In this document: positions 1 to 64,000 of the stretch, one piece after another | Position numbering within the stretch: the stretch's first letter is position 1 | How the letters are laid out: each line of letters begins with the position of its first letter | Assembly: GCA_028571685.1 (NCBI GenBank) | Contig: CM053162.1 | Coordinates: 11,350,001 to 11,414,000, forward strand | Length of the DNA: 64,000 bases | DNA from: Heterohyrax brucei | Lineage: Eukaryota; Chordata; Mammalia; Hyracoidea; Procaviidae | Reading direction: 5' to 3' | The notes under the pieces: generated by a model | What the model saw: the letters and a program-made list of their open reading frames with translations, nothing else | Databases searched by the model: none | Told to the model about the DNA's origin: nothing | Made by a program: the position numbers and the translations under genes

Positions 1-556
1 TAAAAGAATTTTTAAAAACTCAAGAAACACTAAGAATTATGTAGGATTTCTTCAAGAGGAATAATCTACAAGTGATTGAAGTACTAGAACAGGAAGGATA
101 ACACAAGTTTTGAAGGGCAAAAAATGCAAACCAAAAATTACAAATCCTACAAAACTATATCTTGAATATGATGTCAAAATTAGGACATTTCCAGATAAAC
201 AGAAATTTAAGGGATTTAAGAATTTAAGGAATTTGCAAAAACCAAACCAAAATTACAAGAAATAGTAAAAAAAAAAAGTCTTTCAATTAAAAAATAAATA
301 ACATCAAATAATACCCCAAGTGTGGAATGCAGAACAGAACAACCAGATAACAACTGAGATAGAGAAATCACAAAAATAAGTTAAAGACATAACACTGGAA
401 ATCAGGAAACAAAGAAGTAATTATGAAAAAGATGACAACATTATAACAAAAAAGACAGACTTAAAAAACATAGTCATAGATCTGTCATATAAACAGGAAG
501 TCAAGGCGATATAAAAAATTAAACACCAGTTTAAATTTAGAAAAATAGTCGTCAAT
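1..556 (+). mobile_element. LINE-1 copy A, ORF1 and spacer remnant
   Basis: Decayed L1 on the plus strand. Bases 1-300 align by eye with two blocks of the L1 ORF1 found intact elsewhere in the window: the end of the coiled coil (compare 22960-23020) and the C-terminal part with FPDKQK-like and KPKLQE-like coding (compare 23400-23470). The sequence between these blocks is deleted. Bases 300-556 correspond to the ORF1-ORF2 spacer. The same L1 resumes after the nested LTR insertion at about 2999. Many stops; not functional. Confidence 0.8.
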
Positions 557-631
557 TGTCATGGATTAATTTGTGTTCCCTAAAACATCTGTAACAATTT
601 GGCTGTGCCATAATTCCTGCTATTCTGTGAT

Positions 632-1128
632 TGTTTTAGTCAGCTAGGCTGCTCTAGTAGAAATACCACAGAGTGGATGGCTTTAACAAAGAAAGATTTA
701 TTCTTACACAGTCCAGTAGGTTGCAAGTCCATATTCAGGGTGTCCACTCCAGGGAAAGACTTTCCCTTTGTCATCTCTGGAGAAAAGTCCGGTATTGCAT
801 CAGCCTTTGTCCAGGGAGCGTCCTGACGCAAGAACCTCTGGTCTGAAGGACGCGCTCTGCTCCCGGTGCTGCTTGCTTGATGGTAGCGAGGTTCTCAAAT
901 TGTCCTTTGTTTCTTTTTCCTTTTATTCCTTGCAAGCTAAAAGCATTAAGGGTGGGGCAAGCCATATTCCAGGGAAACTTCCCCCACAGGAATTCACAGC
1001 CCACCCTAATCCTTTAACATACAGGTTAGCAAAACCACACAATGGAGGACAGTCCCAAGATACTGGGAACCATATCCCAGCCACGTGGCTGCACATATTT
1101 TTGGGGGGACACAATTCCAACCATGACA
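632..1128 (-). repeat. 3' LTR of the MaLR-type element
   Basis: 497-bp LTR read on the minus strand, with TG/CA ends. Near-identical partner of 2080-2577. Open frames at 640-1172 are LTR sequence, not genes. Confidence 0.85.
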
Positions 1129-2079
1129 TCCCACCCTTTGACAACCCAATAATCACATCACAAAACATTTAACACATTCATCTCACCATAGCAAAATTAT
1201 GTCCATCCATATAGCAGAAGTCTTAAATCAGTTCCAAGTCCAAAACAAAAACTCTTCTACATCTGTGAAACTTAGAAGGCATTAACAGGCAACAGGCAAG
1301 TCAACAGAAAACATTACATTAGCCCTCAAAGCTTTGGAAATACTCTTACATTTTCTGAGACATTCTACACAACAGCAATGCTCTCCAGACTCTAGGTATT
1401 GGCCACACTCTCAGGTTTCTGAGTGGAGACCTCCAGCCCCGTGCTACAACTCTGCCTTCAAGGCCCACTTGGACAGAAACTCTGTCCCATTGGCTTTAGG
1501 AGCACCCTAAGCCCAACTGAGTGGCAATTCCACCCTTACGAACACAGCACGCCATGGTTCCACCGTTTCAAACCCCTGAGGTCATGGCCATACCTCTTGA
1601 GACTGAGGCAGCTCAGCTTCTCACGTTATTTGTCTCTTCAGCTTCAGCTTCCTATGGCCACATGGCCCGGGCCTCAGGCCCACATCTGCCCTGCCGGGCA
1701 AGTGTTCCAAAGCTCTGTAGCTCCACTGGTTTAAATGCCCGGAGGCACCCCACTCTTGCTGGAAAGCGTCCTGCCCAAAGGCACTCAACTCTCTCACTCC
1801 GTGGGTCAGCAAGGCCAGCTCCACTGATTCAAGTGCCCAGAGGCACCCCGTTCCGCAAGGAAAGCTCTGCGCAGGCACTGACCTCTCTCGCTCCACAGGT
1901 CGGCTCCAGTGCTGCCTCTGGTTCTGCTGCTGCCGCTGCCACTGCTACTGGTCCTCTGTTGTTTCTCACCATCTGCGCCTTCTTCATTCCTTCTGAATCT
2001 TCTATCCATTCGCAGTTTCAAAGTGGCTTCCACATTTTAGGTATTTGCTAGAGCAGCACCCCACTCCCGGTACCAATTC

Positions 2080-2577
2080 TGTTTTAGTCAGCTAGGCTGC
2101 TCTAATAGAAATACCACAGAGTAGATGGCTTTAACACAGAAAGATTTATTCTTACACAGTCCAGTAGGTTGCAAGTCCATATTCAGGGTGTCCGCGCCAG
2201 GGAAAGACTTTCCCCTTGTCAGCTCTGGAGGAAAGTCCGGTATTGCATCAGCCTTTGTCCAGGGAGCGTCCTGACGCAAGAACCTCTGGTCTGAAGGACG
2301 CGCTCTGCTCCCGGTGCTGCTTGCTTGATGGTAGCGAGGTTCTCAAATTGTCCTTTGTTTCTTTTTCCTTTTATTCCTTGCAAGCTAAAAGCATTAAGGG
2401 TGGGGCAAGCCATACTCCAGGGAAACTTCCCCCACAGGAATTCACAGCCCCACCCTAATCCTTTAACATACAGGTTAGCAAAACCACACAATGGAGGACA
2501 GTCCCAAGATACTGGGAACCATATCCCAGCCACGAGGCTGCACACATTTTTGGGGGGACACAATTCCAACCATGACA
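2080..2577 (-). repeat. 5' LTR of the MaLR-type element
   Basis: 498-bp LTR read on the minus strand, beginning TGTCATGG and ending ACTAAAACA. One single-base length difference and about 11 substitutions separate it from the 3' LTR. Confidence 0.85.
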
Positions 2578-2998
2578 GTGATGTTCCTCCATATTGGAAT
2601 TCCTGTCTGTATTATGTTAATGAAGGTGGATGGCTGCTGTAGCGCTGGTAGAGCAAGAGTCAATGTGTAAGATTGTCTTGTGCCTTGGGGCAGCCTCTTG
2701 AGATATAAAGGACAGATGATGGCAGAGACATCTGAGGACCTCATACCATCAAAAAGCAGTGCCAAAAGCAGAATGCATCCTTTGGAAAGGACTGGGGTCC
2801 CTGTACCTCAAAAGCTTCCAGTTTAGGGGAAGACTGATGACTAGGACCTTTCTCCAACACCAGCAGAGAAAGTCTTCCCTGGAGCTGACACCTTGAATTT
2901 GGACTTTTAGCTTACTAGACTGTGACAAATAGAATTCCTTTTTTTAAAGCCATCCACTCATGGTATTTCTGTTACAGCAGTACTAGCTGACTGAAACA

Positions 2999-5570
2999 AG
3001 AATATTAAGGTAATCACAAAGGAAAGTAACAATTTACATAACAACAATAAGAAGAAAACCCTGAAGTTTCAGCAAATGAAAAACAAATAACAACGAAAAA
3101 GATGAAAACAAAATACATAAAGAAAAACAACTCAGCACAGAAAATTAAGTGGAACAAAACAAATGTCTAAAACACATATACAAAAAAGCATCCAAATGAC
3201 AGCATTAAACTCATACTTATCAATAATTACACTGAATGTCAATAGATTAAACACACCAATAAGGAGCCAAAGACTGGCAGATTGGATGAAAAAAACAAAA
3301 AACAAAAAAACACAGTCAATCTATATGCTGCCTATAGGAGACACAACTTAGAATTAAAAACATGAACAAACTAAAACTTAAAAAATGGGTGAAAAATACA
3401 TTAAGCAAACAACACCCCAAAAAGAGCAGAGGTGGTGATACAAATTTCTGATAAAATAGACTTTAAAGTAAAATTCACCACTTTGGATGAGGTAGGACAC
3501 TACATAATAATTAAGAGCTCAATACCCCAGCAAAATGTAACTGTATTAAATATTTATATACCCAATGATAGGGCTTGAAAATAAATAAAACAAACTCTAA
3601 CTGCATTAAAAAGAGAAATAGACATCTCCACAATAACAGCAGGAGGCTTCAAGATACCACTTTCAGTGAAGGACAGAACCTCCAGAAGGTAGCTCAATAA
3701 AGACATGGAAGATCTAAATGTCACAATCAACCAATGTATGTCCAACATATACAGAACACTCCATATATAGAACACCCCACCCAACATCAGCCAAGTATAC
3801 TCTCTTTTCAAAGACACATGGAATATTTTTCAGAATAGACCACAAAATAGGCCATAAAGCAAGCCTTAACAAAATTCAAAGTGTTGAAATATCACCAAGC
3901 ATCTTTCCTGATCATAATGCCAAAAAAGTAGCAATCAATAACAGAAAGATAAAATCAAAAGCATGGAAACTGAACGACAACTTGCTCAAAACTTTTGGTT
4001 TATAGAAATCAAAGACTGAATAAAGAAATTCACAGAATCAAATGAGAATGAAAAAACATCCTACCAGAACATTTGGGAAACAAAAAGCAGTGCTCAAAGG
4101 CCAGTTTATGTCAATAAATGCACACATCCAAATGGAAGAAAGGGCCCAAATCAAAGCATGCCACTAAATAACTCCAACAAGCAATACAGGCACCAGAAGA
4201 AAGCAAATAATGAAAATTAGAGCAGAATTAAATTAGAGAATAGAAAAGTGGTAGAAAGAGCTAACAAGACCAAAAGCATCTTCTTTGAAAAGATCAACAA
4301 AACACTGGCCAAACTGACAAAAGAAAACTGGGAGAGGAAGCAAATAACTCAAGTGAAAAATTAAATCGATGATATCACAACAGACCTAACTGAAATTAAA
4401 AGTGTCATAACAGAATGCTATAAAAAATTGTACTCTAACAAACTAAACGAAATGGGCAAATGTCTAAGAACACACCACCTACCTAATAACACAGAGAAGT
4501 AGAAAAACTAAACAAATCTATAAAAAAATAAGAGACTGAAAAAGTAATTACACTCTCAACCAAAAATGCTCTGATCTTGATAGCTTCACTGGAGAATTCT
4601 ACTAATCTTTCACAGATGAGTTCACACCACTGTTAATATTTCAGGACATGGAATAGGATGGAGTACTCCCGAGTTGCTTCTATAATGCCCAAACCAGGTA
4701 AAGACACCACAAAAAAGTAGAATTACAGATCGACATCATGATCTTAAATGCAAAACTCCTCAGCAAAATGTTCGCCAATAGAATTCAATGATATATCAAA
4801 AAAATTCACCATGACAAAGTGAGCTTCATACCAGGAATGCAGAGGTGGTTCAACAGTAGAAAAATAATCAATTTAATCAGTCATATAAATAAAACAAAAG
4901 ATGAGAACCACTTGATTTTATCAACTGATGCACAAAACACATTCGTGGTTAAAAACTCTCAGCAAAATACAAATAGAAAGGAAATTCCTCAACATGATAA
5001 AGAGAATTTCTACAAAGCCAACACCAATGTCATCCTAAATGGAGAGTCTGAAAGCATTTCCCCTGAGAGCAGGAACCAAAGATACTCTTTGTTACCACTT
5101 TTGTTGAACATTGTGTTGGAGGTCCTAATGAGAGCACTCACACAAGAAAAAGAAATAAATGGCACGCAAATTGGCAACAAAGAAGTAAAATGGTCTCTAT
5201 TTGCAAATGATAGTTTTATACTCAAAAACAAACAAAAAAAACCCTAAGGAATCCACAAAAAACTACTGCAAATTATCAGGATACAAGATAAACATACAGA
5301 AATCAGTTGGATTTGTTTATACCAACAAAGAGACCATCAAGGAGGAAATCACCAAATCAATACCATTTACAGTAGCACCAAGAAGATAAAATACTTGATA
5401 AATCTAAGTAGAGATAGAAAAGATCTAAAGAAAATTACAAGACACTACTACAAGAAACCTACATAAGCTGAGAAATCTTCTTTGATCATGGATAGCAAGA
5501 ACCAAAGCAATCTACAGATACTATTCAATCCTGATCCAAATTCCAATGGTTTTTTTTAAAAGAAATTGAA
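2999..5570 (+). pseudogene. LINE-1 copy A, ORF2 (endonuclease-reverse transcriptase) relic
   Basis: L1 ORF2 encodes an endonuclease and a reverse transcriptase that act in target-primed reverse transcription. The endonuclease start (TLNVNRLNTPIRS-like) lies near 3230, and the fragment runs through the reverse transcriptase to just after the conserved PIQ-P region near 5545. The frame is shattered by stops and frameshifts throughout. The catalytic FADD box is read at 5200-5211 as FAND, so the first catalytic aspartate is lost. The copy stops at about 5570, where a reversed L1 3' UTR begins. Its C-terminal domain and 3' UTR are missing. Confidence 0.85.
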
Positions 5571-6025
5571 ATATTTTATTGTACTTTAAGTGAAATTGTA
5601 CAATCCCAGTCAATATGTCGTACGAAACCCCCCCCACACTTTGCTATGTAGCTTTACCTGCTCTCCCAATACACTGACAACAAACTCTTCCTTTCCACCC
5701 TATATTTCTTGTGCCTATTCAGCCTGCTCCTGTCCCCTCTGCCTCTCATCTTGCCTTCATACAGGAGCTGCATGGTTAGTCTCATTTATCTACTTAAGCC
5801 AAGAAGCATACTTTTCACCAATATCATTTTATGTCTTAGAGTCCAGTCCAGTCTTTGTATGATGAGTTGGCTTCAGCTCTGGCTTAACACAGAATCCAGG
5901 GACAATGCATTCCAAGAACCCTCTAATCTGTGAGAGCATCAAGTCTGTTCTTTTTAATAGAATTCAAGTTCTGCACATCTACTTTTCTCTTGCTACGTCA
6001 GGGATGCCCCACTTGGCTGTCAGTT
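5571..6025 (-). mobile_element. 5'-truncated LINE-1 3' UTR, reverse orientation
   Basis: The reverse complement matches the 3' UTR tails of other L1s here (compare 35180-35672): the terminal TTTAAGTGAAA...CAATAAAATA motif lies at 5571-5600 and the inner UTR up to about 6020. Open frames at 5590-5933 are spurious. A C-run sits at 5629-5636. Outer boundaries are approximate. Confidence 0.75.
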
Positions 6026-6399
6026 TATTGTACTGTGGGGGTGTGCATGTCACTGTGCATGCCAGAAGCTATGTCACCAGTATTCAGAAGCAAATAGGGT
6101 CACCCATGATGGGCAGGTTTTAGCTGAGCTTCCAGACTAAGACAATCTAGGAAGAAGGACCCAGAAGCCTATTTCTAAAGTGAATTATCCAGTGAAAATC
6201 TTATAAAAATAGGGGAACATTGTCAGATACAGTGCCAGAAAATGAGCCCCCAATGTTGGAAGGCACTCAAAAGACAACTGGGAAAGACCTGTCTCAAAGT
6301 AGAGTCAATCTGTATAACATGGATGGAGGCAAGCTTTCAGAATCTTCATTTGCTAATATGGCATGACTCAAAATGCAAAGAAACAGCTACAAATATCCA

Positions 6400-9030
6400 T
6401 TAATAACTGAAACATGGAATGTACAAAGTATGGGTATAGGAAAATTGAAAATTGTCAAAAACATAACAATGCATAAACATCTATTTCCTAGGCATTAGTG
6501 AGCTGAAATGGACTGATATTGCCTATTTTGAATCAGACAACGATATGGTCTACTATGTTGGGAATGACAACTTGGAAGAGGAATACTGTTACATTCATCA
6601 TCAAAAAAAACCTTGCAAGATTTGTCCTGAAGTACAAAGTTGTTAGTAATAGGATAATAGCCACACACCTGTGAAGAAGGCCAGTTAACACAACTATTAT
6701 ACAAATACATGCACCAAGCACTATGGCCAAAGATAAAGAAACTGAAGCTTTTTACCAGCTGCAGCTGTCCAAAATTGATTGAACATGAAATAAGAATCCA
6801 TTGATAACTACTGATGATTGGGTTTCAAAAGTTAGTAACAAACAAGGATCAGTAGTTGGAAAATATGACGTTGATGAAACAAATGATGCCAGAGATCACA
6901 TTACAGAGCTTTGCAAGACCAACAGCTTCTTTACTGCAAATACTTTTTTAAACCAACATAAAATGTCACTATACAATGGACTTCACCAGATGGAATGCAC
7001 TGGAATTAAATGAAATACATCTGTGGAAAGAAATGATGGGAAAGTTCAATATCATCAGTCAGAACAAGACCACGTTCTGCCTGTGCAACTGATCATCAAT
7101 TGTACATACTCAAATTCAAGTTGAAACTGAAGAAAATCAGAACAAGCCCATGAAAGCCGAAGTATGACTTTGAGTGTATCCCACCTGAGTTTAGAGACCA
7201 TCTCAAGGATAGATTTGATGCATTAAATGCTAATAACTGAAGACCAGATGAATTGTGGAATGACATCAAAAACACAATATATGAGGAAAGCAAGAGGACA
7301 TTAAAAATACAGGAAAGAAAGAAGAGACCAAACTGCATGTCAGGAGTGACTCTGAAACTTGCTCTTGAATGCCAAGTAGCAAAAGGAAAAGGTAGAAAAG
7401 ATGAAGTAAAAGAACTGAACAGAAGATTTCAAAGGGTGGTTTGAGAAGTCAAAGTATTTATAGCTACATGCACAAAGAGTTGGAGATTGAAAACCAAAAG
7501 GGAAGAACATGCTATACATTTCTCAATCTGAAAGAACTAAAGAAAAAAATTCAAGCATCAAATTGTAATAGTAAATGACTCTACAGACAAAACATGAAAC
7601 GACTCAGGAAGCAACACAAAAAGGTGGAAGGAATATACAGAGTCATTATGCCAAAAAGAATTGCTTGACATACAACCATTTCAAGAGGTAGTATATGATC
7701 AGGAACCAATGGTACTGAAGGAAGAAGTCGTAGCTGCACTGAGATCACTGGCAAAAAAGCAAAGCTTCAGAAGTTGAAGCTTTAGAAATTTCAAGAAACA
7801 GATACAGCACTGGAAGTGCTCACTCATCTATGCCAAGAAATTTGGAAGACAGCTACTTGGCCAACTGACTGGAAAAGATCCCTATTTATGCCCATTCCCC
7901 AAAAAGATGATCTAACCAAATGCTTGACAGCACTTGGCTTTGGCAACCAAATGCTAAAATTACTGAACAGTTGTCAATATCACACATAAGTAAAATTTTG
8001 CTAAAGATCATCAAAAGTGGCTGTAGCAGTATATGAACAGGGACTTGCCAGAAATTCAGAACAGATTCAGAAGAAGCTGTGGAACCAGGGGCATCACTGC
8101 TGATGTCAGATGGATTTTGGCTGAAAGGAGAGAATACCAGAAAGATGTTTAACTATGTTTTGTTGACTATGCAAAGGTACTTGACTATGTAGATCACAAC
8201 AAATCATGGATAGTACTGCATAGAGTCAGAATTGCAGAAAACCTAATTGTGCTCATGAGGATCAAGAAGTAGTCATTTGAACAGAACAAAGGGATCCTGC
8301 ATGGTTTAAAGTTAAGAAAAGTGTGTGTCAAGGTTGTATTCTTTCACTATCTACTAAGCGAAGCAAGCAACCTGGGCTATATGAGGAAGAACAGGGCATC
8401 CAGAAAGATTCATTAATAACCTGTATTGTGAAGATGATACAACCTTGCTTTCTGGAAGTGAAAAGGGTTTGAAATACTTACTGATGAAGATCAAAGAAAA
8501 TAGTCTTCAATATGGACTGCACCTCAACATCAAGAAAACAAAAATACTCACAACTTGACCAGTAAGCAACATTATGATAAATTAAGGAAAGATTGAGGTC
8601 ACCAAGGATTTCATTTTACTTGATTCCACAACCAATGTCCATGGAAGCAGCAGTCAAGAAATCAAAAAACATAACTGAACTGGGAAAACCTGCTGCAAAA
8701 GGCCTCTTTAAAGCATTGAAAAGTAAAGATATGAACTTAAAGACTAAGGTGCACCTGACCCAAGCCATGATATTTACAATCGTATTATGTGCATGTGAAA
8801 GCTGGACAACAAATAAGGAAGACTGAAGAAGAATTGATGCCTTTGAACTGCAGTGTTGGAGAAGAATAGTGAGTATAACATGGACTGCCAAAAGAACCAA
8901 CAGATCTGCCCGGGAAGAAGTAAAACCAGGGTGCTCCTCGGAAGCAAGGATAGTGAGACTGCTTCTCACATGCCTTGGACATGTTATCAAGAGGGATCAA
9001 TCCCTGGAGAGGGACATTATGCTTGGTAAA
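6400..9030 (+). pseudogene. RTE endonuclease/reverse transcriptase pseudogene
   Basis: RTE elements carry one ORF joining an AP-type endonuclease to a reverse transcriptase. The endonuclease start reads TETWNVQSMG-like near 6405, with an LGISELKW-like segment near 6495. The reverse transcriptase active-site box is YCEDD at 8424-8438, followed by TTLL. Downstream, an open 77-residue piece at 8593-8826 retains the ENITELGKPAAKG-like and CESWTT-like segments near the RTE C-terminus. Numerous stops and frameshifts, plus the micro-insertion at 7925, make it dead. The longest open pieces (6801-7013, 7253-7444, 8593-8826) belong to this one gene. Confidence 0.85.
7925..7944 (+). mobile_element. 20-bp micro-insertion of an RTE/SINE 3' tail with 11-bp TSD
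   Basis: The insert carries the CAGCACTTGGCTTTGGC tail core. It is flanked by perfect copies of AACCAAATGCT at 7914-7924 and 7945-7955. Removing insert plus one duplication restores continuity with the RTE coding sequence. It lies in the RTE reverse transcriptase region, so it post-dates that element. Confidence 0.8.
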
Positions 9031-9212
9031 GTGGAGGGTCAGTGAAAAAGAGGAAGACCTTCAAAAAGATGAATTGACACAGTGGCTGCAACAATAAGCT
9101 TCAGCATAAAAATGATAGTGGGTATGGCACAGGACTGGGTAGGGTTTTCTTCTGTTGTGCATAGGGTCATTTTGACTCAGAACCAACTCGATGGCACCTA
9201 ACAACAACATGA

Positions 9213-12200
9213 TCTTGTCCACAGAAAACCCCATAGAACCCACAAGGAAACTATTGGAACTAACAAAAGATTTCAACAAGCTACCAGGATGCAAGATAAA
9301 CATACAGAAGTCAGTTGGACTCCTCTACACCAGCGAAGAGAAAGTCAATGAGAAAATCACCAAATCAGTTCCATTTACAATAGCCCATAAAAAGACAAAA
9401 TACTTTGGAATAAATCTAACCTCAGATGTAAAAGACCTGTACAAAGAAAACTATGAGACACTAGTGCAAGAAACCAAAAGAGACCTAAAAAAGTGGAAAA
9501 ATATACCTTGTTCATCAATAGGAAGACGCATCATTGTGATCTACAGACGCATTGCAACCCTGATCCAAATTCCAATGGCATTGTTTTAATCAAATTAAGA
9601 AACAAATCACCAACTTCATATGGAAATAAAAGAGACCTCAGGTAGCTAAAGCATTACTGAAGAAGAACAAATTGAGAAGCCTCACACTGCATGATTTTAG
9701 AACCTATTATACCACCACAGTAGTCAAAACAACCTGGTACCGGTTCAACAAAAGGAACATAGACGACTGGAAGGGAATTGACAATCCAAACTGTTTTAGT
9801 CAGCTAGGGTTGCTCTAACAGAAATACCACAGAGTGGATGGCTTTAACAAAGGAAAATTTATTCTTACATAGTCCGGTAGGCTGCAAGTCTATATTCAGG
9901 GTGTCCACTCCAGGGGAAGGCTTTGCCCCTTGTCGGCTCTGGAGGAAAGTACGATATTGCATCAGTCTTTGTCCAGGGAGCATCTTGGCGCAGGAACCTC
10001 AGGTCTGAAGGACACGCTCTTCTCCTGGTGCTGCTTTCTTCATGGTACAAGATTCCCAATTCTCTGCCTGCTTCTCTGTCCTTTTATCTCTCACAGGATG
10101 AAAGGATTAAGGGTGGGGCAAGCCATACTCCAGGGAAACTCCCTTTACAGTGGAGCAGGGAGGTAATCCTATGAAAGGATTTATAGTCCCACCCTAATCC
10201 TTTAACATACAGCACAGGAAAACCACAAAATGGAGGACAGTCACAAGATACTGGGAATCATGGCCCAGTCACATGGCACACGTATTTTTGGGGGGACACA
10301 ATTCGGTTCATGACACAAACATAAATTCATCTGCCTATGAACAACTGATATTTGACAAAGACTTAAATCTGTTAAACAGGGAAAAGATAGTCTCTTTAAC
10401 AAAGGGTGCTAGCATAACTTGATGTCCATCATGCAAAGAAAATGAAACAAGTCCCATATGAAAATGAAACACCATGCACAAAAACTAACTCAAAATGGAT
10501 CAAAGACCTAAATACAAAATCTAAAACAATAAAGATCACAGAAGAAATAATAGAGACAATAGTCAGAGCCCTAATACATGGCATAAACAGGGTAGAAAAC
10601 TAGTAACAATGCACAAACACCAGAAAAGAGAACTGGGAGCTCCTAAAAATCAAACACTTACGTTCATCAAAGGAGTAAAAAGACCATACACAGACTGGGG
10701 GAAAAAACTGGCTATGACATATTCTAGCAGGATCTAATCTCGAAAATCTACACAATTCTGCAAAACTTCAGTTATAAAAAGCCAAATAACCCTATTTATA
10801 AAATAGTCAAAAGATATATAAACAGGTGTTTCCCCAAAGAAAACATTCAGGTGATTAACAGAGGCAAGATCATTAGCCATTAGAGAAACGGAAATCAAAA
10901 CTACAACGAGATACCATCTCAACCCAACAACGCTTGCATTAATCCCAAATTCACAAAATAATAAATGTTAAAGAAGTTGTCTAGAGATTAGAACATTTAT
11001 ACCCTGTTGGTAGAAATGTAGAATGGTACAACCACTTCAAAAATCAATTTTGCACTTCCTTAAAAAGCTAGATATAGAAGTACCACAGCATCCACCAATC
11101 CTACTCACTGGATGTATTCTAGGGAAATAAAAGCCATTGTACAAATAGATATATGCACACTCATATTCCTTGCAGCACTGTTTCCCAATAGGAAAATAAT
11201 CGAAAAAACCTAGGTGCCCATTAATGGACAAATGGATAAAAAAATTGTGGTACAGTCTTGCAATAGAGTACAATAGAAAGACAAACAGCAACAATCAATC
11301 TATGAAACCTCTCCTAACACTGAGTCTGGAAGGCATTATGCTAAGTGAAATTAGTCCCCAAAGGACAAATATTATATGAGACCACTATTATAAAAACTCA
11401 AGAAAAGGTTTTAAACAGAAGAGAACATTCTTTGTTAGATACAAGAGTAGGGAGGGAAGGAGAAGGGAATTTGCTAACTAGGTAGTAAAGAAGCGTTATT
11501 TAGATGAAGGGAAGTATATCACATACTCCAGGGCAAGTCAGTACCACTAGAGTAAACCCAAAGCTAAGAGTTTCCTGAATACTACCATACACTTCTAGGA
11601 ACAGCATAGCAGAGGGCAGGAGTCCAGGGACCATGGGTTCAGGCGGCATCTCGTTCAACCGATATAACAAAATTTATTAAGGAAATGTTCTGCATCCTAC
11701 TAAGTGGCATCTGGGATGGGGTCTCAAAAACTAGCGAGCAGCAGTCTAAAATGTATCAGTTGGTTTCAACTCACCTGGAGAAAGGAAGAATAAAGAAAAC
11801 CAAAGACACAAGGAAAATATTAGCCTAAGAGACAAAAAGGTGCACATAAACCAAAGACTCAATCAGCCTAAGACCAGAACTAGTTGGTGCCTGGCTACCA
11901 CCAGCGGCCATCCAGGTGGGGAACAGACAGAGTCCCTGATGGTGCAGGAGAAAAGTGAGATGCAGAACTCAAATTCTAATAAAAGGACCAGACTTAATGG
12001 TCTCCCTGAGACTGGAGGAATCCCAGAAGACATGGCCCCTAGACTCTGTTAGTCCAGAACTAAAACCATTCCTGAAGCTACCTCTTCAGACCAAGAGTAG
12101 ACTATAAAATATAAAATTATACTAATGAAAAGTATACTTATTAGTTCATGAGACTAAATGGGCAGCTCCTAAACCAAGGCAAGATAAGAAAGCAGAAAAA

Positions 12201-12350
12201 GATAGAAGCTGGTTGAATGAATGCAGAAAATTCAAATGGAAAGGAGGAATGTGCATTCACATATAGAGACAGCAGCTAGGGTCACGTAACAGTATATGTA
12301 TACATTTTTATATGAGAAACTAACTTGAGCTGTAAAGTTTCACCTAGCCA
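9213..12350 (+). mobile_element. LINE-1 copy B, 3' half of ORF2 and 3' UTR
   Basis: L1 that begins abruptly in the reverse transcriptase (about 9216) and runs through the C-terminal domain to a 3' UTR ending near 12345. It is split by a solo LTR at 9792-10315. An open piece at 9191-9589 is ORF2, reading [22 protein letters not shown]-like; later coding is heavily mutated. The 3' UTR (about 11400-12345) is of the type also seen at 49380-50160 and 57540-58378, older than the L1 at 21555. Its 5' boundary coincides with the end of the RTE tail. Confidence 0.85.
9792..10315 (-). mobile_element. Solo MaLR-type LTR in L1 copy B
   Basis: 524-bp LTR on the minus strand (TGTCATGAAC... to ...CTGACTAAAACA), same family as 632-1128. 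Perfect 5-bp duplication CAAAC at 9787-9791 and 10316-10320. It carries an extra segment near 10140-10180 that the 632 LTRs lack. Open frames at 9865-10174 are LTR sequence. Confidence 0.9.
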
Positions 12351-12369
12351 CACCTACAGGACCATTAAA

Positions 12370-12610
12370 AAAAGTTTAGAGGGAAATTTGTAACTTTACA
12401 CTTACTAGGAAAGCAGAAAACTCTAAAATCAACAACGTAAGTTTCCACCTTTTGAAAATAGAACAAGAAGAGCAAACGAAACCCAAAGCAAGCAGAAGAA
12501 AAAAGATTGAAGTGCAAAAAAATAATAATAATAATAATAAATAAATTCAATAAAATGGAACACAGAGAAATAAGAAAGAAAATCAATGAAACTGTGAGCT
12601 GTTTTGGTTT
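12370..12610 (+). mobile_element. Old LINE-1 ORF2 fragment with AAT microsatellite
   Basis: Resembles the L1 ORF2 stretch between endonuclease and reverse transcriptase (KAS-RRK and INETV/NETK-like coding). It is interrupted by an (AAT)n tract at about 12521-12545. Very degraded. Confidence 0.5.
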
Positions 12611-12696
12611 GGTTTTGTAAGATTAAAATAAACTTTCAGCTAGACCATCTTATGCTGCATTCTCTAGAGGAGCAAAATCAGTGAAATATATGTATG

Positions 12697-13095
12697 CTTT
12701 TGCCTCTTGGAATTTACACTGAATAAAACCTTTCTTTTTGCTTAACTAACTTTGTGATGATTTTATATTAGGACAACATATACATTATCATATATGTAAT
12801 ATATATATTGATATGTATCTATTACACTAGGATAATATACACAATCTTATATATAATATATATTATTATACATTAATATCTGTGTATTTTACCCTAGGAT
12901 AACATATATGATGTATATTAATACATATATTTTACCCCAGGATAATATATATTACTTTATATACAATATATATTATCCTACATATAATATATATTGTCTT
13001 ATATATAATGTATATATTATCCTAGGGTAAAATCATCACAAGCTTACAATAAAGCAAAAAGAAACTTATTCAGCATAAGTTCCAAGAGGCAAAAG
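12697..13095. repeat. 399-bp AT-rich inverted repeat (palindrome)
   Basis: Left arm 12697-12780 (CTTTTGCCTCTTGGAATT...) and right arm about 13015-13095 (...TTCCAAGAGGCAAAAG) are reverse complements over roughly 80 bp with a few mismatches. The core is made of TATATA/CCTAGGATAA-type units that also pair with each other. The whole could form one long hairpin. No target duplication found; see findings. Confidence 0.8.
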
Positions 13096-13559
13096 TGGCA
13101 AAATGGACAAGCATGCTGCCAGAGTCATGTCTGCCCATGTGCAAGGAACATTACAGAATCATCAATATATATTAACATTACAAATGTGCAAAATCATTGA
13201 AAGCTTCAGCTTTTTACAGATTGCCTAAAAACTGCCAAATCACTGTGAGTCTACATTTTGTGCTGTCTTTTTTAATAATCACTGGTACAGATTTCAGTAA
13301 TGACAGGAGCGTCTTCACTAGTCCAACAAATCTTACTATTCACTAAATGATGACAGAAAAAGATGAGTGGAAACTATGTAGGTCTTTTGTGCTCTGCTGT
13401 GATTTGCTTATGGGAAAGATTTCCTAACAAATGTTTTCTAGATTGTCTTTATACGCTAGGGCCCAGCTGATGTCCCTGAATTGTATATGTGAACAATTTT
13501 GGATTGGGAAAAGGTTTGTTTTATATATTTTTAACACAAAAAAGTTTAAAAAAGAGAAA
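13096..13559. other. No recognised feature
   Basis: Moderately AT-rich sequence with no credible ORF and no repeat that I recognise. Confidence 0.5.
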
Positions 13560-13892
13560 TGAAGCAGTGATACAAATTACAGCTTGGACGAATCTCAAAA
13601 ACATGCTAAACCAAAGACACTAGACACAAAAGGCTACCTAAAGTATGATTCCATTTATGCGAAATTTTGGAAACAGGCAAACCTCTAGAGACAATAGTTG
13701 CCTGAGGTGGGGATGTGAGCAGGAATTGATAACAAAGGGTCACAAGGACATTTTTTAGGGTGACAGAAATACTCTAAAACCAGACTATAGTGATGGTAGT
13801 ACAGCTCAACACACTGTTGAAAAATCATTGAACTAGAACGACAATCGGTGAATTTTATAATATGTAAATTTACCTCAATACAGCTGTTTTAA
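13560..13892 (+). mobile_element. Ancient LINE-1 3' UTR (L1M type)
   Basis: Matches the old mammalian L1 3' end: a GACACAAAAGGC...GTATGATTCCATTTATG block, then GGTGACAGAAAT...CTC, and finally GTGAATTTTATAATATGTAAATT...CTCAATACAGCTG. Truncated at the 5' side. Confidence 0.75.
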
Positions 13893-14252
13893 ACAGGCAA
13901 AATACGAAACACATATAGAAAATGATAATGCTGTTATCTATATGTCTAAAGTGTTTTGAAATTCTTTTAAATTAAATTTCCACTAAGAGTGGCAGAACTT
14001 TTGCAGACGATGGCATTGTTTCTCATGAGTTTCCCCTGCCCTTACAACGTGTTGGACAGTCTTCAGACTCTTGTGAATAGGGTCACCTGGTACAGTTGTG
14101 CAAGCTATGCAAACACACATCTGTGTATGACTGTATCTGGAAGCCCTAATTGCAATGTATCCCCTCTCTTGACTGCTGGGAGCTGTGACAGACCTCACAA
14201 GTGCTCACAAACAAGGCCACTAGCTTGGAACTTTGATATTCTTTATAGAACA
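13893..14252. other. No recognised feature
   Basis: Single-copy-looking DNA. The open frame at 13989-14441 runs into an AfroSINE and has no domain that I recognise; treated as chance. Confidence 0.5.
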
Positions 14253-14417
14253 ACCAAAACATTTAAGGAAAAAACCATTACCATCAAGTTTATTCCAGCT
14301 TACAGCAACTCTATAGGACAGAGCAGAACTCCCTGCAGTTTCCAAGGAGTGCCTGGTGGATTTGAACTGCTGACCTTTTGGTTAATAGTATTTAACCACT
14401 ATGACTACCAGGGTTTC
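14253..14417 (-). mobile_element. AfroSINE
   Basis: tRNA-derived SINE read on the minus strand. The head (GGAAACCCTGGTAG..., A-box-like) lies at 14405-14417, the B-box-like region (AGTTCAAATCC) near 14350-14360, and the RTE-related tail at the left end. Flanks carry an imperfect duplication TTAYAGAACAA. Confidence 0.85.
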
Positions 14418-15830
14418 CTTACAGAACAAGGCAGGCAATAAATTCGAGTAACAGGCATCCTATAAATCGTTTCTGCCATTGAGAGTGTGGGTGGGGCTTT
14501 CTTATTGGGTTAAGTATACGTGGCTGTTTTCTTCTTCCTTGGGATGAGTTGTCTCCCAGGAAACACCTTGTAAGTCTCCTATACACTATTCCCAGAGAAA
14601 CAGCTTTCTGTTGGACCTTAAAATAGTTTATCAGAAAGTTGCAGCCAATGTGATTCCCAACACTAACCATACCTCAGTTTCTTCCCAGCAGTTCCCTAAG
14701 GCTTCAGATAAATTACTTCTGGCTTTTCTGATGTGAGCAATCACATTTAGAAAGAAATTAAAACTCACCCATTCCATGCCCCGTACTAAAAGTTTATTCC
14801 CAATTCCAGTCTGGGCACAGTTGATATTCAACAAATTTTCAGTGAAGTTAATATTTCAGCCCATTCTTCAAAACATGTTTGCGAACCAAATGAAAGAGCA
14901 GCTTCAGAAGCAATTTGTAAACTGTAGAGTCTATGCAATTAAAAAGCACACATGGGATGAGATTCAAGATTTGATCCTAAGGAGGAGGAAGAACACCAGG
15001 CTGACAGGGAAAGCAAGAGAAAGTTTTGCCACCTTCTGTGTTTTGCCAAGCCCTGGATCTTCATGATTCTCACCTTTGAATTTGGACAGCTGTCAAGGAA
15101 ATCAGCAGGAAAAGGGAGCAAACACATGTCAAGACTCTGCAGCCTAAGACTGTGAGAGCCATTCACAAGTCTGCTCCACCAGATGGCAGCACATCAGCAG
15201 GGAGTCCGGTGGCTCAGGCTCAAATAGGCCCCAGTTAAACGACCTTGTGCGGATGCCAGACGGAAGGAACTGTTTGGATTAGTGCTCATCATTTTTCCAC
15301 TCATTATCTAATAGAGATTTTTTGTTGTTGTTGTTAGCAGCAAAGACAGCAAAAATGGGTGTATTATTATAGTCCCTACCCACAATGAGACTACTACCAA
15401 ATAGAAAGTTCATGAAGACAAATAGTATTGCTAATAGTCATTGCAAACAAATTAAAATATCATCATAGACATTATTATTATCATCAATTACAAAATACTC
15501 TCGGTATCCACTGTTCCTTGAGTTGACCTCAGTGCACTTTCTAAACCTTGGGGATGAAAAGAATTCACCAGGGGTGCTGCTAATTGTCTCAGACACAAAA
15601 ACTGGTATATTTCTCATCCAAAAGCAGTTAAGGCTGGAGAGTGCAGAAGGGTCAGGGGCTTGTCCTGCAGCCCACACAGGCTGTCACCTAACCTCAGTGG
15701 CTGAGGAACTGCAGAGAACTCCTGTCTGGATCAGTCCCATCCCACTATGTTGTTACTAGAGCACGCGTGGGTCTTTCAGCTAGCTCACACAAGTTCTTTT
15801 TCTAGTTCTCTGGCTAACTGAGTGATACAG
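14418..15830. other. 1.4 kb without recognised gene or repeat
   Basis: Apparently single-copy DNA with a short GTT run near 15320. Open frames up to 96 aa have no recognisable domain. Confidence 0.5.
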
Positions 15831-15896
15831 TGCTGTGGACTGAATTGTGTTCCTAAAAAAGTACGTATTCTAAACCCTAACCCATACACTTGTGGA

Positions 15897-16097
15897 GAGG
15901 AGGCTTGGTGGTTCAGTAGTTAAATCATTTGGTTACTAACTGAAAGATCAGTGGTTCAAACCCACTAACAGCTCTGCAGAAGAAAAGACCTGGCACTCCA
16001 CTACTGAAGTAATACTGCCACTTCTACTGAAATCTGTAGCGATTTCAGCCTATGAAATCCTATGAGTCAGAATCAACTTGATGGCCAAAAGCAACAT
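15897..16097 (+). mobile_element. AfroSINE, long-body variant
   Basis: Plus-strand copy: A-box region TTCAGTAGTTAAATC, B box GGTTCAAACCCA, then an extra middle segment (GAAGAAAAGACCTGGCACTCC), and an RTE-type tail CTATGAGTCAGAATCAACTTGATGGC. Target duplication ACTTGTGGA at 15888-15896 and 16098-16106. Confidence 0.9.
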
Positions 16098-16225
16098 ACT
16101 TGTGGATATAATTCCATTTGGGAATAAGTTTTCTTTTTATGTTAATGAGGCCACATAAACATAGGGTTTGTTTAAAGCAATCACTTTTGAGATATAAAAA
16201 AGACACATTAGGCATGGAAGCATAG

Positions 16226-16400
16226 GTAACCAAACAAAAAAAACAAACCTAGTGCCGTCAAGTTGACTCCAACTCATAGCAACCCTACAGATCAGAGTAG
16301 ATGTGCCCTGTAGGGTTTCCAAGGAGTGCCTGATGGATCTGAACTCCCAAACTTTTGGTTAGCAGCTGTAGCACTTAACCACTATACCACCAGGGTTTCC
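16226..16400 (-). mobile_element. AfroSINE
   Basis: Well-preserved minus-strand copy with complete head (GGAAACCCTGGTGG) and tail (GACGGCAC equivalent near 16250). Duplication GGAAGCAYAG at 16216-16225 and 16401-16410. Confidence 0.92.
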
Positions 16401-16604
16401 GGAAGCACAGATGGGTCAGAATACATTTTTTTTGCAAGTCAGTGATGTTATCTTTATTCTGTCCTCTTAAGGAAAAAAGAATATATTAACAGACCTATCA
16501 AGTAATCAGTCGACTGGCACTTTTTCAGTCATCCATCATCTTTTCTGACTCCTTGTCCTTCGATGGGATATTCACTGTATGAACCCTCCTCTGTTATTCC
16601 TACT

Positions 16605-16735
16605 TCTGCCAATCAAACAAGTATATCAGTGTTCAACTCAAGTGTTGCCTCCTCCATAAAGCCTTCCCATCTTCCAGAAAGAGTTGTTTGTTCTTGCCTC
16701 TGCACTTATATAGCACATGGTATGTGTTTCAGTAA
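16605..16735 (+). mobile_element. LINE-2 3'-end fragment
   Basis: TCAACTCAAGTGTTGCCTCC followed by TCCATAAAGCCTTCCC is the typical L2 3'-end block. Boundaries approximate. Confidence 0.6.
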
Positions 16736-17840
16736 TAATAACAGTAGTTAACTCGTGCATAAAACAGGCATATCTTGTTTTATTGAGTTTTGTTTGATTG
16801 CGCTTTGAAAATAATTGCATTTTTCACACCTGAAGGTTTGTGGTAACCATGTGTTGAGCAAGTTTGTTGGCATCATTTTTCGAATGGCACATGCTCACTT
16901 TCTGCCTCTGTTTCACATTTTGGTAATTCTCACAACTTTTCAAACTTTTTCATCATTGTTATACCTGTGAAGGTGATCTGTGATCAGTGATCTTTGATAC
17001 TACTGTTGTAATTGAGAACACTATAAACCATGCCCATATAAGACAGTGAACTTATTTAATAAACATTGTGTGTGTTCTGACTGCTCTATCGACTGACCTT
17101 TCCCTAGTCCCTCCTCCTCTCCTGGGGCCTCTTTATTCCCTGAGAAATGACAGTACTGAAATCACTCCAATTATTGACTTCAAATGACTTCTAAATGTTT
17201 ACGTGAAAGGAAGAGTTTTATATCTCTCACATTAAAATAAAAGCTAGAAATGATTAAGCTTGATGAGGAAGACACACGTCAAAAGCCAAGAGAAGCCAAA
17301 AGTGAGTCCTGTTATACCAAATAATTAACTAAGTTGTGAATGCAAAGAAAAAGTTCTTGAAGGAAGTTACAAGTGCTACTCCAGTGAACACAGAAATTGT
17401 AAGAAAATGGAACAGCCTTTTGACTGAAATGGATCAAGTTTTAGAGGTCTGGATAGATCCAACCAGCCACAAACTTAAATCAAAGTTTAGTCCAGAGCAA
17501 GGTCTTAACTCTTATCAGTACTATGAAGGCTGAGAGAGGTAAAGAACTGCAGAAGGAAAGTTTGAAGCTGCAGAAGCTGGTTCTTTAAGTTTAAGGAAAG
17601 CAGTCCTCTCCATAACATAAATGTTAACATAAATGTGCAAGGTGAGGCAGTAACTGCTGGAGTAGATGCTGCTGCAAGTTATCCAGAAGATCTGGCTACA
17701 GCAATTGATAAAGGTAATTACTGTAAACAATCAACTTCCAATGTTGAAGAAACAGACTTTTTTTTTTTTTTTTTTGGTAGAATGTGCCACCCAGCACTTT
17801 CATAGCTAGAAGGGAGAAGTCAGTGCTTGGTTTCACAGCT

Positions 17841-18365
17841 TCAAAGGAAAGGCTGGCTTTAAACCTTTTGTTGCTACTGGAATAAATGGTATGCTAGCCA
17901 GTTTCTATGCATTTAAACCTCACTGGCAAGCCATTATTCTGGTTCTAACTCATTTAGTATCTAGGAGGATCCTTTTTGAAAAGAGTGAAGCTCAGCAGAC
18001 CAGAAGTGGAGCTTCATTGTTGTGCAGTGTAAACATTCTGCTACATGATGCTTTCTAGATGTGTTAGTTTGTAAACTTTTGCCTTTTTTCCCCTTTATTT
18101 CTGTGAGATAAGACTTATAAGCATAAATATGGATTTCCTGCATGATAGTTATGGAGCCCTGATGAGTTCGTTTTGGTTTTCCTGTGTCACATTTGAAAGA
18201 GGAGGGTACCCCCGTGTAACTTAATGGAAAGGTGCCCTCACTAAATTACATCTCTAGTTTCCCTCAGAACACCATCATGCCTCAGACTGGGTGTGCCACA
18301 GTGCCACTGTCCTCATTGGTGGGTAGTATTACTGTATCATATTTCTCAAAATCCATATTACCAAC
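17841..18365. other. Unidentified 0.5 kb segment inside Tigger1
   Basis: Sequence with no Tigger1 homology that I can see, replacing a short stretch of the transposase gene. It contains no credible ORF, and I recognise no repeat family. It could be a 5'-truncated retrocopy of a 3' UTR, but no poly(A) or duplication is evident. Confidence 0.4.
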
Positions 18366-18887
18366 TATCACTGATTGAATTGTGTCTTGCAGAAATATGT
18401 GTATCAATTTGGCTAGCCCATAATTCCCAGTACTGTTTCAGTGTCCCGCATTTTGTCATCTATTATGATTTTCTTATGTGTTGTAAATCCTGTCTGTATG
18501 ATGTTGTTGAGATGTGATTAGCAATAGTTATGTTAATGAGGCAGGACTCAATCTACAAGATTGGACTGTCTTTGCCAATCTTTTTTGAGATATAAAGCAG
18601 GGAAGTGAGCAGAGAGACAATGAGACCTCATGCTACAAAAAAAGAAGCAACAAGAGAACAGCATGACCTTTGCACACAGCATGTCTGTGCAGAGAAGCTC
18701 CTCAACTAGGGAAAGATTAATGACAAGGACCCTCTTCTAGACCTGACAGAGAGAAAAAGCTTTCTCTTGCAGCTGGAGCCCTAAGTTTGGACTTCTAGCC
18801 TACTAGACTGTGAGATAATGAATTCTTCTTTTTAAAAGCCATCCACTTGTAGTATTTCAGATGTAACAGCGCTAGATAACTAAGATA
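18366..18887 (+). mobile_element. Solo MaLR-type LTR
   Basis: 522-bp plus-strand LTR of the same family as 557-2998, with perfect 5-bp duplication CCAAC at 18361-18365 and 18888-18892. The 3' end shows the AAAGCCATCCACTTGTAGTATTTC block. The terminal CA is mutated to TA. Confidence 0.9.
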
Positions 18888-21554
18888 CCAACCAAAAATT
18901 TAAATATACACAATCAGTAAGAATGCATTCTACTAGGGAAAACACATATCATCAATAAACAAATGAGGAGAAAAAAATGTAGTAATGAAAGGATTAAGTC
19001 AAATCCAATGTTTATTTATCATTCCAAAAGTCATAGGGCCCTTAATAATTATGCTAAATCTGTTTTGCCTGTGCTCTACAGATTTAACAACAAACCCAGG
19101 ATGATAGCACATATCTTTACAGCATGGTTTACTAATTACTTGGAGCCCACTGTTGAGACCTACTGCTCAGGAAAAAAAAAAAAGACTCCTTTCAAAATAT
19201 TACTGATCTTCAGCAATGCATTTGATCATCCAAGAGCTCTGATAGAGGTGTACAAGGAGACTAATGTTGTTTTCATGCCACTTAGCACAATGTCCATTCC
19301 ACAGCCCTTGGGTCAAGGGATAATTTCAACTTTTGAGTCTTCTCATTTACAAAATACGTTTGAAAAGGCTGTAGCTACCATAAATAGTGATTCTTCTCAC
19401 TGATCTGGGCAAAGTAAATTAAAAGCCTTCTGGAAATAATTCACCATTCCAGATGCCATTCAAAACACTTGTGATTCATGTGAGGGTGTCAAATATTAAC
19501 ATTAACAAGAGTTTGGAAGAAGTTTATTCCAATCCTCACAGATAACTTTGAGGAGTTCAACATTTCGATGGAGGAAGTAACCACAGATGTGATGAAAAAA
19601 AAAAAAACTGCAAAAGATCTAGAATTAGAAGTGGAGATTGAAGATGTGACTAGATTGTTGCAATCTCATGATAAAACTTCAGTGGGGGGGGGTGGAGAGC
19701 CAAGATTGCAGATCAGTCACAAGTCTCTTCAATTCCCTCTGAGAACTAAGGCCTAGAAAACAACTGAACAGAGCAGAGTAGACATTTTGGGAACCCCAAG
19801 ATTAGGTGGAGAGTTGTGAGATAGGACTGGGCAACAGGAAAAAAAAACTACCTTCATCAGAGGTGAGACAGCTGTGCAAAGGGTCCCATTTCTGCTGGCA
19901 CAGCAGCTGAGAGGCTTACAGGTACGGACACCATCTTTGTTAACTGGGAAACTGGCACTGGGACTGAGCCTGGGACTACTGAGTCTGAGAGCCTGGCCGG
20001 GGCTGGCTGCCGTGCTGAGCTGTAGCACCTAAGTAGACAGTGTCTCTCACAGCAGAGAGGCTGTGCTTAGGACAGTGACATCTAGAGAACCCAGCATGGC
20101 TAGTGTCCAAAGGTACCAGTGCCCCTTCCCACTTTCTTCTTTGAGCTACACTATTGATTCTGCTGCAACAGGACAGAAGAGGTGGCACAGGCAGGACACC
20201 ATCTTAGCCAGCTGAGAGGTGGAGTCAACCACACCCAAGGGTCCAGCTGGGGCTGGCTGCCATACTGAGCAACAAGTACCTGACTGGACAGTGCCTCTCT
20301 CCACAGAAAAGCTGTTCTTAAGAAAAATAACACCTAGAGAACACAGTAGTGGCTTGTGGCCAAGTCTGGCAGTGCCCTTTCCCCTCACTTCTCTGAGCTA
20401 TGTCATAGTGATTTCTGATGGGGCTCTTTAGAGATTCCACAAGTAGGTCACCATTTTTGTCAGCTAGGAGACAGGACCTTCCACCACTGATGGTCCAGCT
20501 GCTACCAGCTGCCACCGGACAGCACCTCTCTCACCAAATAAACAGTTTTTAAGACAATTGCATCTAGAGAACACAGAAGGGGCTGATGGCCAAGTGTGGC
20601 AGAACTATTTCCCCATCCTTCACTGAGCCACGTCATAGCATCTGCTGACTCAGCCCCTGAGAGACTCCATAAGTGGGTGACCATCTTTGTCAGCCAGGAG
20701 GCCCAGCCTGCCACCCCTGAGAGCCCAAGTGCTACTGGCTACCACTGGACAGCACCTCAATCAGCAGAAAAGCAGTTTTTAAGACAAGTGCATCCAAAGA
20801 ACACAATGGTGGCTGGTGGCTGAGTGTCATGGCACTTTTCTCTCCTCTCTTCTCTCAGCTACACCATAGTGTCTGCTAGCATGACTCTAGAAAGTTGGCA
20901 CTAGTAGATCACCACCTTTATCAGCCAAGAGGTGGGGCCTACCAGCACTGAGGAACCAGCTGGGGCCAGCTGCCAAAAGAGAAGCTGTACTGAAAACAGC
21001 TGCACCTAAAAAATGCAGCACTGGCTGCAGCCACATCTAACATTATCCTTTACTCACTCCCTTGTTAGAGCTATGCCATAGCTTCTGCTGGTGCAACACT
21101 GGAGAAGCTGAACAGCTTTCTGATGATGTGAGGACGATAATCATTATCTAATTATTTAAAGAAGCAGAACACTGTGGCTCTAGAAAACTCTCAAAATAAA
21201 GAATCAAAAACCTTCCCAGATGATGGAAACCTCCTGAAATTTTGGAGGTAGAATACAAAAAAAAAAATTGTATAGTGCCCTTCTAGATCTTAGGATAAAG
21301 ATTAAACAAAGTGAAATCAAACAAAATGAAAAATTAAACAAGCTATATAAACTGCTAGAACAGCAACAATCTGAAATTCAGCAGATCAGCAACAAAATTG
21401 CAGTGTTAGAAAATTCAGTGCAAAGCCAAAAGATCAGGACTGAGGAAATGGAGTACAGAATTATCGAGACTGAAGATAAAGCAACTAACACCAGCATTTA
21501 TGGGGAGAAATAAGATAAAAGAATCAAGAAAAATGAAGAATCATTAAGAATATT

Positions 21555-22557
21555 GGGGGGGTGGAGTCAAGATGGTGGACTAAGCACACGTCTCCTTGTA
21601 TCCCTCTGGAAACCAAGACCTGAATTCACAATCAAACAGAGCCTTTTGATCACCTAATCAGCCTCAGGACACGGCACAGAGCTGTTCATTGGGATTTCAT
21701 ACCACTCAGCGAAAAACCTCCTCTCTTTCACTGACTCCTGCTCCCGGCTAGCCCCGGCTCTCATGGACGGAAGGTAAACGCACCAGTTTGACTTTTTTTT
21801 TTCCTCTGTCTCGGCTGGTGGGCGGAGCTGGGTTTTGCCTGGCAGCTGGACTCAGACACGCTGCTGGGGGATAGGCAGGCGAAATTCCCATATTCTGAGA
21901 GCCAGGCTCGGGACTCTGTTAATCTAGCCATCTTGAGCCTTTCATTTTGTAGCTGCCTCAGCGGGGTTTCACCGGAGCTCCGCAGGCAGTATGCAGGACG
22001 CCATGTTGGTACCGAGATTTTAGTGGGACCTTGTTCTTAGCCTGGGAGCCAGCGCCTGCAAATCGGACAGCACTTCTCCGACAGAAAAGTACTGATTTTG
22101 CACAGTGCTGCCTATGTTGGGGACCCTGCAACAGAAGCAGAGGAATCACTACCTCTCAGCACCTTTAGCCCCTCTGTGTGCTGCCTGTGTGGAGGATGCC
22201 ATCTTGGATATGGTGGCTGCAGCTGGACCTAATTCTTAGCTTGGGAGCCAGAGCCTGCCCAAAGGAGAGCGCTTTTCTATCACAAAAGCAGTACTCGACA
22301 CAGTGTTGGCTAAGGCTAGGCCCTGTCAGCAGAGGCCAACAGGGCAGTAGCATTGCTGTATTCTGAACTAGTTTGTTATCATCTGGGGTTGGATATAGTG
22401 GTGCTTACTTTGTCAGATGAGAAGAGGGACCTCTACACCTGAAAACCTAACTGACTTGTGAACTGGTCAGATACCTTTTGCTTTACACTTGAAGACAGCC
22501 TAGAGAAACATTTGCAATCTATCCTCACAGTACCTCTTCCAGCCTCTATATACTCAT
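21555..22557 (+). promoter_or_regulatory. LINE-1 5' UTR / internal promoter
   Basis: About 1 kb between the element start and the ORF1 ATG. It has an AAGATGG motif within the first 20 bases (YY1-like) and several partially repeated blocks (GGGAGCCAG...GCC at 22044 and 22242). Minus-strand open frames here are artefacts. Confidence 0.6.
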
Positions 22558-23504
22558 ATGGGACCCAAAAAGCAACAGACAATTGTGGCATACAAGCAAT
22601 CACTCATGGCTTCAGAAGGCTCCCAAACAAAGCAACCAAGGAGTTTTCCAGATGAAGAAACTTTTATGAAAGCATCAGGAAGTGAATACAAATTGATTAT
22701 ATACAGAGCCCTTCTAGACCTTATACAAAATGCAACAGAACAAAATGAAAAATTAAGCAAATTGTTCGATCTGATAGAACACCAGTACTCTGAAATCCAA
22801 CAGATCAAGAAGAAAATCAAAGACATCGAAACTTCCATGCAAACCCAAGAAAACAGAATGAAACAAATGGAAAAAAGAATTTCTGACTTGGAAAACAGAG
22901 CTACTGATGCCAGCGTCTATGAGCAGAAATCAGAAAAAAGAAACAAGAAAAATGAAGAAACATTAAGAAGCATGTGGGACTCTATTAAGAGGAACAACCT
23001 TTGATTAATTGGAGTCCCTGAACAGGGTGAGACATCTGAGAACACAGTATTGTTGCTGAGCTACTGAAAGAAATCTTCCCAGAAATCATGAAGGAAGAGA
23101 AAACAGAAATCTCAGATGCATATCATACGACACTCAATATAGATCTCAAAAGAAAGACTCCAAGGCATATTATAATCAAGCTTAACAAAATGAAACATAA
23201 GCAGCAACTCTTAAAGGCAGCAAGACTCAAGGCAAAGCTAACGTTCAGAGGGAAACCGTGTAGGCTCTCGTCAGATTTCTCAGCAGAAACCATGCTGGCA
23301 TGGAGACAGCGGCATGACACATTCAAAGTCTTGAAGAAGAAGAACTTCCAACCAAGAATTATATATCCTGCAAAACTGTCTTTCAAATACGAAAGTGAAA
23401 TTAAGACATTCCCAGATAAACAGAAACTCAGAGACTTTGTAAAAACCAAACCCAAACTGCAAGAAATATTGAAAGAAGTCCTTGGCTTTGGCTTAGAAGA
23501 ATGA
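22558..23504 (+). pseudogene. LINE-1 ORF1 (RNA-binding chaperone), two lesions
   Basis: Starts at ATG 22558 (MGPKKQQT). Coiled coil at about residues 55-120 (NEKLSKLFDLIEHQYSEIQQIKKK region, heptad pattern). The RRM start (LIGVPEQGE) comes just after an in-frame TGA at 23002-23004. A single frameshift between about 23040 and 23088 moves to the frame open at 23088-23504, which carries the C-terminal domain (KMKHKQQLLKAARLK, YPAKLSFKYE, FPDKQKLRDF). Restoring function would need only two changes, so this copy is fairly young. Confidence 0.9.
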
Positions 23505-23934
23505 AACCACTAACTTTATATTTTGGAATGACACACTACTCAATACTCTACTCATTTAGGGAAGGCTCCAAAGTAAATCACAGCTTTGATTTGGAAAGAA
23601 GCAATCCAGTGATCATCATGAAAACTATGGTGTCGTCATAATAAAAAGAGGGATGTACTACAGTCGTTATACTGCTTCCAGATGGAGAGGAAGATGACAA
23701 GACTGTTAGTAATTAAAATTGGGTTTATAAATAGTTTATTAAGGAGGTTTATAGTTTATTAGGGGCAGCTGTAAAGCACAACAAAGATGTATCATACCAT
23801 TTCAAGAAATCTAACACACGAGTCTCAATGACTATAAAACCAGCTCTGAAAAAGGTGAAAAATCAACTCACAAAAAAGAGTGTCCCAGAACAGCCTAATA
23901 AGAACAACAGAGAAAACATCAACATAAAAAAAAC

Positions 23935-26900
23935 ATATCACAAAGGCAACAGTGAACACATACCTATGAATAATTACATTGAATGTGAATGGACTGAATG
24001 CTCCAGTAAAGAGACACCGAGTGTCATCTTGGATCAAAAGACACGACCCATCCATATCTTGTCTACAAGAAACTCACTGGAGACCTAAAGACAGGAACAC
24101 ACTGAAAATTAAAGGATGGAAGAATATATATCAAGCTAACAATGAACAAAGAAGAGTAGGGGTGGCAATTCTAATCTCAGACAAAATCAATTTTAATGTA
24201 AAAACCACCATCGTGGACAAAGATGGACACTATTTATTGCTGAAAGGTTCAGTACACAAGCAAGACTTGACTATATTAAATATTTATGCACCTAATGTCA
24301 GAGCACCTAAATATGTCAAAGAAACACTGACTATGCTCAAAAGAGAGTTAGATGACTCCACAATAATAGTGGGAGACTTTAACCCTCCACTCTCATCGCT
24401 AGACAGATCATCAAGAAAAAAGCTCAGTAAAGATACAGAAGACCTCACTGACACAATTAACCAACTAAACCTCATTGATATATACAGAACTTTCCACCCA
24501 TCAGCAGACAACTAAACCTTCTCCACTGCACATGCAACATTCTCCAGAATTGACCACGTGATAGGCCATAATGCAATGCTCAACAAAATCCATACCATTG
24601 AATTACTGCAAAGCATCTTCTCAGATCATAAAGCCATAAAAGTTGAAACCAATAGCAGAAAAAACATAGATAGAAAGTGGAACTCTTGGAAACTGAACAA
24701 CATTTTGCTCAAGAAAACATGAGTTATAGAGGAAATCAAGGATGTATTAAAGAAATTCATGGATTCCAATGAGAACGAAAACACTTCCTACCAGAACATA
24801 TGGGATATAGCCAAAGCAGTGCTCAGAGGTCTGTTATCTCCATAAATGCACACATCTGGAAGGAAGAAAGAAACCAAATCAAGGAACGAACTCTACAGCT
24901 TGAACAAGTAGAAAGAGAACAACAGAGGTACCCCTCGGGCACCAGAAGAAATGAGATTATAAAGATTAGAGCAGAGCTAAATGAATTAGAGAATAGAAAA
25001 ACAATTGAAAAAATTGAAAAGACCAAAAGCTGGTTTTTTGAGAAGATCAACAAAATTGATAAACCACTGCCTAAACTTACTAAAGAAAAGCAGGAAAGGA
25101 TACAAATAACCCAAATTAGAAATGAGAGGGGAGTGGTAACCACAGATGCAACAGAAATCAAAAATATCATAACAGAATACTATGAAAGACTGTACTCTAA
25201 CAAATTTCAAAACCTAGGTGAAATGGACCAATTCCTTGACTCATACCACCTACCCAAATTATCACAACGTGAAGCAGAACAACTTAATAAACCCATCACA
25301 AAGGAAGAGATTGAAAAGGTCATCAAAACACTGCCAACCAAAAAAAGTCCGGGCCCAGATGGCTTCACGGCAGAATTCTACCAAGCATTTAGAGAAGAGT
25401 TATCCCCAATACTACTGAGACTATTTCACAGTATAGAAAGGGATGGAGTACTCCCAAACTCATTCTATGAAGCCAGTATAACCCTGATACCTAAGCCAGG
25501 GAAAGATCCAACAAAGACAGACAACTATAGACCAATATCACTCATGAACCTAGATGCAAAAATCTTCAACAAAATTCTGGCCAACAGAATACAACAACAT
25601 CTCAAGAAAATAATCCATCATGACCAAGTGGGATTCATACCAGGGATGCAAGGCTGGTTCAACATCAGGAAAACAATTAATGTGATTAACCACACAAATA
25701 ACACAAAAGACAAGCCAAGAGCCAAGTGCCGTCGAGTCAGATCCGAAAAGACAAGGATGACCTGATTTTGTCTATTGATGCCGAAAAGGCTTTTGATAAA
25801 GTCCAACACCCATTCATGCTAAAAACTCTTAGCAAAATGGGCATAGACAGCAAATTCCTCAACACAATAAGGGCCATTTACACAAAGCCAATTGCCCACA
25901 TCATCCTGAATGGAAAGAGACTGAAAGACTTTCCCTTGAGATCAGGAACTAGACAAGGATGCCCACTCTGACCTCTCCTATTCAACATTGTGCTAGAAGT
26001 TCTAGCCAGAGCAATTAGACAAGACGAAGAAATAAAGGGCATTTGCATCGGCAAAGAGGAAGTTAAAATCTCCCTGTTCACAGATGATATGATTGTACAT
26101 GCAGAGAACCCCAAGGAATCTATAAGTAAGCTACTCAAACTGATAGAAGAGTTCAGCAAAGTCTCAGGATACAAGATAAACATAAGTAAATCAGTAGGAT
26201 TCCTTTATACCAACAATGAGACTGTTAAGGAGGAAATTATCAAATCAATACCATTTACGATAGCCCCTAAGAAGATAAAGTACCTAGGAATTAATCTAAC
26301 CAGAGAAACAACAGATCTTTACAAAGAGAACTACAAGCCCTTTCTACAAGAAACTAAGAGAGACTTAGATAAATGGAAAAACCTACCCTGCTCATGCATA
26401 AGAAGACTTAACATTGTGAAAATGTCTGTTTTATCCAAAGCAATTTATTTATATAATGCAATCCCAATACAAGTTCCAGCATCATTTTTTAATGAGATGG
26501 AGAAACAAATCACCAATTTTGTTTGGAAAGGGAAGAAGCCCCGGATAAGTAAGGTACTACTAAAGAAGAAGAACACACTGGGAGGCCTCTCATTACCCGA
26601 TCTTAGAACATACTACACTGCCACAGTGGTCAAAACAGCCTGGTACTGGTACGAGAACAGACAGACTGATCAATGGAAAGAATTGAGACTCCAGAGATGA
26701 CACCATTTGCCTATGAACACTTGATATTCGACAAAGGCCCTAAGACGTTAAACTGGGGTAAAAACAGTCTCTTCAACAAATGGTCCTGGCAAAATTTGTT
26801 ATCCATCTGCAAGAAACTGAATCAGGATCCATATCTTACACTTTATACAGAAACCAACTCCAACTGGATAAAAGACCTAAATACGAAACCTAAAATGATA

Positions 26901-27798
26901 AAGCTCATCCAAGAAAAGTAGGAACAACAATGAAAGTTTTAATACACAGTGAGGACAGGCTAAAAAATCTGTCAAAGAAACCTCAATCAACAGAAGAGAA
27001 AATAGATAAATGGGAACTATTAAGAATCAAACACTTTTGCTCATCCAAAGACTTTATTCATACAATTAAAAGAACACCCACAGAATGGGAAAAAATATTT
27101 GGCAACTCTATGGCAGACCGACACTTGATCTCCATAATCTATAAGATACTACAAAATATCAATAAGAAGAAGATAAACCATACAATTAAGTGATGGGCAA
27201 AGGAGATGGACAGACACTTCACTAAAGAGGAGATCCAGGCAGCCGAAAAACACATGTGGACATGTTCACGATCTTTAGTTATTAAAGAAATTCAAATCAA
27301 GACAACAATGAGATACCATCTCACCCCAACAAGATTGGCCATGATCCAGAAAACACAAAACAACAAACGCTGGAGAGGCTGTGGAGAAAGTGGAACCCTC
27401 CTACACTGTTGGTGGGGTTGCAAAATGGTCCAGCCTCTTTGGAAGGCAATCTGGTGCTTCCTTAAAAAAATGGATATCGATATACCATTTGACCCAGTAA
27501 TTCCACTACTTGGAATATATCCTACAGAATCAAGGCCTTTCAACCAACGGACACATGCACCAGAATGTTTATCGCAGCACAGTCCACGATAGCAAAAAGA
27601 TGGAATCAACCCAGATGCCCAACAACAGAAGAATGGATAGGTAAACTATGGTACATATACTCAATGGAGTTCTGCACAATGATAAAGAATAACGATGATT
27701 CCGGGAAACATCTCCTAACCTGGTTTCAACTGGAAGACATTATGTTGAGTCAAAGTAGTCAGCGACAAAAGGACAAATACTGTATGAGACCTCTATGA
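23935..27798 (+). pseudogene. LINE-1 ORF2 (endonuclease-reverse transcriptase), multiply broken
   Basis: Domains in order: endonuclease from about 23970 (TLNVNGLNAP, CLQETHWR, ILNIYAPN, VGDFNPPL); reverse transcriptase from about 25250 ([45 protein letters not shown]); catalytic box FTDD at 26077-26088 (usual L1 FADD); C-terminal cysteine cluster CGESGTLLHCWWGC near 27380-27420. Lesions seen: TGA near 23967; TAA 24513; TGA 24720; frameshift about 24828; 31-bp micro-insertion 25715-25745 (frameshift); TGA 25969; frameshift about 26690; TAG 26919; TGA 27191; frameshift about 27560. Not functional. Confidence 0.92.
25715..25745 (-). mobile_element. 31-bp micro-insertion of an RTE/SINE 3' tail with 10-bp TSD
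   Basis: Read on the minus strand it starts inside the palindrome (CGGATCTGACTC), passes GACGGCACTTGGCT and ends CTTGG. Perfect duplication AAAAGACAAG at 25705-25714 and 25746-25755. It shifts the frame of the L1 reverse transcriptase between the IRKTINVI and [15 protein letters not shown] segments. Confidence 0.92.
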
Positions 27799-29723
27799 TA
27801 AGATCTCGAAAACAGACTTGTGTATAGAAGAAAAGGCTCTTTGACAGCTGCATGGGAGGGGAGGGAGGGAGGGTAAGGAGCGGAGGGTTTAGTTTAGATA
27901 GTTACTAGAAATCTAGTTGGGAGAAAGCGGTGATAGCCGCGTTAGAAACAAGAACAACATGAAGTGGACTTCAGCATAACTTGAGTACTCCTTCCATCTT
28001 AACTCAGTACTGCAAGGATAGAGTAGCTGGGGCAGGGGGCGGGGGACCATGCTCTTAGGCGAATTCCAAGCCAATTGGCACAACTAGCGTTTTGCTAAGA
28101 GAGCTCTCTGCACCCCACATTGGTGAGTGGTGTCTGGGGTCTTAAAAGCTGCCAAGCTGCCATCCGAGGACACAGCAAATGTGTCCAACTCAGCAGGAAC
28201 GGATGCTCACCAAGGACCAAAATGACATGGGGTAAAGACAACCAAGAAGACAGAGAGACCCACAAGAGTGGGTACCTACATCAACTTGGGACCGGAAGAA
28301 CCAGATGGTGACCGGCCACCACCAGCGATAGCCACGATGGAGCTCACAGAGAGGAGTCTCACTGGCAACACAAGAATAAAAAGAGGTGCATCATAAGATC
28401 TCCACTAAAAGACCTCAACTGATGGTCCAGTGGTTTTGGGGTTCCTCTGAGAGCATGGCCCCCTGCCCTGATGCTGCCCTTTCCCATAAATTATAACATA
28501 GGTCCACTCTTTGGACAGGAATGGATTGGACTTGGCAATGCAGAGTGACCATATATTGGAAGCACTTTATGGTTCTATACATCTATAGGATATCATCTTG
28601 CTGACCTCTGGCTGGAGGAAGGGGAGTGGATGGAGAGGAGGGGAAAGGAGGCTGTTGGGAGGATGAGACATGTATGGAGCAGAGATGAATAGTGTGCAGT
28701 CACCGGACAGGGAGAGCAGTGGAAGCTGCATATAGGTGGGCATGCAAATTTATATGTGAATGTACATTTTCACTCAGTTATGTTAAATAAAAAAAAAAAA
28801 AGAATATTTGTGACTCAATCAAGGGGAATAATTTGCACGTAATTGGAGTTCCCAAACAGAGAGGGATAGCAGAAATTACAAAGAGAATTGTTGAAGAGTT
28901 GCTCACAGAAAACTTCCCAGACATCGTGAAAGAAGAGAAGATAGCTATTTAAGATGTTGATCAAACTCCATAAAAAGTAGACAGCAAACGAAAGACACCA
29001 AGACATGTCATAGTCAAGCTTAACAAAATGAAACATAAGGAGAAATCCTTAAAAGTAGCTAGGCTTAAACAAAAACTAAGTTACAAAGGAAATCCTTGTA
29101 GAATGTCCTCTGACTTCTCAGTTGAAACCTTGTCACCAAGAAGACAATGGGATGACACGTACAAAGCCTTAAAGGAAAAAAACTTTCGGCCAAGAATTAC
29201 ATATATTGCAAAATTGTCTTTCAAATATGATGGTGAAATTGCAACATTCTCAGGCAAACAGAAGCTTAGAGACTTTGCAAAAATCAAATCAAAATTACAA
29301 GAAATACTAAAGAAAGTTATGCAACTAGAAAATCAATAACAGCAGACGTATACCCAAGGATGCCATGCAGAACATAGAACAGTACCTCCAGTTCTAATTA
29401 GCTAGGGAAGTAACAGAGTTCAATCAAAGCAAAAATATTAAAATTAAGGAAACAGAGAGCTCAACATGTAAACTATGACAACATTACACTATAAAGAGGT
29501 ATACTTTGCAATGTTAATAGCCCTTTCATATGGAGAGGAAGTTAAGGAGATTTAAAGAAGTTAAAGACTGGTTTAAACTTAGGACACTGGAAGGGAAGGG
29601 GTAGCTGCAAAGTAAACTAACAATACTGCACAAAACAAGAAACACAGTACAGAAGTTGCAACAGACACTAAACAAACACTGAAAAGATGAAAAGAAAACC
29701 CATAAACAAAAATTACCCAGAAC

Positions 29724-29975
29724 CATATCATGTGTGCACTTTATAGTTCAGTGCATCTATAGGATGTCATCCTATTGACTTCTTACTAGAGGAAAGCAGA
29801 GAGAGTAGAAAGGAGGGGACAGGAGATTATTAAGAGGCTATGATATGCATAGAATGGAAAGGAGGGGTGTGCTGTCACCAGGCAAGGATACCATAAGGAG
29901 TTGCAGATAGGCAAGCATGGAAATTTAAACTTGATTGTACACTTTCACTCAATCACAGTTAAAAAGAAAAAAAGG
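29724..29975 (+). mobile_element. 5'-truncated LINE-1 3' end (252 bp)
   Basis: Only the last part of a young-type L1 3' UTR (GTGCACTTTATAGTTC... to TTTCACTCAATCACAGTTAA plus A-rich tail) inserted in the ORF1-ORF2 spacer of the old L1. Duplication CCCAGAAC at 29716-29723 and 29976-29983. Confidence 0.9.
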
Positions 29976-30039
29976 CCCAGAACAGAATATTAAGTGGAAT
30001 GAAATAAAGGTCAACGACACAAAAATTAAGACACCAAAA

Positions 30040-33000
30040 TAATAACACTAAACGCTTATTTATCAATAATTACACTACATGTAAATGTACTGAATGCCCC
30101 TAAAAGAGAAGAGAGTAGCAGGCTGGATCAGAAAACATAATCCAGCTATACGCTGTTAAAGGAAACACACCTTGGATTCAAAGATAGGAACAAATTGAAA
30201 AATCAAAGGATGGAAAACTACATACCAAGCCAACAACATACAGAGAAGAATGGAATCGCAATATTAATCTTAGATAAAATAGAGTTTAAAGTAAAATCGA
30301 CCATTTTGGACAAGGATGGTCACTATTTATTACTTAAAGATTTGACATATATGGAAGATATAACAATATTAAATAATTACACACCCAATATCAGAGCATC
30401 TAAATACATTGAACAAATGCTGAGAACACTGAAAAATGAGATAGATCGCTCCACAATAGTAGTAAATGACTTCAACACTCCACTTTCAGTAAGGGACAGA
30501 TCACCCAGAATAAAAGCTCAGTAAATATGCAGAAGATCTAATTGTGACAATTGACCAACTTAATCTCATTGACATATATGGAACTTTTTACTCAACAACA
30601 GGCAAGTATGCCTTCTCTTCCAATGCATATGGAACATTCTCCATAATACACTGTGTACTAGCCCATAAAGCAAGTCCCAACAAAATCCAAACCATTGAAT
30701 TATTGCAAAGCATCTTCTCAGATCATAAAACCATAAAAGTTGAAATCAATAGCAGAAAACACATGGACAGAAATTCCAATTCATGGAAATTAAACAACAC
30801 CTTACTCAAAAATTCATGAGTTATAGAAGAAATCAGGGGTGCAATAAAGAAATTAATGGAATCAAATGACAATGAAAACACATTGTACCACACCCTATGG
30901 GATACAGCAAAAACAGTACTCAAGGGTCAATTTGTCTCTATTAACACACATATCTGGAATGAAAAAAAGGCTCAAACCAAAGAATTAACCCTACAGCATG
31001 AACAAATAGAAAGAGAACAACAAAAGAACCCCTTGGGCACCAGAAGCAAATAGATTAAAAAAAAAAAAAATAGAGCAGAACTAAACAAATTAGAGGATAG
31101 ACAAACAAATGAAAGAATTAACAAAACCAAAAGGTGTTTTTCTGAAAAGATCAACAAAATTGATAAACCATTGGCTAAACTCACAAAAAAGTAAGAAATG
31201 AGATGGGAGATGCCACAACAGACCCAACCAAAATTAAAAGTATCATAAGAAAATGCTATGAGAAATTGTACACTAATCGATTTGAAAACCTGAGGAAATG
31301 GACACATTTCTAGACTCACATCACCTACCAATTGTATCACAAAGAGAAATAAAGCAACTTAATAAACCTATCACAAAAAATGAGATTGAAAAAGTAAAAA
31401 AAAACTACCAACTAAAAGAAGTCCTGGCCCAGATGGCTTCACCAGAGAATTCTACCACACTTTCAGAGAGGAGTTAATGCCAATAATACTGAACCTATTC
31501 CACAACACAGAAAAGGATGGTACATTCCCAAATTCATTCTATGAAGCCAGCATAACTCTGATACAAAATCTGGGTAAAGACTCCGCAATAAAAGAAAATT
31601 ATAGACCAATATCACTCATGAACCTAGATGCAAAAGTCTTCAACAAAATCCTGGCCAACAGAATTCAGCAGCAGATCAAAAAAATAATTCACTGTGACCA
31701 AGATTCATACAACAGGTACAGGGTTGGCTCAGCATCAGAAAAACAACTAATGCGATCATCCACATAAAAATCACAAAGGATAAGAATTACTTGATTCTAT
31801 TAATTGATATGGAAAAGACATTTGAAGAAGTCTAACACCCATTAGTGTTAAAAACTCTCAGCAAAATAGGAATACAAGGGAAATTCCTCATTGCAATAAT
31901 GGGCATCTATGCAAAGCCAACTGCCGACATCATCCTGAATGGAGAGAGACTGAAAGAATTTCCACTGAGAACAGGAATTAGACAGAGATGTCCACTATCA
32001 CCACTTCTATTCAATGTTGTGGTAGAGGTTCTAGCCAGAACAATCGGACAAGACAAAGAAATAAAGAACATCCACACTGATAAAGAAGAAGTGAAACTAT
32101 CCATGTATGTAGATGATACGATTGTATACACAGAGAACCCTAAAGAATCTGTAAATAAACTACTAGGACTAATAGAAGAGTTCAGCCAAGTACCAGGGTA
32201 TAAGATAGACATAAATAAATCAGTAGGATTCTTTTACATCAACAAGGAGATCATCAAAGAGGAAATCACCAAATCAATACCATTTAGTATAGCCCCCGAG
32301 AAGATAAAATACCTAGAAATAAATCTAATCAGAGCTGTTAGAGACCTACACAGAGAACATTGAGAGAGCCTCCCGCAAGAAACCAAAAAGACTTACGTAA
32401 GTGGAGAAACCTACCTTGCTTATACTTAGGAAGACTTAACATTGTGAAAATGGCTATTACACCTGAAGTGATCTAGATATAATACAATTGCAACACAAAT
32501 TCCATTGTCATTTTTTAATATAATGGAGAAACAAATCACCAACTTTGTCTGGAAAGTGAGGAAACCCTGGGTAAGCAAGACAATACTGAAGAAGAGGAAC
32601 ACGGTGGGAGGCCTCACACTACCCAACCTTAGAGCTTGTTACACTGCCATGGTAGTCAAAACAGCCTGGTACTGCTATAAAATAGATATATAGACCAATG
32701 AAACAGAACTGAGAATCCAAAAATATCATCAACCTCCTACGAACAGTTAATATTCAACAAAGGCCCAAAGGTTGTGAACTGAAGTAAAAACAATCTCTTT
32801 AGCAAAGGCTATTGGTAAAATTGGATATCTATCTGCAAAAAAAATGAAACAAGACCCGTATCTCACATCTTGTAAAAAAACTAACTCAAAATGGATCAGA
32901 GACCTAAATATCAAACCTAAGACCATAAAAATTATGGAAGAAAAAAATAGGGACAATGAAAGTTCTACTATATGGCTAAACAGACTACAAAATCTTACCA

Positions 33001-33740
33001 ATAATGTGTGAACAACAGAAGAGAAAATAGATAAATGGGAACTGCTAAATATCAAACACACTCATTCAAAGACTTTATCAAGAAAATTAAAAGACTTCTT
33101 ACAGGATGGGAAAAAACATTTGGCAACTACGTATCAGATCAGAGTCTAATTTCCATAATCTACAAGGCACTGCAAAATATCAACAAGAAAAACACAAATA
33201 ACCCATTAAACAATGGGCAAAGGACATGTGTAGACACTTCACCAAAGAAGACAGATGAGGAAATGCTCACGATCATTAGCTGTTAAAGAAATCCAGATCC
33301 AAACTACAGTGTGATACCACCTTACCCCACTGAAGCTGGCAATAATCTAAAAAACACAACACAACAAATGCTGGAGAGACTGCAGAGAGATTGGAACTCT
33401 CCTGCACTGCTGATGGAAATACAAGATGGTACATGCTCTTTGGAAAGTAATTTGGTGCTTTCTTAAAAAGCTAGCAACACAAATACCATGTGATTCAGCA
33501 ATCCCACTGCTTGGAATATATTCTACAGAAATAAGGTCTATCACATGAACAGATTCATGCACACAAATGTTTATTGCAGCACAGTCCACAATAGCAAAAA
33601 GATGGAATCAACCTGTGTGCCCATCTGGAACACTACGCAATGATAAAGAACATGATGATTTTAAGAAGCATCTCATAACCTGGTATCAGCTAGAAGATAT
33701 TATGCTGAGTGAAATCAGTGAACTGCAAAAGGACAAGTAG
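30040..33740 (+). pseudogene. ORF2 of the old LINE-1
   Basis: Endonuclease (open 30195-30524, ILDKIEFKVKSTILDKDGHYLLLKD; VVNDFNTPLS), linker, reverse transcriptase (open 31477-31767 and 31845-32363; [16 protein letters not shown]) with catalytic box YVDD at 32106-32117, then the C-terminal domain to about 33740. Stops and frameshifts throughout. YVDD is a valid reverse transcriptase box, so that site is not what inactivates it. Confidence 0.88.
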
Positions 33741-34046
33741 TCTATGACACCACTATTATAAAGACTTATACACAGAAGAAAAGCCTGCCGGCTACAACGG
33801 TGGGGAGGGAGGGAGTGAGCTGGTCGAAGATTAGATAGTTGATAGGAATTTGGTTCTATGAAGGGCTTGACTGCACTCAGTAAAAGGCAGGTCAGCGTAA
33901 TTGCACTACACCATAAACTAAAAGGTTTTTTAAATTCAACCAAACATTTCAAAGGATAGAGTTGCAGGGACAGGAATCTGGGGAAGGTGTTTTCCAGGGA
34001 CATTAAAGTCAGTTGGCACAGTTAGCCTTTTGCTAAGAGAGTCTTC

Positions 34047-34079
34047 ATGAGTCGGATCTGACTCGACGGCACTTGGCTA
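34047..34079 (+). mobile_element. 33-bp micro-insertion of an RTE/SINE 3' tail with 9-bp TSD
   Basis: Contains the whole palindrome (GAGTCGGATCTGACTC, one change) plus GACGGCACTTGGCTA. Perfect duplication AGAGTCTTC at 34038-34046 and 34080-34088. It sits in the 3' UTR of the old L1. Confidence 0.92.
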
Positions 34080-34749
34080 AGAGTCTTCTACTCCCATGTT
34101 AGCGAGTGGTGTCTAGGATCTTAAGAGCCAGCAAGCTGCCATCTGAGGAACATCAACCAGTCCCAATCCACCTGCAACAGATAATGACTAGAAAACATCA
34201 AAAACAAGAGGAAAGATGAGCGCAGGAGACAGAAGAACCCATTGAATTGGGAGACTCTGTCAGCATAAGGCCAGAAGAACCAGAGGGCGCTCAGCCACCA
34301 CCAAAGACAGTCTTGACATGAGATACAACATAGAGTCCCTGACACGACATGAAAAAAAGAGATGCGCAGATCAAGAACTCTACTAATAGAATAGAACTGA
34401 TGATCCAACAACCTGGGAATGTGGCCCCTAGACTTGCTGCTGTCCCTGACCTGAAACCAGTAGTGAGGTCAATACTTCAGACTAAGACTGGACTGGATTT
34501 GGGGGCACAAAATGAGCATGTGGTGTGTGTACTTTGTGGTTTTATAAATTTATAGAAGGCTATCTGCTGGTTTATTTCTAGATGGGAGAGAAGAGGGTGG
34601 AAAGGAAGGGAAAGGTGTTCATTGGGAGGGTACTAGTAGTACAGAGTGAAAAGGAGGAGTGTGCTGTCACAGAATGGGGAGAGTAGATAGAGTTGTAAAG
34701 AGGCAAGTATGCAAAATTGACCTGGATTGTATACTTTCACTTAATCATT

Positions 34750-34773
<24 letters not shown>

Positions 34774-34780
<7 letters not shown>

Positions 34781-35177
34781 ATACATGAAGAGTTGTTTCT
34801 TATGAATGAACAAAGAGCGTGGCATAATTTTTTTGCTGGGGGGAAGCAGACTTTGCCTTGATGCTGATGGCTGCTGACTCATTTGGGTGGTGGTTGCTGA
34901 GGTTGGGTTGGCTGTGGCAATTTCCTAAAATAAGACAATAATCAAGTTTATCTCATCAGTTAAATCTACCTCCCACAGAAGACGTTTCTGTAGCATGCAA
35001 AGCTGTTTGACAGCATTTTACCCATAGCACGACTTGTTTCAGAACTGGAGTCAGTCTTCTCAAATCCTGCCACTGTTTTGTCATTTAAGTTTTGCAATAT
35101 TTTAAATTCTTTGTTGTCATTTCAACAACACTCACAACGTTTGCACCATGAGTAGATTCAATCTCAAGAAACCACTG
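34774..35177. mobile_element. Tigger1 3' coding part with internal inversion
   Basis: 34774-34822 continues Tigger1 forward (ATGAAGAGTTGTTTCTTATGAATG). From 34823 to 35177 the next part of Tigger1 is present as its reverse complement: the C-terminal proline-rich segment (read reversed, CCACAGCCAACCCAACC) and the FEKTDS-like upstream segment. The inverted block abuts a truncated L1. Confidence 0.85.
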
Positions 35178-35672
35178 CCACCCAGTTACCATCCATGACT
35201 GCCCTGACAAGGACCGCAATAGAAACTCACTGACGTAGTAGGAGAAAAATGAGCGGGCAGAACTAGAAGTCTATTAGGAGACCAGACTTGGTGGCTCCTC
35301 AGACTAGAGAGTCCACTGATGACATGTCCCCTGGACTCCCTGTTACCCAGAGCTGAAACCAGTACCGAAGACAACTCTTCAGACAAAGATTGGACTGGGC
35401 TATGCTGGCAAAGAATGTGTTTCTTGCCTTAAATGTATCACTGAGGTTGTCTGAACAGCTGCTTGTCCACAGATGAGATGAGATGGTGGAGGGGGCACGG
35501 GAGTTAATGGAATGGATATAGGAAGTACAAGGTAGAAAGGAGGAGTATGCTGTCACAGGGGGCTGGGGGGAGCAGTTAGAGTTGCATAGTAGTGTGTGTA
35601 TAGGGAGTTTATATGGCAAATTGATTTAGATTGTAAACTTACACTTAAAGCTCAATAAAATATTTTTTAAAA
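35178..35672 (+). mobile_element. 5'-truncated LINE-1 3' UTR
   Basis: Plus-strand L1 tail ending CTTAAAGCTCAATAAAATATTTTTTAAAAAA. Same type as the reversed copy at 5571-6025. Minus-strand open frames at 35186-35619 are artefacts. Confidence 0.85.
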
Positions 35673-35825
35673 AAGAATGATTTTGTTTATTCAGATGGAG
35701 CATGTGGTAGAAATCTCAGATAATGGTTAGCAGTTTTAATAAAGATAAGTGCTTTTTTTAGACACAGAGCTATTGTATGCTTAACATATAACACAAACAT
35801 TGCTTTTATACACACTAAAGGAAAT

Positions 35826-35945
35826 GTTCGCATACAGTCAGTTCCAACTCATAGTGACCCTGCAGGACAAAGTAGAACTGCCCCATAGGATTTTTAAGGA
35901 GTGGCTGGTGAATTTAAACTAATGACCTTTTTGTTAGCAACCAAG
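35826..35945 (-). mobile_element. AfroSINE, head-truncated
   Basis: Minus-strand copy with RTE-like tail (GTCAGTTCCAACTCATAGTGACCC, reversed) and body. Its head is missing where it meets the next SINE. Confidence 0.8.
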
Positions 35946-36104
35946 CTTTTGCCCTGCTGGTGCAGTGGTTAAGAGCTTAGCTACTAACCAAATGTCAGTG
36001 ATTGGAATCCACTAGCTATTCCTTGGAAATCCTATGGAGCAGCTGTATTCTATCCCACAGGGGTGCTAAGAATCAGAATCAACTCTACAACAATGTATTT
36101 ATAT
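35946..36104 (+). mobile_element. AfroSINE
   Basis: Plus-strand copy starting CAAGCTTTTGCCCTGCTGGTGCAG (A box TGCAGTGGTTAAGAGC) and running to a decayed tail AATCAGAATCAACTC. Arranged head to head with the preceding SINE, in the Tigger1 3' end. Confidence 0.82.
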
Positions 36105-36188
36105 GCAATGGAAAATAAAAGAATTCCTGTGACTGACTTTACTGTGATGATCTGGGACTGAAGCTCCAATATCTCTGAGGTATGCATA

Positions 36189-36330
36189 TACTTACTTTGT
36201 GCCAAGCACAGGTTTATGTACTTCATATAGAGTAACACAGTCAATCTTGACAACAACCCTATAAGAAAAAGAAAAAGTTATTATCCTGATTCAACAGATG
36301 ACACTGAGGCACAGAGAGGTTAATGTGTCC
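36189..36330 (+). mobile_element. MIR SINE
   Basis: TACTTTGTGCCAAGCACAG, then CAACAACCCTATAAGAAAA and GACACTGAGGCACAGAGAGG form the conserved MIR core and 3' half. Confidence 0.8.
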
Positions 36331-36603
36331 AAAAGACACATTGTGTTCCTCAGTTCCACGCAAAGTGCCAAGTGCATCCTTCTACTGTTGGAGTTGTCAG
36401 TGGGATTCTGCCTGGGATAAGAAATTGGTTCAGAAGACAATTAACGACAGTACAGTAAGTCTCAGGTTATAAACCTCTGATTTATAAACAACTCCACAAC
36501 TCATACTTGTCCTTTAATGTTATATAAATTTGTCCTTACTTTGAAATGATTGAACCAATCCTAGCAATAAAATTCTTCATTGCAGACCAGGTTTGAAGTC
36601 TGA

Positions 36604-37032
36604 CAGACTGGAGGATTCCCAGAAGACATGACCTCTGGACTGTTAGCCCAGAACTGAAACCATTCCTGAAGCCAACTCTTCCGACAAAGATTGCTCTACA
36701 CTATAAGACATAATCTACTTGGCTTAAGTAGATACATGACACTAACTGAACAGCTACTGCCCACAGGTGAGACAAGAGCGCAAAGGAGGACAGGGGCTAG
36801 TTGAATGGACGTGGATGATGCAGAGTAGAAGAGTAAGCTGTCCCAGTGTGGGGAGAGCAGCTAGAGTTACATACCTACCCACTGCTGTTGAGTGGGGTCC
36901 AACTCTTAGCAACCTAGAGATCAAAGTAGAGCTGCCCCATAGAGTTACATGGCAGTGAGTACGTAAGTTTTTGCATAAAAAACTGACTAGGATCATAAAA
37001 TTTTCCTGAAAGTACAATAAAATATTTTTAAA
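36604..37032 (+). mobile_element. 5'-truncated LINE-1 3' UTR
   Basis: L1 tail (GACTGGAGGATTCCCAGAAGAC ... GTACAATAAAATATTTTTAAAAAA) inside the DNA transposon. Itself interrupted by a SINE tail at about 36876-36945. Confidence 0.8.
36876..36945 (-). mobile_element. AfroSINE 3' part only (about 70 bp)
   Basis: Only the SINE body/tail is present (reversed: ACTCTATGGGGCAGCTCTAC to GACCCCACTCAACAGCAG). Flanked by AGAGTTACAT on both sides (about 36866-36875 and 36946-36955), so this is a genuinely 5'-truncated insertion. Confidence 0.8.
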
Positions 37033-37544
37033 AAATTATTCATCACAATCACCTTCACTTGCTACACAAGTAGATTTTAAATAATTGAAAAAGCTTTCAG
37101 CCTTTTCTTACACTAGAGTGAGGCTAAATAACAACCAAATGCACCTGTTCAGACTTACCTACGTATTTGACTTTAAGACACACTTAGGATAGGATCTAGT
37201 TCACTATCCGGGACTGCGGGTAACTAACATATGTATTTCAGGTTAGTGTTCTCTTTGGTCCTCCGTTTTGCTCCGTTCCCCTACTGCCGCTAGCTAGTCC
37301 CTTCATGTTTCACAGAACACAGACAGGATAAGTTGAATTTGCTTCTGGGTCAAGGGGCCATTCATCAAAATGAACCCCACGCAAATGCAAGATCTTGAAC
37401 CATGGCCCTAAATATGTACATTCACAATGTCTAGTTTTGTTAAACAATTAAATGTCCTAAGTATCATAAACAGGTAATAAATACAGGTGTGGCTTTGACA
37501 GTATACACCCTCTTTCTGTCTCTTAATATTATTAGTTACCAGTG

Positions 37545-37715
37545 CACTATGCTCTTTAGATGCATTATCTTCTTAAATTCTGACAAAAACTAATGAAGTA
37601 GGCTCTCTTTTTGTATGAATTTTAATAATGAGAAACCACAAACTCAAGGAGGTTAAATAGTATGCTCAGGATTACACAGTCAGTAAGGGTCAGGACTAGG
37701 ATTGGAACCTAGGTT
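37545..37715 (+). mobile_element. MIR SINE
   Basis: TGCATTATCTTCTTAAATTC, then GTTAAATAGTATGCTCAGGA and GTCAGGACTAGGATTGGAACC match a decayed MIR, including the B-box-side end. Confidence 0.7.
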
Positions 37716-38582
37716 CCGAGCCAGAGTGATTAAGATTCTTCCTACTGCATCCATTACTGCTCTTCATTTGCTCTCTACTTTTTCTGCCTGTATGTTATCT
37801 AAAAGAGAGAGACACATTGGGAGAGAGGAAAGAGTTGCAGGCAGAAGGAATAGGAATTAGAGAACGGGTAGCAGATTAAGATGACAGGGAAAGAATAGGA
37901 AAGTGAGAGAAGACATGGAGGGAAGAGACAGCAGACACCAGGGGTTCTGAAATTAGCTATTGTTGTACCTGATACCAATAGCAAAGTTGCACGGCAAGTG
38001 TAAGACCACCAGGCAAGCCTTTTCCATTTTTTGTAAATAATAAAAATTCTACAAATTCACCATGAGAGGCTGTGTCCAAGGTGAGCCAAAGACTGACCAT
38101 CCAGATAAGTCCTCAGGGCAGGTGAAAGACCCCAGAGTCTCAGAGTACCATACAGAGATACTAACTGTGGAAGTCCATTCAGGTTTTCTTGGCAATCCTG
38201 CTATATTTCTTCACTTAGCAGGGGCACTGGCAGCCACTGCCCCCAGCGTCTGGATGTTTAGGCCAACACATTCAGGACCTGGCCTCAATAACAAACAGCT
38301 ATAAATTATCACCCTGAGTTGCATGTTTCTATTCTGTCCTAAAGGCTGACCTTGTTTTATTTCAGAATGTATCAGGAAGGTTATTACTTTAAAGTATAGG
38401 ACAACACTCCCAAATGGTTCATCTTCAAAAAATACTGGTGGATAGATGGGACTAGCACTACGTTCATTACAGGACATCCAGGGGATCAAATTAAAACATG
38501 ATGGTCTCATTCGACAATCATCTCCCTCTCTCCTATGCCCACCTGTGTAGTGGCACCTACAGGGTACACAAGCACACCAGAA
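37716..38582. other. No recognised gene or repeat
   Basis: Single-copy-looking DNA with a purine-rich stretch near 37800-37940. Short open frames (37799-37984, 38062-38304, 38211-38588) have no recognisable domain. Confidence 0.5.
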
Positions 38583-38587
38583 AAACA

Positions 38588-38775
38588 AAAAAAAAGTTGT
38601 GTCAACTTTAACTCATGATGACTCATGTGTGTCAGAGCAGAACAGTGCTCCGTAGGGTTTTCAATCACTGATTTTTCCAGACTGCCAGTTCTTTCTTCAA
38701 AGTGTCTCTGAGTGGACTTGAACCTGCAAAATTTTGGTTAGCATCTTAATTCATTAGACCACCCAGGGACTCTGA
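38588..38775 (-). mobile_element. AfroSINE, long-body variant
   Basis: Minus strand. Head AGAGTCCCTGGGTGGTCTAATG at the right end, B box region GCAGGTTCAAGTCCAC, extended body and RTE-type tail. Head variant GGGACTC instead of GGGTTTCC. Confidence 0.82.
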
Positions 38776-39439
38776 CACAAGGCACACGCACAGCAAATCA
38801 ACACTCCCTGCAGCTTTTCCAATGAAATTAAAGGAGTTGAGCCTGATATCCGAGCTGTCCCATCCAACTATGGCAGCCTGACTCTGTTTACCCATCCCAG
38901 CGAGGTTGTTAGAAAGAAACAGGAATTTTTAAAGAAAGAGAAAGGGGAGGTGAAAGTATTAGGTAGGGAATTAGAGCCTAGCTTTTCTTCTGTTGATGAG
39001 AAGGAACCAAAATTACCACAAACAACCCTACAGACTGACTTGGAAAAGAAATACAGGAGTGAAACCATATTTATATATCAGCTTTTTGCTAGTGAAAAGT
39101 TTTGTCTATTTGAATAAAATATAAGACTGAATTTGCTTAATTATAGAATTTGCTTAACTGTCAGGAACTAGAATAAAAGGCTTAACAGATACTGTGCAAA
39201 TGATTTATCATTTTTTTATTCTGAATTTAATCATACATTTTGTATAGGCACATATGTAAAACATTTTAGTGAAAATTTCATAGAAGAGAAACCCATTAAG
39301 ATGAAATTAAGAATGGGGTCATTTGTCTTCTAGTTTGACAACTAAATTCAATAACTTCAGCCTTAGGTTTAATTTAGAAGTTGCCATTTCAAAGAATTTT
39401 CAAATGCTGTACTCTGGGTCAAGTGGGGAAGCATTGGAA
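38776..39439. other. No recognised gene or repeat
   Basis: AT-rich between 39060 and 39260; otherwise unremarkable. No ORF with a known domain. Confidence 0.5.
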
Positions 39440-39441
39440 TT

Positions 39442-39632
39442 CTTGGATGATACCAGCTGTTAACATACTCAGCTGTAAACCTAAAGGTTGGAGGTTCAAG
39501 CCTAGCCAGAGTTGCCTCAGACAAAAAGGCTGGGAATCTACTTCTCAACAATCAGCCATTGTAGATTCCATGGAGCATAGTTCTACTGTGACACATGTGG
39601 GGTCAACTTGATGGCACCTAGTGTTAGCAGTG
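39442..39632 (+). mobile_element. AfroSINE, long-body variant
   Basis: Decayed plus-strand copy: GTTAACATACTCAGCTG (A box), GGAGGTTCAAGCCTAG (B box), CAGACAAAAAGGCTGGGAATC body, GGTCAACTTGATGGCACCTAG tail. The tail ends in the RTE-like CACCTA form. Confidence 0.82.
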
Positions 39633-39904
39633 AGAGCTACAAGAAGATGATCTTCTGTATCCCCTCTTCCATGCTTTTCCTCACACCATCCTATGTTGTG
39701 ACCTGACCTCCAGACTTCATCTGCTTCATCCTTGAAGGCCTGGTTCGAGTGACCGTGACTGTTTTCTCTGCTGCCTGAGCCTCCTACACTGTCTCTGTAG
39801 GATCCACCTCTGAGAGGCCTCTGTCATCATAGAATCCTACTCCAGACTCTCCTGAGATCTGAATGGTTGGTCCTTAAATTCCTTAGAGTGAAACCCGCTT
39901 TTAG

Positions 39905-40206
39905 GGAAGTGTGAGTAATGACATTACTGTTATGACTGAATTGTGCAGTCCCTGGGAGACCTGGTGTGAACCTGTGTGTGGTTTTGAACATCACTAACTT
40001 AACCTTTTTGGGTGTTTTGGGGTACTAACACCTTTCCCTGTTTGTGTTTGACTAGCAGTGCGTGTTAAGCCACTATTTAACGTACAGGTGTGTGCTTCTA
40101 ACCCAAACGCATGCTGTAAGCATGTTCCTAGCCAAGACTTTAAATAAAAGCTTATCACTAGCCTAAGCCTTGTAGTTACATATTTTCCTCTCACGGCCCC
40201 CAACAC
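39905..40206 (+). mobile_element. Possible solo LTR of an endogenous retrovirus
   Basis: Starts TGTGAGTAATG and ends GGCCCCCAACA, with AATAAA at 40143-40148 about 60 bp before the end, like an LTR R-U5 layout. I found no matching 5-bp duplication. Non-coding. Confidence 0.4.
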
Positions 40207-40239
40207 TTTCCAGGTGCTCATGACGTGGTGACACAACAT

Positions 40240-40345
40240 GAAAAATTTAACTGATGTCATTGAACTGTACATGTAGGAATTGTTGAATAGATTTATGTTC
40301 TACTGTATATATTTTCACCAAAAATAAAATAAACATTAAAAAGTA
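40240..40345 (+). mobile_element. Ancient LINE-1 3' end (tentative)
   Basis: ATTGAACTGTACATGTAGG...TTTATGTTCTACTGTATATATTTTCACC followed by AAAATAAAATAAAC resembles L1M 3' termini. Confidence 0.45.
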
Positions 40346-41617
40346 AGAAACTAGGTTTCTCTGTGCTCCATTTCCTGAGGGCTACTGTTGTCGGCATCAG
40401 CAATCTATCAAGCTAGACTCCTAAAAATATAATGGCTCTTGCTGTACCAGTTGAAACAGAATGTGTCTGGCAAGGCAGGGGATAAGGCTGGGCTGGGCTG
40501 TCCTCGTCAGATTGTCCTGAAGTTTGGAGGGCAGATCAGGGAACATCATCTTAAAAGGGTTATAATAAATGAGAACGGCTTCAGGGGACAGTGCTATGAA
40601 TCCCGCTCAGTGTTTTTGAAAGAATGAATTAATGTAGAAAGACAGTGGCTGAGGCAGTGAGTGTTAAGAATACTTATCAACTAAGAGAAAATCCAAAGAA
40701 TTAGAACTGTTCAACATGAAAGAGATTTAGATACCAAATACCGCATGGAATGAGATACGTGAGTTGTTGTTTTGACCTCAGAGAGTGAGCCAAGCCAAGT
40801 GCCGTCGAGACGGACAGAAGTTATAGGAAGTCAGATTCCAACTCTGAGGAAAATCTCCTAAGAAGTTAAAAGTGTCTACTAATGGAATGAACTAATCTGT
40901 AGGTTTGCCTTTTGCTGAAGGCAGTTAAGTAGAGGTAGAGGCTGAATTATTTTTGAAGAGGGAAATTTGTTTACTAAATATTCATTAATACTTTTTATGG
41001 GCAAGCAGTGGGACAAATTCTGGGGATTAAAAACTGAGTAAATTATGGTTCTTAGTCTAATAGGAAAAAGCTTGTCAACAATCAAAGTGATTCAAATGTC
41101 ACTGGTCCACCAGCCTATGAGATCAAAGTAAGATTGCAACTTTTTGTATTAGAATTCTTCCAGGACAAACCACCACCTGCCTAAATTCCAGAAATTAGCC
41201 TTCTTTAAAGTATTTCTCTCCAGTTATTTCTCAATCCTGGCCCCAGGGCAAAACCGTCTTACCAAACCAACTAGAGAAATGGCTGCAAAGCAAACTTCGT
41301 GAATACAACCACAGCTGGAGATGAGAAGCCTGCTTGGGAGCTTGGTTCAGGATTGGAGCCTGGTGAGTGAAGATTGTATTTGGAGACTTTAAAGGTGGAA
41401 AAAAATGCCTCAGAATTCGGTATTGTACAGACACAGTTTTCACCTAGAAGTACGATAGTACCTGAATCCCAATCCTACATGTCCTGGTTTCCCTAGAGAA
41501 TTGCACCAAGAATGTCAGCATAGCTGGAAAAAAGTTTAGAATTGAGAAGAGCATCTGCATATGTTAAACTGTATGTAGCTGACCATTTCCAAGTAAAGTA
41601 CAGTAACTGATCTCTCT
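40346..41617. other. Mostly unrecognised DNA with one micro-insertion
   Basis: No credible gene. Contains the tail fragment at 40789-40809. Open frames of 60-70 aa are without domains. Confidence 0.5.
40789..40809 (-). mobile_element. 21-bp RTE/SINE tail fragment, no TSD seen
   Basis: On the minus strand reads CTCGACGGCACTTGGCTTGG and one more C. It begins at the 3' edge of the palindrome. Flanks show no repeat longer than 3 bp. Confidence 0.65.
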
Positions 41618-41619
41618 GT

Positions 41620-41772
41620 TGTTACTGTTAGGTGTTGTCTGATTGGTTCTGACTCATAGAGACTCTACAAGACTGGGTAGAACTATCCCATAGAGTTTCC
41701 AAGGAACAGCTGGTAGATTTGAACTGCTGATGTTTTGATTAGCAGCCAAGATCTTAACTACTATGCTACCCT
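41620..41772 (-). mobile_element. AfroSINE
   Basis: Minus-strand copy. Left end GTTAGGTGTTGTCTGATTGG is the reversed RTE-type tail, the right end (GATTAGCAGCCAAGATCTTAAC) the tRNA-like head. The final head bases are decayed. Confidence 0.85.
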
Positions 41773-41989
41773 CAGATTCTCCACTCTCTTGTATAACTTT
41801 CAGCAGCGAGCTGAGCAGAAATGTGCTGACGATGTCATTTTGCTGAAGAAAGTTCCAGAGAAGACAAAGAAGACAGGGCACGTCTGAAGATCTGGGACTA
41901 ATAAGGGTAAAACTGTAACAGCGGTAGAACTGACCAAATTGGGAGTCTGGTGTCTGAGGGTGCTTTTTGTTGCTCAGGCACACGAGACA

Positions 41990-42182
41990 CCAAGAAAAAA
42001 AAATTTGCCATTAAGTACATTCTGACTCATGATGACCCCATGCGTTAGAGAGTAGAGCTATTCCGTAGGGTTTTCTTGGCTATAATCTTTATGGAAGCAG
42101 ATCACCAGGAGATTTTTCCTTGACATAATACCAACCTTTCCGTTAAAAGATAAGCAAAAACCCTTTGTGCCACCCAGGGACC
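41990..42182 (-). mobile_element. AfroSINE, long-body variant
   Basis: Minus strand, with head GGTCCCTGGGTGGCACAAAG at the right end, long body and RTE-type tail (reversed TGAGTCAGAATGTACTTAATGG) next to an A-run. Confidence 0.8.
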
Positions 42183-43260
42183 TTCATACAAGATAATATA
42201 AGTGAATTTTTTAGAGAAATCCTCTGGAAGCCATTCTGCATTCTGATAAGACTCAGAGAACTATGGCAAGTCTGGACCACACATTCAAGTTCATGAAATT
42301 GACTGGCTAACATAATTTCAACCCTTTGGTCCTCTCTGTATTGCACTTACTGGGGTTTGCCCAAGTTCATAACTCAAGAGCTTAACAGGTCAACACTGCT
42401 TCTGGTGGTCTGATTTGCTGTTCCATCCCCATCCCTATCTGTGGGGCCAGGATGTGAGCCAGGACACACGGGATTCCATCAGCAGGAGCATGACCCTGAG
42501 GCTCATCCAGAGATCCTGAGGGGGAACGTTATTTTACTGTGTGCAGTGCAAACAGGATGCCGCATGTTCAACCACAACAGAAAAATAAACTTTAAGGAGA
42601 TGCCAACAAGTCCTTTAGGGGGGAAACAGCTTGTATCCAAGAAAAGGAAAAAAGGGAAATAATGATATTACCCAAAGAAACAACTTAGAGCAGTTGGATG
42701 ATTTTCTAACACTGTGAGATTAAAGTAAAACACCATGACTACAATGAACACTAAAAGAAGCTTCCTTGAAACTGTCAATATTGCAACATTAATATTCAGA
42801 TGGTTCTCTCCAGGGCGGACAAACTCATGGGAGAGGAAGTGGGTAGGATGGAGAGTGAGAGAGGCAACATTCACACCCGGCAAGGAAAAGGAAGTGTGCT
42901 TTTAATTTTAAACTGCACTCCTGGGCCCTGCACTGTTTGAGCCAACCGGAGAACAGTGCAAAGGAAAACAGTATCGCACAGCTGGGTGTGTGTGTGTTCT
43001 TCACTCTGGAGCACTGTTTACAGAGTTTCAGTGTGTTAGCTCAGGGAAGTATGTTCCAAAGAGGGTCCCACTGAACAGGAGTTCTTCAGGATGTTAACCT
43101 TTGCTATTGCTGCAGGAGGAGGGAGGTGTGATCGTCTGCGATTAAACTGTTTACTGTGGGGGTTTCTAGGCTCCTTCAATCTGATAATGTGATTTGCCAA
43201 AGGGAGATAGGTGGCATTTCTATGAGAAAAAGATATGTCTTAGAGAGTGCTTTCTGAACC
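42183..43260. other. No recognised gene or repeat
   Basis: Single-copy-looking DNA. Open frames 42441-42662 and 42668-42883 lack recognisable domains. A short GT run lies at about 42986-42998. Confidence 0.5.
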
Positions 43261-43261
43261 T

Positions 43262-44225
43262 CGTGGCTGTTACTGTTCGTTGCCCTTGAGTCTGCTCTAG
43301 CTCAAGGGGACCCCATGCACTATAGAACGAAACCTTGCCAGTCCAGCGTCATCTTCGCCATCTTTACTGTGTTCAAGTCCATTGTTATGGCCAATGTGTA
43401 TCTTGAATGTCTCCCAGCCTGAAGGTACATCTTTCAGGACTGCGATACGGGGGGCTTACATGTTGCTTTGGTGCTGGAAGCTATGCCACTGGTATTCAAA
43501 CACCAGCAGGATCACCCGTGGTAGATAGATTTCAGCTGAGCTTCCAGACTAAGACAGACTAGGAAGAAGGACTCTGAAAAGAACTAGCCAGCAAAAACCT
43601 TATAAAAGCAGCAGAACATTGTCTGATATGGTGGTGGAAGACAAGCTAGGGAGAGCTGCCTCCTCAAAGCAGAGTCCACCTTAATGACGCGGATGGAGTC
43701 AAGCTTTCAGAACCTTCCTTTGCTGATGTGGCAAAACTCGAAATGAGAAGAAACAGCTGTAAACATTCATTAATAACTGGAATGTGGAAGGCATGAAGTA
43801 TGAATCTAGGAAAATTAGAAATTGTCGTAAATGGAATGGAACCCATAAACACCGCTATCCTAGGTATTGGTGAGCAAAAATGGACTGGTATGGACCATTC
43901 TGAATTGGAGAGTCATGTGGTCTACTATTCTAGGAATGACAAGTTGAAGAGAATGGTACTGCAATCTTTGTCAAAAAGAACACTTTGAGATCGGTACTGT
44001 AGTACAAAGCTGTCCGTGACAGGGTAATACTCATATGCCTCCAGGGAAGACCAGTTAATATAACAATTTTTCAAATACGCAAACCAACAACTGTGCCCAA
44101 AGATGAAGAAAGTAAAGATTTTCACCAGTTTCTGCAGTCTGAAATTGATTGAACATGCAATCAGGATGCATTGTTAATTATTGGTGATTGGAGTGTGAAA
44201 GTTGGAAACAAACAAGAAGGATCAC
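43262..44225 (+). mobile_element. RTE LINE, 5'-end fragment with reversed tail-like leader
   Basis: 43430-44225 is the plus-strand RTE 5' part, parallel to 6026-6860: CTTCCAGACTAAGACAGACT, then the endonuclease start (TWNVEGMKYESR-like near 43775) and GDWSVKVGNK-like near 44185. Bases 43262-43430 look like a reversed RTE/SINE tail (GTTGCCCTTGAGTCTGCTC...ACCCCATGCACTATAGAACG), a composite leader also seen at 61925-62243. An open piece at 43800-43988 is endonuclease relic, not a gene. Confidence 0.8.
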
Positions 44226-44378
44226 ACAATACTCTCTTATGATTGACAGGGTTTTCATTTGTTGTTTTTTCTAAGCAGATAGCAGGCATTTCTTCCCAAG
44301 CATCTCTTAATAGACTCGAACTTCTAAACTTTAAATTAGCAGATGAGCACATTATCCGTTTAACCACCAGGGGACTCT
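44226..44378 (-). mobile_element. AfroSINE, truncated
   Basis: Minus strand. Head AGTCCCCTGGTGGTTAAACGG at the right, B box near 44318 (reversed GTTCGAGTC). The tail side is eroded. Confidence 0.7.
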
Positions 44379-44519
44379 TTTCTGCCTATTAATGACAGAA
44401 TTTTCTTTACTAAACTCTCTATCTGACTTTTAAGATCCCACAAAATTTGACCCATATACCTTTACTCTTATACAAAATAAGAATTATTCTTACTTGAATA
44501 ACAATTAATAATTACAACA

Positions 44520-44660
44520 ATTAATAATAACAACTTTCTGAAGCAGGCATATTCTTTTAAAATTTTATACACAGGAAAAAGAAGATGTAGAGTATTCAAT
44601 GACTTCTCCAAGTTCTCAGGTCTATCCGTGGTAGAACTATGGTATGAAGTTACACTGTTT
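44520..44660 (+). mobile_element. MIR-like fragment (tentative)
   Basis: TTTTATACACAGGAAAAAGAAG...GACTTCTCCAAGTTCTCAGG...GTGGTAGAACTATGGTATGAA follows the order of the MIR 3' half, strongly decayed. Confidence 0.45.
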
Positions 44661-44924
44661 GCAACCAGGGCCCCCCACCCTCCTCTGCAGGCCTCTGTAA
44701 TCCACCTACCTCATTTCTACTTTCCAAGCCTTGCCCACGGTACTTTTCTAGCCTTGTATGCCCTCTCTACCTCAACTTCCGCTCTCTCACCCTTCCTCTA
44801 TCCCCACTTATTCCCATTCCTGTCCTCAATCAATTTTAATTCTACCCATTCAGCTGCAAGTATGGGGCTAGCCTAGGCCAGATAGGAATGATTCGGCTGC
44901 CCTGCAGTGGGTTCTGCTTTGTTT

Positions 44925-45258
44925 AGTACACACAGTGGTGGCACAGTTGTTAAGAGTTCAGCTGCTAAACAAAAGATCAGCAGTTCAAATCTATCAGTTG
45001 CTCCTTGGAAATCCTGCAGGCAGTTACTCTGCCCTATAGTGTCACTAGGAAACCCTGGTGGCATAGCAGTTAAGTGCTACAGTTGCTAACCAAAAGGCTG
45101 GATGTTCGAATTCATCAGGCATTCACTGGACATTCTACAGGGCAGTTCTATTCTGTCCTATAGGGTGGCTGGTTGGAATGGACTTGATGGCAGTAAGTCT
45201 TGGGTTTTTATAGGGTCACTAGCAGTCAGAATTGACTAGAAGGTAACAGGTTTGGGGT
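44925..45258 (+). mobile_element. AfroSINE, interrupted by another AfroSINE
   Basis: Plus-strand SINE in two parts, 44925-45046 and 45213-45258: CACAGTGGTGGCACAGTTGT...CAGTTCAAATC...CCCTATAGTGTCAC, then AGCAGTCAGAATTGAC...GGTAACAGG. Confidence 0.85.
45047..45212 (+). mobile_element. AfroSINE inserted in an AfroSINE
   Basis: Complete plus-strand copy from GGAAACCCTGGTGGCATAGC to a TGGCAGTAAGTCTTGGGTTT tail. Flanking duplication TATAGKGTCACTA, derived from the host SINE, proves the order of insertion. Confidence 0.9.
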
Positions 45259-45269
45259 TTAGTATATCC

Positions 45270-45418
45270 AGGGAGTCCTGGTAGTGCAGTGGTTAGGAAC
45301 TTGGCTACTAACTGAAGAGTTGGCAGTTCAAATCCATCAACTGCTCCTTAGAAACTCTACAGAGCAATTCCATTCTGCTCTGTAGGGTTGCTATGAGTTG
45401 AAATCATTGCAAGAGGCT
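45270..45418 (+). mobile_element. AfroSINE
   Basis: Plus-strand copy: GGGAGTCCTGGTAGTGCAG head, GGCAGTTCAAATCC B box, GGGTTGCTATGAGTTGAAATC tail. Confidence 0.88.
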
Positions 45419-45424
45419 TTTGTT

Positions 45425-45593
45425 TAGCATGCCCATTTGAGGAGACTGACACAGTGGCTGCAACAGTGGGCTCAAGCACGACATCAGTTGTGAGGATGAC
45501 ACAGGACTGGGCAATATTTTGTTCTGTTGTACATAGGGTACTACGAGTTGGAACTTAATAGTACCTAACAATAATAACAACGATAGTTGAGGA
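45425..45593 (+). mobile_element. RTE LINE 3'-end fragment
   Basis: Last part of the RTE: GACTGACACAGTGGCTGCAACAG...GGACTGGGCAATATTTTGTTC...TACCTAACAATAATAACAAC, ending in the AAC-type tail. Confidence 0.88.
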
Positions 45594-46357
45594 GTTTGGA
45601 CTTTATTCTGAGAGAAACAGTGAATCATTAAAGGGTTTTAGGAAGACGTGTAACAAGATTAGATTTTTTTCTTTTTTTTTTTTGGAAAGCTCTCTCTATA
45701 AAGAGTGTGATCTGAACTAAGGCAGAGGAGGGGGACATGCAGATGTGAAGTCAGATTTGAGAGCAGTCAGGAGGGAAACACCACAGGGACTGAGTGAAGT
45801 GTGAGGAAAGGGGCCAAGAACAAACCTCAGTGTTCAATTTGGAGAACTGGGCACCACTCACTGAAAAGGCAAGAAATGTCAGGGAAGCAAGTTAAGGAGA
45901 AATGCTTTACTTAAGACAAAGGAAGAGTCAAATACAAATATTTATAAAGAGTCCGCTGTTATCTTCACTTTTGACAGAAACCAAAATTACCAGCAGGCAT
46001 ATGTTGTGTGCTAGACACAGTTCTCAGAATTAGATACAATGGGTGGAGGTGTACATAAAGGTACATCAAAATACACTTCTCAAAAAAAAAAAAAAAATCC
46101 ACTGCATGGATAGCCTACTACAATGTGAATGGAAAGGGACAGAAGTTCCCTCTGCCTCTGTTAAATGCTTGAAATTCACACTTGAGATGCCATGAAATCT
46201 CCTGATGAGACCTATTGAGGTCACGTAGTCATGCACACTAATGTTTTAAATGCCAAAACTAGACCTGGGGAGACTAGGTAGCCTCACAGCTTTATAAGCT
46301 TCAAGCAAGCTCCATCACACAGCTTGTTACTGGATCCAGTTTTAGACACTGTCTCTT
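45594..46357. other. No recognised gene; old repeat-like DNA
   Basis: 45594-45870 resembles an ancient interspersed repeat (GGACTTTATTCTGAGAG...AAAGGGTTTTAGG) that I cannot name securely. Two homopolymer runs: T near 45665-45683 and A at 46083-46097. No ORF of note. Confidence 0.45.
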
Positions 46358-46364
46358 GTAAACG

Positions 46365-46517
46365 CCGCAGGTGTAGTGGTTATGTGCTATGTCTGTTAAC
46401 CAAACGGTCAGCAGTTCAAATCCACCAGTCACTCCTTGGAAACTCTATAGTGCAGTTCTGCTCTGTCCTATAGAGTTGCTATGAGTCAGAATCCAGTCAG
46501 TGGCAGTGGGTTTGGGT
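46365..46517 (+). mobile_element. AfroSINE
   Basis: Plus strand: GCAGGTGTAGTGGTTATGTG (A box), CAGCAGTTCAAATCCACC (B box), GTTGCTATGAGTCAGAATCC...GGCAGTGGGTTTGGG tail. The tail is of the GGGTTTGGG type, different from the CACTTGGCT type of the micro-insertions. Confidence 0.9.
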
Positions 46518-46652
46518 CTCCGGAGTCTCTTGTTTAATGGAAATACTGCAGGGAGGAGAGGCAGTGCTTTGATATTGCTAGGAGTTTGGAGTGAATTCTT
46601 GAAATGATTTCCTCCGTTTCCAAAAGAAGGGCTCTGAAAAAGCATAGCTTGT

Positions 46653-46676
46653 ACTCGACAGCACTTGGCTGGCTGG
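46653..46676 (+). mobile_element. 24-bp RTE/SINE tail fragment, no TSD seen
   Basis: ACTCGACAGCACTTGGCTGG then CTGG: starts at the last bases of the palindrome and ends in a GGCT repeat. No duplication recognised in the flanks. Confidence 0.65.
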
Positions 46677-47229
46677 AGTCCGCTAGTATTTCACATAATC
46701 ATTCCTTTCTCCACAGCTGGTAGCTGGGGTAGTGCTTCCCGATTTTTCTCCAGGTCCAAAGGGGATATTGTTCTCAGGGACACCATCAGTGTTTCTGTTC
46801 AACCACTTAGAAGCCAGCCTGCAGACCTCTTGAAACACCCAGGGGTCCACCTACTGCCTTCTTCCCAGCAGGTGGGTTCCAATGCATTGAATCATCAAAC
46901 TTCAGTTAGAGGGATCCCTGTATAGTCTAGGCCCTTCCTCTACCTAAGATTTTATTATCTCTAATTTTACAGTAAGGACTTGAGTGCCAGACAGATTATC
47001 AGACTCTTGCAAGGTCAGGCAGCTAGTAATTAGAACAGAGTCACTTAGGCTGTTACCTACTTAGAATCCCAGAAGCAGAGTGTCAGTGCTGAAAACTGAC
47101 ATAAATACGGTGACCATATTTTCAGAACGCAAAACTGGGACATTTAGCCTGACCAACACAAGTCCATTTACAAGGACAGCAAACAGATTACTGGAATTGG
47201 CCTTGTCCCAGAAAAGGGGATTTATGGCT

Positions 47230-47345
47230 GTGGTTCTTAGAGATTCTCCAGTGCAAATTCCCTCACTTCCTAGGGGAGAAAACTGCAGCTCGGGGAGGTG
47301 AGGCAATTTGCCGGAGATCGTGGGCAGAAATGTTTTCTGTTTTCT
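47230..47345 (+). mobile_element. MIR SINE fragment
   Basis: GGGGAGAAAACTGCAGCTCGG, GAGGTGAGGCAATTTGCC match the MIR 3' half. Confidence 0.65.
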
Positions 47346-48895
47346 CAGCTCTGAAGATTGAGTAAACAGCTTGTGGGTGCGGGAGAACAAGAAGGGGCCA
47401 TTGTTTCAGGCTGCTTTCCCCCAAGTGGACTGACCTAACCCACAGCGCCTGCTTTAATGGAGAGTGGGTGTGGCTGACCCCTGAAGGCCAGAAGAATAAC
47501 ACTGGAAACTGGATCAGCAGACCCTGCAGCCTGGAAAATTGAAAAGACTTTGCTCTCAGGATGGCAGCAACCTGTGAAAAGTAGGTGCTGTTTTCTGGGG
47601 TTTTCTTTTTTTTTCTTCAGAAGCACGAGGTTAACACGGCAAGACTTAAACTAATAGCCGATTTGGTTTTCTAAATTCTACTGTAAATCCAGACAGCAGG
47701 TCAAACTAACAACTATTTCATAAGGCTCTACACATGCCCTGTAATAAGCTAGGCCCCATAAATATTCGTTATTGAATCTTCCATTTGCCCCAGCCCCTAA
47801 TTCAGGGACTATTTGACCTCATTTTACATCTAGTAGGTGAAAAAGAGAGACTAAAGCGTCAGTTCAAGGGCACAGGGAGAGCTGATTTTCAACCCTTTTC
47901 TTTAGCTCTGAGACCCCCGATCTCTGGATGAATACTCCTTCCCACATTAAAAAATGCACTTCCTGGTGTCTTTGTGAACACCTTAGCTATCCAAATTAGG
48001 ACTCAGAGTAGCAGATGGAATCCTACCAACTGTCAGCCTAACCTCTCCTCTATGCAAATGTAGAACTAACTCCGCTGATAGAGAAATTGCTTCCCTGAAA
48101 ACCAGTTTCCTCCTCGCTGTCCTCCGGCTGTTGTGAGACACCCTGCTGCGTGGGGTGGGTCCCTGGCCTGCTTGTTCCACTGAGAGAATAGAATGACAGA
48201 GAGCAGTGTTGTCGGAATGGGGATTTAAGGAGAGGAGTTTGAATGAAAGCTGTGTTACCAAATCCCCTGTTTAGAAATTTTTTCCTGATGCTTATTTTGA
48301 ACCCTCCAAGAGCCTGGAACTGTCATTCTGAAAGCCTCCTGGCCCATAATATACTCACCATTGTGAGGGCTCAACAAGTATTTCATTCAGCACTCCATTT
48401 ATTCATTTCCTTTCAGTTTGTTACCAAAGAGCCGTAACTTGCTTTAGTCCACTCCCACTGGCAAAGAGTCAAACGGGAGTTTGAATGGCCAGACTCTACA
48501 ATGCGCTTCCCAACAGTCATTCCAAATTAGAGCACTTCTCCATGTCCACTGTTCAGTCAGCCTTCAATCCTGCTTTGAAGGAAAGCAGATGACAGTGAAC
48601 TTGAGAAGTACTAATAAAAACCTGATCTCTCTGGCACCACCTTCTTTAATTATTTAAAGATAGGGACAGCCTGTTTAAAAACCTTTTCTGTTCCAGTTCT
48701 TTTGTTAAAACTTTCTTGGATTCTGCAACAGGTTGCATAGTTGAAGGATGAGAATAGGAAGCATTGCTGAGGAGGTACAATAGGAAAGATGGTTTCTAGA
48801 TATAAAAAGGACAATGCAAAACACTATTATTTAAAAGGAAGTTATATATACATTTTCTTTGTCATCCTAAAATGTCAGAAAAGATACCTGAGTAA
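47346..48895. other. 1.5 kb without recognised gene or repeat
   Basis: Single-copy-looking sequence. ATG in good context at 47561 (CAGGATGG) opens only seven codons before TAG. Short open frames have no domains. Confidence 0.45.
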
Positions 48896-50195
48896 CCTAA
48901 ATATACCCAGAAAGAGACAGAGAGTGACAGAACAGATTTAATAGCAGGATCCATCAATGTACTGTCCATAAGAAACACACCTTTGAAACAAACACATTGA
49001 CTGGTACAATGACTGGTACTGGTACACTGACCAGTGGAACAGAATTGAGAAACAGATGTAAATCCACCCGCCTACCATCGCCTGAATGTTGACAAGGGCC
49101 CAAAGTTGACCAAAGAGGGAAGTGACAGTCTTTGTAGCAGGTGCTGCTGGTGAAACTGGGTCCTATTCCCTACCACTGAGGAAACTGGAGGATGGCGTGC
49201 TGAGTAAAGTGAGTCAGTCGCAGAGGGACAGGTGTTGTGTAACGCCTTAACTGAGAAAACTCATGAAAAAGTTTATAAACAAAAGAAACAGTCTGATGAT
49301 TACCAGAAAGAGGAGGGATGGAGATGGGAAAGCCCTAAATAGACGACAGGTAGGTAGTAACTTTAGTAAAGAGTAAAGCAGTGCACCCTACTGGGGAAGC
49401 CAGCACAACTTGTGCAGTGCGAGGTCCTGGACCAAAGGCACATCCAAACCCCCAGAGGGATCGAGTTGCTGGGCTGATGGCTGTGGGAACCATGGTCTCA
49501 GGGAACATCTACCTCAACTGACATGACACAGTTGGTGAAGAAAATAGTCTACATTCTACTTTGATGAATAATACTTGGGATCTAAAACCCTGAGTGTGGC
49601 CACCTGTGACAGTCTGTTGGTCTTATCCCTTCGGGAGCAAGGAAGAATGAAGAAAACTAGACAAACAAGGGAAAGATTGGGCCAAAAGACTAATGAACCA
49701 CATCTACAAGCAGACAGAATCCAGTACAACTAGATAGTGTTCAGTTACTACCACTGACTCTTCTGACAGGGATCACAACAGAGGGTCCTGGTCGGAGCTG
49801 GAGAAAACTACAGAACAAAATCCCAGCTCAAAAAGAATGACCAGATTTGCTGGCCTGACAGATGCTGGAGAAACCGTGAGAGTAGGCCTTCCAGACATCT
49901 TTTCAGCTCAGTGATGAAGTCACTCTTGAGGGTCACCTTCAGCCCCAGATTGAATAGACCCATAAAACAAACAACGGCTGGAGAGGCATGCCTACCCAGG
50001 AGCGAGGACTAGAAAGGAGGAGACAGGAAACCTAGTAATAGGAAATCCAAGGTTGAGAAGGGAGAGTGTTGACCTGTTGTGGGGTTGTTAACAAAATGTC
50101 ATAAAATGGTATATGTGCTAAATGTTTGATGAGAAACTAGTTTGTACTGTAAACTTTCATCTGAAAGTAAATTTTTTTTTTAAAAAAAAAAAAAG
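48896..50195 (+). mobile_element. Internally deleted LINE-1
   Basis: Jumps from an endonuclease-region fragment (about 48950-48990, AAGAAACACACCTTTG) to the ORF2 3' part (GACCAGTGGAACAGAATTGAG at about 49030) and a complete old-type 3' UTR with A-rich end. Duplication ACCTGAGTAA at 48886-48895 and 50196-50205. Confidence 0.85.
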
Positions 50196-50287
50196 ACCTG
50201 AGTAAAAACAAGTAAACTGAGGCACTGAGACTAAAGTCAAATGAACGTTTTAGAGTTTAGGGCTGCTCTATCTCACCTATTTTTTAA

Positions 50288-50522
50288 ATTAATTAATTAA
50301 TTTTATTTATTTATTGCAATTGAGTGAAAATGTGCAATCCAGTTTAAATTTGCGTGCCCGCCTATGTGCAGCTTCTACTGCTCTCCTTGCCAGGTAACAG
50401 CACACTCCTCCTTTCTGTTCTATTCATGTTGTGTCTTCTCCGCCCTCTCCATTCCCCTTTCATAGAAGGCCACTAGGTGTGCACTTTATGGTTCCATGCG
50501 TCTACAGAATGTCGTCCTACTT
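50288..50522 (-). mobile_element. 5'-truncated LINE-1 3' end, reverse orientation
   Basis: Reverse complement of a young-type L1 tail (TGTGCACTTTATGG at the right, TTGAGTGAAAATGTGCAATCC toward the left) with an AT-rich poly(A) end at 50288-50320. Imperfect duplication CCYATTTTTTAA. Confidence 0.85.
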
Positions 50523-50594
50523 GCCCATTTTTTAATATATGTAAACTCTGACTTCTTCTTTAAAGTCTGTGACTAAACGAAAACTAAACAGTTT

Positions 50595-51035
50595 TTTTTT
50601 TCTTTTCTCTGTGATTAAACTAAGAGAATAACAGTAAACTGTCTCACAAGAACTATCAAAACCCTTCCTTAAACAACATCTCCAGAAGACCTTGATGCTG
50701 ACTCTTATCTAGGTCTCCTAGGCAACTACCGATAAGAAAATTTCACTTAAGCAAGCTATTTTTAAGAGACAGATGTCCTGGACACCCTCCCGCAGTACCC
50801 ACCCACAGCCCCCACTTCCAGTGTTAATCTCAGTTTGCAATGTCTGGTCAAAATAGTACATCTCACAGCCTTTGTTCTCACTTTAAACGAGGTCTCTATA
50901 GCTTCACCATTTTGGAAGCATTTGCATACTCTGTAAAATCAGACCTTTTCCCCAGCCTGGACTCTTACTGAAACTATAATAAACCTTCTTGCTTTACTTT
51001 AACAGAGTAAATGTTTATTACTCTTTGATGTGTCT
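50595..51035 (+). mobile_element. Possible solo LTR (ERV1-like)
   Basis: A CACCATTTTGGAAGCATTTGC block precedes CTGGACTCTTACTGAAACTA and an ATAATAAACC polyadenylation-type motif at about 50978-50987, then a T-rich end: layout of a gammaretroviral-type LTR. No coding content, and the boundaries are uncertain. Confidence 0.45.
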
Positions 51036-51109
51036 TGTATGTTAGAAAGGAGATTTGAGGAGATCAAAGGAACAGTACAGGGTAGCTTCTATGGGCATTT
51101 TCTCTCGCC

Positions 51110-52150
51110 TGAGAACGGTACAACGCACATAAGTTTGAGTATCAGGTTTAAGGACTGGCTTTGCCACTTACTAGTTGTGTTACCTGGAACAAGTTATTTA
51201 GACTAACCTTTAGCAAATAATCCAAGATGCTGGACTACACAGCATAAGGATTGGAGGAAGGTTCATTAACAACCTGTGATATGTAGCTAACACAATCTTG
51301 CTTACTGTACATAAAGAGGACTTGAAGCACTTCCTTACTCTAGTGAATATAAGGCCCACAGCCTTTAGCATGAATTATACTTCAACACAAGGAAAAGAAA
51401 AATCCTTACAACTGGACCAATAAGCAATATCATAATGAACAGTGAAAAGATTGAAGTTGTCAAGGATTTCATTTTACTTGGATCTACAGTGAACAGCAAT
51501 GGAAGCAACAGTCAGGAAATCGAATGACAGATTGCAGTGGGCAAAGCTGCTGCAAAAGGCGTCTTTAAAGTGTTAAAAAGGAAAGATGTCACCATGAGGA
51601 CTAAGGTGAGCTTGACCCAAGCCAGGGTATTTTCAGTCACTTCACATGCATATAAAAGCTGGACAATGAATAAAAAAAGACTGAGGAAGAATTGAAGCTT
51701 TTGAGTTTTAGTGTTGGTGAAGAACACTGAATATAGACTGCCCAAAAAACAACAAATCTGTCTTGCAAGAAGGACAGCCAGAAGGATCCTTAGATGACAA
51801 TCGCATTCAGTTAGGATGTGTTCTCAGAATGGACCAGTCCTTGGAGAGGACCTCATGCTCAGTAAAGCAGAGCGTCAGTGAAAAAGAGGAAAAATTTCAA
51901 CAAGAGGATTGATACAGTGGCTGCTACAATTGTATGAAACATAGCAACAGTCATGAGGATGGCAAAAGACTGGGCAGTATTTTGTTCTTTTGTGGGATCC
52001 CTTTAAGCCAGAACTGACTTGATGGCACCTAACAACAACAACCTTTAGTTTCCTCATCTATAAATTAGACATAATAATAGCTAACTTGTAGAATGCGTTT
52101 GAAGATAAAAATTATTAACAGCTTGTAAGAGGATGTAGAAAGCATATAAG
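51110..52150 (+). mobile_element. MIR SINE split by an RTE insertion
   Basis: 51130-51213 (GACTGGCTTTGCCACTTACTAG, TTACCTGGAACAAG) and 52049-52110 (TTTCCTCATCTATAAATTAG, AATAATAGC) join into one MIR across the RTE at 51214-52039. Confidence 0.8.
51214..52039 (+). mobile_element. RTE LINE, 3' fragment
   Basis: 826-bp 5'-truncated RTE from upstream of the active site (GGTTCATTAACAACCTGTG; the box is decayed) to the GGCACCTAACAACAAC tail. Perfect duplication AACCTTTAG at 51205-51213 and 52040-52048. Reverse transcriptase coding is broken. Confidence 0.92.
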
Positions 52151-52348
52151 AACAAAGAACTTGGTACATAACAAATATACAACAAGTGTTATCTTAAACA
52201 TTAATAGAACATTCAGTCACCTGAGAAGAAAGAAAATTAATAGAGTAATTAGCTGGACTGTATTAACATTGTTTCTGTTGGCTCTATTTCCTTGCTGGAC
52301 TTGATACTCTGGACTATACATTTGAGTGCTTCACATAGATTTAGTAAA

Positions 52349-52520
52349 CTGACCCCAAACCAAACCCATTGCTGTTGATTTGACTCCAACTCATAGCAAC
52401 CCCATAGGGCAGAGAAGAAATGCCCCATAGAGTTTCCAAAGAGCATCTGGTGGGTTTGAACTGCTGACTATTTTTTTTAGCAGTCGTAGCTCTCAACCAC
52501 TACGCCATTAGGGTTTCCAA
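52349..52520 (-). mobile_element. AfroSINE
   Basis: Full minus-strand copy, tail CAACAGCAATGGGTTTGG (reversed, left end) to head GGAAACCCTAATGGCG (right end). Perfect duplication ATTTAGTAAA at 52339-52348 and 52521-52530. Confidence 0.93.
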
Positions 52521-52589
52521 ATTTAGTAAAGATGAACTTAATTAGAATTAGACACTGCATTCAGTGGACCTTCTGGGTCTTCCAACTGA

Positions 52590-52930
52590 CGTTATTAGCT
52601 GCTAAGGAGTGGGCCCCAGACTTACAGTGATCCTAAGCACAACACAAGTAAACTTTGCCTGGTCTTGCACTACCTCTATGATCTGTTGTAGAATGAACCT
52701 CTGTTATCCATAGGGCTTTCACTGGCTGCTTTTTGGCCATAAATCACCAGGACTTTCTTTTTAGTCTGTCTTAGTGTGGAAGCTTGATTACAACCCATTC
52801 AACATGATAGTAACACATAAACCTCCACTGAAAGACAGGCAGTGGTTGCACATGAGGTGCTTTGGCAGGGAATCCAACTCCCACAAAGAAGGCAAGAATT
52901 CTGTCTACTACTGATCCACCACTGCCCCTT
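52590..52930 (-). mobile_element. Composite SINE with tRNA-Gly-like head and RTE-derived body
   Basis: On the minus strand the head reads GGGGCAGTGGTGGATCAGTAG then AGACAGAATTC, resembling tRNA-Gly (GCC) around the A box, followed by GTTGGATTCCC (B box). The body (GACTAAAAAGAAAGTCCTGG) matches the RTE 5' leader, and the left end is a reversed RTE-type tail. A second copy is at 59568-59866. Confidence 0.75.
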
Positions 52931-53299
52931 GCCTTATAATTAAAGGCCACAAAATCAAATTAAGACAGAAGGTGGACACTGGGAAATGGAAATGAAAAAT
53001 GCAGGTCTGTTGTGATGTCTGCTCACAGCTTGCTTTGTGAGGGTGGGGAATTTGTGCTATCACTTTTATTCCTTTCTTGAAAGAAGAAGTATTGGACAAA
53101 GGCCAAGAGGAGAGGGATGATGGGGATGTATCCAGACTAAGGAATCAGAAATCAGATTACAGTAAACAAGGAGAAGAAAGTAACAGAAATCTGCTACGCA
53201 GCTTAACAAACAACTCACCCCTTATAAATATCCTCCTTCATTTTCTTTCTTGCCCCTAATTTCAGCACTAATACATGAAGCTCCTACTCACTTAGGACA
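52931..53299. other. No recognised feature
   Basis: Unremarkable DNA. Open frames of 60-63 aa without domains. Confidence 0.5.
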
Positions 53300-54071
53300 C
53301 ACCCAGGATGATTAAGACTCAAAATCAACTAAATGGGGAAAAGACAAACTTTTTAACAAATGGTGCTCTCAAAACTGGATGCCCATCTGCAAAAAAGTTA
53401 AACAGGAACTATACTACACACCATACACAAAAACTAACTCAAAATAGATCAAAGACCTAAACATAAAACCTAAAGTTATGAAGATCATAGATGAGAAAAT
53501 AGAGTCACCAATAAAGAGTGTAATACATGGTGTAAACAGGATACAAACCATGATTAACAATACACAAACACCAGAGGATAACCTAGATAACTGGAATCTT
53601 CTAAAAAGTAAACATTTCCTGTTCATCAAAAGACTTTAGCGAAAAAGTAAAGAGAGAACTCACAAACTAGGAAAAAATGTTTTGGCCGTGGCATATCTGA
53701 GAAAGGTCTAATCTTTAAAATCTATTGGGAAATCCAGCACCTCTACAACAAAAAGGCAAATAATTCAGTTTAAGAAATGGGCAAAGGATATGATCAAACA
53801 TGTCACCAAATAAGATATTCAAGCTACTAATAGACATATGAAGAACTATTCATTATCACTAGCCATTAGAGGAAGGCGTATCAAAGCTAAAATGAGATAC
53901 CATCTCATGACAACATTACTGGTACAAGTCAAAACAAACAGAAAACAACAAATGTTGGAGAGGCTGCAGGGAAACAAAAACTCTTACACATTACTGATGG
54001 GAATGCAAAATGGGCAACCTTTTTGGAAAACTATATGACACTTCCTTAAAAAGCTAGGAACAGGAATACCA

Positions 54072-54247
54072 CTAAAAAAACAAAACCCAAACTTGTTGCC
54101 ATCATATCAGTTTTGACTCATAGCAACCCTACAGGAGTGGAAGAATGGAACTGCCCTATAGGGTTTCTAATGACTGCTTAGTGTATTCAACTGCTGACCT
54201 TTTGGTTAGCAGCCATAGTACTAAATCAGTACACTACTGAGGTTTCA
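54072..54247 (-). mobile_element. AfroSINE in LINE-1 copy C
   Basis: Minus-strand copy with A-run (54074-54080), CCAAACTTGTTGCCATC (reversed tail) and a decayed head (GAAACCTCAGTAGTGTACTG reversed, right end). Confidence 0.88.
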
Positions 54248-54388
54248 AGAAATGTCATGTGATCCAGTGATCCCACTCTTAGGAATATATCCTAGCTAAA
54301 TAAAGCCATTACACAAATAGCCACATGCAGCCCATGATCACTGCACATTATTCACAAGAGCAAGAAGATGGAAATGGCCAAAGTGCCC

Positions 54389-55955
54389 TGTCTTAGTTAT
54401 CTCATGTATTACAGCAGAAATACTATAAGCAGATGGTTTTAACAAAGAGAAATTTATTCTTTCACAGTCTAAGAGATTAGAAGTCCATATTCAGGGTGTC
54501 AGCACAAAGAGAAGGCTCTCTTTCTCTGTCTACTCTGCAGGAAGATCCTTGTCATCAATATTCTCTCATCTAGGAGCTTCTCAGTGCAGGGAACCCAGCA
54601 TCCAAAGGGTGGGCTATTTTTCCAGCTTGCATTTCTTGGTAGTATGAATTCTGCGTGTCTTTCTGCTCACTTCTCTCTTTTGTATCTCAAAAGAGATTGG
54701 TTTAAGACACGGTCTTATCTTGTAAATTGAGTCCTATATCAGCAACGTAACTACCGGGCTAACCCCATTTCACCTACACGTCACAGAGACAGGATTTACA
54801 ACTCATAGGAAAATCACGTCAGATGACATAATGGTGGACAACCACACAATACTAGGAATTATGGCCAGCCAATTAATACTCTTTTGGGTATCAACTTTGA
54901 TTTTGGGGGGGCATAATTCAATTCATGACTTTCCACCCTTTGGTCCCCCAAAACTCATATCCTTGTCACAGGTAAAACACTTTTACACTTTTACCCCATC
55001 ATATTATTGCAAAAGTCTTAAATCAATTTCCAGCCCCAAATCCAAAAATTGTTCCTCACCTGTGAGATCTAGAACACAAGCTATCTGTTTCCAAAGTACT
55101 GTGGCAGAACAGGTACAAACTAGAAATTGTCATCACAAATGGAAGAAACTGGAGGAAAAGAAGGGATAATGGGCACCAAGCAAGTCATCAGAACACATTA
55201 CATTACCCCTCAAGTCGTCAGAAATAATCCTTTTTTTCTCTGAGACCATTTACAAAAAGGCCCTGCCTTCTCCTACTCTAGATATTGGCCATACTTTCCA
55301 GATTCTAAGTGGAGGTCCTCAGCCCTGGACTTCAGCTTTGCCTGCTAGGACTGCTGCTAGAACAGCAACTCTGCTCCCTCATCTTTGGGAAGCCCCTGTC
55401 TTGTAGTCCATCTGAGAGGAAACTCCACTGTTTGAGACTCTGTAAGTCATGACCATATTCTTTGAGACTGAGCTGAGGCAGCTCAACTTCTCCTGTTTCT
55501 TGTCTCTTCGGTTTCTGCTTCCTTGTTCATTGGCCTCTTGGCGTCTTGGCCCCTAAGGTCTCTGCATATGTCTGCTCTGCTCAGACAAGTGTTTCATAGC
55601 TCTTTAACTTCTTTTGAGCTCTGTGGATCACCAGGCCTCTCTTGACTGGTAAGTGCCCGGAGGCACGCTACTCCCCCAGGAAGCCTTGTGCACAAAGGTA
55701 CTTAATTCTCTAGCTCTGTAGGTTAGCTCTGGTGCTGTATCCTGCGGGTCTGGTTGTGCTGCTGCCATTTCTCTCCTCGCTTCCTCCTGAGTCCTCTCCA
55801 GAATTGTCTGACCTTCTAATTCCACCAACAGTTTCTTCATGGCAACTATTTCCACATTTCAGGAATCTGTTAAAGCAGTACCTCACTCCCAGTACCAAAT
55901 TCAGCCTAGCCAGATCAATACACATACTTTTGGGGACACAATTCTATACACAACA
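54389..55955 (-). mobile_element. MaLR-type element with deleted 5' LTR
   Basis: Minus strand. 3' LTR 54389-54930, internal 54931 to about 55903 (same CTCCCAGTACCAAATTC start as the 632 element, read reversed), and a 5' LTR reduced to about 52 bp (55904-55955). Duplication TGCCY at 54384-54388 and 55956-55960 shows that the deletion followed insertion. No coding capacity; open frames at 54831-55169 and 55628-55980 are artefacts. Confidence 0.85.
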
Positions 55956-56089
55956 TGCCTGTCAACAGACAAGTGAATAAACAAACTACGGTACATATAC
56001 AAGGTCTGTCAATTAAGTTTACAAATTCATCCTAGAAAAAGTGCTGCATGCCTCATTGCTGAATATCACTATGGTCACCTTCGAACTGT

Positions 56090-57100
56090 TCCCCTTGGGA
56101 TGCTATGCACTGATACCAGCACCTTCAAAGCAATTTCAGAACTCTTTTTCTGGAAAGGCCATCAGAGCTGTCATCATATAACCCTTGATGTCCTGGATGT
56201 CATCAAAATGTCTTTCTTTCAACATTTCCTTTATCTTTGAGTAGAGAAAGATCAGGTGAGCAGGGAGGGTGTCCCCAAACAGTTATTTGTTTACTGGCTA
56301 AAAATTCCCTCATCAACAGTGCCACATCAGCTGGTGTATTGTTGTGATGCAAGAGCCATGAATTGCTGGCAAAAAGTTAGGGTCGTTTTCATTTAACTTT
56401 TTCGTGCAGCTTCTTCAGCACTTCCAAATAGATAGTAAATTTGGCTGTTTGTCCAGTTGGTACAAATTCATAATGAACAATCCCTCTGATACCAACTCGA
56501 CGGCACTTGGCTGGCCTTGGCTCTGATACCAAAAACATTAGTAATAACATTTTGATTCTTGATTTGAATTGAGTGAACTTTTTGGTCATGGAGAATTGGC
56601 TGACTCCATTGTGCACTTTGATGCTTTGTTTCAGGGTCATATTGGTACAATAACGTTTCATCGCCAGTGATAACACTGCCCCAAATATCTTCTTGCCTCT
56701 CTAAGAGTTCTTGCCAAACTTCAACTCTCCTTTGCTTTTTTTCATTGGTGAGCTCCCTTGGAACAATTTTTGCACACACCTTTCTCTTGTCAAGATTTTC
56801 AGTTAAGATTTTCCTGTTTCTTTATCAACGTTTATTTGGTCTGCTATGCCTCTCACAGTCAGCCGATGATTTTGACACACAATTTGATGACTTTTTGCGA
56901 TGTTTTAGTCAGTTGTCTTTGTTACTGGCTGCCCTGACCTCTCTTTATAAGTAATGTATTGTCTCTCCTCAGAAAAAATTTTTATCCATGTGTATAGTAC
57001 TGTTTTCTTCTAGCCTTGTCCCCATAAACATGGACTAACATATCCCTGATTTCACTCCACTCTTTCCAAGTTTAACAAAAAATTTAATGTTTGTTCATTA
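56090..57100 (-). pseudogene. mariner transposase pseudogene
   Basis: DD34D-type transposase catalysing cut-and-paste at TA. The longest open pieces are 56468-56779 and 56389-56676 on the minus strand. A VPRELTNEKKQRRVE-like segment is followed by VITGDETLLYQYDPETK, which holds the first catalytic aspartate. Further residues are spread over other frames. The micro-insertion at 56496 interrupts the gene downstream of this motif; other stops and frameshifts also inactivate it. Confidence 0.88.
56496..56520 (+). mobile_element. 25-bp micro-insertion of an RTE/SINE 3' tail with 12-bp TSD
   Basis: CTCGACGGCACTTGGCTGG followed by CCTTGG. Perfect duplication CTCTGATACCAA at 56484-56495 and 56521-56532. 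Removing it rejoins the mariner sequence. Confidence 0.95.
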
Positions 57101-58437
57101 CTCTAATGCAAGCTCCGACGTTCTTGCTACAACACACAAAAACACGCAACAACAATGACAAACGTTACTCAGCAAGACGTTGCCAGCATGTCAACATGAA
57201 CACAGCTGTGAGACACTGACATACCAAGGTTGTGAAACCTTATCAAGTTGTTTGAACAATGCTGCCAACATAAGCATACGGTGGCAAGTTAGCAAACTTT
57301 ATTGTCAGACCTTGTACGCAGATAGAATACTATGCAAGAATAAAGCACAATGATGAATCTGTAAAACATCTCACAACACGAATGAATCTGGAGGACATTA
57401 TGCTGAGTGGAATAATTCAATCACAAAAGGAATCATTCTATGTGAGAGCACTGTTATAAAAACTCATGAAAAGGTTTACACACAGAAGCAATCTTTGATA
57501 GTTAGAAAGGAAGGGAGGGATAGGGAGTGAAAAACACTAGCCAGACAATGGATAAGTACTAGCTTTGGTTAAGGGCAAGATAGTACAAAACAGCAGGGGA
57601 GCCAGCACAACTTCACCAAGACTGTAAAAGCTTCATATACACATCCAAACTCCCTGAGGGACCAAATTACTGGGCTGATGGATGGGGTCAGTGATCTCGG
57701 GGGACATTTAGCTCAATTGACATAGTTGGTAAGAAAAATGTTCTACATCCCACTTTGATGCATAATGTCTGGAGTCTTAAAAGTTTGTGAGCAGCCATCT
57801 AGATACTTCACTGGTCCCATCCCATCTGGAGCAAGGGAGAATAAAGAAAACCAAGGACAAAAGGGAAAGATTAGGCCAAAGGACTAGTGGACCATAGTTA
57901 CCACAACCTCCATCAAACTGAGTTCAGCACAACTAGATTGTTCCTGGCTACCATCCTGACTGTTCTGAGAGGGGTCACAATAGACAGTCCCAGACAGAGC
58001 TGGAGAAAAAGATAGAACAAAATTCTAAATCACAAAAAAAGAAAAGAAAAGAAAAAAAAAGACCAAGCTTAGTGGGCCGACAGAGACTGGAGGAACCCTG
58101 AGAGTATGACCCCTGGACATCCTTTTAACTTAGCACTGCAGTCACTCCTGAGGTTCACTCTTCAACCAAAAATTAGACAGGACAGTAAAACAAAACTAAA
58201 CTAAACGGGCATAGCAGCCCAACAACAAGGCAGGAGGGCACAGGAAAGCTGGAGGAATGGAAACGGGGAGCCCACGGTCAAGAAGGAAGAACGGGAGAGT
58301 AGAGACGTATCATGGGGCTGGCAACCGATGACACAAAACAGTACATATTAATTGTTTAAAGAGAAACTAATTGCTGTGCAACCCTTTATCTAAAATGCTT
58401 GCACACAAACAGGATGATTAATTTTAATTTCACCTGT

Positions 58438-58460
58438 ATCCGACTCGACGGCACTTGGCT
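58438..58460 (+). mobile_element. 23-bp RTE/SINE tail fragment, no secure TSD
   Basis: ATCCGACTCGACGGCACTTG then GCT: begins at the centre of the palindrome. A possible 4-bp repeat GTAT flanks it, too short to rely on. Confidence 0.7.
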
Positions 58461-58496
58461 GGTATAGAACTTACTGTGTACTCAATACATTTCTAG

Positions 58497-58640
58497 TGAA
58501 GCATTTGTTAAGAGCTCAGCTGCTAATCAAAAGGTTGCAGCACAAATCCACCAGCCAATCCTTCAAATCCCTATGGGGCAATTCTACTATTTTCTGTAGC
58601 TTTACTACCAGTTGGGTTCAACTCAATGGCAACAGGTAGG
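58497..58640 (+). mobile_element. AfroSINE
   Basis: Plus strand: AGCATTTGTTAAGAGCTCAG (A box), CACAAATCCACC (B box), CAGTTGGGTTCAACTCAATGGC tail region. The head start is eroded. Confidence 0.82.
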
Positions 58641-58670
58641 TACATATGTTTTCATGAACTTTATAGATAA

Positions 58671-58685
58671 GCCAAGCCAAGTGCC
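58671..58685 (-). mobile_element. 15-bp RTE/SINE tail fragment (tentative)
   Basis: Reads GGCACTTGGCTTGGC on the minus strand. Next to GGCTTGTC, so the site forms an imperfect palindrome. No duplication seen. Shortest and least certain member. Confidence 0.4.
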
Positions 58686-58691
58686 CTGGCT

Positions 58692-58795
58692 TGTCTAATC
58701 TTCAAAACAACTCTATTAGATTGGTACTTTATTACTCCTATTTTATAGATGTAAAAACTGATGCATCATAGTAAGTTACTTTTTACTAAGTATCT
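58692..58795 (+). mobile_element. MIR SINE fragment
   Basis: TCTAATCTTCAAAACAACTC, TTACTCCTATTTTATAGATG, AAACTGATGCATC match the MIR 3' half. Confidence 0.7.
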
Positions 58796-58837
58796 ATAAT
58801 ATGCCAGGTTTTGACTTATTGTATGTAGTCCTCTAAA

Positions 58838-58981
58838 AAACCCACTGCTGAGAAGTTGGTTCTGTCTCATAGTGACCCTAAACAACAGAATAGAACTGCT
58901 CCAGAGAGTCTCCAAGGAGCACCTGGTAGATTAGAACTGCTGACCTTCCAGTTGGCAGCCACAGTACTTAACCACTGCTCT
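58838..58981 (-). mobile_element. AfroSINE
   Basis: Minus strand: reversed tail CCACTGCTGAGAAGTTGG, body, B box near 58930 (reversed AGTTCTAATC), head reversed GCAGTGGTTAAGTACTGTGG at the right. Confidence 0.87.
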
Positions 58982-59567
58982 GGAGAAGGCAGCAAGCACG
59001 GGCTGTGGAAGCCAACTCTTCTGTACCTTCAGAGCAAAGGCCGTGGCCTTCTGTCTTGTTTGGTCACCCCAAGGATGAGCCCTGCGTCTCTGAGTCCTTT
59101 GGCTCTGCCTTAACTCAGCCACCTTTCTTCACCCGTCTCTTCTTTGGAGAGATGATGACTTTGAACAAAATGGACTCAGAGACAAAGTCAGGGAAGAAAA
59201 GATCTGAGAGTAGTGAAGGTGCAGCAATAAATCGGATTGTCTTCTGTGGAACCTCACAAACTGAGGGTGCTCCGCACTGGGGGCTTCACTTGGAGTTTTT
59301 CTGAAGTCTTTGCTCGTGATTATTTCCATCACACCTTAGCAAGACGGTGAGCTTCCGTGCTGGCGGGCGGTGACAATGGGAAGGGAAGGAAGGGTAGAAC
59401 TTAGGGTGTTGTTGGGACATTTTTATGGCACTTGTTTCTGTAATGACCATCACGTGTCTGTCTTATCAACGCTTCCCAAGGATAGAGCCTGTGTCTTAGA
59501 GATCCAGGAGGTGGTGAATTGAAGTGGAAACAGCAAACATTTACTTGAAATCCATGTTTCAGTTTCT
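58982..59567. other. No recognised gene or repeat
   Basis: Open frames 58856-59113, 59005-59304 and 59129-59332 overlap without recognisable domains and partly include SINE sequence. Confidence 0.5.
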
Positions 59568-59866
59568 TCATCATTTATTGTAGTTGGACCCCCAACTCAC
59601 GGTGACTTCATGTTCAATGAACCAAAAGGCTGTCTGGTCCTACACCACCCAGAAGGTTTCCATTGGATGATTTTTGTGAAGTAGGTTGCTAGAGTTTCCT
59701 TCCTAGTCTTAGAGTGAAAGTTTGTTGAAACCTCTTCAGGATCATAGCAACATTCAAGTCTCCACTGACAGACAAGTGATGACTATGTGTGAGATTCATC
59801 GGCTTAGACTGAATTCAGATTCATGGAAGACAAGAATTCTACCAATGAACTACCACTGTCCTCTTC
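59568..59866 (-). mobile_element. Composite SINE with tRNA-Gly-like head and RTE-derived body
   Basis: Second copy of the 52590 element: head on the minus strand GACAGTGGTAGTTCATTGG then TAGAATTCTTG, body with AGACTAGGAAGGAAAC, left end reversed tail (GGACCCCCAACTCACGGTG). Confidence 0.75.
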
Positions 59867-59898
59867 TTCATTTATAAAGTAATAGTAACTCTAATGAA

Positions 59899-60037
59899 TA
59901 GGGTTCTGGTGGTGTAGTGGTTAATTACTGTGGCTGCTAATTGAAAGGTTAGCAGTTCAAATCTACCTGGTGCCCCTTGGAGTGCTCCTTTAGGGTCACC
60001 AGTAGTCAGAACTGACTCTTCGGCAGTGGTTTTTTTT
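59899..60037 (+). mobile_element. AfroSINE
   Basis: Plus strand: AGGGTTCTGGTGGTGTAGTG head, GCAGTTCAAATC B box, GGGTCACCAGTAGTCAGAAC...CGGCAGTGG tail followed by a T-run. The body is shortened. Confidence 0.87.
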
Positions 60038-60102
60038 GAGGACTACATATGATAAGTCAAAACTTGGGGAAGGCAGACAGGATGAAGGGACCTCTCTAAG
60101 TC

Positions 60103-60284
60103 TGATAGTGGTGCTACTCTTGGTTCAAACCCACCCAAAAGTATCTCAGAAGAAAGGCCTGGCATTCTGCTTCTAAGAGGTCACACAGTCTTTAAAACCC
60201 TATAGAGCAATTCTACTCTGCACACATGTGGTCTCCATGAGTCAGAATCATCTCAGCGGTAATGAGTTGATTTGGGATTTTATT
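60103..60284 (+). mobile_element. AfroSINE, long-body variant, head-truncated
   Basis: Starts at the B box (GGTTCAAACCCACCC), with the extended GAAGAAAGGCCTGGCATTC body and a CATGAGTCAGAATCATCTC...GCGGTAATGAG tail. Confidence 0.82.
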
Positions 60285-61924
60285 CAGTAACTGGAAGCCT
60301 CTAGTATTTTTACCATGGTGCTTTGAAGTGGTGAACTTTGTCCTGTACTTCCTGGGCCTGGCATTCCTCATGCCAGCTTTCCTAAAGGGGCTGAGGCAGC
60401 CTGACCAGGCCGGTTAGTCTGGGTGGAGCCCTCAGACTACCTTAATCCCATATAGCTGTTACCTGGAACAGTCAGAAACAAATGGGCGTGTAGCTAGACA
60501 GAAAGTCTGACTTGGTGTTTACATTCTCTTTCCCCAGCAGAGGGCTGAGGACAGACCAGACCTTTAGCTTACTCTGGGCAAGGCTCAGAGAAGGAGTCTC
60601 TTGGCCACTGTGTGCCTAGAGAGGGTGAATTCAGAAAGGCAGCAAGCAGCAGCAGGTGGGAAATAAGCAGGGAGTCACCAGTCTGGGACGACTGCCTAAA
60701 CACTATTGTCTGCCACCAGCTCTCTGTGCCAACCCAGGCCTGCTGGACTGACCATGTTTAAAGGGCCAGCTGGCAGACTACCAGAGGCAAGCTGAGAACA
60801 GTTCTGCAGAACAGATCATGGCAAGGACCTTTTCACAGAGCAGGAAGGTGGAGAACAGGAGTGTGTGGAGTCAGGAACTGGTCAAGAGACAGAGAACAAG
60901 TCAGACGATGGAGGAAGGTCACAGATACCGGTAGCGAGCATGGCTGTGTGACAGGAGTTTGTTCTCACCAACCACTGGCTGCCTCGTGTCGTTTCAGATT
61001 GGTCAGCTCAAACATACCTGAACTGACCAGACATGACACAGCCTCTCTCCAGATTTCTGGGGTAGACACCAACTGGGATGCCAACACACCCAGTCCTCCC
61101 TCGTACCCTGAAATTCACATGCTGCCTGCAGCCACTCAGCTCAGGGTGCCCTCTGATCCCTCCAGCTTTTACTCACCCTTCCGCCTGCTATTCTCTCTCT
61201 CCCAGAGAACTGGCACCTCTCTATTAGTGTCTTCACTGCTCTGAAACCCAGACTGTAAAGAAAGATTCAACCACTTTAAACCTCACACTTAACCTTCGTT
61301 TTTACCCAGAGTGAAATAATCCAGCTCTTACTTCCTGGGGGAAGATTTATGGCCTCCTTCTTTCTGCCTCCCTTTAGACACTGAGGATTAGGAAGCTACC
61401 ACCTGTACTAAAGGCCCATTGACCAGTGCTACGGTCACCTACAAAAAGCTCTGTAGGAAATGCACCCCGAGATCAGAATCAGGGTGACTGGTTCCTGGAA
61501 GCTGATCTCACTCCTCCCCACCCAGGAAATCTGTGAGATACTTCAATTCTGGAGTGGTCAGTTGTAGGTCATTTCTAGCAAAACTGTTTCTTGACTATAG
61601 TGGAGTTCCGCTCGGAGCAAAAAGGGGAGCAGTGGTCTCAGAGCATCTGACTGGCCCCAGGTGAGAGGTGTTGTTCCTGACTCCTTCTCTAATAATCTCT
61701 AAGGGAGAGTCAAGGCAACCTATTTTTCTTAAGAGAGATAAAGAAAGAGGTAGAATAAGGTAGTGACAGCGACCGTACCACATGATTTTAACTTGTCCAC
61801 TTTTTTTCAAGCTGCAGTCTTCACTTGAGAGTCAGTTCTAGATGAACCAGGAATGGAAACTAAATAGGACAGATGAAAGTAGGTGCAGGAAGGAAGAGAG
61901 AATCTTTGTCAAAGCTGTTATGGC
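60285..61924. other. 1.6 kb without recognised gene or repeat
   Basis: GC content is higher than in the surrounding DNA. The largest open frame (60861-61244, 127 aa) shows no domain or signal that I recognise. A non-coding regulatory role cannot be judged from one sequence. Confidence 0.5.
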
Positions 61925-63545
61925 TGGTAGTTGCTCCGGCTAGCTCACAATGATGCCACATGCAACCGAACAAAATGTTGCACAGTCCTGCATCATCTTC
62001 AAGATCATTGATACGACTGAGTCTATTGTTGCATTCACTGTGTTTTGGAAATTCCTTCCAACCTAGGGACTCATCTTCTAGCACTGTATCAAACAATATT
62101 CTGTTGTGACCCATAAAGTTTTCATTGGCTAATCTTCAGAAGTAGATTAACCAGCCTTTTCTTCCTAGTCTGTCTTAGTCTGAAAGCAATGTTGAAATCT
62201 GTCCACCACGGGTGACCCCCATAGTATTTGAATTCCTGGTGAATGCTATAGATTGAATTGTGTCCCCCCAGACTTTATCAATTTGTCTAGGCCATGATTC
62301 CCAATTTTGTGTGATTGTCCACAATTTTGCCGTCTGATGTGATTTTCCTATGCGTTGTAAATCCTACCTCCATGATGTTAATGAGCGGCAGGGTTAGAGG
62401 CAGTTTTATTAAGGAAGCGAGACTCATTCTACAAGATTAGATTGTGTCAGGAGTCAATCTCTTTTCAGATATAAAAGAGAGAAGCAGGTAGAGGAGACAC
62501 AGGGGCACCTCGTACTACTGAGAAGGTAGTGGGACAGCAGAGTGTGTCTTTTGGACCGGGCATCCCTGTGCTGAGAAGCTCTTAGACCAGGGGAGGATTG
62601 ATGACAAGGACTTAACATCCAGAACCAAAAGAGACAGAAAGTCTTGTCCTGGAGATGGTGCCTACTAGATTGTGAGAAGATAAAATTCTGTTTGTTAAAG
62701 CCATCGACCTGTGATATTTTTGTCATAACACCATGGGACATCTAAGATAGAATTTAATACCAAGAGAGTAGACTGAATTCTAATAGATATCTAAGATTGG
62801 AAGCAGTTTTGAAACTGTAAATGGGCAGAGGCTGGAAGAGTTTTGAAGTGTGTTATAGTAAAAAATAGATTGCTTTAAAGAGACTGATGGTGGAATCATC
62901 TGCACTGAAGTCAGTTTTCATGAGGACTTAGAAGGAAGTGATGAAAACTCTTATATTGGAACAGCGCAGACTTCCAGAAGCAGCAGCGCAGAAATGGCAG
63001 CAGCAGAACCAGGAGATCAGTGCAAGACACTGCTGGAGCTGACCTTCAGGGTAAGAGAACTGAGTGTATTTGTCAGGATGCTTGCTGGTGAAGTGGGGTG
63101 CCTCTGCTTACCTACCGATGGAACAAGACAGCTGAGCACCTTGTTGGCCAATGTTTAATGGCAAACTAGGGTGCCTCCAGGCCGTTATTAGTGGAGCTAA
63201 GGAAATTTGGAACACTTGCCCTAACAGGGCTGATGAGGGTGGTGAGGCCTGAGGGGCTGAGGTCAAGGAACCAACAAGCAGAAGCTGAAGAGATAAGGAA
63301 TACAGGAAGCAGAATCGGAGCTGACAAAAAGAGAAAAAACATTTCTCTGGAACTGATGCCCTGAATTTGGACTTATGGTCTACCAGACAGTGAGAGAATA
63401 AATTTCTGCTTATTAAAGCCATCCACTTGTGATTATTTCTGTTATAGCAGGACTAGATATCTAAAACAGGTTGCACAGCTTCCAACATCACAGCAACACA
63501 CAAACCACCACAGCAGGACAAACTGACAGATATGTGGCAGTCAAA
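61925..63545 (-). mobile_element. Non-autonomous RTE-derived element, split by an LTR element
   Basis: Minus-strand copy in two parts, 61925-62243 and 63469-63545: left part contains a tail-like piece (CACATGCAACCGAACAAAATG) and the reversed RTE leader (CTTCCTAGTCTGTCTTAGTC, ACGGGTGACCCCC); right part CATCACAGCAACACACAAACC. Mosaic of RTE 3' and 5' ends, as in the leader at 43262. Confidence 0.65.
62244..63468 (+). mobile_element. MaLR-type provirus with truncated 3' LTR
   Basis: Plus strand. 5' LTR 62244 to about 62748 (TGCTATAGATTGAATTGTG ... CACCATGGGACATCTAAGATA). Internal to about 63325, with the same TGCTTGCTGGTGAAGTGGGG-type blocks as the 632 element. The 3' LTR keeps only its last about 140 bp, ending CTAAAACA at 63468. 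No gag or pol seen. The 5-bp duplication is not clear. Confidence 0.75.
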
Positions 63546-63854
63546 GCAATGGGTTTTATTTTCTTTTACTTGTGAAACAGATTCCTTCTACTCGATGAAA
63601 CTCAGGTTCCTTTATGTTTATGTACTAAGAAATGAGTATTACTTGATTTGTTGTCCTAATCTTGGAGAATTTTCTTTGCATTTCTTCACATGAAGCTAGT
63701 ACAGCATAAGAAAAACAGCCTGAATATGTCTGTGCTTTTTTTAAATCAAGGGCCCACCTGCCTAACCTAATATACTGCATGTAAGTAATTACTAAATATT
63801 TCTAACATGATGACTTTCAACTTCTCCCTGAGCCCCAGTAATTTGGTTCCTGGC
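63546..63854. other. No recognised feature
   Basis: AT-rich DNA without ORF or recognised repeat. Confidence 0.5.
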
Positions 63855-63906
63855 CCCTAGGGTTGCCATGAGTCGGATCCGACTCGATGGCACTTGGCTT
63901 TGGCTT
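63855..63906 (+). mobile_element. About 50-bp SINE/RTE 3' end with CACTTGGCT tail
   Basis: CCCTAGGGTTGCCATGAG leads into the perfect 16-bp palindrome GAGTCGGATCCGACTC (63870-63885), then GATGGCACTTGGCTTTGGCT. The longest copy of the tail type found in the micro-insertions, extending only about 13 bp upstream of the palindrome. No convincing duplication. Confidence 0.75.
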
Positions 63907-64000
63907 AGTCAGTTTTGTGACATTTCTCAGCTGATGCTCAAATTCACCATCACCATGTCTAATCTGAAAGCTAATGACAGGAAGAGTAACAAAACTCCTC

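What the first reader, a model, noticed from the sequence alone, without database searches (positions are those of the whole stretch)
7914..63906. A family of ultra-short (15-33 bp) retroposed tail fragments
Eight tiny sequences share CTCGACGGCACTTGGCT plus one or two TTGGC/GGCT repeats, in both orientations and in unrelated host sequences (RTE, L1 ORF2, L1 3' UTR, mariner, single-copy DNA). Four have perfect 9-12 bp target duplications. RTE-type retrotransposons end in short tandem repeats rather than poly(A), and this is what the fragments end in. About one per 8 kb here would imply a very large genomic population invisible to repeat maskers, because copies are too short to score. Inference: RTE machinery abortively reverse-transcribes the 3' end of one SINE/RTE lineage at high frequency.
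Basis: partly seen in the sequence, partly recalled or inferred. Interest (0 to 1): 0.88.

Follow-up and report, generated by a model that had tools for sequence, protein, structure and literature searches.

The report
Swarm of retroposed SINE tail stubs
This mammal genome holds tens of thousands of tiny DNA inserts, mostly 20 to 55 bases long, that are copies of only the last few dozen bases of one short retroposon, which suggests that its copying machinery usually quits almost as soon as it starts.

Summary
Nine core hits lie in the window (0.05 expected); eight belong to this family. Four have perfect 9-12 bp target duplications, and two sit in L1 copies whose paralogues in the window are empty sites. 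The window's own genome (3.49 Gb) holds 32,593 exact cores and 78,599 allowing CpG decay; reversed controls 0. I read 100 listed loci; 94 are independent. Inserts are under 60 bp in 79/94 (median 38). Clear duplications occur in 27/94 against 11/557 swapped controls. The donor is a SINE of AfroSINE type; about 1-2% of copies are full length (estimate). Target sites carry the upstream T-run described for RTE/Bov-B LINEs. Sampled L1 3' ends show no such stubs (0/20 against 87/94). So these are probably RTE-type target-primed insertions that ended within tens of nucleotides. Not settled: whether the enzyme stops at RNA structure or copies pre-cut RNA ends; orthologous empty sites in relatives.

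The parts
7923..7944 (+). 22-bp SINE tail stub (core 7923-7939 + TTGGC); 9-bp duplication AACCAAATG at 7914-7922 and 7945-7953
25715..25745 (-). 31-bp tail stub inside an L1 ORF; 10-bp duplication CTTGTCTTTT (minus strand) at 25746-25755 and 25705-25714; paralogous empty sites near 31.75 kb and 4.8 kb
34047..34079 (+). 33-bp tail stub in the 3' part of an L1 copy; 9-bp duplication AGAGTCTTC at 34038-34046 and 34080-34088; paralogous empty site near 28.1 kb
40789..40809 (-). tail stub CTCGACGGCACTTGGCTTGGC, no clear duplication
46654..46676 (+). tail stub with one CpG change (CTCGACAGC...), tail GGCTGG; only a doubtful 7-bp duplication with 1 mismatch
56496..56520 (+). 25-bp tail stub; perfect 12-bp duplication CTCTGATACCAA at 56484-56495 and 56521-56532
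58438..58461 (+). tail stub starting ATCCGACTCGACGG, no clear duplication
58671..58685 (-). shortest stub, GGCACTTGGCTTGGC, lacking CTCGAC; no clear duplication next to it
63849..63904 (+). 56-bp truncated SINE tail (CCTGGCCCCTAGGGTTGCCATGAGTCGGATCCGACTCGATGGCACTTGGCTTTGGC), longest in the window; only a weak 6-bp repeat with 1 mismatch

Best explanation
The fragments are separate retroposition events of one AfroSINE-type SINE whose RNA ends in ...GCCATGAGTCGGATCCGACTCGACGGCACTTGGC plus TTGGC-like repeats. An RTE/Bov-B type endonuclease nicks DNA about 10-14 nt downstream of a T-run, and reverse transcription starts on the repeat tail of the SINE RNA. In most surviving insertions (79/94 sampled inserts under 60 bp) synthesis ends within a few tens of nucleotides, inside or just beyond the last hairpin. 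The short cDNA is then joined to the upper target strand, often at 1-4 nt of matching sequence, leaving a duplication of commonly 9-12 bp. Shown: insertion, donor, excess of duplications, T-run, extreme shortness, genome-wide numbers. Inferred: that the enzyme is a resident RTE LINE, and that shortness comes from early stopping at RNA structure and not from short template RNA.
For: Genome counts 32,593 exact and 78,599 CpG-tolerant, reversed controls 0 (the tool calls repeat counts lower bounds). Donor interior block TGAATACTCTGGGGGTC: only 4,398, 5.6% of the CpG-tolerant tails, in line with 7/94 sampled copies keeping more than 50 nt upstream. Inserts under 60 bp 79/94, median 38; among the 27 with well-defined duplications 25/27, median 35. 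Duplication score >=8 in 27/94 against 11/557 swapped, >=10 in 15/94 against 1/557. T at -14..-10 of short, duplicated inserts 69/125 against a background of 32.5%, p=1.5e-7, 0 of 5,000 permutations; TTT at -15..-9 in 15/25. The same T-run is described for RTE/Bov-B LINEs (PMC13295347, Results section). The core continues directly as (T)nGGC in 81/94. Two empty paralogous sites. L1 3' ends: 0/20 truncated within 60 nt against 87/94, p=9e-17. Ends per nt at risk are highest (0.12) at -14..-18, just 3' of a predicted 14-bp stem, then 0.03-0.04 (bins chosen after seeing the data). Junction microhomology >=1 nt in 17/29 against 24% in a null.
Against: The -14..-18 peak lies in the short unpaired linker between two predicted stems, where RNA cleavage would give the same ends. 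A shorter 50-nt piece of the donor folds differently, and hairpin z-scores are modest. I saw no RTE LINE with this tail in the 94 loci, so the partner is inferred. The TA step of the signature is weak (TA 7, TT 7 of 29). In 67/94 loci no strong duplication was found; in 12 of these none was assigned, and their insert lengths are rough.
Confidence: 0.6

Rival explanations
1. The same RTE-type target-primed insertion, but the template is already short: the SINE RNA is cut or degraded and only its protected 3' hairpin-plus-tail piece is bound and copied to its end.
For: Truncation points concentrate in and just beyond the 3' hairpin, with a peak in the unpaired linker. For L1-made tailless retropseudogenes truncation points coincide with single-stranded regions of the RNA (PMC5322556, abstract). 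Duplications and T-run fit equally well.
Against: Junction microhomology at the 5' end (17/29; biased test) fits an internal stop better than run-off. Truncation points are spread over many positions and not at one cut site.
Confidence: 0.33
2. Double-strand-break repair patches: SINE cDNA ends or short RNA-templated pieces captured at breaks without endonuclease nicking.
For: Many loci show no clear duplication (67/94), and microhomology is common.
Against: Strong excess of duplications and a positioned T-run; the core runs straight into the SINE's repeat tail in 81/94, as expected of priming at the RNA 3' end. The loci were selected on the core, so only the tail beyond it is informative.
Confidence: 0.04
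3. The stubs are leftovers of longer SINE copies eroded by deletion, or a genomic word spread by host-repeat copying.
For: A few stubs are shared by near-identical flanks (L010/L013, L052/L053, L073/L074/L075; L098/L099 and L100/L101 by eye) and so spread with their hosts.
Against: Duplications lie directly against the stub ends. Empty paralogues show a clean gain at two sites. Only 6 of 100 loci are host duplicates.
Confidence: 0.02

Closest known systems
AfroSINE family and its partner RTE1 LINEs in afrotherians
   Same: Full-length copies (L114, L116) look like AfroSINE (head and body recalled from memory; similar older SINEs recur in the window). The AfroSINE/RTE1 partnership is tabulated in PMC3747384 (passages). 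PMC13295347 says an elephant RTE-clade LINE shows a similar target pattern, citing Gilbert et al. 2008 (passage).
   Different: Here nearly all sampled young copies are tail-only stubs; I saw no description of that in the texts searched. Gilbert et al. 2008 itself was not available.
5'-truncated LINE copies made by target-primed reverse transcription
   Same: Intact 3' end, missing 5' part, target duplications, microhomology.
   Different: Truncated LINE copies are given as 100-1,000 bp in PMC3747384 (passage). Here the median insert is 38 bp from a donor of roughly 160 nt, and L1 in the same genome shows 0/20 stubs.
Tailless retropseudogenes (PMC5322556)
   Same: Very numerous short retroposed RNA pieces with duplications; breaks in single-stranded regions (abstract).
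   Different: Those lack the 3' end and are ascribed to L1; these keep the 3' end and tail and bear an RTE-like signature.
[quoted passage not shown]
   Same: T-run about one helical turn before the duplication; first duplicated base often T or A (Results section).
   Different: TA step weaker here. The Bov-B copies there are up to about 3.5 kb and many are under 1 kb; that paper does not describe stubs in the parts I read.

Membership tests
RTE/Bov-B type target-primed insertion | Target-site duplications of about 8-15 bp | tested here: met
   27/94 with score >=8 against 11/557 swapped; commonest length 11
RTE/Bov-B type target-primed insertion | T-run about 10 nt upstream of the duplication | tested here: met
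   69/125 T at -14..-10, p=1.5e-7, 0 of 5,000 permutations
RTE/Bov-B type target-primed insertion | TA (or TT for T-tailed SINEs) at the cleavage point | tested here: inconclusive
   TA 7 and TT 7 of 29
RTE/Bov-B type target-primed insertion | Short tandem-repeat 3' end instead of poly(A) | tested here: met
   Core continues as (T)nGGC in 81/94; GGC in an equal stretch 120 nt away in 7/94
RTE/Bov-B type target-primed insertion | A resident RTE LINE sharing the same 3' end | not tested
   No RTE body noticed upstream of the core in 94 loci; a dedicated RTE search was not run
AfroSINE | 3' body and tail of the SINE | tested here: met
   Longer copies share one SINE body; 12/14 interior-block loci carry the tail, one of them diverged (L104) (by eye). 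That this body is AfroSINE rests on recall
AfroSINE | tRNA-derived head with pol III promoter | tested here: not met
   The stubs lack it; 2/14 interior-block loci reach the head by eye. The tRNA origin itself was not tested
Tailless retropseudogene | Missing 3' end | tested here: not met
   Stubs consist of the 3' end
L1-mobilised retrocopy | poly(A) tail | tested here: not met
   Tails are (T)nGGC in 81/94; the L1 TT|AAAA target was not scored

The most novel reading that the evidence does not exclude
An RTE-mobilised SINE in this mammal has run for tens of millions of years in a mode in which about 98-99 of 100 fixed insertions are incomplete and most are tail-only stubs of about 20-55 bp. 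That leaves on the order of 10^5 insertion scars too short for ordinary repeat annotation, and makes the stub ends a natural single-nucleotide record of where an RTE reverse transcriptase stops (or where SINE RNA is cut) in the germ line.
Probability: 0.6. Interest if true: 0.8.

Novelty: new variant of a known kind. Interest (0 to 1): 0.68.

Why it matters
Retroposon catalogues can drop inserts shorter than about 50 bp (the human/chimpanzee study PMC2912911 took 50-10,000 bp; passage). If most products of an RTE-mobilised SINE are shorter than that, insertion rates, mutational load and truncation models of such elements are underestimated. The stubs also offer tens of thousands of in vivo end points for testing whether truncation follows RNA structure, enzyme processivity or RNA decay, and many small insertion markers for the phylogeny of the group.

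Tried and rejected
Chance similarity: rejected by shuffles and reversed-motif controls. Old SINE tail at 16246: excluded, different tail. 23480 and 45296 look like native L1 and SINE sequence, not stubs (by eye). DSB-repair patches and erosion of long copies: see rivals. A sharp single truncation site: not seen, ends are spread. A first duplicate filter wrongly merged long SINE copies because it compared donor sequence; it was replaced by a flank comparison, and the figures are not used. The direct-repeat scan missed the 34047-34079 duplication by a register shift; searches show it.

L1 control, less clear part: in sequence already fetched plus the window, 17 near-matches (up to 2 mismatches) to the L1 3' word were found. 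Seven keep 65-67 nt of the L1 consensus. Ten keep 0-16; by eye five of these share another L1-like 3' end, one is an L1 end interrupted by a stub insertion (L028), four look unrelated. I therefore rest the control on the 20 exact genome hits. The reversed L1 word has 3 chance hits.

In 250 kb of fetched sequence, none of 6 near-matches to three tail motifs outside the exact cores lacked a CTCGAC-like upstream part; in the window 1 of 9 fragments does, so still shorter stubs seem a minority, on small numbers. That a description is not in print rests only on the open-licence PMC searches (listings, with some passages read).

Rows dropped: 100 exact-core loci read (86, 14); L013, L053, L074, L075 dropped by flank identity, L099 and L101 by eye from near-identical printed flanks, leaving 94. 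All 94 lie in the first 16.5 Mb of contig C1, not a random genome sample, and were selected on an exact core, so shorter or older stubs are not represented.

Full report
OBSERVATION. The 17-base core occurs 9 times in the window with up to 3 mismatches, against 0.05 expected. Eight are fragments with TTGGC-like tails in both orientations; the ninth, at 16246, is the end of an ordinary older SINE. A further stub, GGCACTTGGCTTGGC, lies at 58671-58685. The four mismatches in the eight cores are CpG transitions (read). Perfect target duplications flank four stubs: 9 bp at 7923, 10 bp at 25720, 9 bp at 34062, 12 bp at 56496; the other five show none that is clear.

EMPTY SITES. The window contains L1 copies that serve as pre-insertion paralogues. 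L1 copies near 31.75 kb and 4.8 kb lack the 41-base gain (stub plus one duplication) at 25705-25745. The L1 copy at 28.1 kb lacks the gain at 34043-34083. In the alignment of the two long L1 copies (71% identical over 5,670 aligned bases) these two gains belong to the tail family; the other eight listed length differences of 12-200 bases do not. The insertions are therefore real and younger than the L1 copies.

GENOME-WIDE. The window lies in a held 3.488-Gb genome at C23:11350001-11414000. The exact core occurs 32,593 times, the reversed motif 0 times. Allowing transitions at its two CpGs gives 78,599, reversed motif 0; the core followed by TGGC occurs 15,083 times. The tool warns that counts of repeats can be lower bounds. 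In 250 kb of fetched sequence I read 8 of 10 listed inexact cores (1-3 mismatches) as TTGGC-type, one of them a paralogue of a targeted copy, so the true number is probably somewhat above 10^5 (rough estimate). About 41% of CpG-tolerant cores keep both CpGs (32,593/78,599), which points to activity over some tens of millions of years up to fairly recent times (inference from recalled CpG rates).

DONOR. I read the 100 exact-core places that one search listed (fetches; loci printed); six are host duplicates, leaving 94. Longer copies share one SINE body ending ...GCGCTCCTTGAATACTCTGGGGGTCAGTTCTACCCTGGCCCCTAGGGTCGCCATGAGTCGGATCCGACTCGACGGCACTTGGCTTGGC. Of fourteen loci picked by the interior block, two show the SINE head by eye (L114, L116) and 12 carry the tail, one of them diverged. 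Head and body look like AfroSINE, which I know from memory; AfroSINE and its RTE1 partner are tabulated in PMC3747384 (passages). In 81/94 loci the core continues directly as (T)nGGC; GGC in an equal stretch 120 nt away occurs in 7/94.

LENGTH. Of 94 copies, 73 keep at most 20 nt upstream of the core, 14 keep 21-50, 7 more than 50, of which 2 (L024, L083) at least 100. Inserts are under 60 bp in 79/94, median 38; for the 27 with well-defined duplications 25/27, median 35. Lengths of the others are rough. An independent genome-wide check agrees: the interior block 44-60 nt upstream occurs 4,398 times, 5.6% of the CpG-tolerant tails. With 2/14 of those reaching the head by eye, and 2/94 keeping at least 100 nt, roughly 1-2% of copies are near complete (estimate). 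As a control from the same genome, an L1 3'-end word occurs 8,486 times, its reverse 3 times; of its first 20 listed places all 20 keep at least 63 of the 67 nt scored upstream, so 0/20 are stubs against 87/94 for the SINE tail, p=9e-17. A looser L1 scan (17 near-matches) was mixed and is told under Tried and rejected.

MECHANISM EVIDENCE. Duplication scores of 8 or more occur in 27/94 loci against 11/557 when right flanks are swapped, and 10 or more in 15/94 against 1/557; the commonest length is 11 bp. Among the other 67 loci, 12 had no duplication assigned and 55 only a weak one. In 25 short inserts with strong duplications, T is enriched 10-14 bases before the duplication (69/125 against 32.5%, p=1.5e-7, 0 of 5,000 permutations), and TTT lies at -15..-9 in 15/25. 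PMC13295347 (Results section) describes this T-run about one helical turn upstream for Bov-B LINEs and their SINEs, followed by TA; here TA and TT are each 7 of 29, so that part is only partly met. The same paper says that Gilbert et al. 2008 found a similar pattern for an elephant RTE LINE (passage); that paper was not available. At the 5' junction 17/29 show at least 1 nt of microhomology against 24% in a null; this test is biased upward and includes one case (25720) whose boundaries I entered wrongly.

WHERE SYNTHESIS ENDS. An 89-nt stretch of the donor RNA end is predicted to fold into a last hairpin (GAGTCG/CGACTC) and, just upstream, a 14-bp stem; a 50-nt stretch folds differently. Ends per nucleotide at risk are 0.058 within the hairpin stretch, 0.12 at -14..-18 directly before the stem, and 0.03-0.04 beyond it, in bins chosen after seeing the data. 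This fits a reverse transcriptase halting at structure. It also fits cleavage of the RNA in the unpaired linker, so the two cannot be separated here.

VERDICT. What is new relative to the texts I could search is the degree: a SINE whose sampled young insertions are nearly all stubs. Truncation by target-primed reverse transcription is a known kind, so I rate it a new variant. Not done: orthologous sites in relatives, the RTE partner, a random genome-wide sample, the count of still shorter stubs, and a test of what repeat maskers miss.

Noticed in passing
L103: A copy that lacks its 3' end and starts with an inverted piece of tail (CCAAGCCAGCC), like twin priming or snap-back.
   Followed up: no
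L106: A 3'-truncated copy without tail (ends ...GGGGGTCAGTTCTA), apparently flanked by the duplication AGCTGTACA; tailless copies of the same SINE exist.
   Followed up: no
L073, L074, L075; L010/L013; L052/L053: Stubs shared by near-identical flanks (97-100%), so some stubs spread with duplicated host sequence.
   Followed up: partly
window 22501-34400: Two L1 copies in tandem about 6 kb apart, 71% identical, useful as paralogous empty sites.
   Followed up: yes
window 18921-19400: ORF matching DDE_1 (PF03184, E=1.1e-22), a DNA-transposon remnant.
   Followed up: no
window 60762-61241: Weak, below-cutoff TEX13 match (E=0.0035).
   Followed up: no
window 1-64000: Stub density about 5.5 times the genome average (8 against 1.44 expected); reason unknown, perhaps only because this window was picked for it.
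   Followed up: no
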